The notes under the pieces: generated by a model
Databases searched by the model: none
Told to the model about the DNA's origin: nothing
The model's input: the letters and a program-made list of their open reading frames with translations, nothing else
Made by a program: the position numbers and the translations under genes
In this document: one piece after another, positions 1-64,000 of the stretch
How positions within the stretch are numbered: position 1 is the stretch's first letter
How the letters are laid out: each line of letters begins with the position of its first letter
From: Gemmatimonadota bacterium
Lineage (GTDB): Bacteria > JAAXHH01
Reading direction: 5' to 3'
NCBI GenBank assembly: GCA_026705925.1
Contig: JAPOZT010000028.1
Location: 1 to 64,000, forward strand
DNA length: 64,000 bases

Positions 1-1019
1 TTCATCCAAAAGGATCGATTGCCGGCGAGGCCCGTGAACGGGGCTTCTCGGTGGAAACCGTCCCGATCGGCGGTTACGTGAACCCCCTTTCGACCTGCGC
101 GCTGGGGCGCTGCATCCGCCGCTTCCGGCCCGGCGTCCTCCATCTCCACCTGTCCCGCGACCTCTGGCAGGCCGTGCCCGCCGCACGGCTGGCGGGGTTC
201 GGGGGACCGCTTCTGCTCACCAAGCACGTCGGTTCCTACGTCACGAAGAAGGATCCGCTGCACCGCTGGCTGTACCGGCGCGTTTCCCGCGTCATCACGG
301 TATCGGAGACGCTGAACAGGAACGTGCGGGAGACCTGTCCCGTACCGCCGGACCGCGTGGTGACGGTGCATCCGGCCCTGGACCTGGTACGGTTCGATCC
401 GGCCCGCTACGACCGGGAAGACACGAGACGATCGCTCGGGATCGCCTCTGGAGTCCGGTTGGTGGGGACCGTTGGCCGCCTATCTCCAGGAAAGGGCTAC
501 GAGGAGTTCCTGCAGGCCGCCCGATTGCTTCGGGACCGCCATCGGGAGATGCCCCTGCGGTTCGTCGTGGTGGGCGAAGCGAGCTACGGCGAGGAAGCGT
601 ACCACGACGGAATCGTTCGGCAGGCCCGGGAACTCGGCCTGGGTGATACCGTGCTGTTCACGGGCTTCAGACGCGATATTCCTGCCTTGCTGAACGCCAT
701 GGACGTTTTTATATTTCCCTCCAGAGCAGAGGGTTTCGGCGCGACGGTCATCGAGGCGATGGCCATGGGCGTGGCCTGTGTATCGACCCGGTCGGACGGC
801 ACGCTGGACACGGTTGAGGACGGCGAAACGGGCCTGGTCTTCCAGGGAGGCGACGCGGAGGGGCTCGCGCGGTCGGTCGAATCGCTGCTGATGGACGAGC
901 GTCTTCGCGTGCGCATGGCGGAGACGGGCCGCGTGCGGGCCAGGGCACGCTTCAGTCTCGACACCATGACCGACCGGGTGGAAGCGCTCTACGCCGCCTC
1001 AATGGCCCCTCCCGCCTGA
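1..1019 (+). CDS. Glycosyltransferase family 4, 5' end cut by window
   Basis: A GT-B fold glycosyltransferase that would transfer a sugar from a nucleotide-sugar to a growing surface glycan at the inner membrane. The ORF track starts at a GTG at 51, but the frame is open back to base 3 and reads HPKGSIAGEARERGFSVE, which resembles the N-terminal strand region of GT4 enzymes, so the true start lies before the window. The C-terminal half has the GT4 donor-site pattern EGFGATVIEAMAMG with the two spaced glutamates, preceded by GTVGRLSPGKGYEEF. An 18-nt gap leads to the ABC exporter, and GT9 and GT2 genes follow, so a lipopolysaccharide-core or related glycan role is likely. Acceptor and sugar cannot be told from sequence. 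Confidence 0.9.
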   Translation, partial: HPKGSIAGEARERGFSVETVPIGGYVNPLSTCALGRCIRRFRPGVLHLHLSRDLWQAVPAARLAGFGGPLLLTKHVGSYVTKKDPLHRWLYRRVSRVITVSETLNRNVRETCPVPPDRVVTVHPALDLVRFDPARYDREDTRRSLGIASGVRLVGTVGRLSPGKGYEEFLQAARLLRDRHREMPLRFVVVGEASYGEEAYHDGIVRQARELGLGDTVLFTGFRRDIPALLNAMDVFIFPSRAEGFGATVIEAMAMGVACVSTRSDGTLDTVEDGETGLVFQGGDAEGLARSVESLLMDERLRVRMAETGRVRARARFSLDTMTDRVEALYAASMAPPA

Positions 1020-1037
1020 CCCACTAATCGACCCCCC

Positions 1038-3026
1038 ATGAATCTGTATCTCCGAGTATTATCCTACGTAAAACCCTACTGGTACTTCATGGCTGGCGCC
1101 ATGGTATGCATGGCCTGTTTCGCGCTGACCAGCAGCGCCACGGTCTGGGTAGCCCTGCCCTTTTTGCAGACCCTCTTCGGCCAGGAGACTGTGCAGACGG
1201 TTCAGGACGGGCAGGACGAGCGGCCAGGGCAGGTCGGGCCGCCGGGGCAACCAGGGCAAACAGAGCAGGCCGCCTTGCCCGGGCAGATCGGTCAGGGCGG
1301 TCAAGGCAGTCAGGGCGGGCAGCTCGACCTGGCCCAGGATTCGGCGAACCGGCTGGAGCAGCGCACCGGGATGACGGGCCTGCGCGAGACGTTGAAGGAC
1401 CGCACCAACGATCTGATCAGGCGGCCGACCAAGCAGGCGACCCTCGAGCGTCTCTGCCTGATTATTTTATTTATCCTCCTGCTCAAGAACATCAGCAGTT
1501 ACCTGCAGGCCTACCTGATGGCCTACGCCGAAAACGGGGTCATCAAAGACCTCAGGAACCACCTGTATATCCATCTGCACCGTCTCTCCCTGTCCTATTT
1601 CCACCGGGAACGCACGGGTGAGCTCATCTCTCGAGTATCCTACGATGTCATGAAGATCAACGGGACCATATCGGCCGCATTCGGTACACTCGTCAAGGAG
1701 CCCATGCTGGTGGTGGTCTTCCTCGCGATCCTCCTGATCCTCAGCTGGCAGTTGACGCTGGTCTCCCTGGTCCTGCTTCCCCTGAGCATCCTCGTCATCA
1801 CCACGGTGGGCAGGCGCCTTCGCCGGAGCAGCACGGCCTCCCAGGAGGCCATGGCCGACCTGACCTCGACGCTCCAGGAGACCGTGGCCGGCGTGCGAGT
1901 GGTCAAGGCCTTCAACATGGAGTCCTTCGAAATCGGCAAGTTCAAACGGCAGACGCAACACTACTTCCGCACGCTGCTCCGCCTGACGCACATGCACAAC
2001 CTGGCCAGCCCCGTCACGGAGATCCTGGGCGGCGTCGTGGGCCTGGCGATTCTCTGGTACGGCGGGCGGCAGGTCCTGGAAGGCGGCCTGCTGGCGCCCG
2101 AGGACTTCCTGACCTTTTTCCTGGCCCTCTTCTCCATGATGAAACCGGTCAAGGAACTTGGACAGGTGCATAACCGGATCCAGGAAGGGATCGCCGCCGC
2201 CGACCGCGTGTTTTCCGTGCTGGACACGGACCCGGAGATCACGGACGCCCCGGGTGCGGTCCCGTTGCCCGACCTGCGTCGGGAGATCCGGCTCGATCGC
2301 GTTTCCTTCCGGTACGATACGGTATCCGATCCCGCCCTGGAAGAAATCGACCTGGTGGTCCGATCGGGCGAGACCGTGGCGCTCGTGGGACCCAGCGGCG
2401 GCGGCAAGTCCACCCTGGTGGATCTCGTCGCGCGGTTCTACGATCCGACCGGAGGGCGCATCGAGATCGACGGGCAGGACCTGCGTTCGGTCACGGTGGC
2501 CTCTCTCCGGGAGAAGATGGGCATCGTTACCCAGGACGTGATCCTCTTCAACGATACGGTACGCAACAATATCGCCTACGGCGTGGCGGACATGCCCCGG
2601 GAACGGATACGGGCCGCCGCGGCCGCTGCGAACGCGGACGCCTTCATTGAGCAATTGCCCGACGGTTACAATACGTTTCTCGGGGAGCGGGGCGTGCGGC
2701 TTTCCGGGGGGCAGCGCCAGCGCATCGCCATCGCCCGGGCCATCCTGAAGGATCCCCAGATCCTCATATTCGACGAGGCCACGTCCAGTCTGGACACCGA
2801 GTCCGAGCTGCTGGTGCAGGAGGCCATCGACCGGCTGATGAAGGGCAGGACGGCCCTGGTCATCGCCCATCGCCTGTCGACGGTGCAGAAAGCGGACCGG
2901 GTGGTCGTGGTCGACCGCGGCCGGATCGTCCAGACCGGCGTCCACGCGTCGCTGGTCCAGGTAGACGGCCTGTACCGGAAGCTCTACAACCTGCAGTTCC
3001 GGGACCAGGAACCGGTCCTGGAATAA
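1038..3026 (+). CDS. MsbA-like ABC exporter (lipid/glycolipid flippase)
   Basis: A half-size ABC exporter of 662 residues: an N-terminal membrane domain followed by an ATPase domain from about residue 415. Walker A is GPSGGGKST (about residue 451), the signature is LSGGQRQRIAIARA (about 554), and Walker B is ILIFDEATS. Next to glycosyltransferases, the likely substrate is a lipid A-core or other glycolipid flipped across the inner membrane; this is inference from family and context. The loop between TM1 and TM2 (residues about 50-135) is far longer than usual and holds a Gly-Gln-Pro-rich repeat tract (GQVGPPGQPGQ and related), so it should project into the periplasm. It follows the GT4 gene by 18 nt and precedes a GT9 gene by 10 nt, suggesting one operon. 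Confidence 0.9.
   Translation: MNLYLRVLSYVKPYWYFMAGAMVCMACFALTSSATVWVALPFLQTLFGQETVQTVQDGQDERPGQVGPPGQPGQTEQAALPGQIGQGGQGSQGGQLDLAQDSANRLEQRTGMTGLRETLKDRTNDLIRRPTKQATLERLCLIILFILLLKNISSYLQAYLMAYAENGVIKDLRNHLYIHLHRLSLSYFHRERTGELISRVSYDVMKINGTISAAFGTLVKEPMLVVVFLAILLILSWQLTLVSLVLLPLSILVITTVGRRLRRSSTASQEAMADLTSTLQETVAGVRVVKAFNMESFEIGKFKRQTQHYFRTLLRLTHMHNLASPVTEILGGVVGLAILWYGGRQVLEGGLLAPEDFLTFFLALFSMMKPVKELGQVHNRIQEGIAAADRVFSVLDTDPEITDAPGAVPLPDLRREIRLDRVSFRYDTVSDPALEEIDLVVRSGETVALVGPSGGGKSTLVDLVARFYDPTGGRIEIDGQDLRSVTVASLREKMGIVTQDVILFNDTVRNNIAYGVADMPRERIRAAAAAANADAFIEQLPDGYNTFLGERGVRLSGGQRQRIAIARAILKDPQILIFDEATSSLDTESELLVQEAIDRLMKGRTALVIAHRLSTVQKADRVVVVDRGRIVQTGVHASLVQVDGLYRKLYNLQFRDQEPVLE
1206..1324 (+). 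repeat. Imperfect Gly-Gln repeat tract in the exporter loop
   Basis: Degenerate short repeats of the type GGGCAGGTC / GGGCAACCA / GGTCAGGGC encode Gly-X-X triplets (GQIGQGGQGSQGGQ). They lie in frame in the predicted periplasmic TM1-TM2 loop. This belongs with the other repeat expansions of the window. Confidence 0.75.
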
Positions 3027-3036
3027 CGGACGGCCG

Positions 3037-4212
3037 ATGATGTGGTATCCCATCGAGAAGCGGCTCAAGACCCGGGTGCTCAACTGGCTGGCCAGCCATC
3101 CCCTGGGCAATCGCCGCGCGCCACCCGACACGGTCGATACGGATCGCATCGACCGGATCCTGATCATCCGGCAACACGATCAGTTCGGTGATTTCCTGCT
3201 GACCACCCCCGCGATCCACGCGCTGCGGGCGCGGTTTCCCGCCGCGCGCCTCTCCCTGGTGGTCCGCGCCTACCTGTACCCCGTGGCACTCAACAATCCG
3301 GACGTGGACGAGGTCCTGCTGTTCCACGAATCCGGTTTCCGCTGGCGGCCCCGGGACATCCGGACCTTCATCGATCTCATGCGCGACCCCGTTGATCTCG
3401 CCGTCGTGTTCAACACGGTCTCCCACTCCCTGTCCAGCGACCTCATCGCGTGGCTTTCGGGCGCACCTGTGGTCATGGGACCCGAAACGCCCACCTTCGA
3501 CCACCTCGATCACAATCCCTTCTACACCATCAACGTGCCCGTGCGTCCCGAACCCAGGCACCAGATCCAGCGGAACCTGGACGTGGTACGGTACGTGGGC
3601 GCCGATACGGACGACCTGTCCTACCGTTACGCCATGACCGAGGAGGAACGGGCGGTCGGCCGGGCGGTGATCGATGGCCTGGCCGGGGATCCCGGGAAGC
3701 CCCGAGGTCCCGAGCCCGAAGGCCCTGGAACCGCGGGCCCCGTGGTCGCCGTCCACTTCGGCACCGGGGACGCGAGGAAGCGGTACCCCGTGGAACAGCT
3801 GGCCCGCGTCTGCGATGAACTGGCCGCCCGTCGCTCCGCCCGGATCCTGCTCATCCCCGCGCCGGGAGAAGAAGGTCTGCTCCGTGCGCTGCGCGATGCG
3901 GTATCCGCTCCGTTGCACGGCGCTCCGCCCCTGTCGCTGCGGGAGGTCGCGGGCGTGATCCGCGCCGCGGACCTGCTCGTGTGCAACGACACCGGCGTCC
4001 TCCACCTGGCCGCCGCCGTGAAGACGCCCACCCTGTCCTTCCACGCCACCAGCGATCCGGCCCACTGGAAGCCGCCCGGCAGGAGGCACCGCGCCTTCTA
4101 TGCGGCCAGTCAACGGATCGGGGAGATACCGCCGGACCGCGTGTGCCGCGAAATCATCGCCATGCTCGATGATCCCGGCAGCGGCGAAACGGGCGAGATC
4201 ATCCGGGTCTGA
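3037..4212 (+). CDS. Glycosyltransferase family 9 (heptosyltransferase-like)
   Basis: A 391-residue GT9 protein. These GT-B enzymes add ADP-heptose or similar sugars to lipopolysaccharide core. The N-terminal motif RILIIRQHDQFGDFLLTTPA matches the family's phosphate-handling start, the middle has HFGTGDARKRYP (about residue 239), and the donor site has LVCNDTGVLHLAAAVKTPT. A Pro/Gly-rich stretch (GDPGKPRGPEPEGPGTAG, about 220-238) lengthens the interdomain linker. It starts 10 nt after the ABC exporter and probably shares its transcript. It is less similar to the other two GT9 proteins of the window than they are to each other. The exact sugar is unknown. Confidence 0.88.
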   Translation: MMWYPIEKRLKTRVLNWLASHPLGNRRAPPDTVDTDRIDRILIIRQHDQFGDFLLTTPAIHALRARFPAARLSLVVRAYLYPVALNNPDVDEVLLFHESGFRWRPRDIRTFIDLMRDPVDLAVVFNTVSHSLSSDLIAWLSGAPVVMGPETPTFDHLDHNPFYTINVPVRPEPRHQIQRNLDVVRYVGADTDDLSYRYAMTEEERAVGRAVIDGLAGDPGKPRGPEPEGPGTAGPVVAVHFGTGDARKRYPVEQLARVCDELAARRSARILLIPAPGEEGLLRALRDAVSAPLHGAPPLSLREVAGVIRAADLLVCNDTGVLHLAAAVKTPTLSFHATSDPAHWKPPGRRHRAFYAASQRIGEIPPDRVCREIIAMLDDPGSGETGEIIRV

Positions 4213-4238
4213 ACCCGGTCCGGGACGGCCTAATTCAC

Positions 4239-4267
4239 TTGACACGACGCCTGCCCGCTCATACCAT
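4239..4267 (+). promoter_or_regulatory. Sigma70-type promoter for the methyltransferase
   Basis: TTGACA (4239-4244), a 17-bp spacer, then TACCAT (4262-4267). The ORF track uses the TTG inside this -35 box as a start codon. The promoter reading instead favours a downstream ATG. Confidence 0.55.
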
Positions 4268-4313
4268 GTTGCCCGCTCAGGCGAACGCCTCCATGGCACG
4301 GGAACGGGTGAAC

Positions 4314-4814
4314 ATGGCGACCAAACTCGATCTGGGCTGCGGACCTTTCGGGAAGCTGGAAGGGGCCGTCGGCCTGGACATCAACGATGCGGCGCACGTG
4401 GACGTCGTGCACAGCCTGGACGACTACCCCTATCCCTTCGACGACGCACAGTTCGATCACGTCGAGATGTCACACATCCTGGAGCATATCCTTCAGCCGG
4501 TCCGGGCCATGGACGAAGTGTACCGCATCGCGCGGTCCGGGGCGTCGGTCCGCATCGTCACGCCCCACTACTCGTCGCAGCTTTCATATGGCGACCTGAC
4601 GCACTATCATCACTTCGGCTACGTGACGATCACCCAGATGTGCCGGGACGGACGGTTTAGGATGGACGAATGCAGGCTGATCTTCAGCGACGTCTACCGG
4701 GTGCTGGGCATCAGCCTGCTCGCCAACCGGTTTCCCCGCAGATGGGAGAAGTACCTCGCGTTCATCTTCCCCGGCATGTACGTGGAGGCGAAGCTGACCG
4801 TAGTCAAGCCCTGA
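4314..4814 (+). CDS. Class I SAM-dependent methyltransferase
   Basis: A small methyltransferase of about 166 residues, with the SAM motif KLDLGCGPFGK near the start, the acidic ribose-binding VGLDIND, and the post-motif SHILEHILQPVRAMDEVYRIARSG seen in Methyltransf_11 proteins of surface-glycan clusters. The track start (TTG 4239) coincides with a -35 box, so I use ATG 4314, which sits directly before the motif; ATG 4293 (MARERVNMATK) is equally possible. The ORF has its own putative promoter and lies between GT9 and the symporter genes. The substrate is probably a sugar or lipid of the surface glycan, by context only. Confidence 0.8.
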   Translation: MATKLDLGCGPFGKLEGAVGLDINDAAHVDVVHSLDDYPYPFDDAQFDHVEMSHILEHILQPVRAMDEVYRIARSGASVRIVTPHYSSQLSYGDLTHYHHFGYVTITQMCRDGRFRMDECRLIFSDVYRVLGISLLANRFPRRWEKYLAFIFPGMYVEAKLTVVKP

Positions 4815-4842
4815 ACGGAAAGGGCTGAACCGGAGGACCGAC

Positions 4843-5214
4843 ATGTCTGACTCGACGGATTCAGCCGGCAGCAAAGGCACCGCACCGGATTCAGCCGGTA
4901 GCGGGAGCGCATCGGTGGATTCAGCCGGCAGCAGGGCCGCCGCGGCGCTGCGCCGCTACTGGCGGGCCAACATCCGGATCATGGCCGTGCTGCTCGGACT
5001 CTGGGCCCTGGCCGGCCTGGGAGCCGGCATCCTGTTCGCGGACACGCTCAACGCGTACCGCATATCCGGCACCGGCTTTCCCCTCGGGTTCTGGTTCGCC
5101 CACCAGGGCAGCATCATCGTGTTCGTGCTGCTCATACTGGCCTACTGCCTGTACATGAACCGCCTGGACAACCGGCACCGCCGGGAACTCGAAACCACCA
5201 GGCAGGAAGGGTAG
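4843..5214 (+). CDS. DUF4212 small subunit of sodium:solute symporter
   Basis: A 123-residue membrane protein of the DUF4212 type, which pairs with the large sodium:solute symporter subunit encoded next. Two transmembrane segments are visible (IRIMAVLLGLWALAGLGAGI and GSIIVFVLLILAYCLYM), with the family's FPLGFWFAHQGS between them. A GGAGG ribosome site precedes the ATG. The first 30 or so residues are a 10-residue tandem repeat (DSAGSKGTAP, DSAGSGSASV, DSAGSRAAAA) that is not part of the domain. The large subunit starts 9 nt downstream, so the two are surely co-translated. Confidence 0.9.
   Translation: MSDSTDSAGSKGTAPDSAGSGSASVDSAGSRAAAALRRYWRANIRIMAVLLGLWALAGLGAGILFADTLNAYRISGTGFPLGFWFAHQGSIIVFVLLILAYCLYMNRLDNRHRRELETTRQEG
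4857..4932 (+). repeat. 30-bp tandem repeat at start of DUF4212 gene
   Basis: GGATTCAGCCGG(C/T)AGC occurs at 4857, 4887 and 4917, an exact 30-bp period that encodes DSAGS plus five variable residues. It lies in frame in the cytoplasmic N-terminus. Confidence 0.9.
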
Positions 5215-5223
5215 CCGCGGGCG

Positions 5224-7077
5224 ATGTCGGTACAGGCTTGGACCTATTTCTTCGTAGCCCTCTCTTTCGGCCTCTATCTCTTTATCGCGTGGCGTACCCG
5301 GGTCCGGGACACCCGGGGCTTCTACGTCGCCGGCCGGGGCGTGCCCGCGGCGGCCAACGGCATGGCCACGGCCGCCGACTGGATGAGCGCGGCGTCCTTC
5401 ATTTCCATGGCCGGGCTGATTTCCACGATGGGATACGCCGGCGGCGTCTATCTCATGGGCTGGACGGGCGGTTACGTGCTGCTGGCGCTGCTGCTCGCGC
5501 CCTACCTTCGGAAATTCGGCCACTATACCGTGCCGGACTTCGTGGGAGACCGCTTCGCTTCGGACCTCGCGCGCGTCGTGGCCGTCTCGTGCGCCATATT
5601 CATCAGTTTTACCTACGTAGCGGGGCAGATGCGCGGCGTGGGCGTCGTTTTCAGCCGGTTCCTCGAAGTGGACATCCATATCGGCGTCATCATCGGGATG
5701 GCCATTGTCTTCATCTACGCCACGCTCGGGGGAATGAAGGGCATCACGTGGACCCAGGTCGCCCAGTACTGGGTGCTCATCACCGCCTTCTTGATCCCCG
5801 CCATCGCCATCAGCATCAAGCTCACGGGAAGCCCCCTGCCTCAGGCGGGACTCGGCACCACACTGGAGCCTTCGATCGCGGGCCAGTCAGGCGTATACCT
5901 GCTGGAAAAGCTCAACCAGATACATGCGGACCTGGGATTCAGCAGCTACACGTCCACCTTCGTGGGAGGGTGGGACAAGGTCAATGTATTCTGCGTGGCC
6001 CTCGCGCTCATGGTGGGCACGGCGGGCCTGCCCCACGTGCTCGTCCGGTTCTACACCGTCAAATCGGTCCGGGCCGCGAGATGGAGCGCTTTCTGGGCGC
6101 TGTTGTTCATCTCCCTGCTCTACTTGACGGCGCCCGCGACGGCGGCCTTCGCGCGGTATTACATGATCGACAGCCTGAACGGCAAGACCGCGCAGGAACT
6201 GCCCTCCTGGTTCGAAAACTGGGAGAAGACCGGCCTGATCCTGTGGATGGACGACGGAGACGGCGTCATGCGGTATTCGGCCGGTGAGGACAACGAGATC
6301 TTTCGCGGCGGTTCCCTGTCGCACGCTGAACTGTCCTCCGTACAGGTCAACCACCAGGCGTGGCTCGATTCGGACGGCGCCGCGGGGGCGGATGGTCGCA
6401 CGGCCCTCAGGGCCCGGGGACTTTCGGGCCCGGACCGCGACATCATCGTGCTGGCGACGCCGGAGATGGCCGAACTGGCCAGTTGGATCATCGCGCTCGT
6501 CGCGGCCGGCGGCCTGGCGGCGGCCCTGTCCACCGCCAGCGGGCTGCTGCTCGTCATTTCGTCCAGTGTTTCCCACGACCTGTACTACCGTGTACTGCGC
6601 CCGAACGCGAGCGAGAGTCAGCGCCTTTCCGTGGGCCGGGGGGTGATCGGCATCGCTGTGATCGTGGCCGGCGTATTCGGCATCTACCCGCCGGGATTCG
6701 TCAGCCAGGTGGTGGCTTTCGCCTTCGGCCTTGCCGCCGCGAGCTTCTTCCCCGCCATCGTACTGGGCATTTTCAGCAAGCGCGTGGGCACGATACCCGC
6801 CGTGTGCGGTATCCTGGCCGGCATCGGCTTTACGGCTTTCTACATCATCGCCTGCGTGTTCTTCGGCATGGAAACCTGGACCTTCGGGCTGTTCGCCAAC
6901 GGCATCAGTCCCCAGGGGATCGGGACGATCGGCATGCTGATCAACTTCGCCGTGACCCTGGGGCTCACGCCGCTTTTCCCCAGGCCCGGCAAGGAAATCG
7001 AGGCCATGGTCGACTCGGTCAGGGAACCGGAAGACGCCGGACCCGCGGTGCAGATCGAGACGGCCCCGGAACATTGA
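5224..7077 (+). CDS. Sodium:solute symporter, large subunit (VC_2705-type)
   Basis: A 617-residue SSS-family transporter with about 13 hydrophobic segments. Family hallmarks are FYVAGRGVPAAANGMATAAD near the N-terminus, GGYVLLALLLAPYLRKFG, and the sodium-site region GLAAALSTASGLLLVISSS. The long soluble insert between TM segments (about residues 325-415) is typical of the subfamily that pairs with DUF4212 proteins, and that partner is immediately upstream. It probably imports a carboxylate or amino-acid-like solute driven by sodium. Its location inside a glycosyltransferase cluster is odd, and no regulator is adjacent. Confidence 0.9.
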   Translation: MSVQAWTYFFVALSFGLYLFIAWRTRVRDTRGFYVAGRGVPAAANGMATAADWMSAASFISMAGLISTMGYAGGVYLMGWTGGYVLLALLLAPYLRKFGHYTVPDFVGDRFASDLARVVAVSCAIFISFTYVAGQMRGVGVVFSRFLEVDIHIGVIIGMAIVFIYATLGGMKGITWTQVAQYWVLITAFLIPAIAISIKLTGSPLPQAGLGTTLEPSIAGQSGVYLLEKLNQIHADLGFSSYTSTFVGGWDKVNVFCVALALMVGTAGLPHVLVRFYTVKSVRAARWSAFWALLFISLLYLTAPATAAFARYYMIDSLNGKTAQELPSWFENWEKTGLILWMDDGDGVMRYSAGEDNEIFRGGSLSHAELSSVQVNHQAWLDSDGAAGADGRTALRARGLSGPDRDIIVLATPEMAELASWIIALVAAGGLAAALSTASGLLLVISSSVSHDLYYRVLRPNASESQRLSVGRGVIGIAVIVAGVFGIYPPGFVSQVVAFAFGLAAASFFPAIVLGIFSKRVGTIPAVCGILAGIGFTAFYIIACVFFGMETWTFGLFANGISPQGIGTIGMLINFAVTLGLTPLFPRPGKEIEAMVDSVREPEDAGPAVQIETAPEH

Positions 7078-7095
7078 TCCGCGGGAGCCGGCGCC

Positions 7096-7881
7096 ATGTC
7101 CCTCTCCGTCATCATTATCGCCCGGAACGAAGCTTCGCGGATCGAAGCCTGCCTGCAGAGCGCGCGGTTCGCCGACGAGATCGTGCTCGTGGACTCGGGG
7201 AGCGACGACGATACCGTCGCCATCGCGCGGGAGTACGCCGACCACGTCATCGAATCGGAGTGGCTGGGCTACGGTCCGACCAAGCAACTGGCCCTGGAGC
7301 ACGCCACGGGCGACTGGGTGCTCTGGCTTGATGCCGACGAGCGCGTTCCGCCGGACCTGCGGGATGAAATCCTCGCCGTCGCGGCAAAGGAGGACCGCGC
7401 CGGTTACCGGATCGCGAGGAAGACGCTTTTTCTGGGACACTGGATCCGGCATTGCGGATGGTACCCCGATTACGTGCTGCGCCTCTTCCGGCGCGGGGCC
7501 GATCCCCGGTTCACCAACGACGAGGTGCACGAGGCGCTGCGCATACGGGGACCGGTCGGCGATCTGAAGCACCCCATGATCCACGATACCGATCCCACCC
7601 TCCACCACTACCTGGACAAGTTCAACAGCTTCACCAGTCTCGGCGCCCGCCAGCTCTACCGGTCGGGCAGGCGTTTCCGTTTGACAGATCTGGTTTTCCG
7701 TCCGATTTTTACCCTGTTCAAAATGTACGTGTGGCACAGAGGTTTCCTGGACGGCCTGCCGGGTTTCATCCTGTGCGGCCTTTCCGCCTGTTACGTTTTC
7801 ACCAAGTACGCCAAGCTCTGGCACCTTCACCTCCGGGGCTCCGCCGACGCCGAATCGGGCGCGGGGGGCCGATCCTCCTGA
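7096..7881 (+). CDS. Glycosyltransferase family 2 (WaaE-like), copy 1
   Basis: A 261-residue GT-A glycosyltransferase with SVIIIARNEASRIEACL at the N-terminus, the metal/nucleotide DxD-type region WVLWLDADERV, and the WaaE/KdtX-like C-terminal part ending in a hydrophobic segment (GLPGFILCGLSACYVFTKYAK) that likely contacts the membrane. The next gene is a similar protein of almost equal length, so the two look like an old tandem duplication. The likely role is adding a hexose to the inner core of lipopolysaccharide; the sugar is not predictable. Confidence 0.88.
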   Translation: MSLSVIIIARNEASRIEACLQSARFADEIVLVDSGSDDDTVAIAREYADHVIESEWLGYGPTKQLALEHATGDWVLWLDADERVPPDLRDEILAVAAKEDRAGYRIARKTLFLGHWIRHCGWYPDYVLRLFRRGADPRFTNDEVHEALRIRGPVGDLKHPMIHDTDPTLHHYLDKFNSFTSLGARQLYRSGRRFRLTDLVFRPIFTLFKMYVWHRGFLDGLPGFILCGLSACYVFTKYAKLWHLHLRGSADAESGAGGRSS

Positions 7882-7906
7882 AACCGCGCATCCACCGGCG
7901 TTTCTC

Positions 7907-8695
7907 ATGCAATCGCTGTCCGTCGTCGTGATCACGTACAATGAGGAGCGCAAGCTCCGGCGCTGCCTGGACCCGGTCTCCTGGGCCGATGAGATCATCG
8001 TGGTGGACAGCGGCAGCACCGACGGCACGGTGGAAATCGCGGAATCCTGCGGAGGACGCGTGTTTGAGCGGCCGTGGCCTGGTTTTGCCGGCCAGCGGAA
8101 CTTCGGCATGGCGCAGGCCCGCGGGGACTGGATCCTCTTTCTCGACGCGGATGAATACGTCACGGAAGGGCTCGATGCGCGGGTCCGAGACCTGCTGCGG
8201 TCCGGCGGGGATTTCGACGCGTACAAGATCCACCGCCAGGAACACTTTCTCCGGTTTCCCATCCGGCACGGAACGCTCAACCCGAGCTACCAGCCCCGAC
8301 TCCTTAAAAACGGAAAGGGATACTGGACGGGAGGCGCCCACGCCCATATCGAGGTAAACGGCCACGGCGAGCTGGGGCTGATCCACGAAGATCTCTACCA
8401 CGATTCGCACAACACGCTCTCCGATTTCATCGCCCGGATCGACCAGTACACCTCCGTGGACGCGGAGGAGCGGATCAAGGCGGGACAGCGCGTGGGACGG
8501 CTGCGCCTGGTGTTTTCTCCCCTCGGCATGGCCTGGAAATGCTACTTCGTCAAAAAGGGCTTCCGGGACGGTTTTCCCGGTCTCCTCTTCAGCCTGTGCA
8601 TGGGGATCTATTCGTTCCTGAGGCTGGTAAAGGTCTGGCAGGGCGAAACCGGGGCGGAGGAGCGCACGGACGGTCCGGCAAAGCCCTCCGCGTGA
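7907..8695 (+). CDS. Glycosyltransferase family 2 (WaaE-like), copy 2
   Basis: A 262-residue paralog of the preceding gene: SVVVITYNEERKLRRCL, VDSGSTDGTVEIAE and WILFLDADEYV match the same positions, and the C-terminus again has a hydrophobic stretch (GFPGLLFSLCMGIYSFLRLVK). It begins 25 nt after copy 1. Sequence divergence between the two is large enough that they probably use different acceptors. Role in surface glycan assembly is inferred from family and neighbours. Confidence 0.88.
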   Translation: MQSLSVVVITYNEERKLRRCLDPVSWADEIIVVDSGSTDGTVEIAESCGGRVFERPWPGFAGQRNFGMAQARGDWILFLDADEYVTEGLDARVRDLLRSGGDFDAYKIHRQEHFLRFPIRHGTLNPSYQPRLLKNGKGYWTGGAHAHIEVNGHGELGLIHEDLYHDSHNTLSDFIARIDQYTSVDAEERIKAGQRVGRLRLVFSPLGMAWKCYFVKKGFRDGFPGLLFSLCMGIYSFLRLVKVWQGETGAEERTDGPAKPSA

Positions 8696-8715
8696 CGGCC
8701 GATTCGGATGGAGTC

Positions 8716-9669
8716 ATGGCACAGCGCGAACGATGCAGTATCGTGATCCCGACGTGGAATGCGGGCTATCTGGTCGAACGGTGCCTCCGTTCATTGAAAG
8801 ACCACGGGGCAGCGGACCGGGCGGAGATCGTGGTGGTGGACGACGGCAGTACGGCCGACACGGCCGAAAGGACGTGGGCGACCTGTCCGGACGCGGTCCT
8901 GGTCAGGCACGACGGGAACAGGGGGTTCGCCGCAGCCTGCAACACAGGGGTGTCGCGGGCTTTGCACGAGGTCGTGGTCCTGCTCAACAACGACGTCGTC
9001 GCCACCGGCCCCTTCCTGGATCCCCTCCTTTCCCATTTCCGTGACGATCGGGTGTTCGCCGTCAATCCACGGGTCTACCAGGCCGGAGACGGGCGTCCCG
9101 GCGGCGGTCTCGTGCGAGGCGCCATGCACTGCGGCCTGCTGCGGCTGAGGTGGGCGGAACGCGAGTCCCTGCGAGAAGGCCGTGCACTCACCCTCTACGC
9201 CAACGGGGCCGCCATGGCGGTGTCCCGGTCGAAGTACCTGGCACTGGGCGGATTCGATACGTTGTATGCCCCGTTCTACTCGGAAGACCTGGACCTGTCC
9301 TACCGCGCGTATCAGCGGGGTTGGACGGTGCTTTACGAACCGGAAAGCCGGCTCACCCACGAACACGGCACGACGATCGGCGCGCGGCACGACCGGGCCT
9401 TCATCGACCGCGTCAGCGCGAGAAACCGAATCCTCTTCGTGTGGCGCAACATGCGGGACCTCAGGTACCTGGTGTCGCATGTCTTCTGGATGATGGCTCG
9501 TTTCCTCGGCGCGGTGCTGAAGGGCGACCTGACCTTCCCGCGTGCGCTGATGGACGCGGCGCGTCTAAGGGATGCGGTAATGAAACGGCGGCGGTCCGAC
9601 CCGGCTTCAGTAGCAACCGACCGCGAGATCCTGGGGTCGACGTCCGGGTGGGCGGATCGGGAAAGTTGA
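8716..9669 (+). CDS. Glycosyltransferase family 2 (rhamnosyltransferase-like)
   Basis: The track ORF begins at 8539 inside the previous gene, but homology begins at MAQRERCSIVIPTWNAGYLV, so I use ATG 8716 (about 317 residues, 20 nt after the previous stop). It has the GT2 pattern VVVDDGSTADTAE, then VVLLNNDVVATGPFLDPLL, and YSEDLDLSYRAYQRGW, the ED acceptor/catalytic region of rhamnosyl- and galactofuranosyl-type transferases. The family architecture differs from the two WaaE-like genes upstream. It is probably cytoplasmic and membrane-associated, extending an O-antigen-like or core chain. Confidence 0.85.
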   Translation: MAQRERCSIVIPTWNAGYLVERCLRSLKDHGAADRAEIVVVDDGSTADTAERTWATCPDAVLVRHDGNRGFAAACNTGVSRALHEVVVLLNNDVVATGPFLDPLLSHFRDDRVFAVNPRVYQAGDGRPGGGLVRGAMHCGLLRLRWAERESLREGRALTLYANGAAMAVSRSKYLALGGFDTLYAPFYSEDLDLSYRAYQRGWTVLYEPESRLTHEHGTTIGARHDRAFIDRVSARNRILFVWRNMRDLRYLVSHVFWMMARFLGAVLKGDLTFPRALMDAARLRDAVMKRRRSDPASVATDREILGSTSGWADRES

Positions 9670-9750
9670 GCCCGTGAAGCGGCCGGATCGGCGGACCACC
9701 GGTACTTCGGATCTGCGGATCGCCCGTGCCGAAACAAAACTAGAGGTCTT

Positions 9751-10809
9751 ATGGACGCCCCGGATGCAAGGCGGATCCTCATCTCCCGTTTGCGCTTCAT
9801 CGGCGACGTGGTGCTCACCACACCGGTGATCCGGGCGTTGAAACGGCACTACGGGGATGCGGAACTCTACTACCTCGCGGAGGCGGGACCCGCGGCAGTC
9901 CTCGCCCGGAACCCTCACCTGGAAGAGGTGATCGCGCTGCCGGACGAACTCCTGCCGGGCCGTTCCGTGCTGACTCACTGCGGAGAACACCTGCGCTTCC
10001 TCCGAGCCCTACGTAAGCGTCGTTTCGACCTGGTGATCGATCTCTTCGGCAATCCGCGCAGCGCGCTGCTGACCCTGGCCACGGGCGCCCGGTACCGGGT
10101 CGGTTATACCGTGCGGGGAAGGGGCGCAGCATACAACGTCAAGATCAGGCGGTCGGATTCGCTCCGGGTAGTGGATGCCTACCTGGATGCGGTCCGTACG
10201 ATCGGTGTTCCCGTGGAGAACGACTGCACGGAGGTCCATTTCTCCGATGAAGACGCGGCGTGGGCCGATTCCTGGCTCGCGGATTGGGGCGTGGACGGCG
10301 ACCGCCGGATTGCCGCGTTGAACCCCGGTGCGAGCTGGCCGGCCAAGACGTGGAGCGCGGGCCGATTCGCCGAGGTGGCCCGCCGGATGACCGATGCGCT
10401 GGACCTCCGGGTACTGCTGGTCGCGGGACCGGGGCAGCGCGAGGCCATGGACGGATTGGCCGACATGGCCGGCCACGCCTTGCCCGTCGTGGAGACCGGT
10501 TCGCTGACCCGGTTGGCCGCGTTGATCCGGCGGTGCGATCTGTTCGTGTCCAATGACTGCGGGCCGATGCATATCGCCGCGGCTGTGGGCACGCCCACGA
10601 TCGGGCTTTTCGGTCCGAGCAGCCCGTCTATCTGGTTTCCCTATTCGGAGACCGATGGGCATGTCGCCCTGGAAGCCGATACGGACGACTGCTGCGGCCG
10701 TGATTTCTGCGTCCGGCCGGTCCCCTGCATCGAATCGATATCGCCGCAGCGCGTGCTTGAGGCCGCGGAATCCGTTCTGCGCGGGACCTCCAACCGCCCG
10801 GCGGAGTAG
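9751..10809 (+). CDS. Glycosyltransferase family 9 (heptosyltransferase), tandem copy A
   Basis: A 352-residue GT9 enzyme starting RRILISRLRFIGDVVLTTPV, with LNPGASWPAKTW in the middle and LFVSNDCGPMHIAAAVGTPT in the donor domain. A purine-rich AGAGG precedes the ATG. The next gene, 4 nt downstream, is a close paralog: both contain IDLFGNPRSALLT, and the DNA is nearly identical there (CTCTTCGGCAATCCGCGCAG in both). These are typical of ADP-heptose:LPS heptosyltransferases that add successive heptoses; the order of action is not known. Confidence 0.88.
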   Translation: MDAPDARRILISRLRFIGDVVLTTPVIRALKRHYGDAELYYLAEAGPAAVLARNPHLEEVIALPDELLPGRSVLTHCGEHLRFLRALRKRRFDLVIDLFGNPRSALLTLATGARYRVGYTVRGRGAAYNVKIRRSDSLRVVDAYLDAVRTIGVPVENDCTEVHFSDEDAAWADSWLADWGVDGDRRIAALNPGASWPAKTWSAGRFAEVARRMTDALDLRVLLVAGPGQREAMDGLADMAGHALPVVETGSLTRLAALIRRCDLFVSNDCGPMHIAAAVGTPTIGLFGPSSPSIWFPYSETDGHVALEADTDDCCGRDFCVRPVPCIESISPQRVLEAAESVLRGTSNRPAE

Positions 10810-10813
10810 GCCT

Positions 10814-11863
10814 ATGACCGAAGATCCCAGGCGCATACTGGTCATCAAACTGCGGGCCACCGGGGATGTCGTCCTGGCGACGCCCGTCATCGAGAACCTG
10901 AAGCGGCGCTTCCCGCGGGCCCGTATCTCCTTCCTGGCGGAGGAGGCGGCCGCGGATGTCCTGCGGTGGAATCCCCTGCTGGACGAGCTCATCGTACTGC
11001 CCTTGCGCCGGTGGGGAAGCCTGGGCATCCGGGGTTCCTGGCGCGAGCAGGCGCGGTTCTACAGCAACCTGCGCCGCAAAAGCTTCGATCTAGCGATCGA
11101 CCTCTTCGGCAATCCGCGCAGCGCACTGCTGACCCGGCTGACCGGGGCGCCGGAACGGGTCGGTTACGCCTTTCGTGTGCGCCGCCGCGCCTACACCACC
11201 GTGGTCACGCCCCCGAGCCGGCCACAGCACGAGGTTCAGTTCCACCTGGAAGCCCTGGAAGCGCTGGACATCCCGGTGGCCACAGACCGGCCGCGCGTCG
11301 TCGTGCCCGGGGCGGCCGACAGGAAAGCAGACGCATGGCTGCGTGAGCACGCCCCGGACGCCCGCGCGGTGATCGGACTGAATCCGGGAGGAGGGTGGGC
11401 CATCAAGCGCTGGCCGCCCGAGTTTTTCGGCCGCCTGGCCGACGCCCTGATCGATGAATACGCCGTGGACATCCTGGTGCTTTGGGGTCCGGGCGAGGAA
11501 GAATTGGTCGCACGGGTAACCAGCGCCATGCGCAACCGCCCCCACGTGCTCCCGGAGACGACGCTCGCCGAACTCGGCGCATTCCTCAAACGCTGCGACC
11601 TGCTGGTCAGCAACGACAGCGCACCGATGCACATGGCCGCGGCGCTGAACGTCCCCACCGTCGGAATCTTCGGTCCCACCGACCCCCGCGCACAGGGGCC
11701 CTGGGGCGACGGTCACGGCGTGGTGCGGAAGGAAAGCGTCGACTGTCTCGGATGCAACCGGACCAGGTGTCCGATCGGCAATATATGCATGACGACGCTT
11801 GAACCCGGGGAGCTACTGGAGAAGATACGCGCGTATCTTCCGGCCGGAATAGTCGGAACTTGA
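10814..11863 (+). CDS. Glycosyltransferase family 9 (heptosyltransferase), tandem copy B
   Basis: The track ORF starts at 10553 within copy A. The family N-terminus RRILVIKLRATGDVVLATPV begins after ATG 10814, giving 349 residues and a 4-nt intergenic gap. Other motifs are LNPGGGWAIKRWP and LLVSNDSAPMHMAAALNVPT. It ends with CLGCNRTRCPIGNICM, the cysteine-rich tail frequent in lipopolysaccharide heptosyltransferases. The last codons contain a perfect 20-bp palindrome, and the stop codon overlaps the -35 box of the RNase G promoter. Tandem paralog of copy A. Confidence 0.88.
   Translation: MTEDPRRILVIKLRATGDVVLATPVIENLKRRFPRARISFLAEEAAADVLRWNPLLDELIVLPLRRWGSLGIRGSWREQARFYSNLRRKSFDLAIDLFGNPRSALLTRLTGAPERVGYAFRVRRRAYTTVVTPPSRPQHEVQFHLEALEALDIPVATDRPRVVVPGAADRKADAWLREHAPDARAVIGLNPGGGWAIKRWPPEFFGRLADALIDEYAVDILVLWGPGEEELVARVTSAMRNRPHVLPETTLAELGAFLKRCDLLVSNDSAPMHMAAALNVPTVGIFGPTDPRAQGPWGDGHGVVRKESVDCLGCNRTRCPIGNICMTTLEPGELLEKIRAYLPAGIVGT
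11821..11840. repeat. Perfect 20-bp palindrome upstream of the RNase G promoter
   Basis: GAAGATACGCGCGTATCTTC is its own reverse complement. It lies in the last codons of the GT9 gene, 19 bp before the -35 box of the next transcription unit. It could bind a dimeric regulator, or it may be chance in coding sequence. Confidence 0.6.
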
Positions 11864-11888
11864 CACCACGCCATCCGAATGTTATATT
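11860..11888 (+). promoter_or_regulatory. Strong sigma70-type promoter for RNase G / L21 / L27 unit
   Basis: TTGACA (11860-11865), a 17-bp spacer and TATATT (11883-11888), about 60 bp before the RNase G start. The -35 box overlaps the stop codon of the GT9 gene. Confidence 0.75.
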
Positions 11889-11948
11889 TAACTACTTTGG
11901 AACATTCACGTTAACCGGCGCTTAAGGGGCCAGACAGAAGGTTGATAT

Positions 11949-13484
11949 TTGCGGAAAGACATCATAGTTGAGACGGCCACGCACGAAACGCGCATCGCGA
12001 TGCTCGAGGACAACCATCTCGTCGAGCTGCTGGTCGAACGCCCGGAACACGAACGCGTGGTCGGGAACATCTGCAAGGGCGTAGTAACGGCGGTCATACC
12101 GAGCATTCAGGCGGCCTTTGTGGATATCGGCCTGGACAAGGCGGCCTTCCTTCAGGCGTCGGACGTAACCAGTGGAGCGGACTGGATCGATTTCGACGAC
12201 GACGACGAGAAGCCCGATTCCGGCTCCGGACGGGGCAGGGACCGGGAATACCAGATCCAGGAGATGGTCAAGGAAGGCCAGGAAATCGTCGTCCAGATCA
12301 CGAAGGAGTCCATCGGCACCAAGGGACCGCGGGTCACCTCCCAGATATCCCTGCCGGGCAGGTTTCTCGTGCTGGTGCCCCATGCCAACTACGTCGGCGT
12401 TTCCCGGCGTATCGACGACTGGAGCGAGAAGCGCAGGCTGCGGGACCTGGCCAGGAAACTCAAGGACGACGACTTCGGGGTCATTGTGCGGACCGCCGCC
12501 CTGGGCAAATCGGATTCCGAGTTGAAGAACGACCTCAAGGCGCTGACCAGGACATGGCGGACTATAGAGAAGGAGGTCGGGAAGACGCCGGCGCCCGCCA
12601 TGATCCACAAGGATGTCGAAATGACGTCCGGAATGATTCGCGACCTGTTCACGCCCGATATCGACAGCGTGATCATCGACTCGAAGGCAGTATACAAGGA
12701 GATCCTGGCCTATCTCAAGGGAGTGGCCCCCCAGCTTCGCGAGCGCGTCCACATGTACGACGGGACGGCGCCGGTGTTCGACGCCTACGGGATCGAGAAC
12801 GAGATCGGCAAGGCGCTGCACCGGAAGGTTTGGCTGAAGAACGGCGGCTACATCCTCATCGAACCGACCGAAGCGCTGGTGACGATCGACGTGAATTCGG
12901 GACGGTACGCCGGATCCAGGGGACACGAGGAAACCGTGTTCCAGACCAACCTGGAAGCCTGTGCGGAGGTAGCGCGGCAGCTTCGGCTCAGGGATATCGG
13001 GGGCATCATCGTCATCGATTTCATTGACATGGAAGACCGCGGGAACCGGCGGCAGGTGCACCAGGAAATGGAGAAGGCCTTGTCGCACGACCGCGCGCGG
13101 ACACGCATGTCCAAGGAGATCAGCGAATTCGGGCTGATCGAGATGACCCGCCAGCGGATCCGCCCCAGCCTGCTGTTCACTTTCAGCGAGGCGTGCCCGG
13201 TGTGCGACGGGACCGGCCGCATTATGTCGCGCATCACCATGGTCACCCAGATCGGCCGGTGGCTGAAGCGGGCCAAGCCCGGCCTGAGAGAACGGAAGCT
13301 CAAGCTCAAGGTGCATCCCACCGTGGCGTTGAGCCTGCATGAAAACGGCCGGGAGAAACTGGTGAACCTGCAGGACGAATACAAGATGCAGCTTCAAGTC
13401 GAGGAAGACCCGTTCCTGCATGTGGAAGAATTCCGCGTGTTCTCGGGTAAGCGGGACCTGGACGTGACCGACGAGTTCAAGTAA
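11949..13484 (+). CDS. rng: Ribonuclease G/E family endoribonuclease
   Basis: A 511-residue RNase E/G catalytic-type protein involved in rRNA maturation and mRNA turnover. It has an S1-like RNA-binding region (GNICKGVVTAVIPSIQAAFV), the metal-binding acidic residues in VTIDVNSGRYAG and IIVIDFIDMED, and the zinc-link motif CPVCDGTGR. The length fits RNase G, with no long RNase E C-terminal scaffold. The start is TTG with a GAAGG ribosome site 7 nt upstream; no ATG fits better, as MRKDIIVET aligns with family N-termini. It precedes rplU and rpmA, a frequent arrangement, and has its own strong promoter. Confidence 0.95.
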   Translation: MRKDIIVETATHETRIAMLEDNHLVELLVERPEHERVVGNICKGVVTAVIPSIQAAFVDIGLDKAAFLQASDVTSGADWIDFDDDDEKPDSGSGRGRDREYQIQEMVKEGQEIVVQITKESIGTKGPRVTSQISLPGRFLVLVPHANYVGVSRRIDDWSEKRRLRDLARKLKDDDFGVIVRTAALGKSDSELKNDLKALTRTWRTIEKEVGKTPAPAMIHKDVEMTSGMIRDLFTPDIDSVIIDSKAVYKEILAYLKGVAPQLRERVHMYDGTAPVFDAYGIENEIGKALHRKVWLKNGGYILIEPTEALVTIDVNSGRYAGSRGHEETVFQTNLEACAEVARQLRLRDIGGIIVIDFIDMEDRGNRRQVHQEMEKALSHDRARTRMSKEISEFGLIEMTRQRIRPSLLFTFSEACPVCDGTGRIMSRITMVTQIGRWLKRAKPGLRERKLKLKVHPTVALSLHENGREKLVNLQDEYKMQLQVEEDPFLHVEEFRVFSGKRDLDVTDEFK

Positions 13485-13485
13485 G

Positions 13486-13522
13486 CGGACCACCGGACCA
13501 AACGGACCACCGGACCAAACGG
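13486..13522. repeat. 17-bp tandem repeat upstream of rplU
   Basis: CGGACCACCGGACCAAA occurs twice in direct tandem (13486-13502, 13503-13519), followed by the start of a third copy. It fills the gap between the RNase G stop and the L21 ribosome site. The period is not a multiple of three, unlike the repeats inside genes. Confidence 0.9.
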
Positions 13523-13538
13523 ACAAGGAGCGAAATAG

Positions 13539-13865
13539 ATGTACGCTGTGATCAGATCGGGCGATCAGCAGTTCAGTGTCAACGAGGGAGATACGATCCA
13601 GGTCGAGAAGATCGCCGCCGAAGTGGGCGACGAGATCACCATCGACCAGGTGCTCCTCCTGGGCGGCGGAGAGACGCTGGTCGGCACGCCGACGGTGGCC
13701 GGCGCCACGGTGACGGCCAGGGTTACCGAGCAGGGCCGCCATCCCAAGATCATTGTGTTCAAGATGAAACGCCGGAAGAACTACCGCCGGAAGAGAGGGC
13801 ACAGGCAGCCGTATACCGCGCTCGAAATCACCGGCATCAACTACGACCCAAGCGCATCCAACTGA
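13539..13865 (+). CDS. rplU: 50S ribosomal protein L21
   Basis: A 108-residue L21. It starts [20 protein letters not shown] and ends with the basic region [19 protein letters not shown] that contacts 23S rRNA. AAGGAG lies 8 nt before the ATG. Its place before rpmA is the standard order; the two are 19 nt apart. Confidence 0.98.
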
Positions 13866-13884
13866 TCGGAAAGGACTTTCTCAG

Positions 13885-14139
13885 ATGGCCCACAAGAAAG
13901 GTGTAGGCAGTTCTCGCAACGGTCGAGACAGCAATCCCAAGTTTCTCGGCGTCAAGACCGGAGACGGCATGCGCGTCCGGGCCGGCAATATTATCGTCCG
14001 GCAGCGGGGAACGCGGATTCTGCCCGGTAACAACGTAGGCCGCGGCAACGACGACACCCTCTTCGCCCTGACGGACGGCATCGTCCAGTTCCGCCGGTAC
14101 GGGAAGAAGCGCACGCAGGTCCATATCGCCGACGGGTGA
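13885..14139 (+). CDS. rpmA: 50S ribosomal protein L27
   Basis: An 84-residue L27 with [20 protein letters not shown] at the N-terminus, which reaches toward the peptidyl-transferase centre. There is no extra leader before the AHKK motif, so it is the form not needing the Firmicutes Prp cleavage. The next gene begins 4 nt later, suggesting read-through into the phosphohexomutase. Confidence 0.98.
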
Positions 14140-14143
14140 CCCC

Positions 14144-16411
14144 ATGGCGATCGACGACGACGCCGTCGTTCGGAAGGCGAAAACCGGAATCTCCGGTTTC
14201 CTCGAGGAGCAGTTCCGCCGCGGGCTGATCGACGAAGGGCTCTACGAACAGGCCCGCCTGAACGTGCTTCCGAATCTGCGCCGCTGGTTGACCGACCCTC
14301 ACATCGGCCGGTTGTCCCCCCGGCTCGGCGACGGACTGAGAAGCGCCGTCGAAGCGGCCAGGTGGGACGAACTGGTCGAAGCCTTCGTGGACGAGATCAA
14401 GTTCGGCACGGCGGGCATACGCGGCAAAGCCGCCATGTCGGACGAAGAACTGCTGATCCTCGCCCGGGACGGCATGGACGCCCCCATCCTCAAGGGGCCG
14501 AATACCCTCAACAACATCGTTCTCCTGCTGAAGTCCACGGGCGTGGCGAAGTACGCGACCGCCCATGGACTCCTGTCCATCGTCATCGGCTATGACAGCC
14601 GGGTGGCGGGCCAGGAATTCGCCCGGCTGGTATCCGGGGTATTCCTCGCGGAGGGGCTGAAAGTCTACCTCTTCGATGAAGCCTGCCCGTATCCGGAAAT
14701 GACCTTCGCCATACCGACGCTGGGTGCCGACATGGGCATCCTGATCTCGGCGAGCCATAATGACCGAAGATATAATGGCTACAAGCTTTCCGCCGGAACG
14801 GGATCGCAGTTTTCTCCCAGGGAACGATCGGTCATCTACAACGACTACATCCGGAAGACGACCCCGGTCCAGGTAGCCCTCCAGGACTTCGATGACGCCG
14901 GTGTCGATCCGGATCACCCCGAAGACCCTCGCCGCGACGGCAACAGGCTCGTGTTCCTGGGCGGCGCCGCGCCGTTGCCCGGATTCGACTATCTCGGCCG
15001 TCCCCTCGTCGATATCCATCGGATGTACCAGGACCAGATCCGGGGATTCATATCCGATGCCGCGTTGATGAAATCGTGGGCGCCCTCCATCGGGATCGGG
15101 TACTGCGCCTTTCACGGGGCCGGACGCAAGGCCGTGCCCCGGCTGTTGAGCGATTTCGGTTTCACCCGGGTGGATGCGGTAACCCGCCACCGGTTGAACG
15201 AGCTCAACGGGCTCTTCCCCGCCTTTCAGGACCACCCGGAGCAACAACCGGACCCCGGAGATCCCACGGCGTCCGAGATCGCCGTTGACGCGTACGTCGA
15301 ACAGTACGGCGCGGGTGCCATGGAAGCGCTCGACCTGATGATCGGGACCGACCCGGATGCCGACCGTGTGGGACTCGTGGTCAAGGTCCCCCCGGCCTAC
15401 CGGAAGTACCACGACAACCGGTCCCACGTGCTGCTGTCGGCCGACGACGCATGGTCACTGCTACTCTGGTACCGCCTGGCGCAGGGTGCCGGTAGCACGC
15501 GGAACGAGAGCACGCGGGGTGGAAACGCGCAGGGCGCCGGGAACGCGCGGGCTTTTCACCCGCGGCCGGAAGAGTCGTTCATCGTGCTTTCCCACATCAC
15601 GACCGACGCGCTAGTCCGGCTCGCGCGGAAACACGGCGTCGGCGTCATCAAGACCTGGGTCGGGTTCGGCCTGATCGCCAACGCGGTCGAACGGGTGTGG
15701 GCGTGCGATGACCTGTCGGCCCCCCGGTTCAAAGATATCATCTATCATACCGAGGATATGGAGGGTATGCCCCGACGCTACAACGTGGGATGCCTGGAGC
15801 AGAGCAACGGATTCAGCATCCTGGGCGGACCGCCCGACACGGCCGCGGCCATGGGAAGCAACGGCCACGTGCGCGACAAGGACGGAGTCTTCGCCGCGAT
15901 CCTGCTCGCCGAAGTGGCGGCCTATGCCGCGTCCCATGGGACGACGGTCTACGAACTGATCGACGAACACATATACCTGGACCCCGATGTCGGGTATTTC
16001 GCCACTGACGTCGTTCCGGAGCCGCGCTGGGGAGAATTCAAGGGATTGGAAGGGCTGACGCGGAAGATCGGCATCCTGAGACGATGCGCGGAGCTGGGAC
16101 AACGCGTCCAGGACGGCGAATCCCTAACGCTGGACGGTCTCCCGGTCCGCTCATCAGAGACCTTCGTGGCGGGCAAGTACGCGGATGCGCACCAGTGGCC
16201 GGACTTTCCAGACGAGGGCATTCGATTCTATTTCGACGAGGAAAGACTCAACTATCTGACCGTGCGGCCGTCGGGTACGTCGCAGTGCCTCAGGTTCCAC
16301 ATCCAGTTGAAGGCGGAGAACCTGTCGCGAAGCGATCTGGCGCGGCAGAAGTTTGAGACCAGGATGCGTGCCCGGAGGATCATTCACGCGATGCGCGACC
16401 TGATCATGTAG
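14144..16411 (+). CDS. Phosphohexomutase (phosphoglucomutase/phosphomannomutase family)
   Basis: Converts hexose 6- and 1-phosphates, supplying sugar nucleotides for glycans. The alpha-D-phosphohexomutase motifs are present: FGTAGIRGK near the N-terminus, the phosphoserine loop LISASHNDRRYNGYK, the metal site GTDPDADR, and the phosphate-binding RPSGTSQ near the C-terminus. At 755 residues it is longer than common family members (450-600). One cause is a low-complexity insert AQGAGSTRNESTRGGNAQG before RAFHPRPEES; the N-terminal 80 residues are also extra. Specificity (glucose, mannose or glucosamine) cannot be set from sequence. Confidence 0.88.
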   Translation: MAIDDDAVVRKAKTGISGFLEEQFRRGLIDEGLYEQARLNVLPNLRRWLTDPHIGRLSPRLGDGLRSAVEAARWDELVEAFVDEIKFGTAGIRGKAAMSDEELLILARDGMDAPILKGPNTLNNIVLLLKSTGVAKYATAHGLLSIVIGYDSRVAGQEFARLVSGVFLAEGLKVYLFDEACPYPEMTFAIPTLGADMGILISASHNDRRYNGYKLSAGTGSQFSPRERSVIYNDYIRKTTPVQVALQDFDDAGVDPDHPEDPRRDGNRLVFLGGAAPLPGFDYLGRPLVDIHRMYQDQIRGFISDAALMKSWAPSIGIGYCAFHGAGRKAVPRLLSDFGFTRVDAVTRHRLNELNGLFPAFQDHPEQQPDPGDPTASEIAVDAYVEQYGAGAMEALDLMIGTDPDADRVGLVVKVPPAYRKYHDNRSHVLLSADDAWSLLLWYRLAQGAGSTRNESTRGGNAQGAGNARAFHPRPEESFIVLSHITTDALVRLARKHGVGVIKTWVGFGLIANAVERVWACDDLSAPRFKDIIYHTEDMEGMPRRYNVGCLEQSNGFSILGGPPDTAAAMGSNGHVRDKDGVFAAILLAEVAAYAASHGTTVYELIDEHIYLDPDVGYFATDVVPEPRWGEFKGLEGLTRKIGILRRCAELGQRVQDGESLTLDGLPVRSSETFVAGKYADAHQWPDFPDEGIRFYFDEERLNYLTVRPSGTSQCLRFHIQLKAENLSRSDLARQKFETRMRARRIIHAMRDLIM
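15478..15552 (+). repeat. Low-complexity insert in the phosphohexomutase gene
   Basis: Degenerate repeats (GCGCAGGGTGCCGG / GCGCAGGGCGCCGG with AGCACGCGG units) encode AQGAGSTRNESTRGG-type sequence. It is in frame and lies between conserved blocks, probably in a surface loop. Confidence 0.65.
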
Positions 16412-16443
16412 CGTGTTTCACGTGGGGCGGCGCCAGGGACGAT

Positions 16444-18273
16444 TTATATGGCGAAGAAATCCCTCAGGTTGTTCTCGATCTCCGCGTCTTCACGCAGCCT
16501 GGTAAGCCACTCCTGGTACAGTTGATTCTGCTTCTGGATCAGCAACTGCCGTTTCAGGTTTTCCTTCATAATTTCGTAGGTTGTTTCATCGAGCGGCTTC
16601 CGATCCACCAGCTGAATGAGGTAATAGCCTCGATCTCCTTCGACTACTTCGCTGAGTTCGCCGGTCTCCGACAGTTGGAAGGCCCCCCTTATGAAATTCA
16701 GATCCTGTCCGATGCGAGGGATGAATGCCTGTTGTCGCGTGATGGGATCCGTGGTAGCGACTTGATCCGCCATTTCACCGCTTAACGCGTCCAGGTTGCC
16801 ACCAACGAGACCCGCCCGGACCTCTTCGCCGCGAAGCCTGGCCTGTTCCATTTTCCGGTTCCGCACCAGGATCGACCGGATACGCAGTTCCACTTCTTCG
16901 AGGGGCAGTACGCCCGCCGGTTTTACACCGGCGTTTTCAAGAACGTAGAAACCGCTGGTGTTCTCCAGTACCTCTCCGATTTCACCGGGTTCGGACGCAA
17001 AGGCGAAGGACGACGCGCCGCTCAGGTAACCGATGCCGGGGATGAACCCATCGGGGCGGTCGGCGAAAAACCCGGTGGATTCGACCTGAAGGGAATCCGG
17101 CATGGCACGGACGAAGCGGGCCGCATCCTCAAGGCCGCTTTCGACGGCCCGGGCCTGAAGCTGTCTCGCCTCGTCGTTCAGCGCGCTCAGGGTTTGCTGT
17201 CCGGTCATGGTCCTCAGGAGTATGTGGCGCGCGCGGACCTGTTCCTCGCCATCCCTGACCGCGGTCTCTTCCACCTTGATGATGTGCCAGCCGTACTCCG
17301 TCTTCACGGGTTGCGACACGGAACCGGGCGGCGTTTCATAGGCGGCCGCTTCGAATTCCGGAACCATGTCGTTTCGGCCGAAGAAGCCCAGGTCTCCTCC
17401 CTTGGAGGCGTTGGAGGTGTCCTCGGAAAAGTCCCTGGCCAGGGTTTCGAAATCAGCGCCGCTGACAAGCTGGTCGTAAAGCTCGTCGATCTGTCGTTCG
17501 ACACGCTGGGAATCGGCCACGCTTGGTTGCTTCGGAATCATGACGTAGGAAAGCGAAACACGGTCGCCCTCCAGGAACGTATCGGGATGCTCCGCATAGT
17601 AGGCGGCGATATCCTCATCGGTGATCGATTCCGGTTCCACGGCCTGGTCTTCCGGATCGAAGAGGAGGTATCTGGCCGTAAGCTGCTCGTTCTGATTCAC
17701 GAAGGCCTTCCGGACTTCCAGGTTCGTTACACGGGCACCCGAAATCACGCGGTTGATGAGCTTCTGCCGGGGAAGCATCACGCGGAACTGGTCTTCAAGA
17801 AACGACCAGCCTTCGACCGCGGGGTCGTTCAGCGCCTGGAGGTACTTGGTCTGGTCGAATTCGCCGTCCGTCTGGAACATCTCCTGCTGCCTGATATAAT
17901 CCGGCGGATTCGTGCGGATCGCCTCTAGTATTTCGGCGTCGGTTACGCTGATGCCCTGCCGGCCGATGCTCTGTTCGAGCAACGTGAGGTTTACCCGCTG
18001 GTCCCATATTTCGTTGATGATTTCGCGGCGCCGGAACTCGTCTACGTTTCCACCCCGCTGCTGGCGGTCGATTTCCTGCTGGCGTTCCACTTCAAACCGC
18101 AATTCCTCGTAGGACACCGATTCACCGTTGATCGAACCCACGGCATACTGCCCGCCCGGTCCCCTGCCGGTCATGTCGGCGCCCCATTCCAGGCCGATCA
18201 GTCCCACGAACGCAATGACCAGGATAATCATGACGACGTGGGTTCGTTCTCTCAAGAGTTTCATCAAGGCCAT
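16444..18273 (-). CDS. PpiD/SurA-like membrane-anchored peptidyl-prolyl isomerase
   Basis: A periplasmic folding factor of about 609 residues. The track start at 18381 adds 36 residues of repeat-like sequence; I use ATG 18273 (MALMKLLRERTHVVMIILV), which has an AGGAG site upstream and begins just before the single transmembrane anchor, as in PpiD. A SurA-N-like helical region follows, then a parvulin domain (SYVMIPKQPS to TEYGWHIIKVEE) with GGDLGFFGRNDMVPEFE, then a second, degenerate parvulin-like part (VRARHILLRTMTG onward). It is transcribed away from rpmE from its own promoter. Confidence 0.85.
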   Translation of the reverse strand: MALMKLLRERTHVVMIILVIAFVGLIGLEWGADMTGRGPGGQYAVGSINGESVSYEELRFEVERQQEIDRQQRGGNVDEFRRREIINEIWDQRVNLTLLEQSIGRQGISVTDAEILEAIRTNPPDYIRQQEMFQTDGEFDQTKYLQALNDPAVEGWSFLEDQFRVMLPRQKLINRVISGARVTNLEVRKAFVNQNEQLTARYLLFDPEDQAVEPESITDEDIAAYYAEHPDTFLEGDRVSLSYVMIPKQPSVADSQRVERQIDELYDQLVSGADFETLARDFSEDTSNASKGGDLGFFGRNDMVPEFEAAAYETPPGSVSQPVKTEYGWHIIKVEETAVRDGEEQVRARHILLRTMTGQQTLSALNDEARQLQARAVESGLEDAARFVRAMPDSLQVESTGFFADRPDGFIPGIGYLSGASSFAFASEPGEIGEVLENTSGFYVLENAGVKPAGVLPLEEVELRIRSILVRNRKMEQARLRGEEVRAGLVGGNLDALSGEMADQVATTDPITRQQAFIPRIGQDLNFIRGAFQLSETGELSEVVEGDRGYYLIQLVDRKPLDETTYEIMKENLKRQLLIQKQNQLYQEWLTRLREDAEIENNLRDFFAI

Positions 18274-18299
18274 CTTGACAGTGCTCCTTACGGACTTGC

Positions 18300-18347
18300 G
18301 GCGGCCGGGCCAACTGGGCCGACCAGGCTGATCAGGCTGACCAAGCC
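18300..18347. repeat. 9-bp degenerate repeat in the ppiD leader
   Basis: GACCAGGCT, GATCAGGCT, GACCAAGCC and GACCGCATG follow one another in the untranslated leader of the PpiD-like gene. The unit resembles the GACCAGGCG/GACCTGGCG units inside murE. Confidence 0.65.
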
Positions 18348-18384
18348 GACCGCATGATTCCGGACGATGTTGAAAAGACACGTA

Positions 18385-18413
18385 AATATAAAGGACCGGA
18401 TATTCGCCGGCAA
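18385..18413 (-). promoter_or_regulatory. Sigma70-type promoter for the PpiD-like gene
   Basis: Read on the minus strand: TTGCCG (18413-18408), a 17-bp spacer and TATATT (18390-18385), about 110 bp before the chosen start. Confidence 0.6.
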
Positions 18414-18454
18414 CTCATTTGTCCTGAGGCGGGCAACCAATTTGTCCTGAGGCG
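18409..18454. repeat. 23-bp tandem repeat between ppiD and rpmE
   Basis: Two copies of GGCAAC(T/C)(C/A)ATTTGTCCTGAGGCG at 18409-18431 and 18432-18454. The repeat partly overlaps the -35 of the ppiD promoter and ends 25 bp before the rpmE promoter, so copy number could influence both. Confidence 0.88.
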
Positions 18455-18478
18455 GGCCGGCAGTGGGGCAAAAGATGC

Positions 18479-18507
18479 TTGACAGTCCCTGCCGCTTCGC
18501 CTATTAT
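18479..18507 (+). promoter_or_regulatory. Sigma70-type promoter for rpmE-prfA-prmC-proC
   Basis: TTGACA (18479-18484), a 17-bp spacer and TATTAT (18502-18507), about 70 bp upstream of rpmE. Confidence 0.72.
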
Positions 18508-18578
18508 TGCCTGCGCGCTTCGAACGACAAGCGGACCGGCCGTGCAGTTTCAATAGCGATGATCAAGGAGTTAGCCCG

Positions 18579-18782
18579 ATGAAGAGTGGTATTCACCCGG
18601 AATACAAAGTAATCACGGTATCCTGCGCCTGTGGCAATACGTTCCAGACACGCTCGACGATCGACACGATCCACGTGGAGATCTGTTCGGCGTGCCATCC
18701 CTTCTACACCGGGAAGCAGAAGATGGTCGACAGTGCGGGCCGCGTGGAACGCTTCAACAGGAAGTACGGCATAAACGAGTAA
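18579..18782 (+). CDS. rpmE: 50S ribosomal protein L31
   Basis: A 67-residue L31 starting [20 protein letters not shown] at ATG 18579, with AAGGAG 9 nt upstream. The track start at 18507 lies in the promoter -10 and is not used. The cysteines CAC and CSAC show the zinc-binding (C+) form. It heads a unit with prfA and prmC, a common order. Confidence 0.97.
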
Positions 18783-18877
18783 TCCTCAGGTGGAAGCCGC
18801 CCGTTCCTTCCAGGCGCGATGGCCATGCATGCCCCGACCTTCGGTTGCGCCGCTCCCCTTTCCTATTCCATGCCTCC

Positions 18878-19960
<1,083 letters not shown>

Positions 19961-20000
19961 CGCTGGCCACCCAGGCTACGCAAGCCACCGGATGTGATGC

Positions 20001-20942
20001 ATGAACGAATTCGAATGTCCCACCGCATCGACCGTGCTCCAGGCGGTCGACTGGGCAGCCCGTAAGCTGGACGGCCCGGCGGATAAACGCGGCCAGGCGG
20101 ACCACGACGGCCCAGCGGATAAACGCGGCCGTGTCGAATCGGAACTGCTGCTCGGCGAGGTATGCACGTCGAACCGACTCGAGCTGTACCTGGATCACGA
20201 CCGGCGGCTCGACCCGGTGGAATCTTCGCGGTTTTCAGCGCTGGTCAACCGGAGAATGCGCGGTGAGCCGGTCCAGTATCTGACGGGCTGTACGGAATTC
20301 TACGGTCGCGGGTACCAGGTTTCGCCCGCCGTGCTGATCCCCCGGCCCGAGACCGAACGGCTCGTCGACCACGTGCGCCCCTGCCTGGATAAAAAAGCGT
20401 GTGTAGAATCCCCCGCGCGTTTCGCGGACGTCGGCACGGGTACCGGCGTCCTGGCGGTCACGCTCGCCCTGGAATGCCCGTTCGTGCAGGGGTACGCCAC
20501 GGATGTTTCCGATGAGGCCCTGAGGGTCGCGCGCGGGAATGCCGAAAACCTGTTGGGGGTCCGTCAAAGCCGGATCACTTTTATGCAGGGTTCGTTGCTG
20601 GCGCCCCTCGATAGGCTCGCGCCACACACCCTGGACCTGATCGTGTCCAACCCGCCTTACGTCACTTCCCGGGAAATGGACGGCCTGCCGGAGGAGGTAC
20701 GCGGGTACGAACCCCGGCTGGCGCTCCACGGCGGCGAAGACGGTCTTGAATGTCATCGCGCACTCATCGAGCAGGCGCCGGAGTACCTGAATGAAGGCGG
20801 GATGATCGCCCTGGAGATCGGCGCGGCACAGTCCGACGCGGTGACCCGCCTGATGGCGGATCGCCGCGCCTATGGGAACGTGGAGATCGTGAAGGATTAC
20901 AACGGCCTGGACCGCATCGTGTCCGCCATATACGTCGGATAA
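20001..20942 (+). CDS. prmC: Release factor glutamine N5-methyltransferase
   Basis: Methylates the glutamine of the GGQ motif in release factors using SAM. It has the SAM site FADVGTGTGVLAVTLAL and the catalytic NPPY motif in LDLIVSNPPYVTSREM (about residue 216). The 313 residues exceed the usual 280 or so because of a 12-residue tandem repeat (DGPADKRGQADH, DGPADKRGR) in the N-terminal substrate-recognition domain. It directly follows prfA, its substrate gene, and precedes proC by 29 nt. Confidence 0.95.
   Translation: MNEFECPTASTVLQAVDWAARKLDGPADKRGQADHDGPADKRGRVESELLLGEVCTSNRLELYLDHDRRLDPVESSRFSALVNRRMRGEPVQYLTGCTEFYGRGYQVSPAVLIPRPETERLVDHVRPCLDKKACVESPARFADVGTGTGVLAVTLALECPFVQGYATDVSDEALRVARGNAENLLGVRQSRITFMQGSLLAPLDRLAPHTLDLIVSNPPYVTSREMDGLPEEVRGYEPRLALHGGEDGLECHRALIEQAPEYLNEGGMIALEIGAAQSDAVTRLMADRRAYGNVEIVKDYNGLDRIVSAIYVG
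20070..20130 (+). repeat. 36-bp tandem repeat inside prmC
   Basis: GACGGCCC(G/A)GCGGATAAACG is repeated with a 36-bp period (20070-20105, then 20106-20130 partial); 24 of 25 bases match. In frame, encoding DGPADKRG. It includes the 11-mer CCAGGCGGACC, which also occurs in the murE repeat. Confidence 0.92.
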
Positions 20943-20971
20943 GCCCGGCATCATCGACCGGAAGGTGAAAA

Positions 20972-21790
20972 ATGCTCAATAACCACCGCCTCATGATACT
21001 CGGAACAGGAAACATGGGATCCTGCCTGCTCGGCGGCATACGCAGAGCGAATCTCGTTCCCCCGGACCAGATCGTGATTACCGGTCTGCAGTCCGACCAT
21101 CTGAAAGACCTGTCGGATCAGTGGGAAGTACGGTGGACCACCGACAACCGGGAAGCGGTGCGCGAAGCGGATATCGTCATGATCTGCCTCAAGCCCCAGG
21201 CCATCGAGCGCGTTGTGGACGAGGTACGCGACCTGCTGCGTCCCGATCAGCTGCTGATCACGATCGCGGCGGGGGTGACGACAGCCGGGATCACCGAAAT
21301 GACGCGCACCGAGAACCCCGTCGTGCGCGTGATGCCGAACATCGCCTCGCTGGTGGACGAAGGAGCCGCCGCCATTTCACCGGGAAGGTACGCCGGCGAG
21401 GAACATAAGCAGATGGCCGCCCGGATCTTCCAGGCCGTGGGACGGGTCGTGTTCGTGAACGAGCATCTTCTGGACGCCGTGACCGGACTCAGCGGCAGCG
21501 GTCCAGCCTACATATACATGGTCATCGAAGCGCTGTCCGACGGCGGCGTAAAAATGGGCCTGCCCAGGGACGTCGCCCTGGACCTCGCGGCCCAGACCGT
21601 GCTCGGCGCCGCACGGCTGATCCAGGAGACCGGCAAGCATCCCGCGGTATTGCGCGACCAGGTCCTGACGCCGGGCGGCACTACCATCGCAGCGGTACAC
21701 GACCTGGAGATCCGCGGATTGCGCAGCATGCTGATCAGCGCGGTCGAAACCGCCACCCAGCGATCGAGGGAACTCCGGGACGGCAAGTAG
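20972..21790 (+). CDS. proC: Pyrroline-5-carboxylate reductase
   Basis: Catalyses the last step of proline synthesis, reducing pyrroline-5-carboxylate with NAD(P)H in the cytoplasm. The Rossmann motif is LGTGNMGSCLLGGI at the N-terminus; the family signature is GLSGSGPAYIYMVIEAL and the C-terminal part has LTPGGTTIAAVHDLE. At 272 residues it has typical length. GAAGG precedes the ATG. It is the last gene of the rpmE unit; a GC-rich stem-loop follows the stop. Confidence 0.95.
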   Translation: MLNNHRLMILGTGNMGSCLLGGIRRANLVPPDQIVITGLQSDHLKDLSDQWEVRWTTDNREAVREADIVMICLKPQAIERVVDEVRDLLRPDQLLITIAAGVTTAGITEMTRTENPVVRVMPNIASLVDEGAAAISPGRYAGEEHKQMAARIFQAVGRVVFVNEHLLDAVTGLSGSGPAYIYMVIEALSDGGVKMGLPRDVALDLAAQTVLGAARLIQETGKHPAVLRDQVLTPGGTTIAAVHDLEIRGLRSMLISAVETATQRSRELRDGK

Positions 21791-21814
21791 ATTCACCTCG
21801 GATATACAGACCAA

Positions 21815-21840
21815 CGCAGGCCGGATGCCGCCGGCCTGCG
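21815..21840 (+). terminator. Stem-loop after proC, possible terminator
   Basis: CGCAGGCCGG, a 6-nt loop, then CCGGCCTGCG: a perfect 10-bp stem 25 nt after the proC stop. There is no U-run directly after it (T-runs begin about 30 nt later), so intrinsic termination is uncertain. Confidence 0.5.
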
Positions 21841-22114
21841 GGCCGCATGACGCACCGATTCAGTAAGCCCCACCATTTTTTTCAACTTTTTTCTGCATAC
21901 ATGATTGCCTAACCCGCGCAGTGGTCGGGAAAACCGCGCCGCGACGGACCTCCCGCGTTCAAGACGCCATATGGTGTTGTTTTGGTGGCATCCCGTGGTA
22001 TATGGTGTCAACGTATGATGTGTATCAACATATATATAGTCTTTTGGGCACTTGGAGTTACGGAGTTTTCCTTATCCATAGGTAAAGAAAACCGATGTAA
22101 GTCCATTTTTTATT

Positions 22115-22143
22115 TTGACAATATGGGGGGCGCAATGTAGTAT
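22115..22143 (+). promoter_or_regulatory. dcw cluster promoter (Pmra)
   Basis: TTGACA (22115-22120), a 17-bp spacer and TAGTAT (22138-22143). The MraZ-type boxes begin immediately after the -10, over the expected transcription start. Confidence 0.7.
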
Positions 22144-22170
22144 AGTGGGAAGAAGTGGGACAAAGTGGGT
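22144..22170 (+). promoter_or_regulatory. MraZ operator: three GTGGG boxes, 10-nt period
   Basis: AGTGGGAAGA, AGTGGGACAA and AGTGGGTCAC follow each other; GTGGG starts at 22145, 22155 and 22165, exactly one helical turn apart. MraZ of other bacteria binds such GTGGG-N5 direct repeats in front of its own operon. The site lies 97 bp before mraZ. Confidence 0.85.
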
Positions 22171-22266
22171 CACCGAACATCCTAACTGCCAAACACTTGT
22201 ATAGTATTCTTAAATGATCACCTCATGTTAGGGTGTTTACTCCTTTGTATTTCAAGGAGATGACGG

Positions 22267-22707
22267 ATGGTCAACTTCCTGGGATCATACACGCACACCG
22301 TGGATCACAAAGGACGGGTGAATGTCCCTGTGAAGTTTCGCAAGCACATCCGGACCGATGAGGACGACACGCTGATCATCACGCGGGGACTCGACGGATG
22401 TCTCTTCGTATATCCGATCGACGAGTGGGAACAGATCGACACCCGTTTGCGCGAACTGCCCATCACGAAGCAGAACACGCGGGTCTTCATCAGGATGCTC
22501 TCGTCGGAGGCCGTGGCGGTTTCCATGGACAAGCAGGGGCGCATCGCGCTTCCCCGGCAATTGATCGAACGGGCCGGCATCGAATCCGAAGTGCTGATCG
22601 TCGGTACGCTCGACCACTTTGAAATCTGGAGTCCCAAGGAATACAAGAAAGTGATGGACGAATCGGGACACACCTACGAAGAGATCGCGGAATCCCTGTT
22701 CGTCTGA
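22267..22707 (+). CDS. mraZ: Transcriptional regulator MraZ
   Basis: A 146-residue DNA-binding protein of the AbrB-like fold that autoregulates the dcw cluster. Both conserved half-domains are visible: DHKGRVNVPVKFR near the N-terminus and DKQGRIALPRQLIERAG in the middle. AAGGAG lies 7 nt before the ATG. It is the first gene of the cluster and is preceded by its predicted operator, so feedback control is likely. rsmH follows closely. Confidence 0.97.
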   Translation: MVNFLGSYTHTVDHKGRVNVPVKFRKHIRTDEDDTLIITRGLDGCLFVYPIDEWEQIDTRLRELPITKQNTRVFIRMLSSEAVAVSMDKQGRIALPRQLIERAGIESEVLIVGTLDHFEIWSPKEYKKVMDESGHTYEEIAESLFV

Positions 22708-22747
22708 TCATTTGAAGCCCATGGGCAATTGCAACGGCGGAATAGAC

Positions 22748-23710
22748 ATGGGGCTGGCAGATTCGTACATCCATGTTCCGGTTCTTGCCGGGAAAATAGC
22801 CGAAATGATCGTGTGGAACAGGTCGGGGACATACGTGGACGGAACCATAGGAGGAGGCGGTCACGCGCGCGCCATCATGGACAAGCTGGATGAATCCGGC
22901 CGGCTGATCGGCCTGGACAAGGACCTTGAAGCGGTCCGCGTGTCCAGAGCCAGGCTGGCGGGCGGCGGAACCCCTCGCGTGGATATCATGCATCGTGACT
23001 TTACGGAACTGGCGTCCGTGCTGGAAGCGGAACGCATCCCACGGGTGGACGGACTGTTTCTGGACCTGGGCGTGTCATCGTACCAGATCGATACGCCCGG
23101 CCGTGGATTCTCGTTCCAGTCCGAAGGTCCGCTCGACATGCGCATGGACCGGGGCGGAGCGCTGACGGCAGCCGACATCGTCAACGGCCGTTCCCGGGAC
23201 GAAATCGAACGGATCATCGGTGAGTACGGCGAGGAACGGCAGGCCCGCAGCGTCGCGAACGCGATCGTCAGGAACCGCGCGAAGTCACCGCTGACCTCCA
23301 CCACCGGGCTGGCCGAGACGATCAGGTCGGCGGTTCGCCGCAGATGGGCGGTCAAGTCCTGCGCCCGGGTGTTCCAGGCACTGCGCATCGCCGTGAACCA
23401 GGAGCTGGACAGATTGAGAACGGCATTGGACAACCTGCTGCCGCTGCTGAGCGGCCGGGGTCGTTTCGGCGTCATATCCTATCATTCGTTAGAGGACCGC
23501 ATGGTCAAGCGTACGTTCGAAACCTGGGCTTCGGATTGCATTTGCCCGCCGGGTCTTCCGCAATGCGTGTGCCGGCACGAGCGCGTCGCCGTGATGCACA
23601 CCAGGCGGGCCGTCGTGGCTTCACGGGAAGAGGTCACGGCAAACCCGCGGGCCCGAAGCGCCAGGTTTCGTATGATCGAACGCTTGCCCGACGATCATTC
23701 CGCAAGCTGA
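22748..23710 (+). CDS. rsmH: 16S rRNA (cytosine1402-N4)-methyltransferase
   Basis: Methylates C1402 of 16S rRNA. Motifs are YVDGTIGGGGHARAIMD (SAM site), LFLDLGVSSYQIDTPGRGFS, and the C-terminal ISYHSLEDRMVKRTF. The track start is TTG 22712; I use ATG 22748 (MGLADSYIHVPVL), where family similarity begins, with a GGCGGA site before it, giving about 320 residues. ATG 22721 is an alternative. Position after mraZ is the universal dcw order. Confidence 0.95.
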   Translation: MGLADSYIHVPVLAGKIAEMIVWNRSGTYVDGTIGGGGHARAIMDKLDESGRLIGLDKDLEAVRVSRARLAGGGTPRVDIMHRDFTELASVLEAERIPRVDGLFLDLGVSSYQIDTPGRGFSFQSEGPLDMRMDRGGALTAADIVNGRSRDEIERIIGEYGEERQARSVANAIVRNRAKSPLTSTTGLAETIRSAVRRRWAVKSCARVFQALRIAVNQELDRLRTALDNLLPLLSGRGRFGVISYHSLEDRMVKRTFETWASDCICPPGLPQCVCRHERVAVMHTRRAVVASREEVTANPRARSARFRMIERLPDDHSAS

Positions 23711-23745
23711 AATACGCACCACCTATTACGACCGGAGAGGCCGAC

Positions 23746-24168
23746 ATGAAATCCGCTTTCAGATTCCGCAGCGACCATCCGTACATGGGACAGTTGTTCA
23801 GCTGGATCGGTATGATCGCGCTCGTCACGTCGCTGAGCATGTTTTACATCTGGCACCAGGTGGAAACCAGGAACCTGAAGCAGGAGATCCTTCAACTGGA
23901 GCACCAGAAAGAGGCGATGGAAAAGAAAAGCGCCTACCTGCACGTTCGGATCGTCCGGCTTGCGGAACAGCTCCGGAACGAAACCGTGGCCATGCATCGT
24001 TTCGAACTGGAACACGCGGCAGTCGGACAGGTCGTGGTCATGGACGCGGTGGACACGGCCGTGGCATTGGCCGGCACCGAGCCCGATGTGAGGGCGATCG
24101 CGGGTAAACCGGCGGACGACGCGTTGATCCTCGCCTCGTTCCGAACGGCTCGAGTGGATACCCGATGA
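23746..24168 (+). CDS. ftsL: Cell division protein FtsL
   Basis: A small bitopic divisome protein. Start ATG 23746 (MKSAFRFRSDHPYMG), with GGAGAGG upstream, gives 140 residues; the track ORF from 23344 runs through rsmH in another frame. It has a short cytoplasmic N-terminus, one transmembrane segment (SWIGMIALVTSLSMFYIW), then a predicted periplasmic coiled coil (NLKQEILQLEHQKEAMEKKS). Sequence is poorly conserved in this family; the assignment rests on topology and location between rsmH and ftsI. It would bind FtsB-like partners and activate FtsWI. Confidence 0.85.
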   Translation: MKSAFRFRSDHPYMGQLFSWIGMIALVTSLSMFYIWHQVETRNLKQEILQLEHQKEAMEKKSAYLHVRIVRLAEQLRNETVAMHRFELEHAAVGQVVVMDAVDTAVALAGTEPDVRAIAGKPADDALILASFRTARVDTR

Positions 24169-24180
24169 GGTATATCCGAT

Positions 24181-26259
24181 ATGGTCGCGAAATCCTGTAT
24201 GCGCAGACTGACCTTCCTCTTCGCGGTCGGTATGTTGCTGTGCGCGGGTCTCGGATTTCGAATCGCCGTGATACAGATTCGCGACGGCGAGACCTACAGG
24301 CAGCGGGCGCGTGACCAGCAGCACCGGGTCGTCACCATCGATCCCCGGCGTGGACGTATCTTCGATCGAAACGGTAACACGCTGGCGCTGAGCGTCGAGT
24401 TCGACTCCTTCGGCATCCAGGATCTCGACGGGGAACGGTTCAGTGCCGCGGACGTCGGCAACCTGGCCGTACAACTCTCCCAGATCACCGGCGAAGATCC
24501 CCGGCATATCGTGGACCGGATTTCCGGAACCTCCGACTTCCGGTACCTGGTACGATGGGTGAATCCGGAGACCAGCGAACGGATAAGGGGGCTGTCCACC
24601 TACCCCCGTTTCGAACCTTATATCCGCACGGAAAAGGAAGCAAGGCGGGTCTATCCCTACCGGACCGCCGCCGGCCAGGTCCTGGGATTCAGCGTCGATG
24701 GCGCCGGACAGGCCGGATTCGAAATGGAACATAACCGGCTGCTGTCCGGTATAGAAGGATACAGCGTTGTCCAGATCGATGCCCAGCGGCGGGCCTATAC
24801 GTGGCTGGACGACTACCAGAAGTTGGCGGAGAACGGCGCGGACGTCGTCCTGACCATCGATATAGCGGCCCAGGTCGCCGCGGAACAGGTGCTTGAAGAG
24901 ACGATTGCATGGCACGAAGCACTCGGCGGCATGGTCATCGTGATGGATCCGGGGAACGGCGACATACTGGCCATGGCCAGCTCGCCGGATTTCGATCCCA
25001 ACACGCCGGGCCGTTTCCCATTCGAAGCCCAGAAGATCAGGCCCGTGGTAGACACCTACGAGCCCGGCTCGACGTTCAAGATCGTCGCCGCGACCGCGAC
25101 CCTGGAGACCGGCGCGTTCTCCCTCGAGGACCGGATAGATACGAGCGGCGGGCGGATAGACCTGGGTACCCAGACTATTTCGGACCACGAAGTCTTCGAT
25201 GAACTGACCGTGCGGGAAGTCTTCGAGCATTCCAGCAACGTGGGCACGGTGAAAATCGCCCTGGAACTCGGCGAGAAGACATTTTACGAATACACCCGGT
25301 CATTCGGCTTTGGCATGAAGACGGGCGTCGAGCTGCCGGGCGAGGTCAACGGGATCCTGCACAAACCGGCCAGGTGGTCCGGGTCGACGTTGCCCACCAT
25401 GTCCATTGGCTATGGAGTTTCCGTTACCGGGGTGCAACTGGCGTCCGCCTACTGCGCGGTGGCCAACGGGGGGCTGCTTCTGCAACCCCGGATCATCAAG
25501 TCCATCCGGAGAAACGACGGTACAGCGGAGTCCTTTCCGAAATCCGTCGTTCGAAGGGTGATGAAACGGCAGACTGCCGACACCCTGCTGGACGTGTTTA
25601 CCGGGGTGGTGGACCGGGGCACGGGGACGAGGGCCGCGATACCCGGATTCAAGGTCGCCGGAAAGACAGGCACGGCCTGGAAGGCGCGTGAAGACGGCAG
25701 GGGATACACCCGGAACTACCGGTCCTCCTTCGTCGGCATGTTTCCCGCGTTGGACCCGGAAATCGTGGTATTGGTCATGATCGACGAACCGAAGAGACGC
25801 GGTTTCTACGGTGGATCGGTTGCCGCGCCCGTCTTCAATAAACTCGTTCGCCGTCTCGTCCATCTGCCGGACGGCCCGGTGGAGTCGATCCCCGAAACCG
25901 ACGACGGCCTGCCGTTGCACCTGGCCTCCATCGAGCCGAATTCCGCTTCGGACCGTGAATCCGGGTTATCCAGCCGGTCAGGTCCGGGTTTCAGCGGACA
26001 GTTGCTTCAGGACCTGCTTCCGCTCGACGGCCACTGGGAAATCGAGCGTCCCGGCACCCTCGCCGGGGAGGAACGGACCCGGATCGAACTGCCGTCCGTG
26101 ATCGGCATGAGCGTACGGGAAGCCGTCAAGACCCTGGCCGAAATGGGCATTGAAGCAACCATCGTCGGCACGGGCTATGTCCGGCGCCAGATTCCGGCAC
26201 CGGGCCGTGAGGTCTATTCCGGTGATCGATGCATCATCGAATGCGGCCCATATAACTAG
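24181..26259 (+). CDS. ftsI: Peptidoglycan transpeptidase FtsI (PBP3) with PASTA domain
   Basis: A class B penicillin-binding protein that cross-links septal peptidoglycan. It has an N-terminal membrane anchor (LTFLFAVGMLLCAGLGFRIAV), the dimerisation domain, and the transpeptidase with STFK (about residue 297), SSN (about 350) and KTGT (about 494). The last 55 or so residues (LPSVIGMSVREAVKTLAEMG) form one PASTA domain, giving 692 residues in total. Location between ftsL and murE supports FtsI over other class B PBPs; a second class B PBP (mrdA) lies in the mre cluster. Confidence 0.95.
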   Translation: MVAKSCMRRLTFLFAVGMLLCAGLGFRIAVIQIRDGETYRQRARDQQHRVVTIDPRRGRIFDRNGNTLALSVEFDSFGIQDLDGERFSAADVGNLAVQLSQITGEDPRHIVDRISGTSDFRYLVRWVNPETSERIRGLSTYPRFEPYIRTEKEARRVYPYRTAAGQVLGFSVDGAGQAGFEMEHNRLLSGIEGYSVVQIDAQRRAYTWLDDYQKLAENGADVVLTIDIAAQVAAEQVLEETIAWHEALGGMVIVMDPGNGDILAMASSPDFDPNTPGRFPFEAQKIRPVVDTYEPGSTFKIVAATATLETGAFSLEDRIDTSGGRIDLGTQTISDHEVFDELTVREVFEHSSNVGTVKIALELGEKTFYEYTRSFGFGMKTGVELPGEVNGILHKPARWSGSTLPTMSIGYGVSVTGVQLASAYCAVANGGLLLQPRIIKSIRRNDGTAESFPKSVVRRVMKRQTADTLLDVFTGVVDRGTGTRAAIPGFKVAGKTGTAWKAREDGRGYTRNYRSSFVGMFPALDPEIVVLVMIDEPKRRGFYGGSVAAPVFNKLVRRLVHLPDGPVESIPETDDGLPLHLASIEPNSASDRESGLSSRSGPGFSGQLLQDLLPLDGHWEIERPGTLAGEERTRIELPSVIGMSVREAVKTLAEMGIEATIVGTGYVRRQIPAPGREVYSGDRCIIECGPYN

Positions 26260-26308
26260 CCGTCCCATCGCTCGCCTCGAGCGGACGGCGGCACTGAGGG
26301 TCAAGACG

Positions 26309-27863
<1,555 letters not shown>

Positions 27864-27871
<8 letters not shown>

Positions 27872-29285
27872 TCACAACGGGGCCGAGGCGCCCACGCTGA
27901 TGGAAATCGCCGGCATCATGGGCGGCAGGCTGCACGTTCCGTCCCCGGTGCTTCGTCGCAGCCGGATCACGGGCGTCTGTTCGGATACCCGGCGAATCGA
28001 GGAAGGCAACCTTTTCGTCGCGATTACGGGCGAGCGATTCGACGGTCACGACTTCGTACCCGAGGCCATGCGCGCCGGTGCGTGCGCCGCCCTGGTCACG
28101 AACGACTGGCACGCGCGCCGGCCGGACCGCGAAGCTCCGGAGGCCGCGCGGATCGTCGTGCCCGAGGTGCTTCCCGCGCTGCAGGCGTTCGCGGGTTGGC
28201 ACCGGAATCGCTTCGACCTGCCCGTCGTCGCGGTGACGGGTTCCAGCGGGAAGACCACCACGAAGAACATGATCGCCTCCGTGCTGGGCGAACACTACCG
28301 GGTATTCAAGACCCCGGGGAACCTGAACAGCCAGCTGGGTGTCTCCGAAGCCCTGTTTTCCCTGAAGGGAGACCACGGCGCCGCGGTACTCGAACTGGGC
28401 ATGAACCATGCGGGCGAACTGGACCGGCTGTCCCGGATGACCCGCCCATCCATCGGCGTGATCACCAACGTGGGACCCGCGCATATCGAGTTCTTCGACT
28501 CCATCGAAGGCATCGCCCGGGCCAAGGGCGAGGTCCTCGACCACCTGCCGAAAGGCGGGAGTGCGGTATTGAACGCCGACGACCCCCTCGTCATGAAGCA
28601 GGCCGGCCGCAGCCTGGCGAGGGTAGTCACCTTTGGCCACAGCGCGGGAGCCGACGTCAGGCTGGCAACCACCAGGACCGAACTGTCCGGCTCGACCTTC
28701 ACCTTGTCGGACGGAGCTTCCTTTCGGATAAGCCTGATGGGAACACACCAGGTCATGAACGCCGCGGCCGCCGTGGCGGTGGGCAGACTTACGGGAATCG
28801 ACGACCAGGGCATCGCCCGTGCACTGCGGAATGTCGAGCCCACACCCATGCGCATGGAGTACAGGAAGGCGGGCGCCGTCCACCTGATCAACGACGCGTA
28901 CAACGCCAATCCGTCGTCCATGAAGGCGGCCCTGGACGCGCTGGCAACGGCCGGAGGCCGCAAACTGGTCGTCCTGGGAGACATGCTGGAACTGGGCGAC
29001 CTCGGCAGGGCGGCGCACCGGGAGATCGGAAAGCGCGCCGCGGAGGTGGCCGAGCGGATCATCACGGTGGGCGAACTGGCCCGCGAAATCGCCGTGGCCG
29101 CGGTGGACGGCGGCATTCCGGCGTCTCGGGTCATGTCCTGCAACTGCAACGACGAGGCGGCGGCCGCCGTACTGTCGGAAGTCGAAGACGGCGACGTGGT
29201 ACTCGTCAAGGGATCGCGCGGTATGCGCATGGAAACCGTCGTGGAATACCTGGAGAAGTCGCTCGGCCAGGGCGAAATGGGGTAA
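27864..29285 (+). CDS. murF: UDP-MurNAc-tripeptide-D-Ala-D-Ala ligase
   Basis: Adds D-Ala-D-Ala to complete the peptidoglycan pentapeptide precursor. Start ATG 27864 overlaps the murE stop by 8 nt and gives 473 residues; the track start at 27711 is inside murE. Motifs: GVCSDTRRIEEGNLFVAI, the ATP loop VTGSSGKTTTKNM (about residue 127), LELGMNHAGE and NDAYNANPSSM. Only 4 nt separate it from ftsW; the usual mraY and murD genes are absent between them. Confidence 0.95.
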
Positions 29286-29289
29286 GCCC

Positions 29290-30432
29290 GTGTTGCATCA
29301 ACGTATAGATCTCCCACTGCTGGTCTCGTCGCTGCTCCTACTCTGCGTGGGGTCTGTCATGGTTTACAGCGCGAGTTCGGCCGTTGCCGCGGAGATGTTC
29401 TCCGGGGACAGTGGATTCTTCGTGAAACGTTACCTGGTGCGGTTGATCCTCGGGATCGTCATTCTGATCCTCTTCGCCAGCCTGAATTACCAGAAGCTGC
29501 AGAAGTGGTCCCCGATCCTGATCGTCATCGGCCTGGGGTTTCTGGCGCTCGTATTCGTTCCCGGTTTCGGGATGACCATCCGCGGAGCGACGCGTACGGT
29601 AAACCTGTTCTCCATGACGATCCAGCCCGCGGAAGGGGTCAAGATCGCCCTGGTGATCTTCCTGGCCTACTGGCTGGCCAGGCGACAGCACGTCATGGAA
29701 CGGTTTTTCACCGGTTTTCTGCCCGTGCTGGCGGTGATCGCCACCACCTGCCTGCTGATAGGGCTGCAGCCGGACTACGGCACTGCGATCGTACTGGCCG
29801 CGACCGCCTTCGCCGTGCTCTACGTCGGCCGCGCCCGGTTGCTGCACCTGGCAAGCGCCGTCGGGATCATGATCCCGGTCCTCTTCTACAAGCTGTACTC
29901 GTCCGCGCACAGCCGGGGCCGGCTCATGACCTACTTCGAACGGTTTTTCGGCAATTCCGCCGATCAGGCCCAGAACCCGCAAGGTGCGGACTACCAGTTG
30001 CAGCAGGCACTGATCGGCCTGGGTACGGGAGGCGTATTCGGGAACGGACTGGGGCAGAGCCGGCAGAAGTTCCTTTTCCTGCCCGATCCCCATACGGATT
30101 TCGTGTTCGCGGTGATCGGCGAGGAGCTCGGGTTCCTGGGGTCGGTGGCGGTATTGGGACTTTTTGTCGTCTTTGCGTGGAGAGGAGTCCGCATCGCCCG
30201 CATGGCGCCGGACGCCTTCGGGTTTTTCCTGGCATCGGGGCTGACCATGCTCATCACACTGCACGTGCTGGTGAACATCGGGGTGGTGACGGGCATGCTG
30301 CCCACCACGGGACTGCCGCTGCCCTTCCTGAGCTACGGAGGGTCCTGGCTGCTCTTCTGCATGATGAGTATCGGGATCCTGCTGAACATATCCAGAATGA
30401 CCTATCGCCGTCAGAGACTGCAGTATGACTGA
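29290..30432 (+). CDS. ftsW: Septal peptidoglycan glycosyltransferase FtsW
   Basis: A SEDS-family polymerase acting with FtsI. It starts at GTG 29290 (MLHQRIDLPLLVSSLLLLCV) and has 380 residues with about ten membrane segments. Hallmarks are VMVYSASSAVAAE after TM1, GLQPDYGTAIVL, and the C-terminal TGLPLPFLSYGGSWL. Location in the dcw cluster identifies it as FtsW, whereas the SEDS gene of the mre cluster is RodA. murC overlaps its 3' end by 8 nt. Confidence 0.94.
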   Translation: MLHQRIDLPLLVSSLLLLCVGSVMVYSASSAVAAEMFSGDSGFFVKRYLVRLILGIVILILFASLNYQKLQKWSPILIVIGLGFLALVFVPGFGMTIRGATRTVNLFSMTIQPAEGVKIALVIFLAYWLARRQHVMERFFTGFLPVLAVIATTCLLIGLQPDYGTAIVLAATAFAVLYVGRARLLHLASAVGIMIPVLFYKLYSSAHSRGRLMTYFERFFGNSADQAQNPQGADYQLQQALIGLGTGGVFGNGLGQSRQKFLFLPDPHTDFVFAVIGEELGFLGSVAVLGLFVVFAWRGVRIARMAPDAFGFFLASGLTMLITLHVLVNIGVVTGMLPTTGLPLPFLSYGGSWLLFCMMSIGILLNISRMTYRRQRLQYD

Positions 30433-31951
30433 TCGAACCGACGTTACCGGCCGTACCGGACAAGCAGAAGGGGCCGGACGGCATGGCGGGGATGGCGGGC
30501 ATGGACGGCATGGACGGCATGGCGGGCAAGGCCGGCAGAATCTGCATGGATTGGAGATGAATTGCCGCCACGCACATTTCATCGGTATAGGCGGAATCGG
30601 CATGAGCGCACTGGCTGAACTGATGCTTGGATATGGATACAAAGTCAGCGGATCGGACCTGCGGGGTACGCAGTTGACCGACCGACTCCAAGGTCTCGGA
30701 GCGTCTGTCTTCCAGGGCCACGACCCGGCCAACGCGCAAGGGGCGGACCTGGTCGTGTACTCCTCCGCCATCCCCGGGGACAACTCCGAACTCGCGGAGG
30801 CCCGCCGGCTGGGCCGGCATACCGTCTCCCGCGCCGAACTGCTCGGCACGTTGATGCGCGGGACCCAGGGCATCGCCGTGGCGGGCACCCACGGAAAGAC
30901 CTCCACGTCGGCCATGATCGTCAGGGTACTGGTCGCCACGGGGCTGGACCCGACGGCCGTCATCGGTGGGATCATGACGGAAAACGAATCCAACGTCCGC
31001 CTTGGAAAGAGCCCGTGGATGGTCGTGGAAGCCGATGAATACGACCGTTCGTTCCATGCGCTGTCCCCGGCCGCGGCCGTGATCACTTCGGTGGACGCCG
31101 ACCACATGGAATACTACGGTTCGCAGGAAGCCATTGACGAAGCCTTTACCGTATTCGCCCATCTCGTGCCCGCGGACCGGCCCCTGATCGTGTGCGCGGA
31201 CGACCCGGGCATCCGCAGAATCCAGGCCGCCCTGCGGCGCCGCCTGGTGACCTACGGGCTTTCGGCGCACGCCAGCATCCGGGCGGACCGGGTGGAATCG
31301 AAGGGGTGGAGCATATCCGCCGAAGTGTATGTGCGGGACGTTCCGGCCGGCCGGCTGGTGTTGCCTCAGCCGGGCGAGTGCAACCTGACCAACGCCCTGG
31401 CCGCCATCGCCGTGGCCGACCATCTCGAGCTGCCCGTCGAACGGACCCTGGCGGCCCTGGCGGAATACCGGGGACTGAAAAGGCGATTCGAGGTGCTGGG
31501 CAGCGTCCGCGGCGTCACGGTGGTGGATGACTACGCCCACCATCCCGCTGAAATCGAGGCCGCACTTCGGGCCGTTTCGAATGCGGGAGCAAATCGCATG
31601 TTCGTGGTGTTCCAGCCGCACCTCTACAGCCGGACGTGGAATCTGCGCCGCGAATTCGGACACGTCCTCGGACGGTCTCCCGCGTACCGGACCATCGTTA
31701 CGGACGTATACCCGTCCAGGGAAACGCCCCGGGACGGGGTGGCGGGTGAATTGATCGTCCGGCACTCGAGGGCATTCGGCGAAAACGTCGCGTATATCCC
31801 GGACAAAGACCGGGTAGCGGCCGCGCTGGTGGACGATCTCGAGCCTGGAGACCTGGTGCTGACCCTCGGCGCGGGGGACATCGGCGAGGTGGGAAGCCAG
31901 GTTTGCGAACTGATGCGGAAACGCGGGGACCGGTCTCATGGGAATCGCTGA
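30425..31951 (+). CDS. murC: UDP-MurNAc L-alanine ligase
   Basis: Adds L-Ala to UDP-MurNAc. The family N-terminal motif HFIGIGGIGMSALAEL begins about residue 49, with the ATP loop AGTHGKTSTSAM (about 154) and DDYAHHPAEIEA. If translation starts at ATG 30425 (overlapping ftsW by 8 nt) there is a 44-residue Gly/His-rich extension (HGGDGGHGRHGRHGGQGRQ) made of 9-bp repeats; if it starts at ATG 30557 (MNCRHAHFIG) the repeats are untranslated. The overlap favours the longer form, but no strong ribosome site settles it. murB overlaps the 3' end by 14 nt. Confidence 0.93.
   Translation: MTDRTDVTGRTGQAEGAGRHGGDGGHGRHGRHGGQGRQNLHGLEMNCRHAHFIGIGGIGMSALAELMLGYGYKVSGSDLRGTQLTDRLQGLGASVFQGHDPANAQGADLVVYSSAIPGDNSELAEARRLGRHTVSRAELLGTLMRGTQGIAVAGTHGKTSTSAMIVRVLVATGLDPTAVIGGIMTENESNVRLGKSPWMVVEADEYDRSFHALSPAAAVITSVDADHMEYYGSQEAIDEAFTVFAHLVPADRPLIVCADDPGIRRIQAALRRRLVTYGLSAHASIRADRVESKGWSISAEVYVRDVPAGRLVLPQPGECNLTNALAAIAVADHLELPVERTLAALAEYRGLKRRFEVLGSVRGVTVVDDYAHHPAEIEAALRAVSNAGANRMFVVFQPHLYSRTWNLRREFGHVLGRSPAYRTIVTDVYPSRETPRDGVAGELIVRHSRAFGENVAYIPDKDRVAAALVDDLEPGDLVLTLGAGDIGEVGSQVCELMRKRGDRSHGNR
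30474..30536 (+). repeat. 9-bp repeat at the 5' end of murC
   Basis: Units GGCATGGCG, GGCATGGAC, GGCATGGAC, GGCATGGCG and GGCAAGGCC lie just before the conserved MurC start. If translated they give GHGRHGRHGG-type sequence. Confidence 0.85.
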
Positions 31952-32864
31952 ACTCTTCAGCGGGTTAGTGCCCGCCGAGCGTCTACGCCGGAACGAGGGC
32001 CTCGACCGGCATACCACCTACCGGGTCGGGGGACCGGCCGACGTGATGTGCTTGCCCGAAACCCGGTCGGAGCTGCTGGAAGTCGTCACCACGGCCAAGG
32101 TGCACGAGGTCCCCTGGCTCGTGCTGGGGAACGGGAGCAACATCCTCTTTTCGGATGACGGATTCAGGGGGCTGGTCATCAAGATACGCGGTTCGACCCC
32201 GGCGGATGGGACGCTGTGGCACCTGAAGCAGGACGGCGAACGTCTCCGGGCAGGCGCCGGCGTGAGCCTGCCCCGGCTCGCATGGTCGGCGGCGGCGACG
32301 GGCCTGGGCGGACTTGAGTTCTGCACCGGGATCCCCGGCGTGGTCGGCGGGTCCATCCGTGGCAACGCGGGGGCCCACGGGAGCGATCTGGGCAGCGTGC
32401 TGGAGTCGATAGAGCTGATTCGGCCTTCCGGCGACCTCGATACGGTCCCGGCCGGCGAGGCAGGGTTTTCCTACCGAAAGAGCGGGATCGAACAGGGAGG
32501 TATCGTGACCGGGGCCGTATTCCGGCTGACGCCGGACGAACCGGAAAAGGTATATGAACGCATACGGGAATTCACCGAATACCGGAAGCGCACGCAGCCG
32601 TCCGCGGACCAGAGCGCGGGATGCATGTTCAAGAACCCCGAGGGCGGCAAGGCGGGAAGGCTGATCGACACGGCCGGTTGCAAGGGCCTGCAGGTCGGGG
32701 GTGCGAGGGTGTCCGACCTCCACGGTAATTTCGTCATCAACCAGGGCGGAGCGACGGCTTCGGACGCGTTACGGCTGATCGACATGGTGCGCGAACGGGT
32801 CTTCGAACGGACCGGCATAGCCCTTGAACTCGAGGTGCGCGTGATGAAATCGGGGGTCGTATGA
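31938..32864 (+). CDS. murB: UDP-N-acetylenolpyruvoylglucosamine reductase
   Basis: An FAD enzyme that makes UDP-MurNAc. It has the FAD-binding start TTYRVGGPADVMCLPET, then LGNGSNILFSDDGFRGLVIK, GIPGVVGGSIRGNAGAHGSD, and the catalytic FSYRKSGIEQG. Near the C-terminus SAGCMFKNPEGGKAGRLID is the substrate-binding region. The 308 residues fit the family. It overlaps murC by 14 nt and ftsQ by 4 nt, so translational coupling is likely. Confidence 0.96.
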   Translation: MGIAELFSGLVPAERLRRNEGLDRHTTYRVGGPADVMCLPETRSELLEVVTTAKVHEVPWLVLGNGSNILFSDDGFRGLVIKIRGSTPADGTLWHLKQDGERLRAGAGVSLPRLAWSAAATGLGGLEFCTGIPGVVGGSIRGNAGAHGSDLGSVLESIELIRPSGDLDTVPAGEAGFSYRKSGIEQGGIVTGAVFRLTPDEPEKVYERIREFTEYRKRTQPSADQSAGCMFKNPEGGKAGRLIDTAGCKGLQVGGARVSDLHGNFVINQGGATASDALRLIDMVRERVFERTGIALELEVRVMKSGVV

Positions 32865-33775
32865 AGCTTAGAAGAACGCATACAGCGGTCCGTCTTATGC
32901 ATGGACTCGCGTCCGGCCTGCTCGTCTCGGTTGCGGCGGCCGTACTGGCCATGGGCGGCCTGGAACTGTCCAGGTGGACAAAGACTTCGCCGGCGTTCAA
33001 TCTGAAAACCATCGACGTCGAGGGGAACATCGCCGTCGGCAGAGAGGAGATCATCACGGTTTCCGGTCTCGAGCGGGGACGGAACATCTGGTCGGCCGAT
33101 CTCGAGGAGACCGAAAGGCGACTTAGGATGGCCCGGCGGTTCGAACAGGTCGCCCTGACCAGGAGACTGCCCGGTACCGTCGTCGTCCGGGTGAAGGAAC
33201 TGCAACCGATCGCTTTCGTGCAGCTGGACCGACTCTACGGTGTCTCGGAAGGCGGCGAGTTGATCCCCCTGGCGCCCGGAAACGGGCTGCCGGACCTTCC
33301 CGTGATCACCGTTGATGCTTCGAGCTACCTTCGAGGTCCGGATGCCGCGGCGTCGCGGGACGGCACGGAGTCTCCGGATGCCGCGGCGTCGCGGGAGGCC
33401 ACGGAGTCTCCGGATGCCGCGGCGTCGCGGGACCGCAGTTTCGAAACGCTGAGAGACGCCATGCGGGGCAGTCCGGAGATGGCCCGCGCACTCTACCTGA
33501 TGCGGGTGCTCAGGACGATGTCTCCGGGGATGTATGACGAGTTGTCCGAGATTAACGTGTCCAGTCCCGATGACCCAATTGCCTACATGGTCGAAGGCGG
33601 GCTGGCTATCCGGTTCGGGACGGGCCACTATCCCAGGAAGATCGAGATGTTGAGACGGACGGTGGAACGGCTGGAAGCCGATGCCATCCGGACCCGCCTG
33701 ATCGACCTGCGTTTCAAGGACCAGGTCATCGTCCGGCCGATCGTATCCATCCGGTCCGGAGGCGAGAGATCGTAG
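32861..33775 (+). CDS. ftsQ: Cell division protein FtsQ
   Basis: A bitopic divisome protein of 304 residues: short cytoplasmic part, one transmembrane segment (ASGLLVSVAAAVLAMGGLEL), a POTRA domain (FNLKTIDVEGNIAVGREEII) and the FtsQ beta domain. After DLPVITVDAS a 12-residue tandem repeat (DAAASRDGTESP, 2.6 copies) is inserted before the next conserved helix. It starts with the ATGA overlap of the murB stop and is 18 nt before ftsA. It would bridge the FtsL/B complex to early divisome proteins. Confidence 0.9.
   Translation: MKLRRTHTAVRLMHGLASGLLVSVAAAVLAMGGLELSRWTKTSPAFNLKTIDVEGNIAVGREEIITVSGLERGRNIWSADLEETERRLRMARRFEQVALTRRLPGTVVVRVKELQPIAFVQLDRLYGVSEGGELIPLAPGNGLPDLPVITVDASSYLRGPDAAASRDGTESPDAAASREATESPDAAASRDRSFETLRDAMRGSPEMARALYLMRVLRTMSPGMYDELSEINVSSPDDPIAYMVEGGLAIRFGTGHYPRKIEMLRRTVERLEADAIRTRLIDLRFKDQVIVRPIVSIRSGGERS
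33338..33432 (+). repeat. 36-bp tandem repeat inside ftsQ
   Basis: CCGGATGCCGCGGCGTCGCG starts copies at 33338, 33374 and 33410 (2.6 copies, 36-bp period), encoding DAAASRDGTESP. In frame and almost unchanged between copies, which suggests recent duplication. Confidence 0.95.
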
Positions 33776-33793
33776 TGGCAAAAGGAGTTGAAC

Positions 33794-35014
33794 ATGGCTC
33801 GTGAACGTATCGCCGCGCTCGACCTGGGCACCACCAGAACGGTCGTGCTGATCGGCGAGATTGCAGAAGACGGCCTCCGCGTCCTGGGCAAGGGCGCGAG
33901 CAGGTCCCGGGGCCTCAGGCGAGGCGTCGTGGTCAACATGGACGAGGCCGCCCGTTCGATCGGGGAAGCGCTCCGGGCCGCGGAAGCTGACGCGGGCGCC
34001 AGGGAGAACGATGTATTCGTCGGATTTTCCGGCGAGCACATCGAAAGCGTCAACAGCAGCGGCGCCGTGGCCATCGGGTCCGAAGCCGGCCGGGGCGTGA
34101 CGCAGGAGGACGTTGTCCGCGCCCGTGAATCGGCGACGGCGCTGAAGATCCCCTCGGACCGCCAGGTCATCCATGTGCTCACCCAGGACCACATTGTGGA
34201 CAACCAGGGCGGGATCCACGACCCCTGCGGCATGTCGGGCGTCCGGCTCGAAGTGCGCGTGCACATCGTAACCGGCGCGGTCACCCCGCTGCGCAACGTA
34301 CGCAACTGTATCGTGCAGTCCGGAATGCAGGTCCGGGAACTCGTCCTGGATACGATCGCCGCGGGCGAGGCGGCACTCACGTCCGACGAGAAGGAACTGG
34401 GCGTCGTGCTGCTCGACCTGGGCGGAGGCACGACGAAGGTCGCGTTGTACCACCAAGGGAGCATTCGGCATTCGGCGGTTATACCGGCCGGTGGCAATAA
34501 CCTCACGAACGACATCGCGATCGGACTCCGCACGCCCCATGAGGACGCCGAACGGATCAAGCGCGGCTACGCGAGTGCGGTCTATGTCCGGCCGGACAGG
34601 GACAACATGATCGAAGTGCCCGGGGTCGGCGGCCGCGAGCCGCGGCAGGTGACGCGGGAGGAACTGGCCTTCGTGGTCGGACCGCGGATCAAGGAGCTGC
34701 TGTATCTTGCGCGGGAGGAGATCCGCGGCAGCGGATTCGAACACCTGGTCGGCACCGGAATCGTCATCACGGGCGGCGGCGCGCTGATGCCGGGAATCGC
34801 GAAACTGGCGGGACAGGTCTTCGACATGTCCGCGAAAATCGGAGGGCCGCAGGAGTTTCCCGGGCTGGAATGTGACGAGAACGCGCCTATGTACGCCACG
34901 AGTGCCGGCTTGTTGCGCTACGCCATGAACAACCAATTGGAAAAGGAGTGGCTCCATGGTACGGAAGGAGGATTGCTGGACCGGGTAATAAGCCGGATCG
35001 CGGCCCTGATGTAG
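33794..35014 (+). CDS. ftsA: Cell division protein FtsA
   Basis: An actin-like membrane tether for FtsZ. ATG 33794 (MARERIAALDLGTTRTVVLI) has AAAGGAG 6 nt upstream and is preferred over the TTG 33788 of the track (406 residues). The ATP-binding phosphate motifs DLGTTRT and VLLDLGGGTTKVALY are seen, and the C-terminus GGLLDRVISRIAALM forms the amphipathic membrane-targeting helix. It is followed by ftsZ after 88 nt, which contain a short hairpin. Confidence 0.96.
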   Translation: MARERIAALDLGTTRTVVLIGEIAEDGLRVLGKGASRSRGLRRGVVVNMDEAARSIGEALRAAEADAGARENDVFVGFSGEHIESVNSSGAVAIGSEAGRGVTQEDVVRARESATALKIPSDRQVIHVLTQDHIVDNQGGIHDPCGMSGVRLEVRVHIVTGAVTPLRNVRNCIVQSGMQVRELVLDTIAAGEAALTSDEKELGVVLLDLGGGTTKVALYHQGSIRHSAVIPAGGNNLTNDIAIGLRTPHEDAERIKRGYASAVYVRPDRDNMIEVPGVGGREPRQVTREELAFVVGPRIKELLYLAREEIRGSGFEHLVGTGIVITGGGALMPGIAKLAGQVFDMSAKIGGPQEFPGLECDENAPMYATSAGLLRYAMNNQLEKEWLHGTEGGLLDRVISRIAALM

Positions 35015-35062
35015 CAACCAGCTAGAAACCGGCACGCACCATCGTACGGATTCGAGCAAAAC

Positions 35063-35078
35063 TGGCAGATTGCTGCCA
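35063..35078 (+). promoter_or_regulatory. Small hairpin in the ftsA-ftsZ gap
   Basis: TGGCAG, loop ATTG, CTGCCA: a 6-bp stem 24 nt before the ftsZ start and just ahead of its ribosome site (GAAGGAGG). It could affect ftsZ translation or mRNA processing; it may also be chance. Confidence 0.35.
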
Positions 35079-35102
35079 CAAACCCACAGAAGGAGGCTGT
35101 AA

Positions 35103-36275
35103 ATGTCTACTTTCGACTTCGATGCGGAACCGGGACTGTTCGCTCGCATGAAGATCATCGGCGTGGGCGGCGCCGGAAAGAACGCCGTCAACCACATGGT
35201 TGAAGTCGGCGTCCCCGGCGTCGATTTCCTGGTCGCCAACACGGACGCCCAGGACCTGGCGAGTTCCAATGTAAAGCACAAGATACAGCTGGGACACGAG
35301 ATCACCCGCGGACTCGGCGCCGGCGCGAATCCGGACGTAGGGCGCAAGGCCGCGGAGGAAAGCCGGGACGTGATCGCGGAACACCTGACCGATATCGATA
35401 TGGTATTCATCACCGCGGGCATGGGGGGCGGCACGGGAACCGGCGCCGCACCGGTGATCGCGCAGATCGCCAAGGAGTTGGGCGTCCTGGCCGTCGGCGT
35501 CGTGACCAAGCCCTTTGCCTTCGAGGGTCCCAAGCGGGCGGCGAACGCCGAAACCGGGCTCACCGCGTTGAAAGAGCATGTGGATACGGTCGTCATCATC
35601 CCCAACCAGAAGCTGAAGGAGGCCGTGAGCCACACCACGACTTTCAAAGACGCCCTCAAGGTGGCCGACGAGGTCCTGCTACAGGCCACGCGCGGCATTT
35701 CGGACCTGGTCACCCTGCCCGGGCTGATCAATGTCGATTACGCCGATATCAGGACGACCATGGAGAACAAGGGCGAAGCCCTCATGGGCACCGGCGAGTC
35801 CGAAGGAGACAAGCGTGCGCTGGAAGCGGCGGAACGGGCCATGAATCACCCGCTGCTGGCGGACATGGATATCGACGGGGCCAAGGACATCCTGCTGAAT
35901 ATCTCGGGTGGCCAGGATATGACCCTGTTCGAAGTGGAGGAAGTGATGACCACGGTCCAGGCGGCCGCTGGACACACCAACATCATCATGGGTACGGTCC
36001 TCGACGAAAGCCTGGAGGGCAGCATCCGGGTGACTTTGATCGCCACGGGACTGGACCAGGCCATGTCTTCGCCGGACGAAATGCTGACCCGGAACATCCT
36101 GAAGTTCCAGCCGGACCGTCCTGAAGAGATCGAAACACCGGCCTTTCAACGGGTCAAGCGCAACGGGTTCGAGACGGAGGAAGTGGCCGTGGGCGATCCG
36201 TCCGACGATGCGGTCGACAACAACGGACTGGACGTGCCGACCTACATGCGCCGCCGCAGGGCTTTCGGTTCGTAA
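35103..36275 (+). CDS. ftsZ: Cell division GTPase FtsZ
   Basis: The tubulin-like GTPase that forms the Z ring. It begins with the GTP-binding region KIIGVGGAGKNAVNHMVE and has the tubulin signature GGGTGTGAAP (about residue 109) and NVDYADIRTTMENKGEALMG. The C-terminal peptide DVPTYMRRRR, which binds FtsA, closes the 390-residue protein after a short linker. A very strong GAAGGAGG ribosome site precedes the ATG, consistent with high expression. Confidence 0.98.
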   Translation: MSTFDFDAEPGLFARMKIIGVGGAGKNAVNHMVEVGVPGVDFLVANTDAQDLASSNVKHKIQLGHEITRGLGAGANPDVGRKAAEESRDVIAEHLTDIDMVFITAGMGGGTGTGAAPVIAQIAKELGVLAVGVVTKPFAFEGPKRAANAETGLTALKEHVDTVVIIPNQKLKEAVSHTTTFKDALKVADEVLLQATRGISDLVTLPGLINVDYADIRTTMENKGEALMGTGESEGDKRALEAAERAMNHPLLADMDIDGAKDILLNISGGQDMTLFEVEEVMTTVQAAAGHTNIIMGTVLDESLEGSIRVTLIATGLDQAMSSPDEMLTRNILKFQPDRPEEIETPAFQRVKRNGFETEEVAVGDPSDDAVDNNGLDVPTYMRRRRAFGS

Positions 36276-36338
36276 CGTCCCGGATCATCCCACGCCCGGA
36301 CGGGTGATTCAGGCACAGGCCATACCGGTCAAATTCGA

Positions 36339-36367
36339 TTGACAGGCCCACGGCGGGACGGTATTTT
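36339..36367 (+). promoter_or_regulatory. Sigma70-type promoter for valS
   Basis: TTGACA (36339-36344), a 17-bp spacer, TATTTT (36362-36367). This leaves a leader of about 140 nt before valS in which I see no T-box sequence. The -35 and first spacer bases (TTGACAGGCCCACGG) resemble the promoter at 56476-56503. Confidence 0.7.
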
Positions 36368-36513
36368 GAGGCTGGCGTTTTTGCGGTGCTGGTTTCAAGA
36401 TACCATCCCGTCGGAGGGCGTAGTCTTTCCTTTCCGGTATCCGGTCTGATTACGGCCATTCCATATCCTGTTCTATTCTGCAACTTCCGATACGACAGGG
36501 AGATACATCCGAT

Positions 36514-39198
36514 ATGGCCGAGGGATTGCCCCCTCAGTACGACCCCGGAACCGTTGAGCGGAAGTGGTACGCTTTCTGGGAAGAGAACGAGTTCTTCCAC
36601 GCCGATCCGGCTTCCGGCAAGCCCCCCTATTCCATCGTCATACCCCCACCCAACATCACCGGCATACTCCACCTCGGCCACGTGCTGAACAACACGATCC
36701 AGGACGTGCTCATCCGGTTCAAGCGCATGCAGGGTTTCGAAACCCTCTGGATGCCGGGAACGGATCACGCCGGTATAGCCACGCACGTCGTCGTGGAACG
36801 GATGCTCGCGGAACAGGGCATCGACCGGGAGGAGATCGGCCGCGAGCGGTTCGTGGAAGAAGTGTGGAAATGGCGCGAGCAGTATGGCGGCACGATCATC
36901 CGCCAGTTGAAGGAACTGGGCTGTTCCTGCGACTGGGCGCGCGAGCGTTTCACCATGGACGAGGGGCTTTCCAGGGCGGTCCTCACGGTATTCATCGCAC
37001 TTTTTGAGAAGAAGATGATCTACCGGGGAAATCGCATAATCAACTGGTGTCCCCGCTGCAACACCGCCCTGTCCAACGAAGAGTCCGTACCCCGGGACGA
37101 CCAGGGATCGCTGTGGCGCATCCGGTATCCCCTGGCGGACGGCTCAGGCGGGATCAGCATCGCCACGACGAGGCCGGAGACCCTGCTCGGCGACGCGGCG
37201 GTTGCCGTCCACCCGGAGGACGAGCGGCACGCGCACCTGGTGGGCGAACAGGTCAGCCTGCCGCTGACGGACCGGTCCATCCCGATCATCGCGGACGCGG
37301 AACTGGTTGACCCGGCATTCGGCACGGGCGCCGTCAAGGTGACGCCGGCCCACGATTTCAACGATTTCATCCTCGGCAACAAGCACGATCTGCCCCAGAT
37401 CGTGATCATGGACGAGGACGGCGTGATGAACGAAGCCGCCGGCCCCGCCTACCGGGGACTGGACCGGTTCGAGTGCCGGCGCAGGGTCGTGAAGGACCTG
37501 GAAGACCTCGGCCTTCTGGAAGGAATCGAAGGTCACGTCCATGCCGTCCGCCACTGCCAGCGTTGCGATACGGTCCTCGAACCCCGGCTTTCCCGCCAGT
37601 GGTTCCTGAAGACCCGTCCGCTCGCCCGCCGTCTCCTGCGCGCCCTGGACGAAGACCGGATACCGGGCATTACCCCGGAGCACTGGGAGAAAACGTACCG
37701 CCACTGGCTCGAAAACATCGAGGACTGGTGCATTTCCCGCCAGTTGTGGTGGGGGCACCGAATCCCGGTATGGTACTGCGCATCATGCGGAAGCGTGCAC
37801 GCGGGCATCGAAGCGCCTGTGCAATGCGGCCGTTGCGGCCACGGCGTGCTGCACCAGGACGAAGACGTGCTCGACACCTGGTTTTCATCGGCCCTGTGGC
37901 CCTTTTCGACCATGGGCTGGCCGGAACGGACAGAGGAGCTTGGGACCTTCTATCCCACCTCCACGCTGGTCACCGGCCACGATATCCTGTTCTTCTGGGT
38001 CGTGCGCATGATGATGATGGGCTATGAATTCATGGACGACCGGCCCTTCGACGACGTCTATCTCACGAGCCTGGTCCGCGACATCAAGGGACGGAAACTG
38101 AGCAAGTCACTGGGCAATTCGCCCGATCCCCTGGAAGTCATGGATACCTACGGCGCGGATGCGCTGAGGTACGCCATGATGCTGATCGCGCCGCACGGAC
38201 AGGACCTGCTGTATTCCAACGAACAGGTTGAAGTGGGGCGCAATTTCGCGAACAAAATGTGGAATGCCGCACGGCTGGTGCTCATGCATCAGAAGCCGCC
38301 GGAATCCGGCCACCCGGAATCCGGCCATCCGGCTTCCGAGAACCTCTGGGACCGCTGGATCCTTTCCCGGCTGGACCGGACCGTTGATCAGGCGACGCGG
38401 TCCCTGGAGCAATATGCCTTCCACGAGACGGCGCTGCTCCTCTACGACTTCTTCTGGCACGACTACTGCGACTGGTATCTCGAAGTGATCAAGCAACGGC
38501 TCTACGACGAGACGGACGTCGTGTCCGCGGATCACGCGCGGCGCACGGCCCTGCGCGTGCTCGAGCAGACACTCAGGCTGTTTCACCCGTTCATGCCGTT
38601 CATCACCGAAGAAATCTGGCAGCATCTGAGACCCTACCTGGACGACCGGGACGCGGAACCGGCCGGCATCGTCGTCGCGCCCTGGCCGGAGACGCGTCCG
38701 AACCGGGTTCAGGAGGATGCCGAAGGGGACATACGTTACGTCCAGGAACTGATCGGGGCCATCCGGGGCGTCCGCGCCGACTTCAGAGTCCATCCTACCC
38801 AGGAGATGGCGGTACACTGCCGGGTCGCGGACTCTCGCCTGATCGAAGTGCTCTCCGGCCAGGCCCAGGCCGTCCAGTCGCTCGCCCGGTGCACGCTGGC
38901 CTTCGTCGACGATGACGAGGCCCGCCCCGCCGGTTGCGCATCCGGTGTGTTGCGGGACATGGAATTCTACATCCCGCTCAGCGGACTGATCGACCTGGAA
39001 ATCGAAACGGATCGCCTTTCCAAAGAGCGGACCCGGGTCGAGCAGGAGCTGGAAAAAGTCCGCAAGCGCCTTTCCAACGGCCAGTTCGTGCAAAAGGCGC
39101 CGGCGGATGTCGTCGAGAAGGAAAAGGACAAGCAAAACAACTACGAGGACATGATCGGCAGGCTGAATCGGAATCTCGAAATGATTTGTGCAGGATGA
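36514..39198 (+). CDS. valS: Valyl-tRNA synthetase
   Basis: A class I aminoacyl-tRNA synthetase of 894 residues charging tRNA-Val. The HIGH motif is HLGH in PPPNITGILHLGHVLNN, the KMSKS motif is KLSKS in GRKLSKSLGNSPDP, and the editing domain has TTRPETLLGDAAVAVHP. Cysteine pairs CASC and CGRC suggest a zinc knuckle. The C-terminus is the coiled-coil tRNA-binding arm (RLSKERTRVEQELEKVRKRL). A 5-residue repeat PESGH (2.8 copies) is inserted between the catalytic and anticodon-binding domains. The PHP gene overlaps its stop by 4 nt. Confidence 0.97.
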   Translation: MAEGLPPQYDPGTVERKWYAFWEENEFFHADPASGKPPYSIVIPPPNITGILHLGHVLNNTIQDVLIRFKRMQGFETLWMPGTDHAGIATHVVVERMLAEQGIDREEIGRERFVEEVWKWREQYGGTIIRQLKELGCSCDWARERFTMDEGLSRAVLTVFIALFEKKMIYRGNRIINWCPRCNTALSNEESVPRDDQGSLWRIRYPLADGSGGISIATTRPETLLGDAAVAVHPEDERHAHLVGEQVSLPLTDRSIPIIADAELVDPAFGTGAVKVTPAHDFNDFILGNKHDLPQIVIMDEDGVMNEAAGPAYRGLDRFECRRRVVKDLEDLGLLEGIEGHVHAVRHCQRCDTVLEPRLSRQWFLKTRPLARRLLRALDEDRIPGITPEHWEKTYRHWLENIEDWCISRQLWWGHRIPVWYCASCGSVHAGIEAPVQCGRCGHGVLHQDEDVLDTWFSSALWPFSTMGWPERTEELGTFYPTSTLVTGHDILFFWVVRMMMMGYEFMDDRPFDDVYLTSLVRDIKGRKLSKSLGNSPDPLEVMDTYGADALRYAMMLIAPHGQDLLYSNEQVEVGRNFANKMWNAARLVLMHQKPPESGHPESGHPASENLWDRWILSRLDRTVDQATRSLEQYAFHETALLLYDFFWHDYCDWYLEVIKQRLYDETDVVSADHARRTALRVLEQTLRLFHPFMPFITEEIWQHLRPYLDDRDAEPAGIVVAPWPETRPNRVQEDAEGDIRYVQELIGAIRGVRADFRVHPTQEMAVHCRVADSRLIEVLSGQAQAVQSLARCTLAFVDDDEARPAGCASGVLRDMEFYIPLSGLIDLEIETDRLSKERTRVEQELEKVRKRLSNGQFVQKAPADVVEKEKDKQNNYEDMIGRLNRNLEMICAG
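38299..38340 (+). repeat. 15-bp tandem repeat inside valS
   Basis: CCGGAATCCGGCCA(C/T) at 38299 and 38314 and a diverged third copy (CCGGCTTCCGAG) encode PESGH-PESGH-PASE. In frame at the hinge before the anticodon-binding domain. Confidence 0.9.
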
Positions 39199-40067
39199 GC
39201 GTCGAGTGCTATATTGATTTGCACGCCCACAGCGATTGTTCCGACGGCGTCGATACCCCGGAAGAACTCGTGTCGAAGGCCCGCGCGGCGGGCCTGTGCG
39301 CACTGGCGATTACGGACCACGACGCGGTGGACGGTGTGGAACGGGCGCGGCGCGAAACAGCCCGGCGCGAGTCGGCCGGTGACGAATCGGCCGGTGACGA
39401 ATCGGCCCTGGACCTGGAAATCGTACCCGGCGTGGAACTCAGTGCGCGGGAAGGCGATTCCGACGTGCATATCCTGGGTTACTGCTTCGATCCGGGCAAC
39501 CGGTCGTTGCTTTCGTACCTGGAGACCTTCCGGTCGCAGCGTCTGCACCGGGCGAAGGGCATCGTCCGTAAGCTGAACGACCTGGGCGTACCGCTTGAAC
39601 TGGATTCGGTCATCGCCCATGCGCAGGACGGAAAGACCAGCGTCGGCAGACCGCATATCGCCCGTGCGCTGGTGGAAAGTAATCAGGTCGATTCGATACA
39701 GGACGCCTTTACACGGTACCTGGGCAATCACGCCCCCGCGTACCTGCCAAAGGTTTTTTTCGCCGTCGAGGATGCGATCCAGGTGATCCACGACGCCGGC
39801 GGTGCGGCTGTGCTTGCCCATCCGGGGTCCCTCAGGCGGGACGAATTGATCCCCGGTTTCGTAAAGTCGGGCCTGGACGGCCTGGAGGTCATCCATCCGG
39901 ACCACTCCGGGACGGCCCGGCGCTACTACGGGCAACTGGCAGCGAAGCACGGTCTGGTGGCAACCGGCGGATCGGATTATCACGGACCCCGGGTCGACCG
40001 ATGCGGCCTTGGCGGCATGAAGGTGCCTCTGCATCATCTGACCGATCTGAAACGGATATTGGCTTGA
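39195..40067 (+). CDS. PHP-domain phosphoesterase (RNase AM/TrpH-like)
   Basis: A metal-dependent phosphoesterase of about 290 residues starting at ATG 39195, in ATGA overlap with valS; the track start 38934 lies in valS. Metal ligands of the PHP fold are visible: DLHAHSDCSDG, ITDHDAVDG, PGVELSA, LAHPGSLRRDE and SDYHGP. The family includes nucleoside 3',5'-bisphosphate phosphatases and 5'-3' exoribonucleases that finish rRNA 5' ends. Three copies of an ESAGD-type 5-residue repeat lie between the first helix and LDLEIVPGVEL. Confidence 0.88.
   Translation: MSVECYIDLHAHSDCSDGVDTPEELVSKARAAGLCALAITDHDAVDGVERARRETARRESAGDESAGDESALDLEIVPGVELSAREGDSDVHILGYCFDPGNRSLLSYLETFRSQRLHRAKGIVRKLNDLGVPLELDSVIAHAQDGKTSVGRPHIARALVESNQVDSIQDAFTRYLGNHAPAYLPKVFFAVEDAIQVIHDAGGAAVLAHPGSLRRDELIPGFVKSGLDGLEVIHPDHSGTARRYYGQLAAKHGLVATGGSDYHGPRVDRCGLGGMKVPLHHLTDLKRILA
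39369..39413 (+). repeat. 15-bp tandem repeat inside the PHP gene
   Basis: GA(G/A)TCGGCCGGTGAC at 39369 and 39384 followed by GAATCGGCCCTGGAC: three 15-bp units in frame encoding ESAGD, ESAGD, ESALD. Confidence 0.9.
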
Positions 40068-40127
40068 CGTAAAGCCGCATGCCTTAGCGTACGTTCGGTG
40101 TTTCTGCAGGATTCAAGGAGACGAAAA

Positions 40128-41162
40128 ATGCGTTTTGCCCTGCCGGACTTCTTTTCCAATGATATCGGCATCGATCTGGGTACGGCCAACACGCTCGTTT
40201 ACGTGCGCGGCAGAGGCATCGTCATCAACGAACCTTCGGTCGTGGCGGTCAATACCAAGACCGGCAAGGTCGTTGCCGTCGGTGCCGAGGCCAAGGTCAT
40301 GCTCGGCAGGGAACCACCCGACCTCAAGGCGCACCGGCCGTTGCGCGACGGCGTGATCGCCGACTTCGAGTATACGGAAGCCATGATACGGTACTTCATC
40401 CGCAAGGTGCTCAAGAATTCGTTCTTCATTCGGCCGCGCGTCGTGGCGTGTATCCCCTCGGGGGTGACCGACGTCGAGATGAGGGCGGTCCGGGATTCGG
40501 CGGAGCGGGCCGGCGCCAAGGAGGTGATGCTGATCTCCGAACCCATGGCGGCGGCCATCGGCTGTTCCCTGCCCGTGGAAGAGCCCGTGGGGAGCATGAT
40601 CATCGACATCGGCGGCGGCACCTCGGAAATCGCCGTGATCTCGCTCGGCGGCATCGTGACGGCAAAGTCGGTACGCATCGGCGGCGATGAGATGGACGAG
40701 GCCATCATCAACCACATGAAGAACGACTGCAACCTTCAAATCGGTTTCAACATGGCCGAACAGATCAAGTGGAAACTCGGTTCGGCCTATCCCGTGTTCG
40801 ACCGGGAACTGGAAATGACGGTAAAGGGGCTCGACCTGATCGACCGGATACCACGTTCGGTCGTGGTCGATTCCCTGGCGATCCGCAGGGTGCTTTCGCA
40901 GCCGCTCGACGGTGTGATCATGGCGGTGAGGCAAACCCTGGAATTGACGCCGGCGGAACTCGCGGCCGATATCATCGATCGCGGCATTATCATCAGCGGC
41001 GGCGGGTCCCGGCTGCCTGGCCTGGACAGGCAAATTACGAAGGAGACGAAGCTGCCGGTAAGGCTCGACGACGAGCCCATGACCTCGGTAGTCCGCGGAG
41101 CGGGGAAGATCATCGAAAACTACGCCGCCTACGAGACTATGCTGAGCGTCTTGAAAGACTAG
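40128..41162 (+). CDS. mreB: Rod shape-determining protein MreB
   Basis: The bacterial actin that directs lateral wall synthesis. ATG 40128 (MRFALPDFFSNDIGIDLGTA) has AAGGAG 7 nt upstream and gives 344 residues; the GTG at 40098 from the track is less likely. Motifs: the nucleotide-binding DIGIDLGTANTLVYV, IIDIGGGTSEIAVIS, and IISGGGSRLPGLD. It heads the elongasome cluster, with mreC starting 1 nt after its stop. Confidence 0.97.
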   Translation: MRFALPDFFSNDIGIDLGTANTLVYVRGRGIVINEPSVVAVNTKTGKVVAVGAEAKVMLGREPPDLKAHRPLRDGVIADFEYTEAMIRYFIRKVLKNSFFIRPRVVACIPSGVTDVEMRAVRDSAERAGAKEVMLISEPMAAAIGCSLPVEEPVGSMIIDIGGGTSEIAVISLGGIVTAKSVRIGGDEMDEAIINHMKNDCNLQIGFNMAEQIKWKLGSAYPVFDRELEMTVKGLDLIDRIPRSVVVDSLAIRRVLSQPLDGVIMAVRQTLELTPAELAADIIDRGIIISGGGSRLPGLDRQITKETKLPVRLDDEPMTSVVRGAGKIIENYAAYETMLSVLKD

Positions 41163-41163
41163 C

Positions 41164-41979
41164 ATGTTCCGGTTCTTCTACATTCTCTACCACCATCGCC
41201 AGTACACCGCTTTCGCCCTCGCCATGATCATCTCGATCCTGCTGCTGACAGCGGCCCCGCAGCGGCAGATCGGAATCACGCGTGTCGTCTGGCTGATGGT
41301 ACTGACGCCGTTCCAGGAAGCGTTCGCCTTCATTCCATCCTATTTCAATCTCAAATCCGAAAACCAGCTTCTGCGCCAGAAACTCGTCCAGATGCAGTTG
41401 CGGGCGGCCGATTACGAGGAGCGAAGATTCGAAAACGAGCGGCTGCGCGGGCTGCTCAGCCTGAAGGAGAAAAACAGGTACAACTACGTTCCCGCCGAAG
41501 TCATCGGCTGGAACACGGACCAGAGACTGAACACCATCGTCATCGATGTCGGCCGTTCCGAGCAGATCCAGAAATACATGGCTGTTGTCATGGAAGACGG
41601 CGTCCTCGGCAGAATCATCGAAGTCGGCCTGACTTCGTCCTACGTCCAGCTGCTGACCGACCGGAACAGCCGTATCAGCGGCCTGGTCCAGCGGAGCCGG
41701 GAACAGGGGATCATTCGATACGTGAATGATGCGTTGTACATGCAGTTGCCCCTTCGGGCCGATGTCCGCGTAGGCGACCGCGTGGTGACGTCCGGCCTGG
41801 GGGAGACCTTCCCGTCCGGTTTGCCGGTGGGCAGCATCGGCCGGATCGCGTTGGACAGCCGGAACCTGTTCAAGCAGGTTTCGATAACTCCCGTGGTGGA
41901 ACTGAATCGCCTGGAGGAGGTGTTCGTAATCGCGGGCGAGGAAACGCCTGATGCGGTAGATTCGCTTCTGGCCCAGTGA
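41164..41979 (+). CDS. mreC: Rod shape-determining protein MreC
   Basis: A bitopic scaffold of the elongasome, 271 residues: one N-terminal transmembrane segment (YTAFALAMIISILLLTAAP), a coiled coil (LKSENQLLRQKLVQMQLRAA), then the beta-barrel domain with VITSGLGETFPSGLPVG-like sequence (RVVTSGLGETFPSGLPVGSI). It connects MreB/MreD with PBP2. Gene order mreB-mreC-mreD is standard. Confidence 0.96.
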   Translation: MFRFFYILYHHRQYTAFALAMIISILLLTAAPQRQIGITRVVWLMVLTPFQEAFAFIPSYFNLKSENQLLRQKLVQMQLRAADYEERRFENERLRGLLSLKEKNRYNYVPAEVIGWNTDQRLNTIVIDVGRSEQIQKYMAVVMEDGVLGRIIEVGLTSSYVQLLTDRNSRISGLVQRSREQGIIRYVNDALYMQLPLRADVRVGDRVVTSGLGETFPSGLPVGSIGRIALDSRNLFKQVSITPVVELNRLEEVFVIAGEETPDAVDSLLAQ

Positions 41980-42019
41980 CTTCGGCAAATCCAGGCCGGT
42001 TACATGACCCGGTTTTCTC

Positions 42020-42520
42020 ATGCGCCTAAAACACGTTATCCTGCTGTTCCTGGCGTTTGTCGTCGACAGCACCTGGGGACACGAGATCGCCATTTGGGGA
42101 ATCCGGCCTGATTTCGTATTGATCATGCTGATCTACGGTGCGATGGAATCGGGGGCCTTCGCGGGGACCATCCTGGGCTTCAGCGTCGGGTTGCTGGAGG
42201 ATTTCAACGGCTCGCCTGAACACCTGGGACTCAACGCCCTGTGCAATACGCTGGTCGCATACGGTGTGGGCATTGCCGGAAACACGCTTTACCGGGACAG
42301 CCTCTCCACTCTGCTGCTCACGCTGCTGGCCGCCGGCTTTGTCCATTCCGCCATTTTCTGGCTGGTGTTTACCCGGTTGCAACTGGCCGAATCGGTATAC
42401 ATGCTGGGAACGGTTTCGTTGCCCACGATGCTCTACACGATCTCCATGGCGGTTTTACTGATCGTCGGATTCACCTTTCGACAGGGACAGTTCAATGTCC
42501 GTTGGCTTTTCCCAGAATGA
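42020..42520 (+). CDS. mreD: Rod shape-determining protein MreD
   Basis: A 166-residue polytopic membrane protein with about five hydrophobic segments. Typical features are IRPDFVLIMLIYGAMESGAF and GFSVGLLEDFNGSPEHLGLN. It starts with ATG 42020 and its 3' end overlaps mrdA by 26 nt, suggesting coupled translation of MreD and PBP2. Confidence 0.93.
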   Translation: MRLKHVILLFLAFVVDSTWGHEIAIWGIRPDFVLIMLIYGAMESGAFAGTILGFSVGLLEDFNGSPEHLGLNALCNTLVAYGVGIAGNTLYRDSLSTLLLTLLAAGFVHSAIFWLVFTRLQLAESVYMLGTVSLPTMLYTISMAVLLIVGFTFRQGQFNVRWLFPE

Positions 42521-44315
42521 CACCCCCACCCACAGGGGCCAGCTGTACCTGTTCATTGGTATCGTGACCGCGCTTTTTCTCCTGCTCGCCGTGCGCCTGT
42601 TTTATTTCCAGGTTATTTCGGGCGAGGAGTACAGGGCGCACTCGGAACGGAACCGGATGCGGCCCGTCGTGATCGAGGCGCTGCGTGGACTGATCATGGA
42701 CCGGAACGGGGTCGTTCTGGCGGAAAACAGGCCCTCCTACACCATCGCCGCCGCTCCTTTCGAGACTTCCGACGAGACCGTGGACTACCTGGGCGAGCTC
42801 ACCGGCCGGGATGCCCGGGCCATCCGTATGCGTATCCGCGATCCGTCGGTAAACAGGTTCAATCCCATACCGGTCCATCGGAACGTTTCCTTTGAAATCG
42901 CGTGTCGGGTCGAAGAACATCTGCCGGACCTGCCCGGCGTGCTCGTTCAGATCACTCCCGGGCGGACGTACGGCACGGGCGAGTTGGCGAGCCACGTGCT
43001 CGGTTACGTTTCCGAGATCAACCAACAGGAACTCGAGGGACGGAGCGAAGAAGGCTATCGTTCCGGGGATATCATCGGGAAAATGGGAGTGGAAAAGGCC
43101 TTCGAGCATCACCTTCGCGGCCAGAACGGCCTGGAATTCATGGAAGTGAACGCGCGCGGACAGGAACTCGGTCCGTTGCCCGGCATGCCGGCCCTGCTGC
43201 CGGAATCGGGTAACAACGTCTACCTGACGCTTGACACCCGGGTTCAGGCCGTCGCCGAAGAGGCGATTCCCGATAGCCTGGCCGGCGCGCTCGTGGCGGT
43301 GGATCCCATGACCGGCGCGGTCATCGCAATCGTCAGCAGGCCCGGATTCGATCCGAACCTGTTTACGGAGCGGATTCCCCAGGAGACGTGGGATTCGCTG
43401 GCCAACCATCCCATGAAGCCCCTGTTGGACCGGACCCTGGACGGGCAGTATCCACCGGCTTCCACGATGAAGATCGTAACGGCCTCCGCAGCGCTGGACG
43501 AGCACGTGGTCACGCCGTCCACGCTTCTCCGTCCCTGCAATCACGGTTACCAGTTCGGGAATCGCTGGGCGGGGTGCTGGACCCCCGGTCACGGTTCCCT
43601 GCCCTTCAGGGACGCCATGGCCCAGTCCTGTGACGTCTATTTCTACCAGGTGGGACACCAGCTGGGACTGGAACGCTGGAGCCGGTACGCCCGGGGCTTT
43701 GGCCTGGGAACGCCGACCGGTTTCGACGTGGGCGACGAACAGGGCGGCCTGGTTCCGGACACCGACTACTACGATCCGGCGGAAAACCGCGTGTGGACGC
43801 CCGGTAAGATACTGAACCTGGCGATCGGTCAGGGTGAACTGCTCGTCACGCCGCTGCAGATGGCGATGTTGACCGCCGCGGTGGCAAATGGAGGCACGCT
43901 TTACCGGCCTTTCATACTCGACCGGGTGGAGTCGGCCGGCGGAGAATCGGTGGAATCCAGCGAATCGAGCATAAAGGACACGCTGTCCGTTTCACCGGAG
44001 ACGCTGCGCCTGATCCGGGAATCCCTGATAAGCGTGGTCAATGAGGGAACCGCGCGGTCGGCGCAACTGCCCTACGCGCAACTGGCGGGCAAGACGGGCA
44101 CGGCCGAAAACCCGCACGGCGATAGTCATTCCTGGTTTGTCGCGTATGCGCCGGCCGAATCACCGCGTATCGCCGTCGCGGCGATTATGGAGAACGCGCC
44201 GTCGGGTTCTGCCGTGCCGGTCGTACGCCAGGTGGTCGACACCTGGCTTTCACTCGAACCAAGACCAGTCGCCGGCCGGATCGACGGCGGATACTCCGAA
44301 GATGCCGCACCTTAG
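42495..44315 (+). CDS. mrdA: Peptidoglycan transpeptidase PBP2 (elongation-specific)
   Basis: A class B penicillin-binding protein of 606 residues for lateral wall growth. It has an N-terminal anchor (LYLFIGIVTALFLLLAVRLF), the PBP dimer domain with RGLIMDRNGVVLAENRPSY, and the transpeptidase with STMK (about residue 322), SCD and KTGTAENP (about 533). Position between mreD and rodA defines it as PBP2; it has no PASTA domain, unlike the FtsI of this window. Confidence 0.96.
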   Translation: MSVGFSQNDTPTHRGQLYLFIGIVTALFLLLAVRLFYFQVISGEEYRAHSERNRMRPVVIEALRGLIMDRNGVVLAENRPSYTIAAAPFETSDETVDYLGELTGRDARAIRMRIRDPSVNRFNPIPVHRNVSFEIACRVEEHLPDLPGVLVQITPGRTYGTGELASHVLGYVSEINQQELEGRSEEGYRSGDIIGKMGVEKAFEHHLRGQNGLEFMEVNARGQELGPLPGMPALLPESGNNVYLTLDTRVQAVAEEAIPDSLAGALVAVDPMTGAVIAIVSRPGFDPNLFTERIPQETWDSLANHPMKPLLDRTLDGQYPPASTMKIVTASAALDEHVVTPSTLLRPCNHGYQFGNRWAGCWTPGHGSLPFRDAMAQSCDVYFYQVGHQLGLERWSRYARGFGLGTPTGFDVGDEQGGLVPDTDYYDPAENRVWTPGKILNLAIGQGELLVTPLQMAMLTAAVANGGTLYRPFILDRVESAGGESVESSESSIKDTLSVSPETLRLIRESLISVVNEGTARSAQLPYAQLAGKTGTAENPHGDSHSWFVAYAPAESPRIAVAAIMENAPSGSAVPVVRQVVDTWLSLEPRPVAGRIDGGYSEDAAP

Positions 44316-44349
44316 CACCCATACTCCCCGGGAGCACGTCTGAAATACA

Positions 44350-45567
44350 ATGGAAACCCATTTAAGCCGCACGCTCGTCATCATCTCCATACTGTTGTCC
44401 GTGATCGGCATCATCGTGATCTACAGCGCCACGCGGGACGAGACCGGACTGGGCACGTCCCGTTACATGCTGCAGTCCATGTGGTTCGTGGCCGGCATCG
44501 GGGTGATGTACATCACATCGGTGCTGCCCATTCGTTTCCTCCAGGCCATGACCATTCCCGTTTTTGTCGTGGTGATGATCCTGCTGGTCGTTGTGCTGGC
44601 CTCCGAAACCGTCAAGGGGTCCAGCCGGTGGATCAGACTCGGCTTCATCGGCATTCAGCCTTCCGAACTGGCGAAGATCGCCGTCATTATGGCGCTCGCG
44701 CAGTATCTTTCCCAGTTGCGTACCAACATACACCGGCCTTCGGTCATGGCCACCTGCGGCGTGATCGTGGCACTGCCCGTTTTCCTCATCCTGTCTCAAC
44801 CCGACCTGGGCACCTCCATCGTCTTCGGGGCGATCTTCTGCGGCGTGCTGCTCTGGGCGGGGTTGAGCGTCCTCCAGCTGCTGCTCATGGTTTCCCCGCT
44901 GATCGGCGTCGTAATCGGCGTCGTGAGCGGGTTCGACTGGGTCATCTGGTCCGTATTCATACTGATCGTGGCGGGCATCATGTACCTGAAGTGGCCGCCA
45001 CGTTTCGTCACCGTATTCCTCACCGTAACGCACCTGGCCGTGGGCCTGGGTGCGGAGCCGCTTTGGGATTCGCTGCACGACTACCAGCAACAACGCGTCG
45101 AGACCTTTCTGAATCCCCAGGTCGATCCGAAGGGCGCGGGATACCAGATCATCCAGTCCAAGATCGCCATCGGATCGGGCGGATTGCTCGGCCGCGGGTT
45201 TCTGCAGGGGTCCCAGACCAGCCTGGCGTTCCTGCCCGAGCAGCACACGGATTTCATCTTCTCGGTCATTGCCGAGGAATTCGGGTTCATCGGATCAATG
45301 GCCGTCCTCATCCTGTGCTACCTCTTCATACTCATCGGGATCTACATCGCGATGAACGTCAAAAGCCGGTACCAGAGCCTGCTCGCGGCCGGCTGCGTAT
45401 CCGTCTTCACTTTTCACGTGATCATGAACGTGGGGATGGCCGTCGGTGTGCTGCCGATCGCCGGCATACCCCTGCCCTTTCTCAGCTACGGCGGCTCCTT
45501 TCTGATGACCAGCCTGATCCTGTGCGGCCTGCTGCTGAATGTATGGCGCCATCGATTTGACTACTGA
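44350..45567 (+). CDS. rodA: Peptidoglycan glycosyltransferase RodA
   Basis: A SEDS-family polymerase paired with PBP2, 405 residues and about ten membrane segments. Conserved pieces are GIIVIYSATRDETG, LGFIGIQPSELAKIAVIMAL, LSQPDLGTSIVFGA, LPEQHTDFIFSVIAEEFGF and AGIPLPFLSYGGSFL. It follows mrdA by 34 nt and precedes lgt by 50 nt. Confidence 0.96.
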   Translation: METHLSRTLVIISILLSVIGIIVIYSATRDETGLGTSRYMLQSMWFVAGIGVMYITSVLPIRFLQAMTIPVFVVVMILLVVVLASETVKGSSRWIRLGFIGIQPSELAKIAVIMALAQYLSQLRTNIHRPSVMATCGVIVALPVFLILSQPDLGTSIVFGAIFCGVLLWAGLSVLQLLLMVSPLIGVVIGVVSGFDWVIWSVFILIVAGIMYLKWPPRFVTVFLTVTHLAVGLGAEPLWDSLHDYQQQRVETFLNPQVDPKGAGYQIIQSKIAIGSGGLLGRGFLQGSQTSLAFLPEQHTDFIFSVIAEEFGFIGSMAVLILCYLFILIGIYIAMNVKSRYQSLLAAGCVSVFTFHVIMNVGMAVGVLPIAGIPLPFLSYGGSFLMTSLILCGLLLNVWRHRFDY

Positions 45568-45617
45568 GTGCAGTTTCACGCCTGAAACCCGGCTACCGCC
45601 GCGAACGAGGAAAGTCC

Positions 45618-46451
45618 ATGCATCCCATCCTTTTTGAGATCGGTCCGTTAACCGTACGCACCTATGGCCTGCTGCTGGCCGTTTCATTCATCGCGGGGAT
45701 ACTTCTGGCGCTGAGGCGGGCCAGGGCGCGCGGCCTGAACCAGAACCAGATGGTCAACATGAGCCTGCTCATCATGCTCGCGGGCATCGTCGGCGCCAGG
45801 ATCATGTACGTCATTCCCCACTGGAACGAGTTCAGCGCGAACCCCCTCGACATCATCAGTCCCTTTCAAAGCTCCGGTTCGATCGGCCTGACCGGCCTGA
45901 CCATGTACGGCGGGTTCATCGCGGCGGTCCTGGTATCCATCCTCTACCTGCGCGTGAACCGGTTGTCCATCTGGAAGGCCTGCGACGCCTTCGCGCCGAG
46001 TATCGCGCTCGGCATCGGCGTGAGCCGCGTCGGCTGTTTCATGAACGGCTGCTGTTTCGGACTGCCCACCGAGTCCGCCCTGGGCGTGGTCTTCCCGGCG
46101 TTCAGCGCGGCGGGCTCGTTCTACCCGGACGTACCCCTGCATCCGGCCCAGCTTTACAACGCGGCGCTGGGCTTCGGTCTTTTCGGCCTTTTGATGTGGC
46201 TGGACCGCAGGCCGAGATACGACGGATTCCTCTTTGCCGTGCTGCTGATCGCCGAACCTGTAACCCGGTTCTTCGTCGATCTCTTCAGGTACTATGAATC
46301 GAGCATGACCCTGGGCAGCCTGGGCGGGGTGGCCCTGTCCGTAAACCAGGGGATCAGCCTCGTACTGATCGGCCTGGGATTCCTCCTCCTGGGATGGGCC
46401 AGGACCCGTGCGCGGCAACGCTCGTCGCGAAGCCGGTCACGTCGCGCTTAG
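45618..46451 (+). CDS. lgt: Prolipoprotein diacylglyceryl transferase
   Basis: Transfers diacylglycerol from phosphatidylglycerol to the lipobox cysteine of lipoproteins, the first step of lipoprotein maturation in the inner membrane. The 277-residue protein starts MHPILFEIGPLTVRTYGLLL and contains the family signature region GVSRVGCFMNGCCFGLPTES; about seven membrane segments. GAGGAAAG precedes the ATG. Its last codons run into the tandem-repeat region, so the C-terminal basic tail (TRARQRSSRSRSRRA) may itself be repeat-derived. Confidence 0.94.
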   Translation: MHPILFEIGPLTVRTYGLLLAVSFIAGILLALRRARARGLNQNQMVNMSLLIMLAGIVGARIMYVIPHWNEFSANPLDIISPFQSSGSIGLTGLTMYGGFIAAVLVSILYLRVNRLSIWKACDAFAPSIALGIGVSRVGCFMNGCCFGLPTESALGVVFPAFSAAGSFYPDVPLHPAQLYNAALGFGLFGLLMWLDRRPRYDGFLFAVLLIAEPVTRFFVDLFRYYESSMTLGSLGGVALSVNQGISLVLIGLGFLLLGWARTRARQRSSRSRSRRA

Positions 46452-46483
46452 TCGCACGAAGCCGGTCACGTCGCGCTTAGTCG
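46428..46483. repeat. 29-bp-spaced direct repeat at the lgt 3' end
   Basis: CGAAGCCGGTCACGTCGCGC plus TTAGTCG is found at 46428-46454 and again, identical, at 46457-46483. The lgt stop codon lies inside the first copy. Confidence 0.92.
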
Positions 46484-46552
46484 TCCCATCGCGCTTAGTC
46501 GTCCCATTGCGCTTAGTCGTCCCATTGCGCTTAGTCGTCCCATTGCGCGTAA
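46481..46552. repeat. Four 18-bp tandem repeats downstream of lgt
   Basis: TCGTCCCAT(C/T)GCGCTTAG at 46481, 46499 and 46517, with a fourth copy at 46535 diverging in its last bases. The repeats directly follow the 29-bp-spaced repeat. Confidence 0.93.
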
Positions 46553-46565
46553 TGGAACCGTGCGC

Positions 46566-46635
46566 GGCAGCCCTGACGCCCGTACCTGGATCCCACACGG
46601 CGGCCCTGACGCCCGTATTGGAACCGTGCGCGGCG
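46566..46635. repeat. Interspersed 15-16-bp repeats downstream of lgt
   Basis: GCCCTGACGCCCGTA occurs at about 46569 and 46603, and GGAACCGTGCGCGGC at about 46555 and 46620, in mosaic order. CCACACGGCGGCCC appears twice nearby. Confidence 0.75.
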
Positions 46636-46824
46636 CGGCCCCCCGTCGCACGGCGCATGAACGACCCACACGGCGGCCCCCTTTCTTCGCGCTGCCAGGT
46701 CTCCGTCAGGCCGGCGGTCGTGCCGATGGCTGCAGAACGCTTCAGGTCCCTTCACGTTTTAAATACGAGCATCCCCCGGTCCTTTTCCGACAGATAGTCG
46801 GAAGGGGACAGCCGGGCTCCAGGC

Positions 46825-46856
46825 ACGGACCGGGTCGACCGGCCCGACCGGTCCGT
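46825..46856. terminator. GC-rich hairpin upstream of comF, role unclear
   Basis: ACGGACCGGGTCG pairs with CGACCGGTCCGT except for one bulged G, around an ACCGGCC loop. There is no U-run after it, so it is only a candidate terminator or RNA structure. Confidence 0.35.
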
Positions 46857-46920
46857 ATGTTTCAATGCGCGGTCCACCCTCGGTTGTCGATCGTCCATGT
46901 CATGGTTCGAGCCGGTTTGA

Positions 46921-47658
46921 ATGATGCCTAAGGCCATATTTACCCATATGTTACGCACAGCTGGCCGAACGGCCCTGGACATGGTCTATCCACCGTGCTG
47001 CGTCCTTTGCAAGGTCCGGATCTTCGACGAACGCAGCGCCGTCTGCGACAGTTGCGGATCGGGACTGCTTTCGATCGATGCGCCATACTGCGAACGTTGT
47101 AGCCAGCCACTGGGTACCCCGGTGGCCTCGTGTCCGGCCTGCCCGGGCCGCACATTCTATTTCGAAGGCGCGTTTTCCGCGTTCGAATACAACCGGCCGC
47201 TTCAGGATCTCATCCACCTGCTCAAGTACCGGAACCGCCCCGGTATCGGCCGGTTCCTGGGATCCCTGCTGGCAAAAAGGGTTGAACAGGAACCGGGGAT
47301 ACCGCATATTACGGGCGTTTTGCCCGTACCCCTGCACCCGCTCAGAAAGCGGGAAAGGGGCTACAACCAGAGCGCGTGCATCGCCCGGGGCATATCGGAC
47401 GTAACGGGCATTCCGGTGTTGGACAACGTGCTCGAGCGAAACCTGAACACCCCGACGCAGACCTCGCTGAGTCCCGAAGCGAGGATGGCCAACGTCGAAG
47501 GGGTGTTCGAAGTGGTCCGGTCCGATGCAGTGCGCGGCGCCACGGTATCGCTGGTCGACGATATATTCACTACGGGGGCAACGATAAACAGCTGTGCCCG
47601 GGCCCTGCTCCAGGCAGGCGCGGGAAGGGTCTTTGCCCTGACCGTCGCGCGCGCCTGA
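46921..47658 (+). CDS. ComF family amidophosphoribosyltransferase-like protein
   Basis: A 245-residue ComFC-type protein, associated with uptake and integration of external DNA in naturally competent bacteria. An N-terminal zinc-finger region has CCVLCK, CDSC, CERC and CPAC pairs. The C-terminal phosphoribosyltransferase domain has VPLHPLRKRERGYNQSACIA and the PRPP loop VSLVDDIFTTGATINSC. No other competence gene is in the window. ATG 46921 and 46924 are both possible starts. Confidence 0.9.
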   Translation: MMPKAIFTHMLRTAGRTALDMVYPPCCVLCKVRIFDERSAVCDSCGSGLLSIDAPYCERCSQPLGTPVASCPACPGRTFYFEGAFSAFEYNRPLQDLIHLLKYRNRPGIGRFLGSLLAKRVEQEPGIPHITGVLPVPLHPLRKRERGYNQSACIARGISDVTGIPVLDNVLERNLNTPTQTSLSPEARMANVEGVFEVVRSDAVRGATVSLVDDIFTTGATINSCARALLQAGAGRVFALTVARA

Positions 47659-47734
47659 GTCCTCCGAATCACCCCAGGAGCGCCGGGCAGCCTGGCCCCT
47701 CCGTATCACCTGCACGCGGGAGAGAAGACTTCAA

Positions 47735-48766
47735 ATGCATATCGGTATCCTGACGGGCGGCGGCGACTGCCCGGGTCTGAACGCCGCGATCCGGGCGGTA
47801 ACCAGGCGCTCGATCAAGTCCTATGGCTCGACGGTCCTGGGCATACGCAATGGATGGGCTGGACTGATCAACAACGAGACCAGTCCACTCAGCCTGGTCT
47901 CCGTATCCGGCATACTGCACCGGGGCGGTACCATCCTGGGCACTTCCAGGACCAACCCGATGAAGGACGAAGACAACATCGACCGGATCAAGGAGAACGT
48001 ACGGAACCTGGGTCTGGACGCGGTAGTCGCCATTGGCGGCGAGGACACCCTGGGCGCCGCGGCCGCGCTGAACGTAGCGGGCATTCCCATGGTGGGCCTG
48101 CCGAAGACGATCGACAACGACATCGTCGGGACGGACATGACCTTCGGTTTCGACACGGCGGTCACGATCGCCACCGACGCCATCGACCGTCTGCACACCA
48201 CCGCGGAGTCTCACCACCGGGTGATGGTCATCGAGGTGATGGGCCGGCATACGGGGTGGATCGCCATCAAGTCGGGAATCGCCGGCGGGGCGGACTGCAT
48301 CCTGATCCCGGAGGTCCCCATGGACCTGGACGAGGTCTGCGCGCTCGTCAAGCAGCGCATCGACCGGGGCAAGACGTTCAGCCTCGTCGTGGTCGCCGAG
48401 GGATTCACGATGAAGGACACCCCGGGCCAGGTGACCCAGGATGACCAGGTCGATGAATTCGGTCACGTGCGGCTGGGCGGTATCGGAGAGGTGGTCGGCG
48501 CCGAGATCGAACGGCGGGCGGGCATAGAAACGAGGGTGACCATCCTGGGATACATACAGCGCGGAGGATCGCCCACGCCCTACGACCGCGTCCTGGCGAC
48601 GCGGTACGGCGTGACCGCGGCCGACCTGGTGCACGACGGGGATTTCGGCAAGATGGTGGCGCTCAAGGGCTCGAAGATCGAGAGCGTGCCGCTGTCCGAA
48701 GTCACCGGCCGGATCCGCACGGTCGACATGGAGCTCTATGACATTGCCCAGGTATTCTTTGGTTAG
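47735..48766 (+). CDS. 6-phosphofructokinase, predicted pyrophosphate-dependent
   Basis: Phosphorylates fructose 6-phosphate at C1 in glycolysis. The 343-residue protein starts MHIGILTGGGDCPGLNAAIR. At the two sites that set the phosphate donor it has GGEDTLG (Asp where ATP enzymes have Gly104) and PKTIDND (Lys where ATP enzymes have Gly124). This pair is known from pyrophosphate-dependent enzymes, so a reversible PPi-linked reaction is predicted. tpiA and secG follow. It is not part of an obvious polyphosphate or pyrophosphatase locus. Confidence 0.92.
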   Translation: MHIGILTGGGDCPGLNAAIRAVTRRSIKSYGSTVLGIRNGWAGLINNETSPLSLVSVSGILHRGGTILGTSRTNPMKDEDNIDRIKENVRNLGLDAVVAIGGEDTLGAAAALNVAGIPMVGLPKTIDNDIVGTDMTFGFDTAVTIATDAIDRLHTTAESHHRVMVIEVMGRHTGWIAIKSGIAGGADCILIPEVPMDLDEVCALVKQRIDRGKTFSLVVVAEGFTMKDTPGQVTQDDQVDEFGHVRLGGIGEVVGAEIERRAGIETRVTILGYIQRGGSPTPYDRVLATRYGVTAADLVHDGDFGKMVALKGSKIESVPLSEVTGRIRTVDMELYDIAQVFFG

Positions 48767-48778
48767 CCTGCCAACGGG

Positions 48779-49570
48779 GTGGTTGTGAAAACGGCGGCGC
48801 GCCGGTTGATCATCGCCGGCAATTGGAAAATGCATACCGACCTGGTCGAAGGCGCTTCACTCGTCGCCGAGGTGATCGAACGCACGGAATCGCTCGCCCT
48901 GGACGCGGACCTGGTATTGTGCCCGCCTTTCACCCATCTGACCGTGGCGGCGACGCAGCTGTCCGGCAGTTCCATCTCGCTGGGCGCCCAGCACATGCAC
49001 GACGCCCCGGAAGGCGCGTATACCGGGGAAGTGTCGGCCAGAATGCTGTTGACTTCGGGGTGTGGGTACGTTATATTGGGGCACTCCGAAAGGCGGACGT
49101 ATTTCAATGAATCGAACACGTCCGTCAACGGCAAAGTGAGGTCGGCGATTTCTGCGGGTCTCACCCCGATCGTCTGCGTCGGCGAGACGCTTGAGGATCG
49201 GGAAGCCGGCCGTACCGAGGAGGTAGTCGGCGAACAGGTTCGAGCGGGTCTGTCCGATGCGGATCCCGGGACGGCCGACGGTCTCGTCCTGGCCTACGAA
49301 CCGGTCTGGGCGATCGGGACCGGCCGGGTGGCTACCCCCGATCAGGCCGACCAGGTGCACGGTCACCTGAGGAAGGTGATCGCGGACATGTTCGGCGACG
49401 CATTCGCCGGCCGGATCCGAATCCAGTACGGAGGCAGCGTCAAGCCTGAAAACGCGGGCGCGTTGATGGCCCGGCCGCACATCGACGGTGCGCTCGTGGG
49501 CGGTGCCAGCCTGGACGCCTCCTCGTTCGAGGCCATCGTCCGGGCCGGACTGGGAATAAATGGCGGCTAG
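48779..49570 (+). CDS. tpiA: Triosephosphate isomerase
   Basis: Interconverts dihydroxyacetone phosphate and glyceraldehyde 3-phosphate. Catalytic residues are visible: Lys in AGNWKMHTD, His in GHSERRTYF, Glu in AYEPVWAIGTG; phosphate binding IQYGGSVKPENAG. The 263 residues are typical. GTG 48779 is the track start; GTG 48785 is as good. It lies 12 nt after the phosphofructokinase gene and 44 nt before secG. Confidence 0.96.
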   Translation: MVVKTAARRLIIAGNWKMHTDLVEGASLVAEVIERTESLALDADLVLCPPFTHLTVAATQLSGSSISLGAQHMHDAPEGAYTGEVSARMLLTSGCGYVILGHSERRTYFNESNTSVNGKVRSAISAGLTPIVCVGETLEDREAGRTEEVVGEQVRAGLSDADPGTADGLVLAYEPVWAIGTGRVATPDQADQVHGHLRKVIADMFGDAFAGRIRIQYGGSVKPENAGALMARPHIDGALVGGASLDASSFEAIVRAGLGINGG

Positions 49571-49614
49571 CAGGACCTGAACGTCCGCCGGTCTCAAACC
49601 GAAGGATACATACC

Positions 49615-49989
49615 GTGTTTACCACCGTGGTTGCAGTACATGTGCTGGTCTGTCTCGTGCTGATCCTGTCCGTCCTGTTGCAGTCGGGAAAGGGCGGCGG
49701 CCTGTCCAGCGCTTTCGGCGCGGGCGGACCGTCCGGCGGCGGCATGGCCGGTCAGATGTTCGGCGGCCGGGGCGCCGCGACTTTCCTGGGCAAGGTGACC
49801 ACCGTGCTGGCGACGCTTTACATGCTGATCGTCATCGGTCTGAACCTGATCCCCGACGATGTGCAGGGCACGCGAAGCATCATCCAGGAAGAAGCCCTGA
49901 GAAACCAGCAGACTTCCCCCGCCCAGGGATTGCCCGACGCGGAATCGGGCCTGCCCCCCGCGCCCGGGGATCCAGGATCCACGCCTTAA
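49615..49989 (+). CDS. secG: Protein translocase subunit SecG
   Basis: A small subunit of the SecYEG channel, 124 residues, starting at GTG 49615. Two membrane segments (VVAVHVLVCLVLILSVLLQ and TVLATLYMLIVIGLNLI) flank the family motif QSGKGGGLSSAFGAGG. The C-terminal 40 residues are polar and rich in Pro/Gln. tpiA-secG-tRNA-Leu is a widely seen order. Confidence 0.93.
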   Translation: MFTTVVAVHVLVCLVLILSVLLQSGKGGGLSSAFGAGGPSGGGMAGQMFGGRGAATFLGKVTTVLATLYMLIVIGLNLIPDDVQGTRSIIQEEALRNQQTSPAQGLPDAESGLPPAPGDPGSTP

Positions 49990-50037
49990 TCCTTCGACCA
50001 TTGTGAGGCGGTCCAGCCGCCGGCCGGTCGTCATGAC

Positions 50038-50121
50038 GCCGAAGTGGTGGAATTGGTAGACACGCTGTCTTGAGGGGGCAGTGGGAGAAATCCCGTCGCG
50101 GTTCGAATCCGCGCTTCGGCA
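50038..50121 (+). tRNA. tRNA-Leu, anticodon GAG
   Basis: Acceptor stem GCCGAAG pairs with CTTCGGC; the D-arm contains GGAATTGGTAGACACGC; anticodon stem CTGTC/GGCAG encloses the loop TTGAGGG with anticodon GAG at 50072-50074. There is a long class II variable arm (GGGA/TCCC), and the T-arm is CGCGGTTCGAATCCGCG. The discriminator is A; CCA is not encoded (ACT follows). It lies about 50 nt after secG, as leuU (also GAG) does in E. coli. Confidence 0.95.
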
Positions 50122-50179
50122 CTTTCCTTACCTTCATTTCTGACTTACATACCCGTCCTCGTCATCCGGGGAGCGTCTC

Positions 50180-51883
50180 ATGCGTCCGGCGCGTATGCTC
50201 TTCTCCCTGATCGCCGGCCTGGCGACCGTGGCCTTCATCTCCATATCTTCTGGTCAGCCCGGCCAGCCTGGTCAGCCTGGTCAGCCTGGTCAGCCCGGCC
50301 AGCAACCCCGCAGGAATTCGGTGGGCAAGGTCATGCCTCCCGACGCCGCGCCCCTGTCCCGGCAGGTCATCCGCGTGATGAACATGGAGCCGCGCGGCCT
50401 CGACTCCGGCATACATCCCTACGACGACGAGGGGCTGATGTTGCGGCCCTTCGAAACGCTGATGTGGCGCGACGAGTTCATGCAACCCGTTCCGGGCGCG
50501 GCCGAGCGGTACGAGCGTTCCGAGGACGGCCTGACCTGGACCTTCTACCTGCGGCCCGGCGCCCGGTGGAGCGACGGAAGACCGGTCACCGCCCACGATT
50601 TCGTATACACGTTCCGGCGGAACATCGATCCCGCGTCGGCGAACATCTACGCGAACTTCTACTACGATTTCAAAAACGCCCGGGCGATCAACCTGGGGCT
50701 GATCGACGACGTCGAAGCACTGGGCGTCCGTGCGCTGGACGACCTGACCCTGGTCATCGAGACCGAACAGCCGACGCCCTATCTCCTGCATATCATATCG
50801 TTCCCGGATACCTTCCCGGCGCCGCGCTGGTCCGTGGAGAAGTACGGCCGAAAATGGACCGAGCAGGGCAAAATCGTCACCAACAGCGGCTTCAAAATGG
50901 CCGAGTGGGTCTCCGGCAGCCACATCAAGTACGTGCCGGACCCTATGTATAACGGTCCCCACAAGCCTTTTCTGGAGCAGGTCGTGCAGTTGTTTCGGGA
51001 ACCCGCGGCGGCCAATATCCTGCCCTACGAGAACGACGAAGTGGACATGGAGAGTGTCGATCTGGCGGAACTTCAACGCATCCGGAACGACCCCCGCCTC
51101 GGCAGGGAGATCGTCCGTTCGCCGAGTTACCAGACCTGGTACTTCATCTTCAGGACCCGGGAACCGCCCTTCGATGATGTCCGCGTCCGTGAAGCCTTTA
51201 CCCGCATCATCGATCGCGAATCGATCTGCCGTGTGATTCTCCAGGGTGCCGGCATCCCGGCCTACTCGATGATTCCGCCGGGATTCGACGCCTACGTGGG
51301 ACCCGCATACGAGGCGATACAGGGTTACGATCCCGAACGTGCCAGGGCGTTAATGGCAGAGGCCGGCTACCCGAGGGGACGGGGATTCCCGACCATCGAG
51401 ACCTGGTTGCGGGCGCCCAATCCCATAACCCGCCGCATCGCAGAAGCGATCCAGGGCATGTTGCGGAACCATCTCGGGGTGGGAATCACCTTCCGCAGTG
51501 CCGATATGGGTTCCTACATGAGCGCCCTGTTCGACTGGCAGATACCCCACGGGTTCATCGCCTGGGGGGCGGACTACCTGGACCCGAGGAACATGCTGGA
51601 CATGACCTGGCATTCCAGGCCGCGGGGGGCGCAGCGCCAGGACTGGGCCCATCCCGCATTCGACGATCTCGTGGACCGGGCGATCGGGGAAACCGATCCC
51701 TCCAGGCGTACGGAGATGTACCAGGAAGCCGAACGGGTCCTGGTGTCCGACTACGGCGGGGCGTTCGTCTATCATCCCATTGGTTACGGCCTGCGCAAGC
51801 CCTGGTTGAAGGGGTACTCCAGGCGGCCCGACGGGACGGTGGGAAGCCTGTTGTGGACCGAAGTCTACATCGGTGAACGCTGA
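50180..51883 (+). CDS. Family 5 extracellular solute-binding protein A
   Basis: A periplasmic peptide/oligosaccharide-binding protein (OppA/DppA type), 567 residues. An N-terminal signal sequence (MLFSLIAGLATVAFISI) is followed by a run of Gly-Gln-Pro triplets and then PPDAAPLSRQVIRVMNMEP. Family motifs are DGLTWTFYLRPGARWSDGRP and TAHDFVYTFRRNIDP. No permease or ATPase genes are adjacent, so transport components must be elsewhere or the protein acts alone. It is paralogous to the minus-strand protein at 53153-54907; both have PPDAAP after the signal region. A class V aminotransferase follows after 21 nt. Confidence 0.88.
   Translation: MRPARMLFSLIAGLATVAFISISSGQPGQPGQPGQPGQPGQQPRRNSVGKVMPPDAAPLSRQVIRVMNMEPRGLDSGIHPYDDEGLMLRPFETLMWRDEFMQPVPGAAERYERSEDGLTWTFYLRPGARWSDGRPVTAHDFVYTFRRNIDPASANIYANFYYDFKNARAINLGLIDDVEALGVRALDDLTLVIETEQPTPYLLHIISFPDTFPAPRWSVEKYGRKWTEQGKIVTNSGFKMAEWVSGSHIKYVPDPMYNGPHKPFLEQVVQLFREPAAANILPYENDEVDMESVDLAELQRIRNDPRLGREIVRSPSYQTWYFIFRTREPPFDDVRVREAFTRIIDRESICRVILQGAGIPAYSMIPPGFDAYVGPAYEAIQGYDPERARALMAEAGYPRGRGFPTIETWLRAPNPITRRIAEAIQGMLRNHLGVGITFRSADMGSYMSALFDWQIPHGFIAWGADYLDPRNMLDMTWHSRPRGAQRQDWAHPAFDDLVDRAIGETDPSRRTEMYQEAERVLVSDYGGAFVYHPIGYGLRKPWLKGYSRRPDGTVGSLLWTEVYIGER
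50252..50305 (+). repeat. Six 9-bp repeats encoding Gly-Gln-Pro triplets
   Basis: GGTCAGCC(T/C) and GGCCAGCCT units (50252-50305, last unit GGCCAGCAA) encode GQPGQPGQPGQPGQPGQ, a collagen-like tract at the expected mature N-terminus of the solute-binding protein. Confidence 0.95.
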
Positions 51884-51904
51884 GGACATTCAGGGAGGTG
51901 CGGA

Positions 51905-53209
51905 ATGACCGGTGAACAGCCTGCCGTTCCCGCGGAACAGCGCATCAACATGAGTTGCGGACAGACGCCCCTCTCGCCGGCCTGCCTCGAGGCCATCGGT
52001 AAGCAGCTTGCGGAGCCGGTCTACTATGCCCACTATCCCGCCGTCGAAAAAGAAACGTGCCTCCTGCTCAAGCAACTGATGCATACCCAAAACGGCCCTA
52101 TGCTCATACCGGGATCCGCCGTGTACGGACTGGAAGCGGCCATGCTGGGTACCGTGGAGTCCGGCGACCGCGTGCTGACCGTCCAGACCGGCATCTTCGG
52201 CCGGTTGCTGACCGAGCTGGCAAGGTTCGCAGGCGGGGATACGGCCGTGATCGCACTCGAGGAAGGGCAGTCGGTCGCCCCGGAAACGATCCGAGCGCGA
52301 CTGCTCGACGACCCGGAAATCAGACAGGTCGCACTGGTCCATTGCGAGACCACGACCGGTACTTTGAATCCCATCGAAGCCATCGGACGCATGCTGAAGG
52401 ACGAGTTTCCCCACGTGATCTACATGGTGGACTGCGTGTCGTCTTTCGGTGGGATCGAGGTGCGCGTCGATGACTGGGGCATCGATCTACTCGTCACTAC
52501 GCCCCAGAAATGCCTGAACGCGCCTCAGGGCCTGGCGATCGTGGTGGCCAGCGAAAAGGCGTGGGACAAGATCGAAAACCTGAGGAACCCGCCGCGGGCC
52601 ATGTGCCTCGATCTCCACTCCTGGCGGCGCTACGGCATGGAGGGCGGCGCGGCGATGGGGTACAATACGCTTGAGAAGGGGAGCGTACCCAGGGCAAGTA
52701 GACCCCATCCGCGGGACTGGCCCGTCCACGGTCCCCATGCGTCATACACCCTGGTCGTGGGGCTGCACGCCTCGCTGAAGTCCATCATGGACGAGGGGCC
52801 GGATCAAGTCTATCGTCGCCAGTACGTCGCGTCGAGGGCGGTCCATGCGGCACTGCGGGCCCTGGATCTCGGCATCGTAGCCGCAACCGAGGCGTCGGCC
52901 GCACCGGTGGCGACACGCATCGCGTTACCGGTCCATCTGGATGCGGCCGAGTTGAGCCGGATCCTCTTCGAAGAGCACGGCATCGCGATCAGCAGCCTCG
53001 CCCGGATCGGGACCATGGGCTTTATGGCTGTACCGGAGCACGTGCTGCGGACGATATCTGCGCTGGAACAGACCCTGGGCAGCATGGGATGGGAAGTGGA
53101 GAAAGGCGCGGGCGTAGCCGCCGCACAAGAGGTTTTCGAGCGCCAGGGTGCTTCAACGGCCGGATCCGAAGAGCCAGTCCCAGAATCCCTGATCCCGCTC
53201 CTCAGGTGA
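51905..53209 (+). CDS. Class V aminotransferase (alanine-glyoxylate/serine-pyruvate type)
   Basis: A PLP enzyme of 434 residues. The PLP lysine is in LLVTTPQKCLNAPQGLAIV, with the cofactor aspartate region MVDCVSSFGGIEV and QTGIFGRLLTELARFAGG near the N-terminus, as in alanine-glyoxylate or 2-aminoethylphosphonate aminotransferases. AGGGAGG precedes the ATG, and it is 21 nt after the solute-binding gene, so the two are probably co-transcribed and may handle the same nutrient. Its 3' end overlaps the convergent gene by 57 bp. The substrate is unknown. Confidence 0.85.
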   Translation: MTGEQPAVPAEQRINMSCGQTPLSPACLEAIGKQLAEPVYYAHYPAVEKETCLLLKQLMHTQNGPMLIPGSAVYGLEAAMLGTVESGDRVLTVQTGIFGRLLTELARFAGGDTAVIALEEGQSVAPETIRARLLDDPEIRQVALVHCETTTGTLNPIEAIGRMLKDEFPHVIYMVDCVSSFGGIEVRVDDWGIDLLVTTPQKCLNAPQGLAIVVASEKAWDKIENLRNPPRAMCLDLHSWRRYGMEGGAAMGYNTLEKGSVPRASRPHPRDWPVHGPHASYTLVVGLHASLKSIMDEGPDQVYRRQYVASRAVHAALRALDLGIVAATEASAAPVATRIALPVHLDAAELSRILFEEHGIAISSLARIGTMGFMAVPEHVLRTISALEQTLGSMGWEVEKGAGVAAAQEVFERQGASTAGSEEPVPESLIPLLR

Positions 53210-54907
53210 CCCGTCCCTCAAGACCTCCTCCGTGACGTACAGCGTCGTCGACAGGTTGAGATGCTTGTCGACGCGTATGGCGTATCCACCGCGATTGTTC
53301 CGCTCGAGAGCCTCGGTGCGTAGATAAGGCTTCCAGAGCTCGTTATGCTGGCTGTGCCACAGGAACACGCCGGCCACGTCCTCGACCACGACGCGTTCGG
53401 CCTCCTCGTAGAGCGCTAATCGTCTTTCCGGGTCGCCGATCAGGTGATTGGCCTCCGCCATGACGGATTCGAAGCGCTGGTTGAACCAGGCATGGCGGCC
53501 CGTCGAAAGCCAGATGCCAAGCAGGTTGCTTGGATCCATGTAGTCGTAACCGTAAGGGATCATGGCGAAGGCGATGTTTCCCTGGTACATGGTTTCCATG
53601 AACAGTTTGGCCTCGGTGTTCTGTACGCCGATATCCAGGTTCAGATTGCGCTTCAGCATGGCCTGTACCGCCTGGGGCGCCTGTCCGCCCTGTAGATTGG
53701 CTCCCCTGATCCACATCACCGTATGCGGAAACCCTCTTCCGTCCGGATACCCGGCTTCCGCGAGCAGCCGGCGCGCCAGGACCGGATCGAATCGCTGAAC
53801 AGGCGCGAGTTCCCGTGTGTTTGCCGCGGGAAACCCATCGGGCAACATGGACACCGCGGGAACAGCGACGCCCTGAAGGGCGGACGCGACCAGCGCTTCG
53901 GTATCGATGGCGTGGCTGAACGCCTGCCGCACCCGGAGATCGTCGAAAGGCGGCTTGAAGGTGTCCATCATCAGGTAGGTGGTCCCGAAGGCCGAATAGG
54001 TGACGAGCTGGTCCCTGAGCCCTGCATCGTGCTTAACGCGGTTGATTTCCGCCTGGTTCGTCAGGGAGGCCAGGTCCACCGCGCCCGCCTCGTAGGACGA
54101 CAACATCGGCGGAGGTACCGCGGCGTTGAAAAGCTTCGAGACCACTTTTTCGAGATACGGTTTGTGGGGTCCCCGGTAGTGGGGATTCGGCGCCAACACA
54201 ATCCGGTCCAGCTTCGACCATTCCAACAGCCTGAACGGGCCACTGCCCAGCAGCGTTTCCGGCCGCGTCGACCAGCCCGGACCGTGTTTCTCGAAAAGGT
54301 GCGTGGGCGTTACCCAGCTGAAGGTCAGGATCAGGGGCAGGTAGGGCGTGGGATCATCGGTTGAAAAGGCGATCGTGTGATCGTCCAGCGCCGTGACGCC
54401 CAGGGAATCGAGCGGCAGTTCGGCGGCGACGACCTCGCTCCAGTTCCTGATCGACCGGTAGAACCATTCGAAATCGAATCCCGTGGCCGGGTCCGCCCAC
54501 CGTTTGAAGGTGTCCTCGAAGTCGTGGGCCGTAAGGGGATGGCCGTCGGCGAAGATCAGATCGGGTTGCAGGTGAAACGTCCAGGTGAGCCCGTCCCTGG
54601 ACACCTCCCAACGGGTCGCGGCGGACGGCAGGAGGTTGTAGTCCCGGTCCATGCGCACCAGCGGTTCGTTGACCAGGGCATAGTCGTGACCGATCACCTG
54701 GTAGTGGGAGGTGGCCAGGTCCAGGTACCGGTCCTCGGCCTTGAAACTGGTGAAGACCTGGTACTCGGGCGGGGCCGCGTCGGGGGGCAGCGGTATGCCG
54801 ATGGAATTGGTGTAAGGCGCGGGCGGATTCGTGTCCGGCCAGGCCAACGCGGCCGTGCAGGCGATTAATGCCGCGGAGAGGAGCGCGACAGCGAACCGGA
54901 TCGTCAT
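53153..54907 (-). CDS. Family 5 extracellular solute-binding protein B
   Basis: A 584-residue paralog of protein A. ATG 54907 begins the export signal MTIRFAVALLSAALIACTAAL; LIAC could be a lipobox, or cleavage may follow ALA. The track start at 55066 lies in the Rieske gene. Then come PPDAAPPEYQVFTSF, DGLTWTFHLQPDLIFADGHP and TAHDFEDTFKRWADP. ATG overlaps the Rieske stop by 4 nt, so Rieske, amidohydrolase and this gene form one minus-strand operon. No permease is nearby. The 3' end overlaps the aminotransferase by 57 bp, tail to tail. Confidence 0.86.
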   Translation of the reverse strand: MTIRFAVALLSAALIACTAALAWPDTNPPAPYTNSIGIPLPPDAAPPEYQVFTSFKAEDRYLDLATSHYQVIGHDYALVNEPLVRMDRDYNLLPSAATRWEVSRDGLTWTFHLQPDLIFADGHPLTAHDFEDTFKRWADPATGFDFEWFYRSIRNWSEVVAAELPLDSLGVTALDDHTIAFSTDDPTPYLPLILTFSWVTPTHLFEKHGPGWSTRPETLLGSGPFRLLEWSKLDRIVLAPNPHYRGPHKPYLEKVVSKLFNAAVPPPMLSSYEAGAVDLASLTNQAEINRVKHDAGLRDQLVTYSAFGTTYLMMDTFKPPFDDLRVRQAFSHAIDTEALVASALQGVAVPAVSMLPDGFPAANTRELAPVQRFDPVLARRLLAEAGYPDGRGFPHTVMWIRGANLQGGQAPQAVQAMLKRNLNLDIGVQNTEAKLFMETMYQGNIAFAMIPYGYDYMDPSNLLGIWLSTGRHAWFNQRFESVMAEANHLIGDPERRLALYEEAERVVVEDVAGVFLWHSQHNELWKPYLRTEALERNNRGGYAIRVDKHLNLSTTLYVTEEVLRDGSPEERDQGFWDWLFGSGR

Positions 54908-55299
54908 GGCAGGTCCCCTTCTTCCCTCGAAGGTAATTCCGGTCCATCCAGGTACAGGATCACTTCGTCCGCTTCGATCTCCACCCGGTAGGTCTTGACC
55001 CGCAAGGCCGGATCGTAGAGCGCCCGGCCGGTAGCGAGATCGAATTCCCACTGGTGCCAGGCGCATTTCAGGATCTGATTTTCGTGATGTTCGAAGGAGT
55101 ATACTTCACCCGACGTTACATGAGGCCGCAGGCGGCCGCGGCAGAGCGGTCCGCCCTTGTGCGGACAACGGTTCCGCAGGGCGTAGAACCGCCCCTCGAC
55201 GTTGAACACGCCGATCCCCCCGCGCCCGCCCACGGGGACGATGCGCCGATCGCCCGGTGGCAGTTGATCCACGGTGGATACCACGTATCGGCGGCTCAT
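54904..55299 (-). CDS. Rieske [2Fe-2S] domain protein
   Basis: A 131-residue protein consisting of one Rieske domain. Cluster ligands are in NRCPHKGGPLCRG (Cys-X-His) and KCAWHQWEFDLATG (Cys-X2-His), the ferredoxin-type spacing found in dioxygenase electron carriers and NirD-like proteins. It starts MSRRYVVSTVDQLPPGDRR and overlaps the amidohydrolase by 4 nt. It probably passes electrons to an oxygenase not in the window, or is the small component of an aromatic-compound pathway. Confidence 0.9.
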   Translation of the reverse strand: MSRRYVVSTVDQLPPGDRRIVPVGGRGGIGVFNVEGRFYALRNRCPHKGGPLCRGRLRPHVTSGEVYSFEHHENQILKCAWHQWEFDLATGRALYDPALRVKTYRVEIEADEVILYLDGPELPSREEGDLP

Positions 55300-56405
55300 T
55301 CGCAGGGGTTCCCCTGTTCGTCCAGGCCGTACAGCTCCCTCGCCGTCTCCACGAACACCCTGTTCTTAAGCCGCGCATCCACGCCGGGAAGCACCGAGTC
55401 CGGCGATTCCCAGTCCCAGTGGGGATAGTCGCTCGCGTACACGAGGATCTCGTCAGCGTGCAGCCATTCCAGGAAGGTCCTGAGGTCTTTCCGGGTCGGC
55501 GGCTGTTCCATGGGCTGGCAACCGAACCGGACGTGGTCTCGAATGTACTCGCTGGGAAGCCGCTTGACCCACGGCGTATAATCGCGGACCGCCTTCCAGT
55601 CGGCGTCCATGTGCCACATGAGGCCCGGGACCCAGAAGGTGTCGTGTTCGATGAAGAGAAACTTGAGGCCGGGGAATTTCTCGAAGGTCCCTTCGCAGAT
55701 CAGGCTCGAGACGTGCGCCATGGCGACCTGGGGCCGGGCCATGCGCATTTCCAGGTAATAGGAAGGGTATCCGGCGGCCGTGGGGGCGCCGGCGACGCCC
55801 GCGCCTTCGACGCCGAAGTGCACGCACATGGGCAGCCGGCACTCCTGCGCGGCCTCGTAGATCGGGTCGTAGAACCGGTTGCCGAAGGGCATTCGCCCCC
55901 CTGCAGGCATGATGACCTGCAGCACCTCGGGACGGCCGCCGATGCGTCGGATTTCCGCGGCCGCCTGCTTCGGGTCCGTAGGCGCGATGGCCACCGACGC
56001 GCGGAATCGGCCGTCCGCCTCGGTCCAGGTATCCAGCGTCCAGTCGTTGAAGGCCCGGCACATGGCGGCGCCGTAGTCCGCGTCCGGATGCACCGCCGCG
56101 CCGTACACCGTCACCCCGGTCAGCAGGGCAATATCGATTCCGTATTCATCGAGATGGTGCTTGCGTGCCAGTTCGATGTTGCTGCTGGGATGGGTTTCGG
56201 TGTGTTCCCAGAGTTCGGCCCGGCAGCCGCCCTTCGGAAGGTTTGTGTACCCCAGGCCGGGCATCATGGATCCGAAGTCCTTCACGTATTCCACGTAGTG
56301 TGCGGGGAGAAAGGGGAAAAGGTCCTCGATCTTCTCAACCCCGTGATGGAGGTCGCAGTCGATGAGACCGATGGGAGATGTGGCTTTCGATTCGGTTTCA
56401 GTCAT
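55296..56405 (-). CDS. Amidohydrolase 2 family (TIM-barrel metal-dependent hydrolase)
   Basis: A COG2159-type hydrolase or decarboxylase of about 369 residues. The metal-binding start is IGLIDCDLHHGVEKIEDLFP, followed by KFLFIEHDTFWVPG and the typical end YASDYPHWDWESPDSVLPG. ATG 56405 (MTETESKATSP) is chosen; a TTG at 56432 would add nine residues. It is the first gene of the minus-strand operon with the Rieske protein and a solute-binding protein, suggesting catabolism of an imported aromatic or carboxylate compound. Confidence 0.85.
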   Translation of the reverse strand: MTETESKATSPIGLIDCDLHHGVEKIEDLFPFLPAHYVEYVKDFGSMMPGLGYTNLPKGGCRAELWEHTETHPSSNIELARKHHLDEYGIDIALLTGVTVYGAAVHPDADYGAAMCRAFNDWTLDTWTEADGRFRASVAIAPTDPKQAAAEIRRIGGRPEVLQVIMPAGGRMPFGNRFYDPIYEAAQECRLPMCVHFGVEGAGVAGAPTAAGYPSYYLEMRMARPQVAMAHVSSLICEGTFEKFPGLKFLFIEHDTFWVPGLMWHMDADWKAVRDYTPWVKRLPSEYIRDHVRFGCQPMEQPPTRKDLRTFLEWLHADEILVYASDYPHWDWESPDSVLPGVDARLKNRVFVETARELYGLDEQGNPCE

Positions 56406-56475
56406 ATTCTGATGGCCATGATCTGTTGACAACTCGCCTGGAACCCGGCGGGAATCCGGGAACGCATTACTGCCA

Positions 56476-56503
56476 TAGATACCCCGTCCCGTGGTCCTGT
56501 CAA
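56476..56503 (-). promoter_or_regulatory. Promoter for the amidohydrolase operon
   Basis: Minus strand: TTGACA (56503-56498), a 16-bp spacer, TATCTA (56481-56476). The sequence TTGACAGGACCACGG resembles the valS promoter TTGACAGGCCCACGG. The rest of the 56406-56665 intergenic region shows nothing else clear. Confidence 0.5.
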
Positions 56504-56665
56504 GATGATCGTACGATCCGCTGGCCGGGCGGGCGGCAGATTGTGCTTTGTATTTGTCGTCGAGATGCTACATTGCCATACCGTTCCATACCTGCGACAC
56601 ATGCGACTGCGGCGCAACCGGGACGGTACCGGGCTTTAGCCGCGCCCGAAACCTGAGAGGATCAC

Positions 56666-57646
56666 ATGGAATACCGGCAACTCGGACGCTACGGCGTGCG
56701 CGTGTCTCCCATCTGTCTCGGTACGGCGTTCCGGGGTTTCTGGGCCGGCCATACGGACGAGAAAACCTGTATACGCACGATCGAAACGGCGGTGGATCTC
56801 GGGATCAATTTCATCGACTGCGCGAACTTCTATTTCGGCGGACGATGCGAGGAAGTGCTGGGCAAGGCCCTTGCCGCCATGAAGGACAAGCGGGACAACC
56901 TGGTGATCACCAGCAAGGTCTGGAGCGAGATCGGGCCGGGGCCGAACGACAAGGGCACCTCCCGCTATCATATCATGCGGGAGATTGACCGCTCACTGAA
57001 GCGCCTGGGACTGGATCACATTGATCTCTATCTTCTGCACCACTTCGATCACGAAACGCCCCTGGACGAGACCCTGGACGCCATGAACGACGTGGTGAGG
57101 CAGGGCAAGGCCCGGTACGTCGGCATGTGCAACTACACGGCCGCCCAGGTCGTCGAAGCGCTGTGGGTGGCCGACAGGCACGGTTTCACGACGCCGGCAT
57201 GCCTGCAGAACCAGTACAACCTGATCCATCGGTCCGGCGTGGAGACCGAACTGCTCGACCGGTGCCGCCGGCACGGGCTGGGGATGATGTCCTACAGCCC
57301 CATCGCCGTCGGCCTGCTTACGGGCCGGTGCAGGCGCGGCGAGGATCCTCCCGCGGGCTCGGTCTGGGCGAAGGATATCGATCGGTTCAGGAAGATCATG
57401 ACCCCGGCCGTCGATCATCTCGTCGCCACGTTGATCGATGCGGCCGCGGAACTCGACAGAACCCCCGCGCAGGTCGCCTTCGCATGGATCCTGGATCATC
57501 CGGAGGTGACGGCCGCCATGACGGGACCCGATCTACCGGAACACGTTGAAGAGGTCTGTGGTGGAGCGGGTTGGCAGCTGCCCTTCGAGATACGAAGCAA
57601 ACTGGACGAGGCTTCCGCCCCGGACCGGATCGGCCAGGTTGCGTAG
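56666..57646 (+). CDS. Aldo/keto reductase
   Basis: A 326-residue NAD(P)H-dependent oxidoreductase with a TIM barrel. The N-terminus YRQLGRYGVRVSPICLGTA is typical; the catalytic tetrad is seen as Asp and Tyr in NFIDCANFYFGG, Lys in ITSKVW and His in YLLHHFD. GAGAGG lies before the ATG. It diverges from the amidohydrolase operon and ends 3 nt from the convergent CorC-like gene. The substrate is unknown. Confidence 0.93.
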   Translation: MEYRQLGRYGVRVSPICLGTAFRGFWAGHTDEKTCIRTIETAVDLGINFIDCANFYFGGRCEEVLGKALAAMKDKRDNLVITSKVWSEIGPGPNDKGTSRYHIMREIDRSLKRLGLDHIDLYLLHHFDHETPLDETLDAMNDVVRQGKARYVGMCNYTAAQVVEALWVADRHGFTTPACLQNQYNLIHRSGVETELLDRCRRHGLGMMSYSPIAVGLLTGRCRRGEDPPAGSVWAKDIDRFRKIMTPAVDHLVATLIDAAAELDRTPAQVAFAWILDHPEVTAAMTGPDLPEHVEEVCGGAGWQLPFEIRSKLDEASAPDRIGQVA

Positions 57647-57649
57647 CGC

Positions 57650-58981
57650 CTATCCCTGATCCTTTCCCGCATCCGCATCCGCGGCATCGGGCATACCGGC
57701 CATTCGATCGATCCTGAGCCGCTGGACGCGGGTCGGCTCTACGCGCAGCGCGGTCATCAGGTGCGTGCCGGCTTGGACCTGTTCCCCTTGCCGGGGTATG
57801 TGGCCCAGCAGTTCGGTCATGACCCCGCCCGTGGTATCCGAAGTCAATTCATCGGACAGTTCCAGCCCGCAGGCGCGTACGACCTGGTCGACTGGGCAAC
57901 TGGCTTCGACCTCGAACCGGTGGGGTCCGGTGCGTACGATGAGCGGCGCCTCACTGTCGAATTCGTCCTGAATCGGGCCTACCAGTTCTTCCAGCACGTT
58001 CTCCAGCGTAATCATCCCGGAAACCGTTCCAAACTCGTCCACCAGGACGGCCAGTACGGAATTGCGCCGCTGGAACTCCAGGAGAAGTGCGTCGAGGCGG
58101 ATGGTCTCGGGCAGGAACAGCGGCTCACGGGCGATACTTTCGAGAGAGGTGAACGGGTCTTCGTCGTAGAAGCCCTTCATAAGGTCCTTGACGTGAATGA
58201 TCCCAATGATCTGGTCCAGGTCCTCGTCACACAGCGGGAAGCGCGTGTGTCCGGATTCGGCCACGACGCGCAGTTTTTCTTCGGTGGGATCGTTCTGGTT
58301 CACGAACACGATCTGGTTGCGGGGAAGCATGTAGCGCCGGGCCACCTTCTCCTCGAGATCGAGCACGTTCTCCATGATCCGGCGTTCCCGCCGGGAAACG
58401 TGCCCTCCGGCCACCATGCTGACCAGGGCGATGCGCAGCTCCGATTCGGTGAACGATTCGCCGTGGGCGTCGATTACCCGGATGCCCAGGCACCTCAGCA
58501 TGAGATTCGCGCTTACGTTCAGCAGCCAGATGAAGGGCCTGAACACCCTGTAGAACAGGACGAGGGGAATGCCGATGACCAGCGCCACCTGCCGGTACTT
58601 CTGCAGGGCGACGAACTTGGGGACGAGCTCGCCGGCTGTGATGAGCAGGAAGGTCATCACCACGAGGGCGAGCGGGATCGCGATAAGGTGGGCGGTTGCC
58701 GCGGAAAAACCCAGGGACAGCACGAGCGGTTCGAGCAGTGCGGCCATCGTCCGTTCGCTGAACCAGCCCAGGCCCAGGCTTCCGAGTGTCACCCCCAACT
58801 GGCACGAGGATAGATAGGTATCCAGGTTCTGCAGTATATTCCGAACGGTCTGTGCGGTTCGGCTTCCATCCTGGACCATGACCTCGATCTCGGCCATCCG
58901 GATCTTGACCAGGGCAAATTCCGCGGCTACGAAGAAGCCGTTGAACGCGACCAGCAGAAATACGATGATGAGGTCGTTCAT
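57650..58981 (-). CDS. CNNM/CBS-domain protein (CorC/HlyC family)
   Basis: A membrane protein of 443 residues: an N-terminal CNNM (DUF21) domain with three to four membrane segments (LIIVFLLVAFNGFFVAAEFA, SLGLGWFSERTMAALLEPLV), a CBS pair (RNQIVFVNQNDPTEEKL, IGIIHVKDLMKGF) and the C-terminal CorC_HlyC domain (LLVDEFGTVSGMITLENVLE-type). Such proteins are implicated in magnesium or cobalt export. It starts MNDLIIVFLL at 58981. Confidence 0.92.
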   Translation of the reverse strand: MNDLIIVFLLVAFNGFFVAAEFALVKIRMAEIEVMVQDGSRTAQTVRNILQNLDTYLSSCQLGVTLGSLGLGWFSERTMAALLEPLVLSLGFSAATAHLIAIPLALVVMTFLLITAGELVPKFVALQKYRQVALVIGIPLVLFYRVFRPFIWLLNVSANLMLRCLGIRVIDAHGESFTESELRIALVSMVAGGHVSRRERRIMENVLDLEEKVARRYMLPRNQIVFVNQNDPTEEKLRVVAESGHTRFPLCDEDLDQIIGIIHVKDLMKGFYDEDPFTSLESIAREPLFLPETIRLDALLLEFQRRNSVLAVLVDEFGTVSGMITLENVLEELVGPIQDEFDSEAPLIVRTGPHRFEVEASCPVDQVVRACGLELSDELTSDTTGGVMTELLGHIPRQGEQVQAGTHLMTALRVEPTRVQRLRIDRMAGMPDAADADAGKDQG

Positions 58982-59040
58982 GGTACCGGGGACTTGCGGA
59001 GAGAATCAGACTTTGTCGGTGGTCGGGAGCGAATGAACCC

Positions 59041-59508
59041 TTAGCGTACGGGACGGCCGAATCTTTCGGCGAGGACTTCGCGCCGGTAGTCGAAAATGGC
59101 GTTGAGCTGGTTCTTCACGATCGCCGCATGTACCATACGGCCCAGCAAACCAAATGGCAAGGCATAATGGACCAGGTCTTTCATTTCCACGCCGCCCTCC
59201 ACGGCACGCAGCCGATGTTCGTGGTGCCAGAACCTGTACGGACCTGAGCGCTGTTCGTCGATAAAGTAGCTAAGTGGTTCTGCCTGAGTGATTTCCGTTA
59301 CCCAGTTAAAGTAGAACATCGAATAAAGTCCAAGCCGGTACGTGATGATGAGACCCGGGTACATGCGGTCCGGGAGATCGGAAGTAACGGTCAGGCCGAC
59401 ACCCGGCGGGGTAAGGTCGCGCAGGTGCTCGGGCCGGCACAGGAAATCCCAGGCGGCATCCAGGGATATGGGCAGGATCTGCGTGCGATGCAACCGGTAG
59501 ACATGCAT
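59041..59508 (-). CDS. SRPBCC-family protein (cyclase/dehydrase-like)
   Basis: A 155-residue START-like fold protein for binding a hydrophobic ligand. RTQILPISLDAAWDFLCRPE at the N-terminus and SGPYRFWHHEHRLRAVEGGV in the middle are characteristic, and LVHYALPFGLLGRMVHA follows. It is divergent from a TIGR01777 epimerase; the two domains occur fused in one protein in some bacteria, so they probably work together. The ligand is unknown. Confidence 0.85.
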   Translation of the reverse strand: MHVYRLHRTQILPISLDAAWDFLCRPEHLRDLTPPGVGLTVTSDLPDRMYPGLIITYRLGLYSMFYFNWVTEITQAEPLSYFIDEQRSGPYRFWHHEHRLRAVEGGVEMKDLVHYALPFGLLGRMVHAAIVKNQLNAIFDYRREVLAERFGRPVR

Positions 59509-59695
59509 GGGAATCCGTCGCTCCCGTCCAGGTTACTGCTTCGGTCGAGGCGCGGCGGGTGCGTGGCGCCGACGGGCGGCCGGCACGGAACTCCATCGCG
59601 CTATCTGGATACTACGGGAATCGTCGAAGCGAGTCAAACCACAATACCCGGTCGGGGTGGGCGGACAAGGAGGCCGTGCGCGGAGTTCTGGCGGG

Positions 59696-59739
59696 AAGGC
59701 CGGGCAGCCAGGCCTCACGCCCCCCGGTCCCCCGGCCTT
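59696..59739. repeat. Inverted repeat between SRPBCC and epimerase genes
   Basis: AAGGCCGGG (59696-59704) and CCCGGCCTT (59731-59739) form a 9-bp stem with a 26-nt loop in the divergent intergenic region. The 293-bp region 59509-59801 otherwise holds only the direct repeat and promoter listed next. Confidence 0.5.
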
Positions 59740-59771
59740 GACGCCGGGCGGTCTCCACGGCCTTGACACCG
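59733..59771. repeat. 25-bp-spaced direct repeat before the epimerase
   Basis: CGGCCTTGACGCCG (59733-59746) and CGGCCTTGACACCG (59758-59771) differ at one base. Each contains a TTGAC, and the second forms the candidate -35 box of the epimerase. Confidence 0.7.
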
Positions 59772-59789
59772 TGTCGCGCCGGTTTTAAC
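59763..59789 (+). promoter_or_regulatory. Weak candidate promoter for the epimerase
   Basis: TTGACA (59763-59768) is followed 15 bp later by TTTAAC (59784-59789). If real, transcription would start only a few bases before ATG 59802, giving a very short or absent leader. Confidence 0.35.
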
Positions 59790-59801
59790 TTTCGCCACAC
59801 T

Positions 59802-60719
59802 ATGACCATACTCGTAACCGGCGGATCCGGATTGATCGGCCGCCGGTTGATCACCTGCCTCGAGCAGTGGGGCCATCGCGTCTTTCGCCTGGTCCGGTCC
59901 AGGGACCTGGCTGGCGACGGGGCGGTCTACTGGTCCACCTCGGAAGGCGGCTTTGACTGGGACGAACCCGGTTCCATTGACGCCGTCGCCCACCTGGCGG
60001 GCGAGTCGATCCTGGGAAGGTGGACCGGGGCCAAGAAGGCCCGGATCCGCGACAGCCGTGTGGACCCCACGCGCAACCTGTGTGCGTTTCTCGCCGGGAT
60101 GGCGTCGCCGCCTTCGGTCCTGGTGTGCGCGTCGGCCACCGGCTATTACGGCAACCGCGCCGATGAAAGGCTAGGGGAGGCATCGCCGCCGGGGGAAGGG
60201 TTTCTGCCGGAGGTTAGCCAGCAGTGGGAAGCAGCGACGGAACCGGCCCGGGACGCCGGGATCCGGGTCGTGAACCTGCGCATCGGCATGGTGCTGACCC
60301 CGGATGGCGGCGCGCTGGCCGCCATGCGTACGCCCTTCCGCCTGGCCCTGGGAGGAAAGGTCGGAGACGGGCGCCAGTACATGAGCTGGGTCACCCGGGA
60401 CGACCTGGTTTCCATCATACGTTATGCCCTGGAATCGGATGTGCTCGCCGGTCCCGTCAACGCGGTTTCGCCGCAGCCCGTCACCAACGCGGAATTTACC
60501 AGGACGCTGGGCCAGGTACTGCGTCGTCCTACCCCTTTTGCCATACCCGCCTTCGCCGTACGCCTGTTGTTCGGCCAGATGGGAAGCGACCTGCTGCTCG
60601 CGAGCGCGCGCGTCGAACCCGAACGGCTTCGGGAAGCGGGTTTCCAGTTCGAACATGCGGACCTGGAGGCTGCGCTGAACGACCTGTTGAAGGAGAAGCC
60701 TTCCAACCCCGCACAATGA
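59802..60719 (+). CDS. TIGR01777-family NAD-dependent epimerase/dehydratase
   Basis: A short-chain-type sugar epimerase homolog of 305 residues. ATG 59802 directly precedes the dinucleotide-binding MTILVTGGSGLIGRRLI; the track start at 59763 lies in the candidate promoter. Other family features are AHLAGESILGRWTGAKKARI, CASATGYYGNRADE and RIGMVLTPDGGALAAM. In related proteins (YfcH type) the true substrate is unknown. It is divergent from the SRPBCC gene and 64 nt before the AbgT-like transporter gene. Confidence 0.9.
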   Translation: MTILVTGGSGLIGRRLITCLEQWGHRVFRLVRSRDLAGDGAVYWSTSEGGFDWDEPGSIDAVAHLAGESILGRWTGAKKARIRDSRVDPTRNLCAFLAGMASPPSVLVCASATGYYGNRADERLGEASPPGEGFLPEVSQQWEAATEPARDAGIRVVNLRIGMVLTPDGGALAAMRTPFRLALGGKVGDGRQYMSWVTRDDLVSIIRYALESDVLAGPVNAVSPQPVTNAEFTRTLGQVLRRPTPFAIPAFAVRLLFGQMGSDLLLASARVEPERLREAGFQFEHADLEAALNDLLKEKPSNPAQ

Positions 60720-60783
60720 ACATGCCGGGCCGAACCTCCACGATGGCGGCGCCTCCAGCCTCAGAATACACCACGGAAGGGCC

Positions 60784-62442
60784 ATGAATACCGATAATCG
60801 GCAACCACCCCCGCAGCAGCAACCGGCACCCGCGGGCGCAGCACCGGCGGGCGCGACATCGGCGGGCGCATCGGCTTCAGGCGGATTCCTCGACACCATC
60901 GAGCGGGTCGGGAACCGCCTGCCGGATCCCGCGACGCTCTTCCTGATCGGCGCTCTGTTCATCATCGTCCTCTCCGACATCGCGGCGCGCGGCCAGTGGA
61001 CCGTGGTCCAGCGCCTGCCGGAACAGGTGGTCCTGCCGGACGGTTCGGTCGGCGTGGAATGGCACGAGACGGGTGAGACCTTCAGGTCCACCAGCCTGCT
61101 TACCCGGGACGGCCTCTTCTGGGTCGTGGCCAACATGGTGGAGAACTTCATGCGGTTTCCGCCCCTCGGCGTCGTGCTGGTCGGGATGCTGGGCATCGGC
61201 GTGGCGGAACGGACAGGCATGATCGGTGCCCTGCTCAAGGCTTTCATGCTGGCGGTCCCGGGCCGATTGCTGACCCCGGCCATGGTCTTCATCGGCATCA
61301 TGTCGTCCATGACGCTCGACGCCGGATACGTCATACTGCCGCCCCTCGCGGCCGCGCTGTACAAGGCGGTCGGCCGGTCTCCGCTGGCCGGCCTTGCCGC
61401 GGTATTCGCGGGGGTGTCCGCGGGATTCAACGCCAACCTCTTCGTGACGGGCCTGGATCCCTTGCTGGCCGGCCTTTCCACGGCAGGGGCGCAGACGATC
61501 GACGCGGCCTATCAGGTCGCCGCCACGTGCAACTGGTATTTCATGATCGTGTCGACGGTGATCATGACCCTGGCGGGATGGCTCGTGACGGCCTGGTTCG
61601 TCGAGCGGCGCCTGGCGGGCAAGCCGCCCGAGGAAGGCGGACCCGCGCCCCCGTCGTCCGACGGTCCGGAAGAACATGCCCTGACCGCGGTGGAGAAGCG
61701 GGGCATGACCCGGGCGTCCCTGGCGTTCTGCGCTGTGCTCGCGGCCATCGTGTTCATGATCCTGTGGCCCGGCGCTCCGCTGCACGGCACCGGCAGTCTG
61801 TTCGACCGGTGGGTGGAGGCCATCGTGCCCCTGCTGCTCTTCTGTTTCATCCTGCCCGGCATCGTGTACGGGATCTCGGTAGGCGCCATCAAGAGCGACA
61901 AGGACGCGGCCAGGCTGCTCATCGAAACGATCGCCACCATGGCCCCGATCATCGTCCTGGCCTTCTTCGCCGCCCAGTTCATCGCCTACTTCCAGTATTC
62001 GGGACTCGGCCAGATGCTGGCGATGGCCGGCGGCCAGGCTCTCGGCCAGGCGCAGATGCCGGCGTGGATGCTGATGATCGCCTTCATCCTCGTCACGCTG
62101 GTGTTCAACCTGCTGATCGGCTCCATGTCCGCCAAGTACGCCCTCTTCGCGCCGATCTTCATTCCCATGTTCATGATGGTGGGCATCAGTCCCGAGCTGA
62201 CGCAGGCGGCCTACCGGATCGGCGACTCCGTCAGCAACACCATCACGCCCCTGAACCCCTACCTCGTGATCATCCTGGTCTTCATGCGCCAGTTCGTGCC
62301 CAAAGGGGGCATGGGCACGCTGATCTCCACGATGCTTCCCTATACCGTCGTTTTCTCGGTGATCTGGACGCTGCTTCTCGTGGTCTGGATGGCGATGGGC
62401 ATCCCCCTCGGCCCCGCGGGCGGACTGGTCTACGTACCCTGA
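60784..62442 (+). CDS. AbgT-family transporter
   Basis: A 552-residue inner-membrane transporter of the AbgT family (p-aminobenzoyl-glutamate importers; some members export sulfonamides). After a repeat-rich N-terminus (PAPAGAAPAGATSAGASAS) the family region starts GFLDTIERVGNRLPDPATLF. Conserved stretches include MTLDAGYVILPPLAAALYKA, the second-repeat region LLIGSMSAKYALFAPIFIPM and GDSVSNTITPLNPYLVIIL. A standalone gene, no abgAB peptidase nearby. Which direction and substrate is not clear. Confidence 0.92.
   Translation: MNTDNRQPPPQQQPAPAGAAPAGATSAGASASGGFLDTIERVGNRLPDPATLFLIGALFIIVLSDIAARGQWTVVQRLPEQVVLPDGSVGVEWHETGETFRSTSLLTRDGLFWVVANMVENFMRFPPLGVVLVGMLGIGVAERTGMIGALLKAFMLAVPGRLLTPAMVFIGIMSSMTLDAGYVILPPLAAALYKAVGRSPLAGLAAVFAGVSAGFNANLFVTGLDPLLAGLSTAGAQTIDAAYQVAATCNWYFMIVSTVIMTLAGWLVTAWFVERRLAGKPPEEGGPAPPSSDGPEEHALTAVEKRGMTRASLAFCAVLAAIVFMILWPGAPLHGTGSLFDRWVEAIVPLLLFCFILPGIVYGISVGAIKSDKDAARLLIETIATMAPIIVLAFFAAQFIAYFQYSGLGQMLAMAGGQALGQAQMPAWMLMIAFILVTLVFNLLIGSMSAKYALFAPIFIPMFMMVGISPELTQAAYRIGDSVSNTITPLNPYLVIILVFMRQFVPKGGMGTLISTMLPYTVVFSVIWTLLLVVWMAMGIPLGPAGGLVYVP
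60832..60876 (+). repeat. 15-bp repeat at the start of the abgT-like gene
   Basis: GCGGGCGCAGCACCG, GCGGGCGCGACATCG and GCGGGCGCATCGGCT (three 15-bp units) encode AGAAP, AGATS, AGASA in the cytoplasmic N-terminal tail. Confidence 0.85.
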
Positions 62443-62508
62443 TGGGAAATCGTTACGAGGCTGCCCTGTCGTAAAGGAGAAGGCGACTGACGTCCTCAGG
62501 CCGGCCAG

Positions 62509-63948
62509 TCACTGTTGGACACCGCCCTGGCTTTCTGTTGCAGTCGATGCCGGCGTGCGGTGCCGCAGGTAAAGGTAGGCGGGGATGCCCAGGGCGGTAA
62601 GCGCGAGGCCCGCGATGGATTCGACGGGCGTCTCGAAGAGCATGTTGAAGAGAATCCCGGCGGAACCGGCGATGAACAGCAGGGGGACGACCGGGTAGCC
62701 CCAGGCGCGGTAGGGCCTGGGCAGGTCGGGCCGTTTCCTTCGAAGCGTGAACACCGCGGCGGCGCCGGCGATCCACAGCATGAGATTGGCGAAGGTGACG
62801 AAGGTGATCAGGTCTTCGAAGGTGCCGCTGAGGGTGAGCACGCAGGCCCAGGCCGCCTGAAACACCACCGCCGGCCCCGGCGTGCGGAACCTGGGATGTA
62901 CCGATCCCGCCCGCCTGAAGAACAGCCCGTCCCTCGCCATAGCGAAATAGACGCGTGGGCCCACCAGGACGGTGGCGTTCAGCGCGCCGACGATGGACAC
63001 GATTACGGCGGCCGAAAGCAGTAAGGCGCCGGTTTCACCGAAGAGCACGTTGGCGGCCGCTTCCCCGACCCGGACGACCCCGGCCATCTCCCCCACCGGC
63101 AACGCTTTCAGGTAGATGTAGTTCACCAGCAGGTAGACGATGGTGACGGTCGCCGTGCCCAGGACCAGGGCGCGCGGCAGGTTCCGCCCTGGCTGCCTGA
63201 CTTCGCCGGCGACGAAGGTGACCTCTTCCCAGCCGGCAAAGGCCCAGGACACGGCGATCAGGGCGACGCCGAAGGCGACCACCAGCTGTCCAAAGTCGAT
63301 CCCCTGCGTATTGATACGAAAGTCGATCGGTTGTGTGGACCCGGTCCAGAGCCCGAACAGGATGAACAATCCGAGTGCGGCGACCTTGATCACCGAAGAA
63401 ACGTTGGTGATGTACTTGCTGAAGGTCACGCCGCGGTAATTCACCACCGTGAGCAGGAGGACGAGGACGAGCGCGGTAAGGTGTCCGGCGGAGAGCGTGT
63501 ATGGGAAGGTCCAACCCGGCAGGGCGATTTCGGTTTCGAAGAACACGTTGGTCATCCCGAATGCGGGGATGAAGTACCCCGCGTACTCGGCGAATCCCAC
63601 GCCGAGGGCGGCGATGATGCCGGTCAGGTACATGGTGAAGGACACCCAGCCGAACAGGAATCCGCAGAACGGACCGTAGGCTTCCCGGAGATAGACGTAT
63701 TGGCCGCCAGCCCGGGGCATGGCGGCGCCGAGCTCACCGTAGGCCAGCGCGCCGGCGAGGGCGTGCAGGCCGCCGAACAGCCAGGCCAGCAGAATGAGTG
63801 AAGCCGACGGTATGCCCCGTGCCATCAGGCCGGTCGTGAGGAAGATCCCCGATCCGATCACGATGCCGATGATGATCATCGTCGTGTCGAAAAGGCCAAG
63901 CTGGCGGACCAGGCCAGTCTTTTCTTTTTGATCGCTCGGAATTGCCAT
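62509..63948 (-). CDS. APC-family amino acid permease
   Basis: A 479-residue transporter with about 12 membrane segments. The first helix motif is IIGIVIGSGIFLTTGLMARG, followed by GELGAAMPRAGGQYVYLREA, and the sixth-helix region reads VALIAVSWAFAGWEEVTFVA; these are typical of the LAT-like APC branch. It probably exchanges or imports amino acids. It converges with the AbgT-like gene, 66 nt apart. Only 52 bases of upstream sequence remain in the window, with no clear promoter. Confidence 0.92.
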   Translation of the reverse strand: MAIPSDQKEKTGLVRQLGLFDTTMIIIGIVIGSGIFLTTGLMARGIPSASLILLAWLFGGLHALAGALAYGELGAAMPRAGGQYVYLREAYGPFCGFLFGWVSFTMYLTGIIAALGVGFAEYAGYFIPAFGMTNVFFETEIALPGWTFPYTLSAGHLTALVLVLLLTVVNYRGVTFSKYITNVSSVIKVAALGLFILFGLWTGSTQPIDFRINTQGIDFGQLVVAFGVALIAVSWAFAGWEEVTFVAGEVRQPGRNLPRALVLGTATVTIVYLLVNYIYLKALPVGEMAGVVRVGEAAANVLFGETGALLLSAAVIVSIVGALNATVLVGPRVYFAMARDGLFFRRAGSVHPRFRTPGPAVVFQAAWACVLTLSGTFEDLITFVTFANLMLWIAGAAAVFTLRRKRPDLPRPYRAWGYPVVPLLFIAGSAGILFNMLFETPVESIAGLALTALGIPAYLYLRHRTPASTATESQGGVQQ

Positions 63949-64000
63949 ATATTGAGGGTAGAAGGCGTTCCGTCTGGCAACCGCATGCCACGGGTGCGGT

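What the first reader, a model, noticed from the sequence alone, without database searches (positions are those of the whole stretch)
1206..60876. Window-wide short tandem-repeat insertions inside conserved housekeeping genes
At least eleven genes carry in-frame short tandem repeats: the MsbA-like exporter, DUF4212, pgm, prmC, murE, murC, ftsQ, valS, PHP, a solute-binding protein and abgT. Periods where clear are 9, 15, 30 or 36 bp, all multiples of three, and every insert falls in a predicted loop, linker or terminus. Between genes the same kind of repeat has periods of 17, 23, 25 and 29 bp as well as 9 and 18. This fits a general repeat-generating process filtered by reading-frame selection. 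Such density in essential genes (murE, ftsQ, valS) in 64 kb is not usual for bacteria.
Basis: partly seen in the sequence, partly recalled or inferred. Interest (0 to 1): 0.8.

Follow-up and report, generated by a model that had tools for sequence, protein, structure and literature searches.

The report
In-frame short tandem duplications, symbiont lineage
One lineage of uncultured Latescibacterota, probably sponge-associated, keeps making short tandem DNA duplications by copying slips, and inside genes only duplications that keep the reading frame survive, so even cell-wall and protein-synthesis enzymes carry species-specific repeat insertions.

Summary
TRF finds 12 arrays (score >=60) in the window, against 0.13 in dinucleotide shuffles and 0.22 in codon shuffles. 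All eleven named genes carry in-frame inserts that vary in length between sister species (e.g. FtsQ 304 aa against 280 in 11 of 12 relatives; ValS 894 against 889; the MurC tail in 9-bp steps). The feature is genome-wide and strongest in one seven-species clade of a Latescibacterota genus: 11.5 arrays/64 kb, against 4.0 in sister species, 1.5 in other phyla, 5.2 in one high-GC control genus and 2.6 in E. coli. In that clade, periods inside genes are multiples of three 96:4; in strict intergenic DNA 5:19. Duplication-type indels per 1000 substitutions are 1.08 in the clade, 0.20 in the sisters, 0.18 in the control genus. Sister species often hold short direct repeats at exactly the duplication distance. 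Units are locus-private; no mobile element and no Ku was found. MutS, RecJ and XseA are kept; SbcCD is missing from the whole genus. Best reading: slipped-strand duplication between short direct repeats, filtered by purifying selection, running faster in one clade. The mechanism is known; scale and placement are unusual. What accelerates it is unknown; no reads or isolates were available.

The parts
1203..1322 (+). 9-bp-unit repeats in the MsbA-like exporter gene (1038-3026); protein lengths differ between species by multiples of 3 aa (-12, -15, -18, -27)
   Evidence: TRF arrays 1209-1249 and 1289-1322; ortholog comparison
4843..4935 (+). degenerate 30-bp unit (DSAGSxxxxx) x3 at the N-terminus of the DUF4212 symporter small subunit; 1, 2 or 3 copies in sister species
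   Evidence: family
13486..13524 (.). intergenic 17-bp exact duplication before rplU; single copy in G007, G008, G010, bracketed there by direct repeat CGGAC
15440..15510 (+). 5-residue-unit insert in pgm (STRNESTRGGNAQGAGNAR), 0 to 22 extra residues by species; coordinates approximate
   Evidence: indel site 15492
18409..18457 (.). intergenic 23-bp duplication, present only in this species among those compared
20072..20130 (+). 18-bp-unit insert in prmC between the first helix and the conserved RVESELLLGE; 6-residue steps between species, sequence differs between species
26370..26459 (+). 9/18-bp-unit insert (GCCGACCNG-like) in the N-terminal linker of MurE; length differs by multiples of 3 aa in clade A, short or absent in clade B
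30425..30556 (+). MurC N-terminal tail with 9/27-bp units, starting at the ATG that overlaps the ftsW stop; 34+9n nt in ten genomes
33337..33437 (+). 36-bp unit x2.8 in ftsQ (12-aa unit), present only in this species; FtsQ is 280 aa in 11 of 12 relatives
38299..38332 (+). 15-bp unit x2.3 in valS (PESGH), loop between two helices; +5 aa only in G000 and G005
39368..39407 (+). 15-bp VNTR (ESARR/ESAGD) in the PHP-domain gene; absent in clade B, several copies in clade A
46428..46635 (.). lgt-comF spacer with units of 29, 18 (x4.2) and 33 bp; spacer differs in length and sequence between species
50250..50303 (+). 9-bp VNTR (GQP)n after the signal sequence of an SBP_bac_5 solute-binding protein; n differs by species, absent in clade B
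59717..59771 (.). intergenic 25-bp repeat
60826..60870 (+). 15-bp unit (APAGA) at the N-terminus of AbgT

Best explanation
The repeats are locus-private minisatellites born by slipped-strand (misaligned) replication or repair between short chance direct repeats 9-36 bp apart, which duplicates the intervening unit and sometimes expands it further. The process acts genome-wide on both coding and spacer DNA and runs about five times faster per substitution in one clade (clade A) of a Latescibacterota genus than in its sister species. Purifying selection removes duplications that break the frame or hit conserved cores, leaving in-frame repeats in linkers and termini of housekeeping proteins. Shown: lineage enrichment, frame filter, direct-repeat signature, copy-number turnover, private units. 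Inferred: slippage as the molecular step, a raised duplication rate rather than weaker selection as the cause, near-neutrality of the inserts.
For: Excess over shuffles. Density in clade A 11.5/64 kb against 4.0 in clade B (p=2e-7) and 3.3 in the pooled others. Frame rule 96:4 in genes against 5:19 in strict spacers. Duplication-like indels per 1000 substitutions: 1.08 clade A, 0.20 clade B, 0.18 control genus, while other indels (3.2) are not above the control genus (3.7). At 61 duplications whose sister is single-copy, the sister's longest direct repeat at exactly the duplication distance averages 5.3 nt against 2.7 at random sites (>=5 nt in 52% against 5.5%, p=4e-17). Units unrelated between loci and not hairpin-like. 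Species-specific copy numbers at the same site. Ku absent, so Ku-dependent end-joining fill-in is unlikely.
Against: Some direct repeats in sisters may be remnants of older arrays rather than causes; among 12 fresh duplications, 5 have a direct repeat of at least 5 nt. Clade-A pairs are not independent and counts in clade B and the control are small (3 and 4 events). The control genus is more diverged (88%), which lowers its duplication counts somewhat. Clade A exceeds clade B in non-duplication indels too (3.2 against 0.6), which also fits weaker selection or smaller population size. No gene difference between the clades was found.
Confidence: 0.75

Rival explanations
1. Relaxed purifying selection: a host-associated clade with small effective population size tolerates ordinary-rate duplications that other bacteria lose.
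For: The nearest published Latescibacterota MAGs are sponge-associated, and a close relative is a sponge-type bin by isolate name (reading of the name is mine); clade A also has more non-duplication indels than clade B.
Against: Spacer DNA, least selected, is also richer in clade A (21-72 against 0-32 arrays/64 kb); non-duplication indels do not exceed the control genus; frame and conserved cores are still strictly guarded.
Confidence: 0.3
2. Selected length variation: the repeats are contingency VNTRs that tune protein linkers or expression, kept for function.
For: Same sites hold different repeats in different species (prmC, murE, MurC tail).
Against: Sites are scattered over unrelated genes and spacers, include species-private inserts, and sit in less conserved positions; hardly any non-triplet arrays in genes.
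Confidence: 0.1
3. Selfish insertion elements in genes, like the Rickettsia palindromic elements.
For: In-frame inserts in housekeeping genes.
Against: Units not shared between loci (about 2 of 87 above the null), no strongly enriched oligomer, no palindrome signal; many inserts are copies of the adjacent DNA.
Confidence: 0.02
4. Assembly artefacts.
For: The genomes are MAGs; no reads available.
Against: Errors would not respect codons (96:4); separate genomes show the same sites with in-frame copy-number differences.
Confidence: 0.04

Closest known systems
Bacterial intragenic VNTRs / minisatellites (e.g. Legionella pneumophila intragenic tandem repeats, PMC2639597)
   Same: Tandem units inside genes with copy number varying between strains
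   Different: The Legionella survey found 26 intragenic arrays in one genome under its own conservative criteria; here eleven genes within one 64-kb stretch, many of them housekeeping or cell-wall genes, carry them. Criteria differ, so numbers are not directly comparable
Prokaryote satellites surveyed by Subirana and Messeguer (PMC6749651)
   Same: Tandem arrays, long-period ones mostly multiples of three and coding
   Different: They report group medians of 0-3 arrays/Mb with at least four copies; this genome has about 25/Mb by a TRF criterion of at least four copies and period >=10, definitions not identical
Rickettsia palindromic elements
   Same: In-frame inserts in conserved genes
   Different: Those are (from general knowledge) a dispersed palindromic family; units here are private and not palindromic

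Membership tests
Slippage-born minisatellite / VNTR | head-to-tail copies beyond chance | tested here: met
Slippage-born minisatellite / VNTR | copy number varies between related genomes at the same site | tested here: met
Slippage-born minisatellite / VNTR | unit duplicates adjacent DNA bracketed by short direct repeats | tested here: met
   some may be relics of older arrays
Slippage-born minisatellite / VNTR | copy number varies within a species | not testable with these tools
Rickettsia-type palindromic in-gene elements | one sequence family shared by many loci | tested here: not met
Rickettsia-type palindromic in-gene elements | palindromic unit | tested here: not met
   mean hairpin z -0.21
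Ku/LigD end-joining duplications | Ku present | tested here: not met
   0 of 15 genomes of the phylum
Mismatch-repair mutator | MutS lost | tested here: not met
   two MutS-family genes in all clade A genomes (clade-B genome G004 shows only the weaker-scoring one)
Phase-variation contingency loci | in-gene units not divisible by three switching expression | tested here: not met
   4 of 100, and those lie near called gene ends

The most novel reading that the evidence does not exclude
Clade A is a natural duplication mutator: a heritable change in replication or repair, on a background that has lost the SbcCD nuclease, raises the rate of 9-36 bp tandem duplications several-fold, and reshapes core proteins across the genome.
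Probability: 0.3. Interest if true: 0.7.

Novelty: new member of a known kind. Interest (0 to 1): 0.45.

Why it matters
It gives a clean natural experiment, in one phylum of uncultured bacteria, on how tandem duplications enter essential proteins: a clade with a raised duplication load beside sister species without it, with frame and conservation filters visible. If the acceleration is mutational, finding its cause would identify what normally holds short tandem duplication down. It also warns that length polymorphism in core markers from such MAGs is probably biological.

Tried and rejected
An overrepresented seed oligomer (HIP1-like): none, only about two-fold CCGGACC in spacers. Shared units or palindromes: no. 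A 9-bp clock in true spacers: lag-18 peaks appeared in spacers, but most such arrays lie in long open frames or clipped genes, and strict spacers show no triplet preference. Loss of MutS, RecJ, XseA or a Y-family polymerase: present in every genus genome tested. SbcD is absent from all 11 genus genomes tested, apart from a weak sub-threshold hit in G006, and present in 4 of 4 family and order relatives, but absent in clade B too, so it cannot alone explain the acceleration. DnaQ by TIGR00573 is not found in the genus, but also not in G013 and G014. AlphaFold of PrmC failed (pLDDT 36); of ValS partly usable. Literature searches found no report on this lineage's repeats, within an open-access library only.

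Full report
What and where. The window is contig C37 of a 3.77-Mb MAG (93.96% complete). FtsZ relatives at 93-99% identity are MAGs filed as Candidatus Latescibacterota or Gemmatimonadetes; published Latescibacterota MAGs come from sponges (PMC12993501). Eleven congeneric genomes were available. A ValS tree makes G000, G001, G002, G005, G006, G008 and G010 one clade (100/99; 'clade A'); G003, G004, G007, G009 and G011 are the sister species ('clade B', a grade rather than a clade). Synteny over the window is nearly complete, at 90-92% identity within clade A and about 81-84% to clade B.

Observation. TRF arrays far exceed shuffles, and twenty other stretches of the same genome (372 kb) show the same density (12.9 against 12.0 arrays per 64 kb at score >=60), so the window is typical. 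Comparators: clade A 7.5-13.5, clade B 2.1-5.8, family relatives 2.1-3.2, sixteen genomes of other families 1.5 (2.1 at GC above 55%), Patescibacteria-dominated loci 1.1, a high-GC control genus 5.2, E. coli K-12 2.6 over 50 kb. The lineage is enriched, but not beyond all bacteria; the control genus shows that GC-rich genomes can reach about half this density.

Locus by locus. FtsQ is 280 aa in eleven of twelve relatives, including one of a different genus (283 in G003), and 304 here through a private 36-bp x2.8 array. ValS is 889 aa in ten congeners and a family relative, 894 in G000 and G005. The MurC tail begins at an ATG overlapping the ftsW stop and is 34+9n nt in all ten genomes. The PHP gene has no unit in clade B and several 15-bp units in clade A; the solute-binding protein has (GQP)n with n differing by species. 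PrmC carries 6-residue steps with different sequences at the same site, so it is a recurrent site. FtsA, FtsZ, MurB and many other genes do not vary in length.

Frame filter. Across clade A, arrays at score >=60 are 96:4 for periods divisible by three in called genes. A first spacer count (34:30) was inflated by genes that my simple caller clipped or missed. Restricting to arrays with no open frame of 150 codons gives 5:19. The four exceptions in genes lie near called gene starts or ends. Array density is several-fold higher in spacers than in genes, as expected if most coding duplications are purged.

Mechanism. In pairwise alignments, duplication-like indels per 1000 substitutions are 1.08 in clade A, 0.20 in clade B and 0.18 in the control genus (89, 3 and 4 events; pairs within a group are not independent). 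At 61 duplications with a single-copy sister, the sister carries a direct repeat at exactly the duplication distance far more often than random sites do. An example is the 17-bp spacer duplication at 13486: sisters have CGGAC at both ends of the single copy. This is the signature of slipped-strand mispairing. Units are private to their locus and not palindromic, Ku is absent from the phylum, and MutS, RecJ, XseA and Y-family polymerases are kept. SbcD and full-length SbcC are missing from the genus but present in its family and order relatives; since clade B lacks them too, this can at most be a permissive background.

Placement. Coding indels sit in positions less conserved towards clade B than random coding positions. 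The ValS insert falls between helices 569-591 and 611-632 with low confidence at 598-607, in a model whose C-terminal part is reliable and N-terminal part is not, and next to a gap in the alignment with the Thermus structure 1gax. The PrmC model is unusable.

Limits. All genomes are MAGs; no reads, no second strain. Gene calls are my own codon-usage calls. The start of MurE is uncertain. Clade B and control samples are small. What separates a raised duplication rate from weaker selection is only the spacer density and the unchanged rate of other indels relative to the control genus.

Noticed in passing
whole genus (G000-G011) against G012-G015: The SbcCD nuclease appears lost in the genus: SbcD 0 of 11 over the cut-off, 4 of 4 in family and order relatives; full-length SbcC likewise.
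   Followed up: partly
30425-30556: MurC translation appears coupled to ftsW through an ATGA overlap in all ten congeners, with a repeat tail of 34+9n nt.
   Followed up: yes
46452-46900: The lgt-comF spacer is a repeat hot spot that differs in length between species.
   Followed up: partly
50180-51883 and 53153-54907: Two diverged SBP_bac_5 paralogs in opposite orientation, also seen in relatives.
   Followed up: no
genus genomes G000-G011: DnaQ by TIGR00573 is not detected in any genus genome tested; proofreading may rest on another protein, such as the DnaE PHP domain.
   Followed up: no
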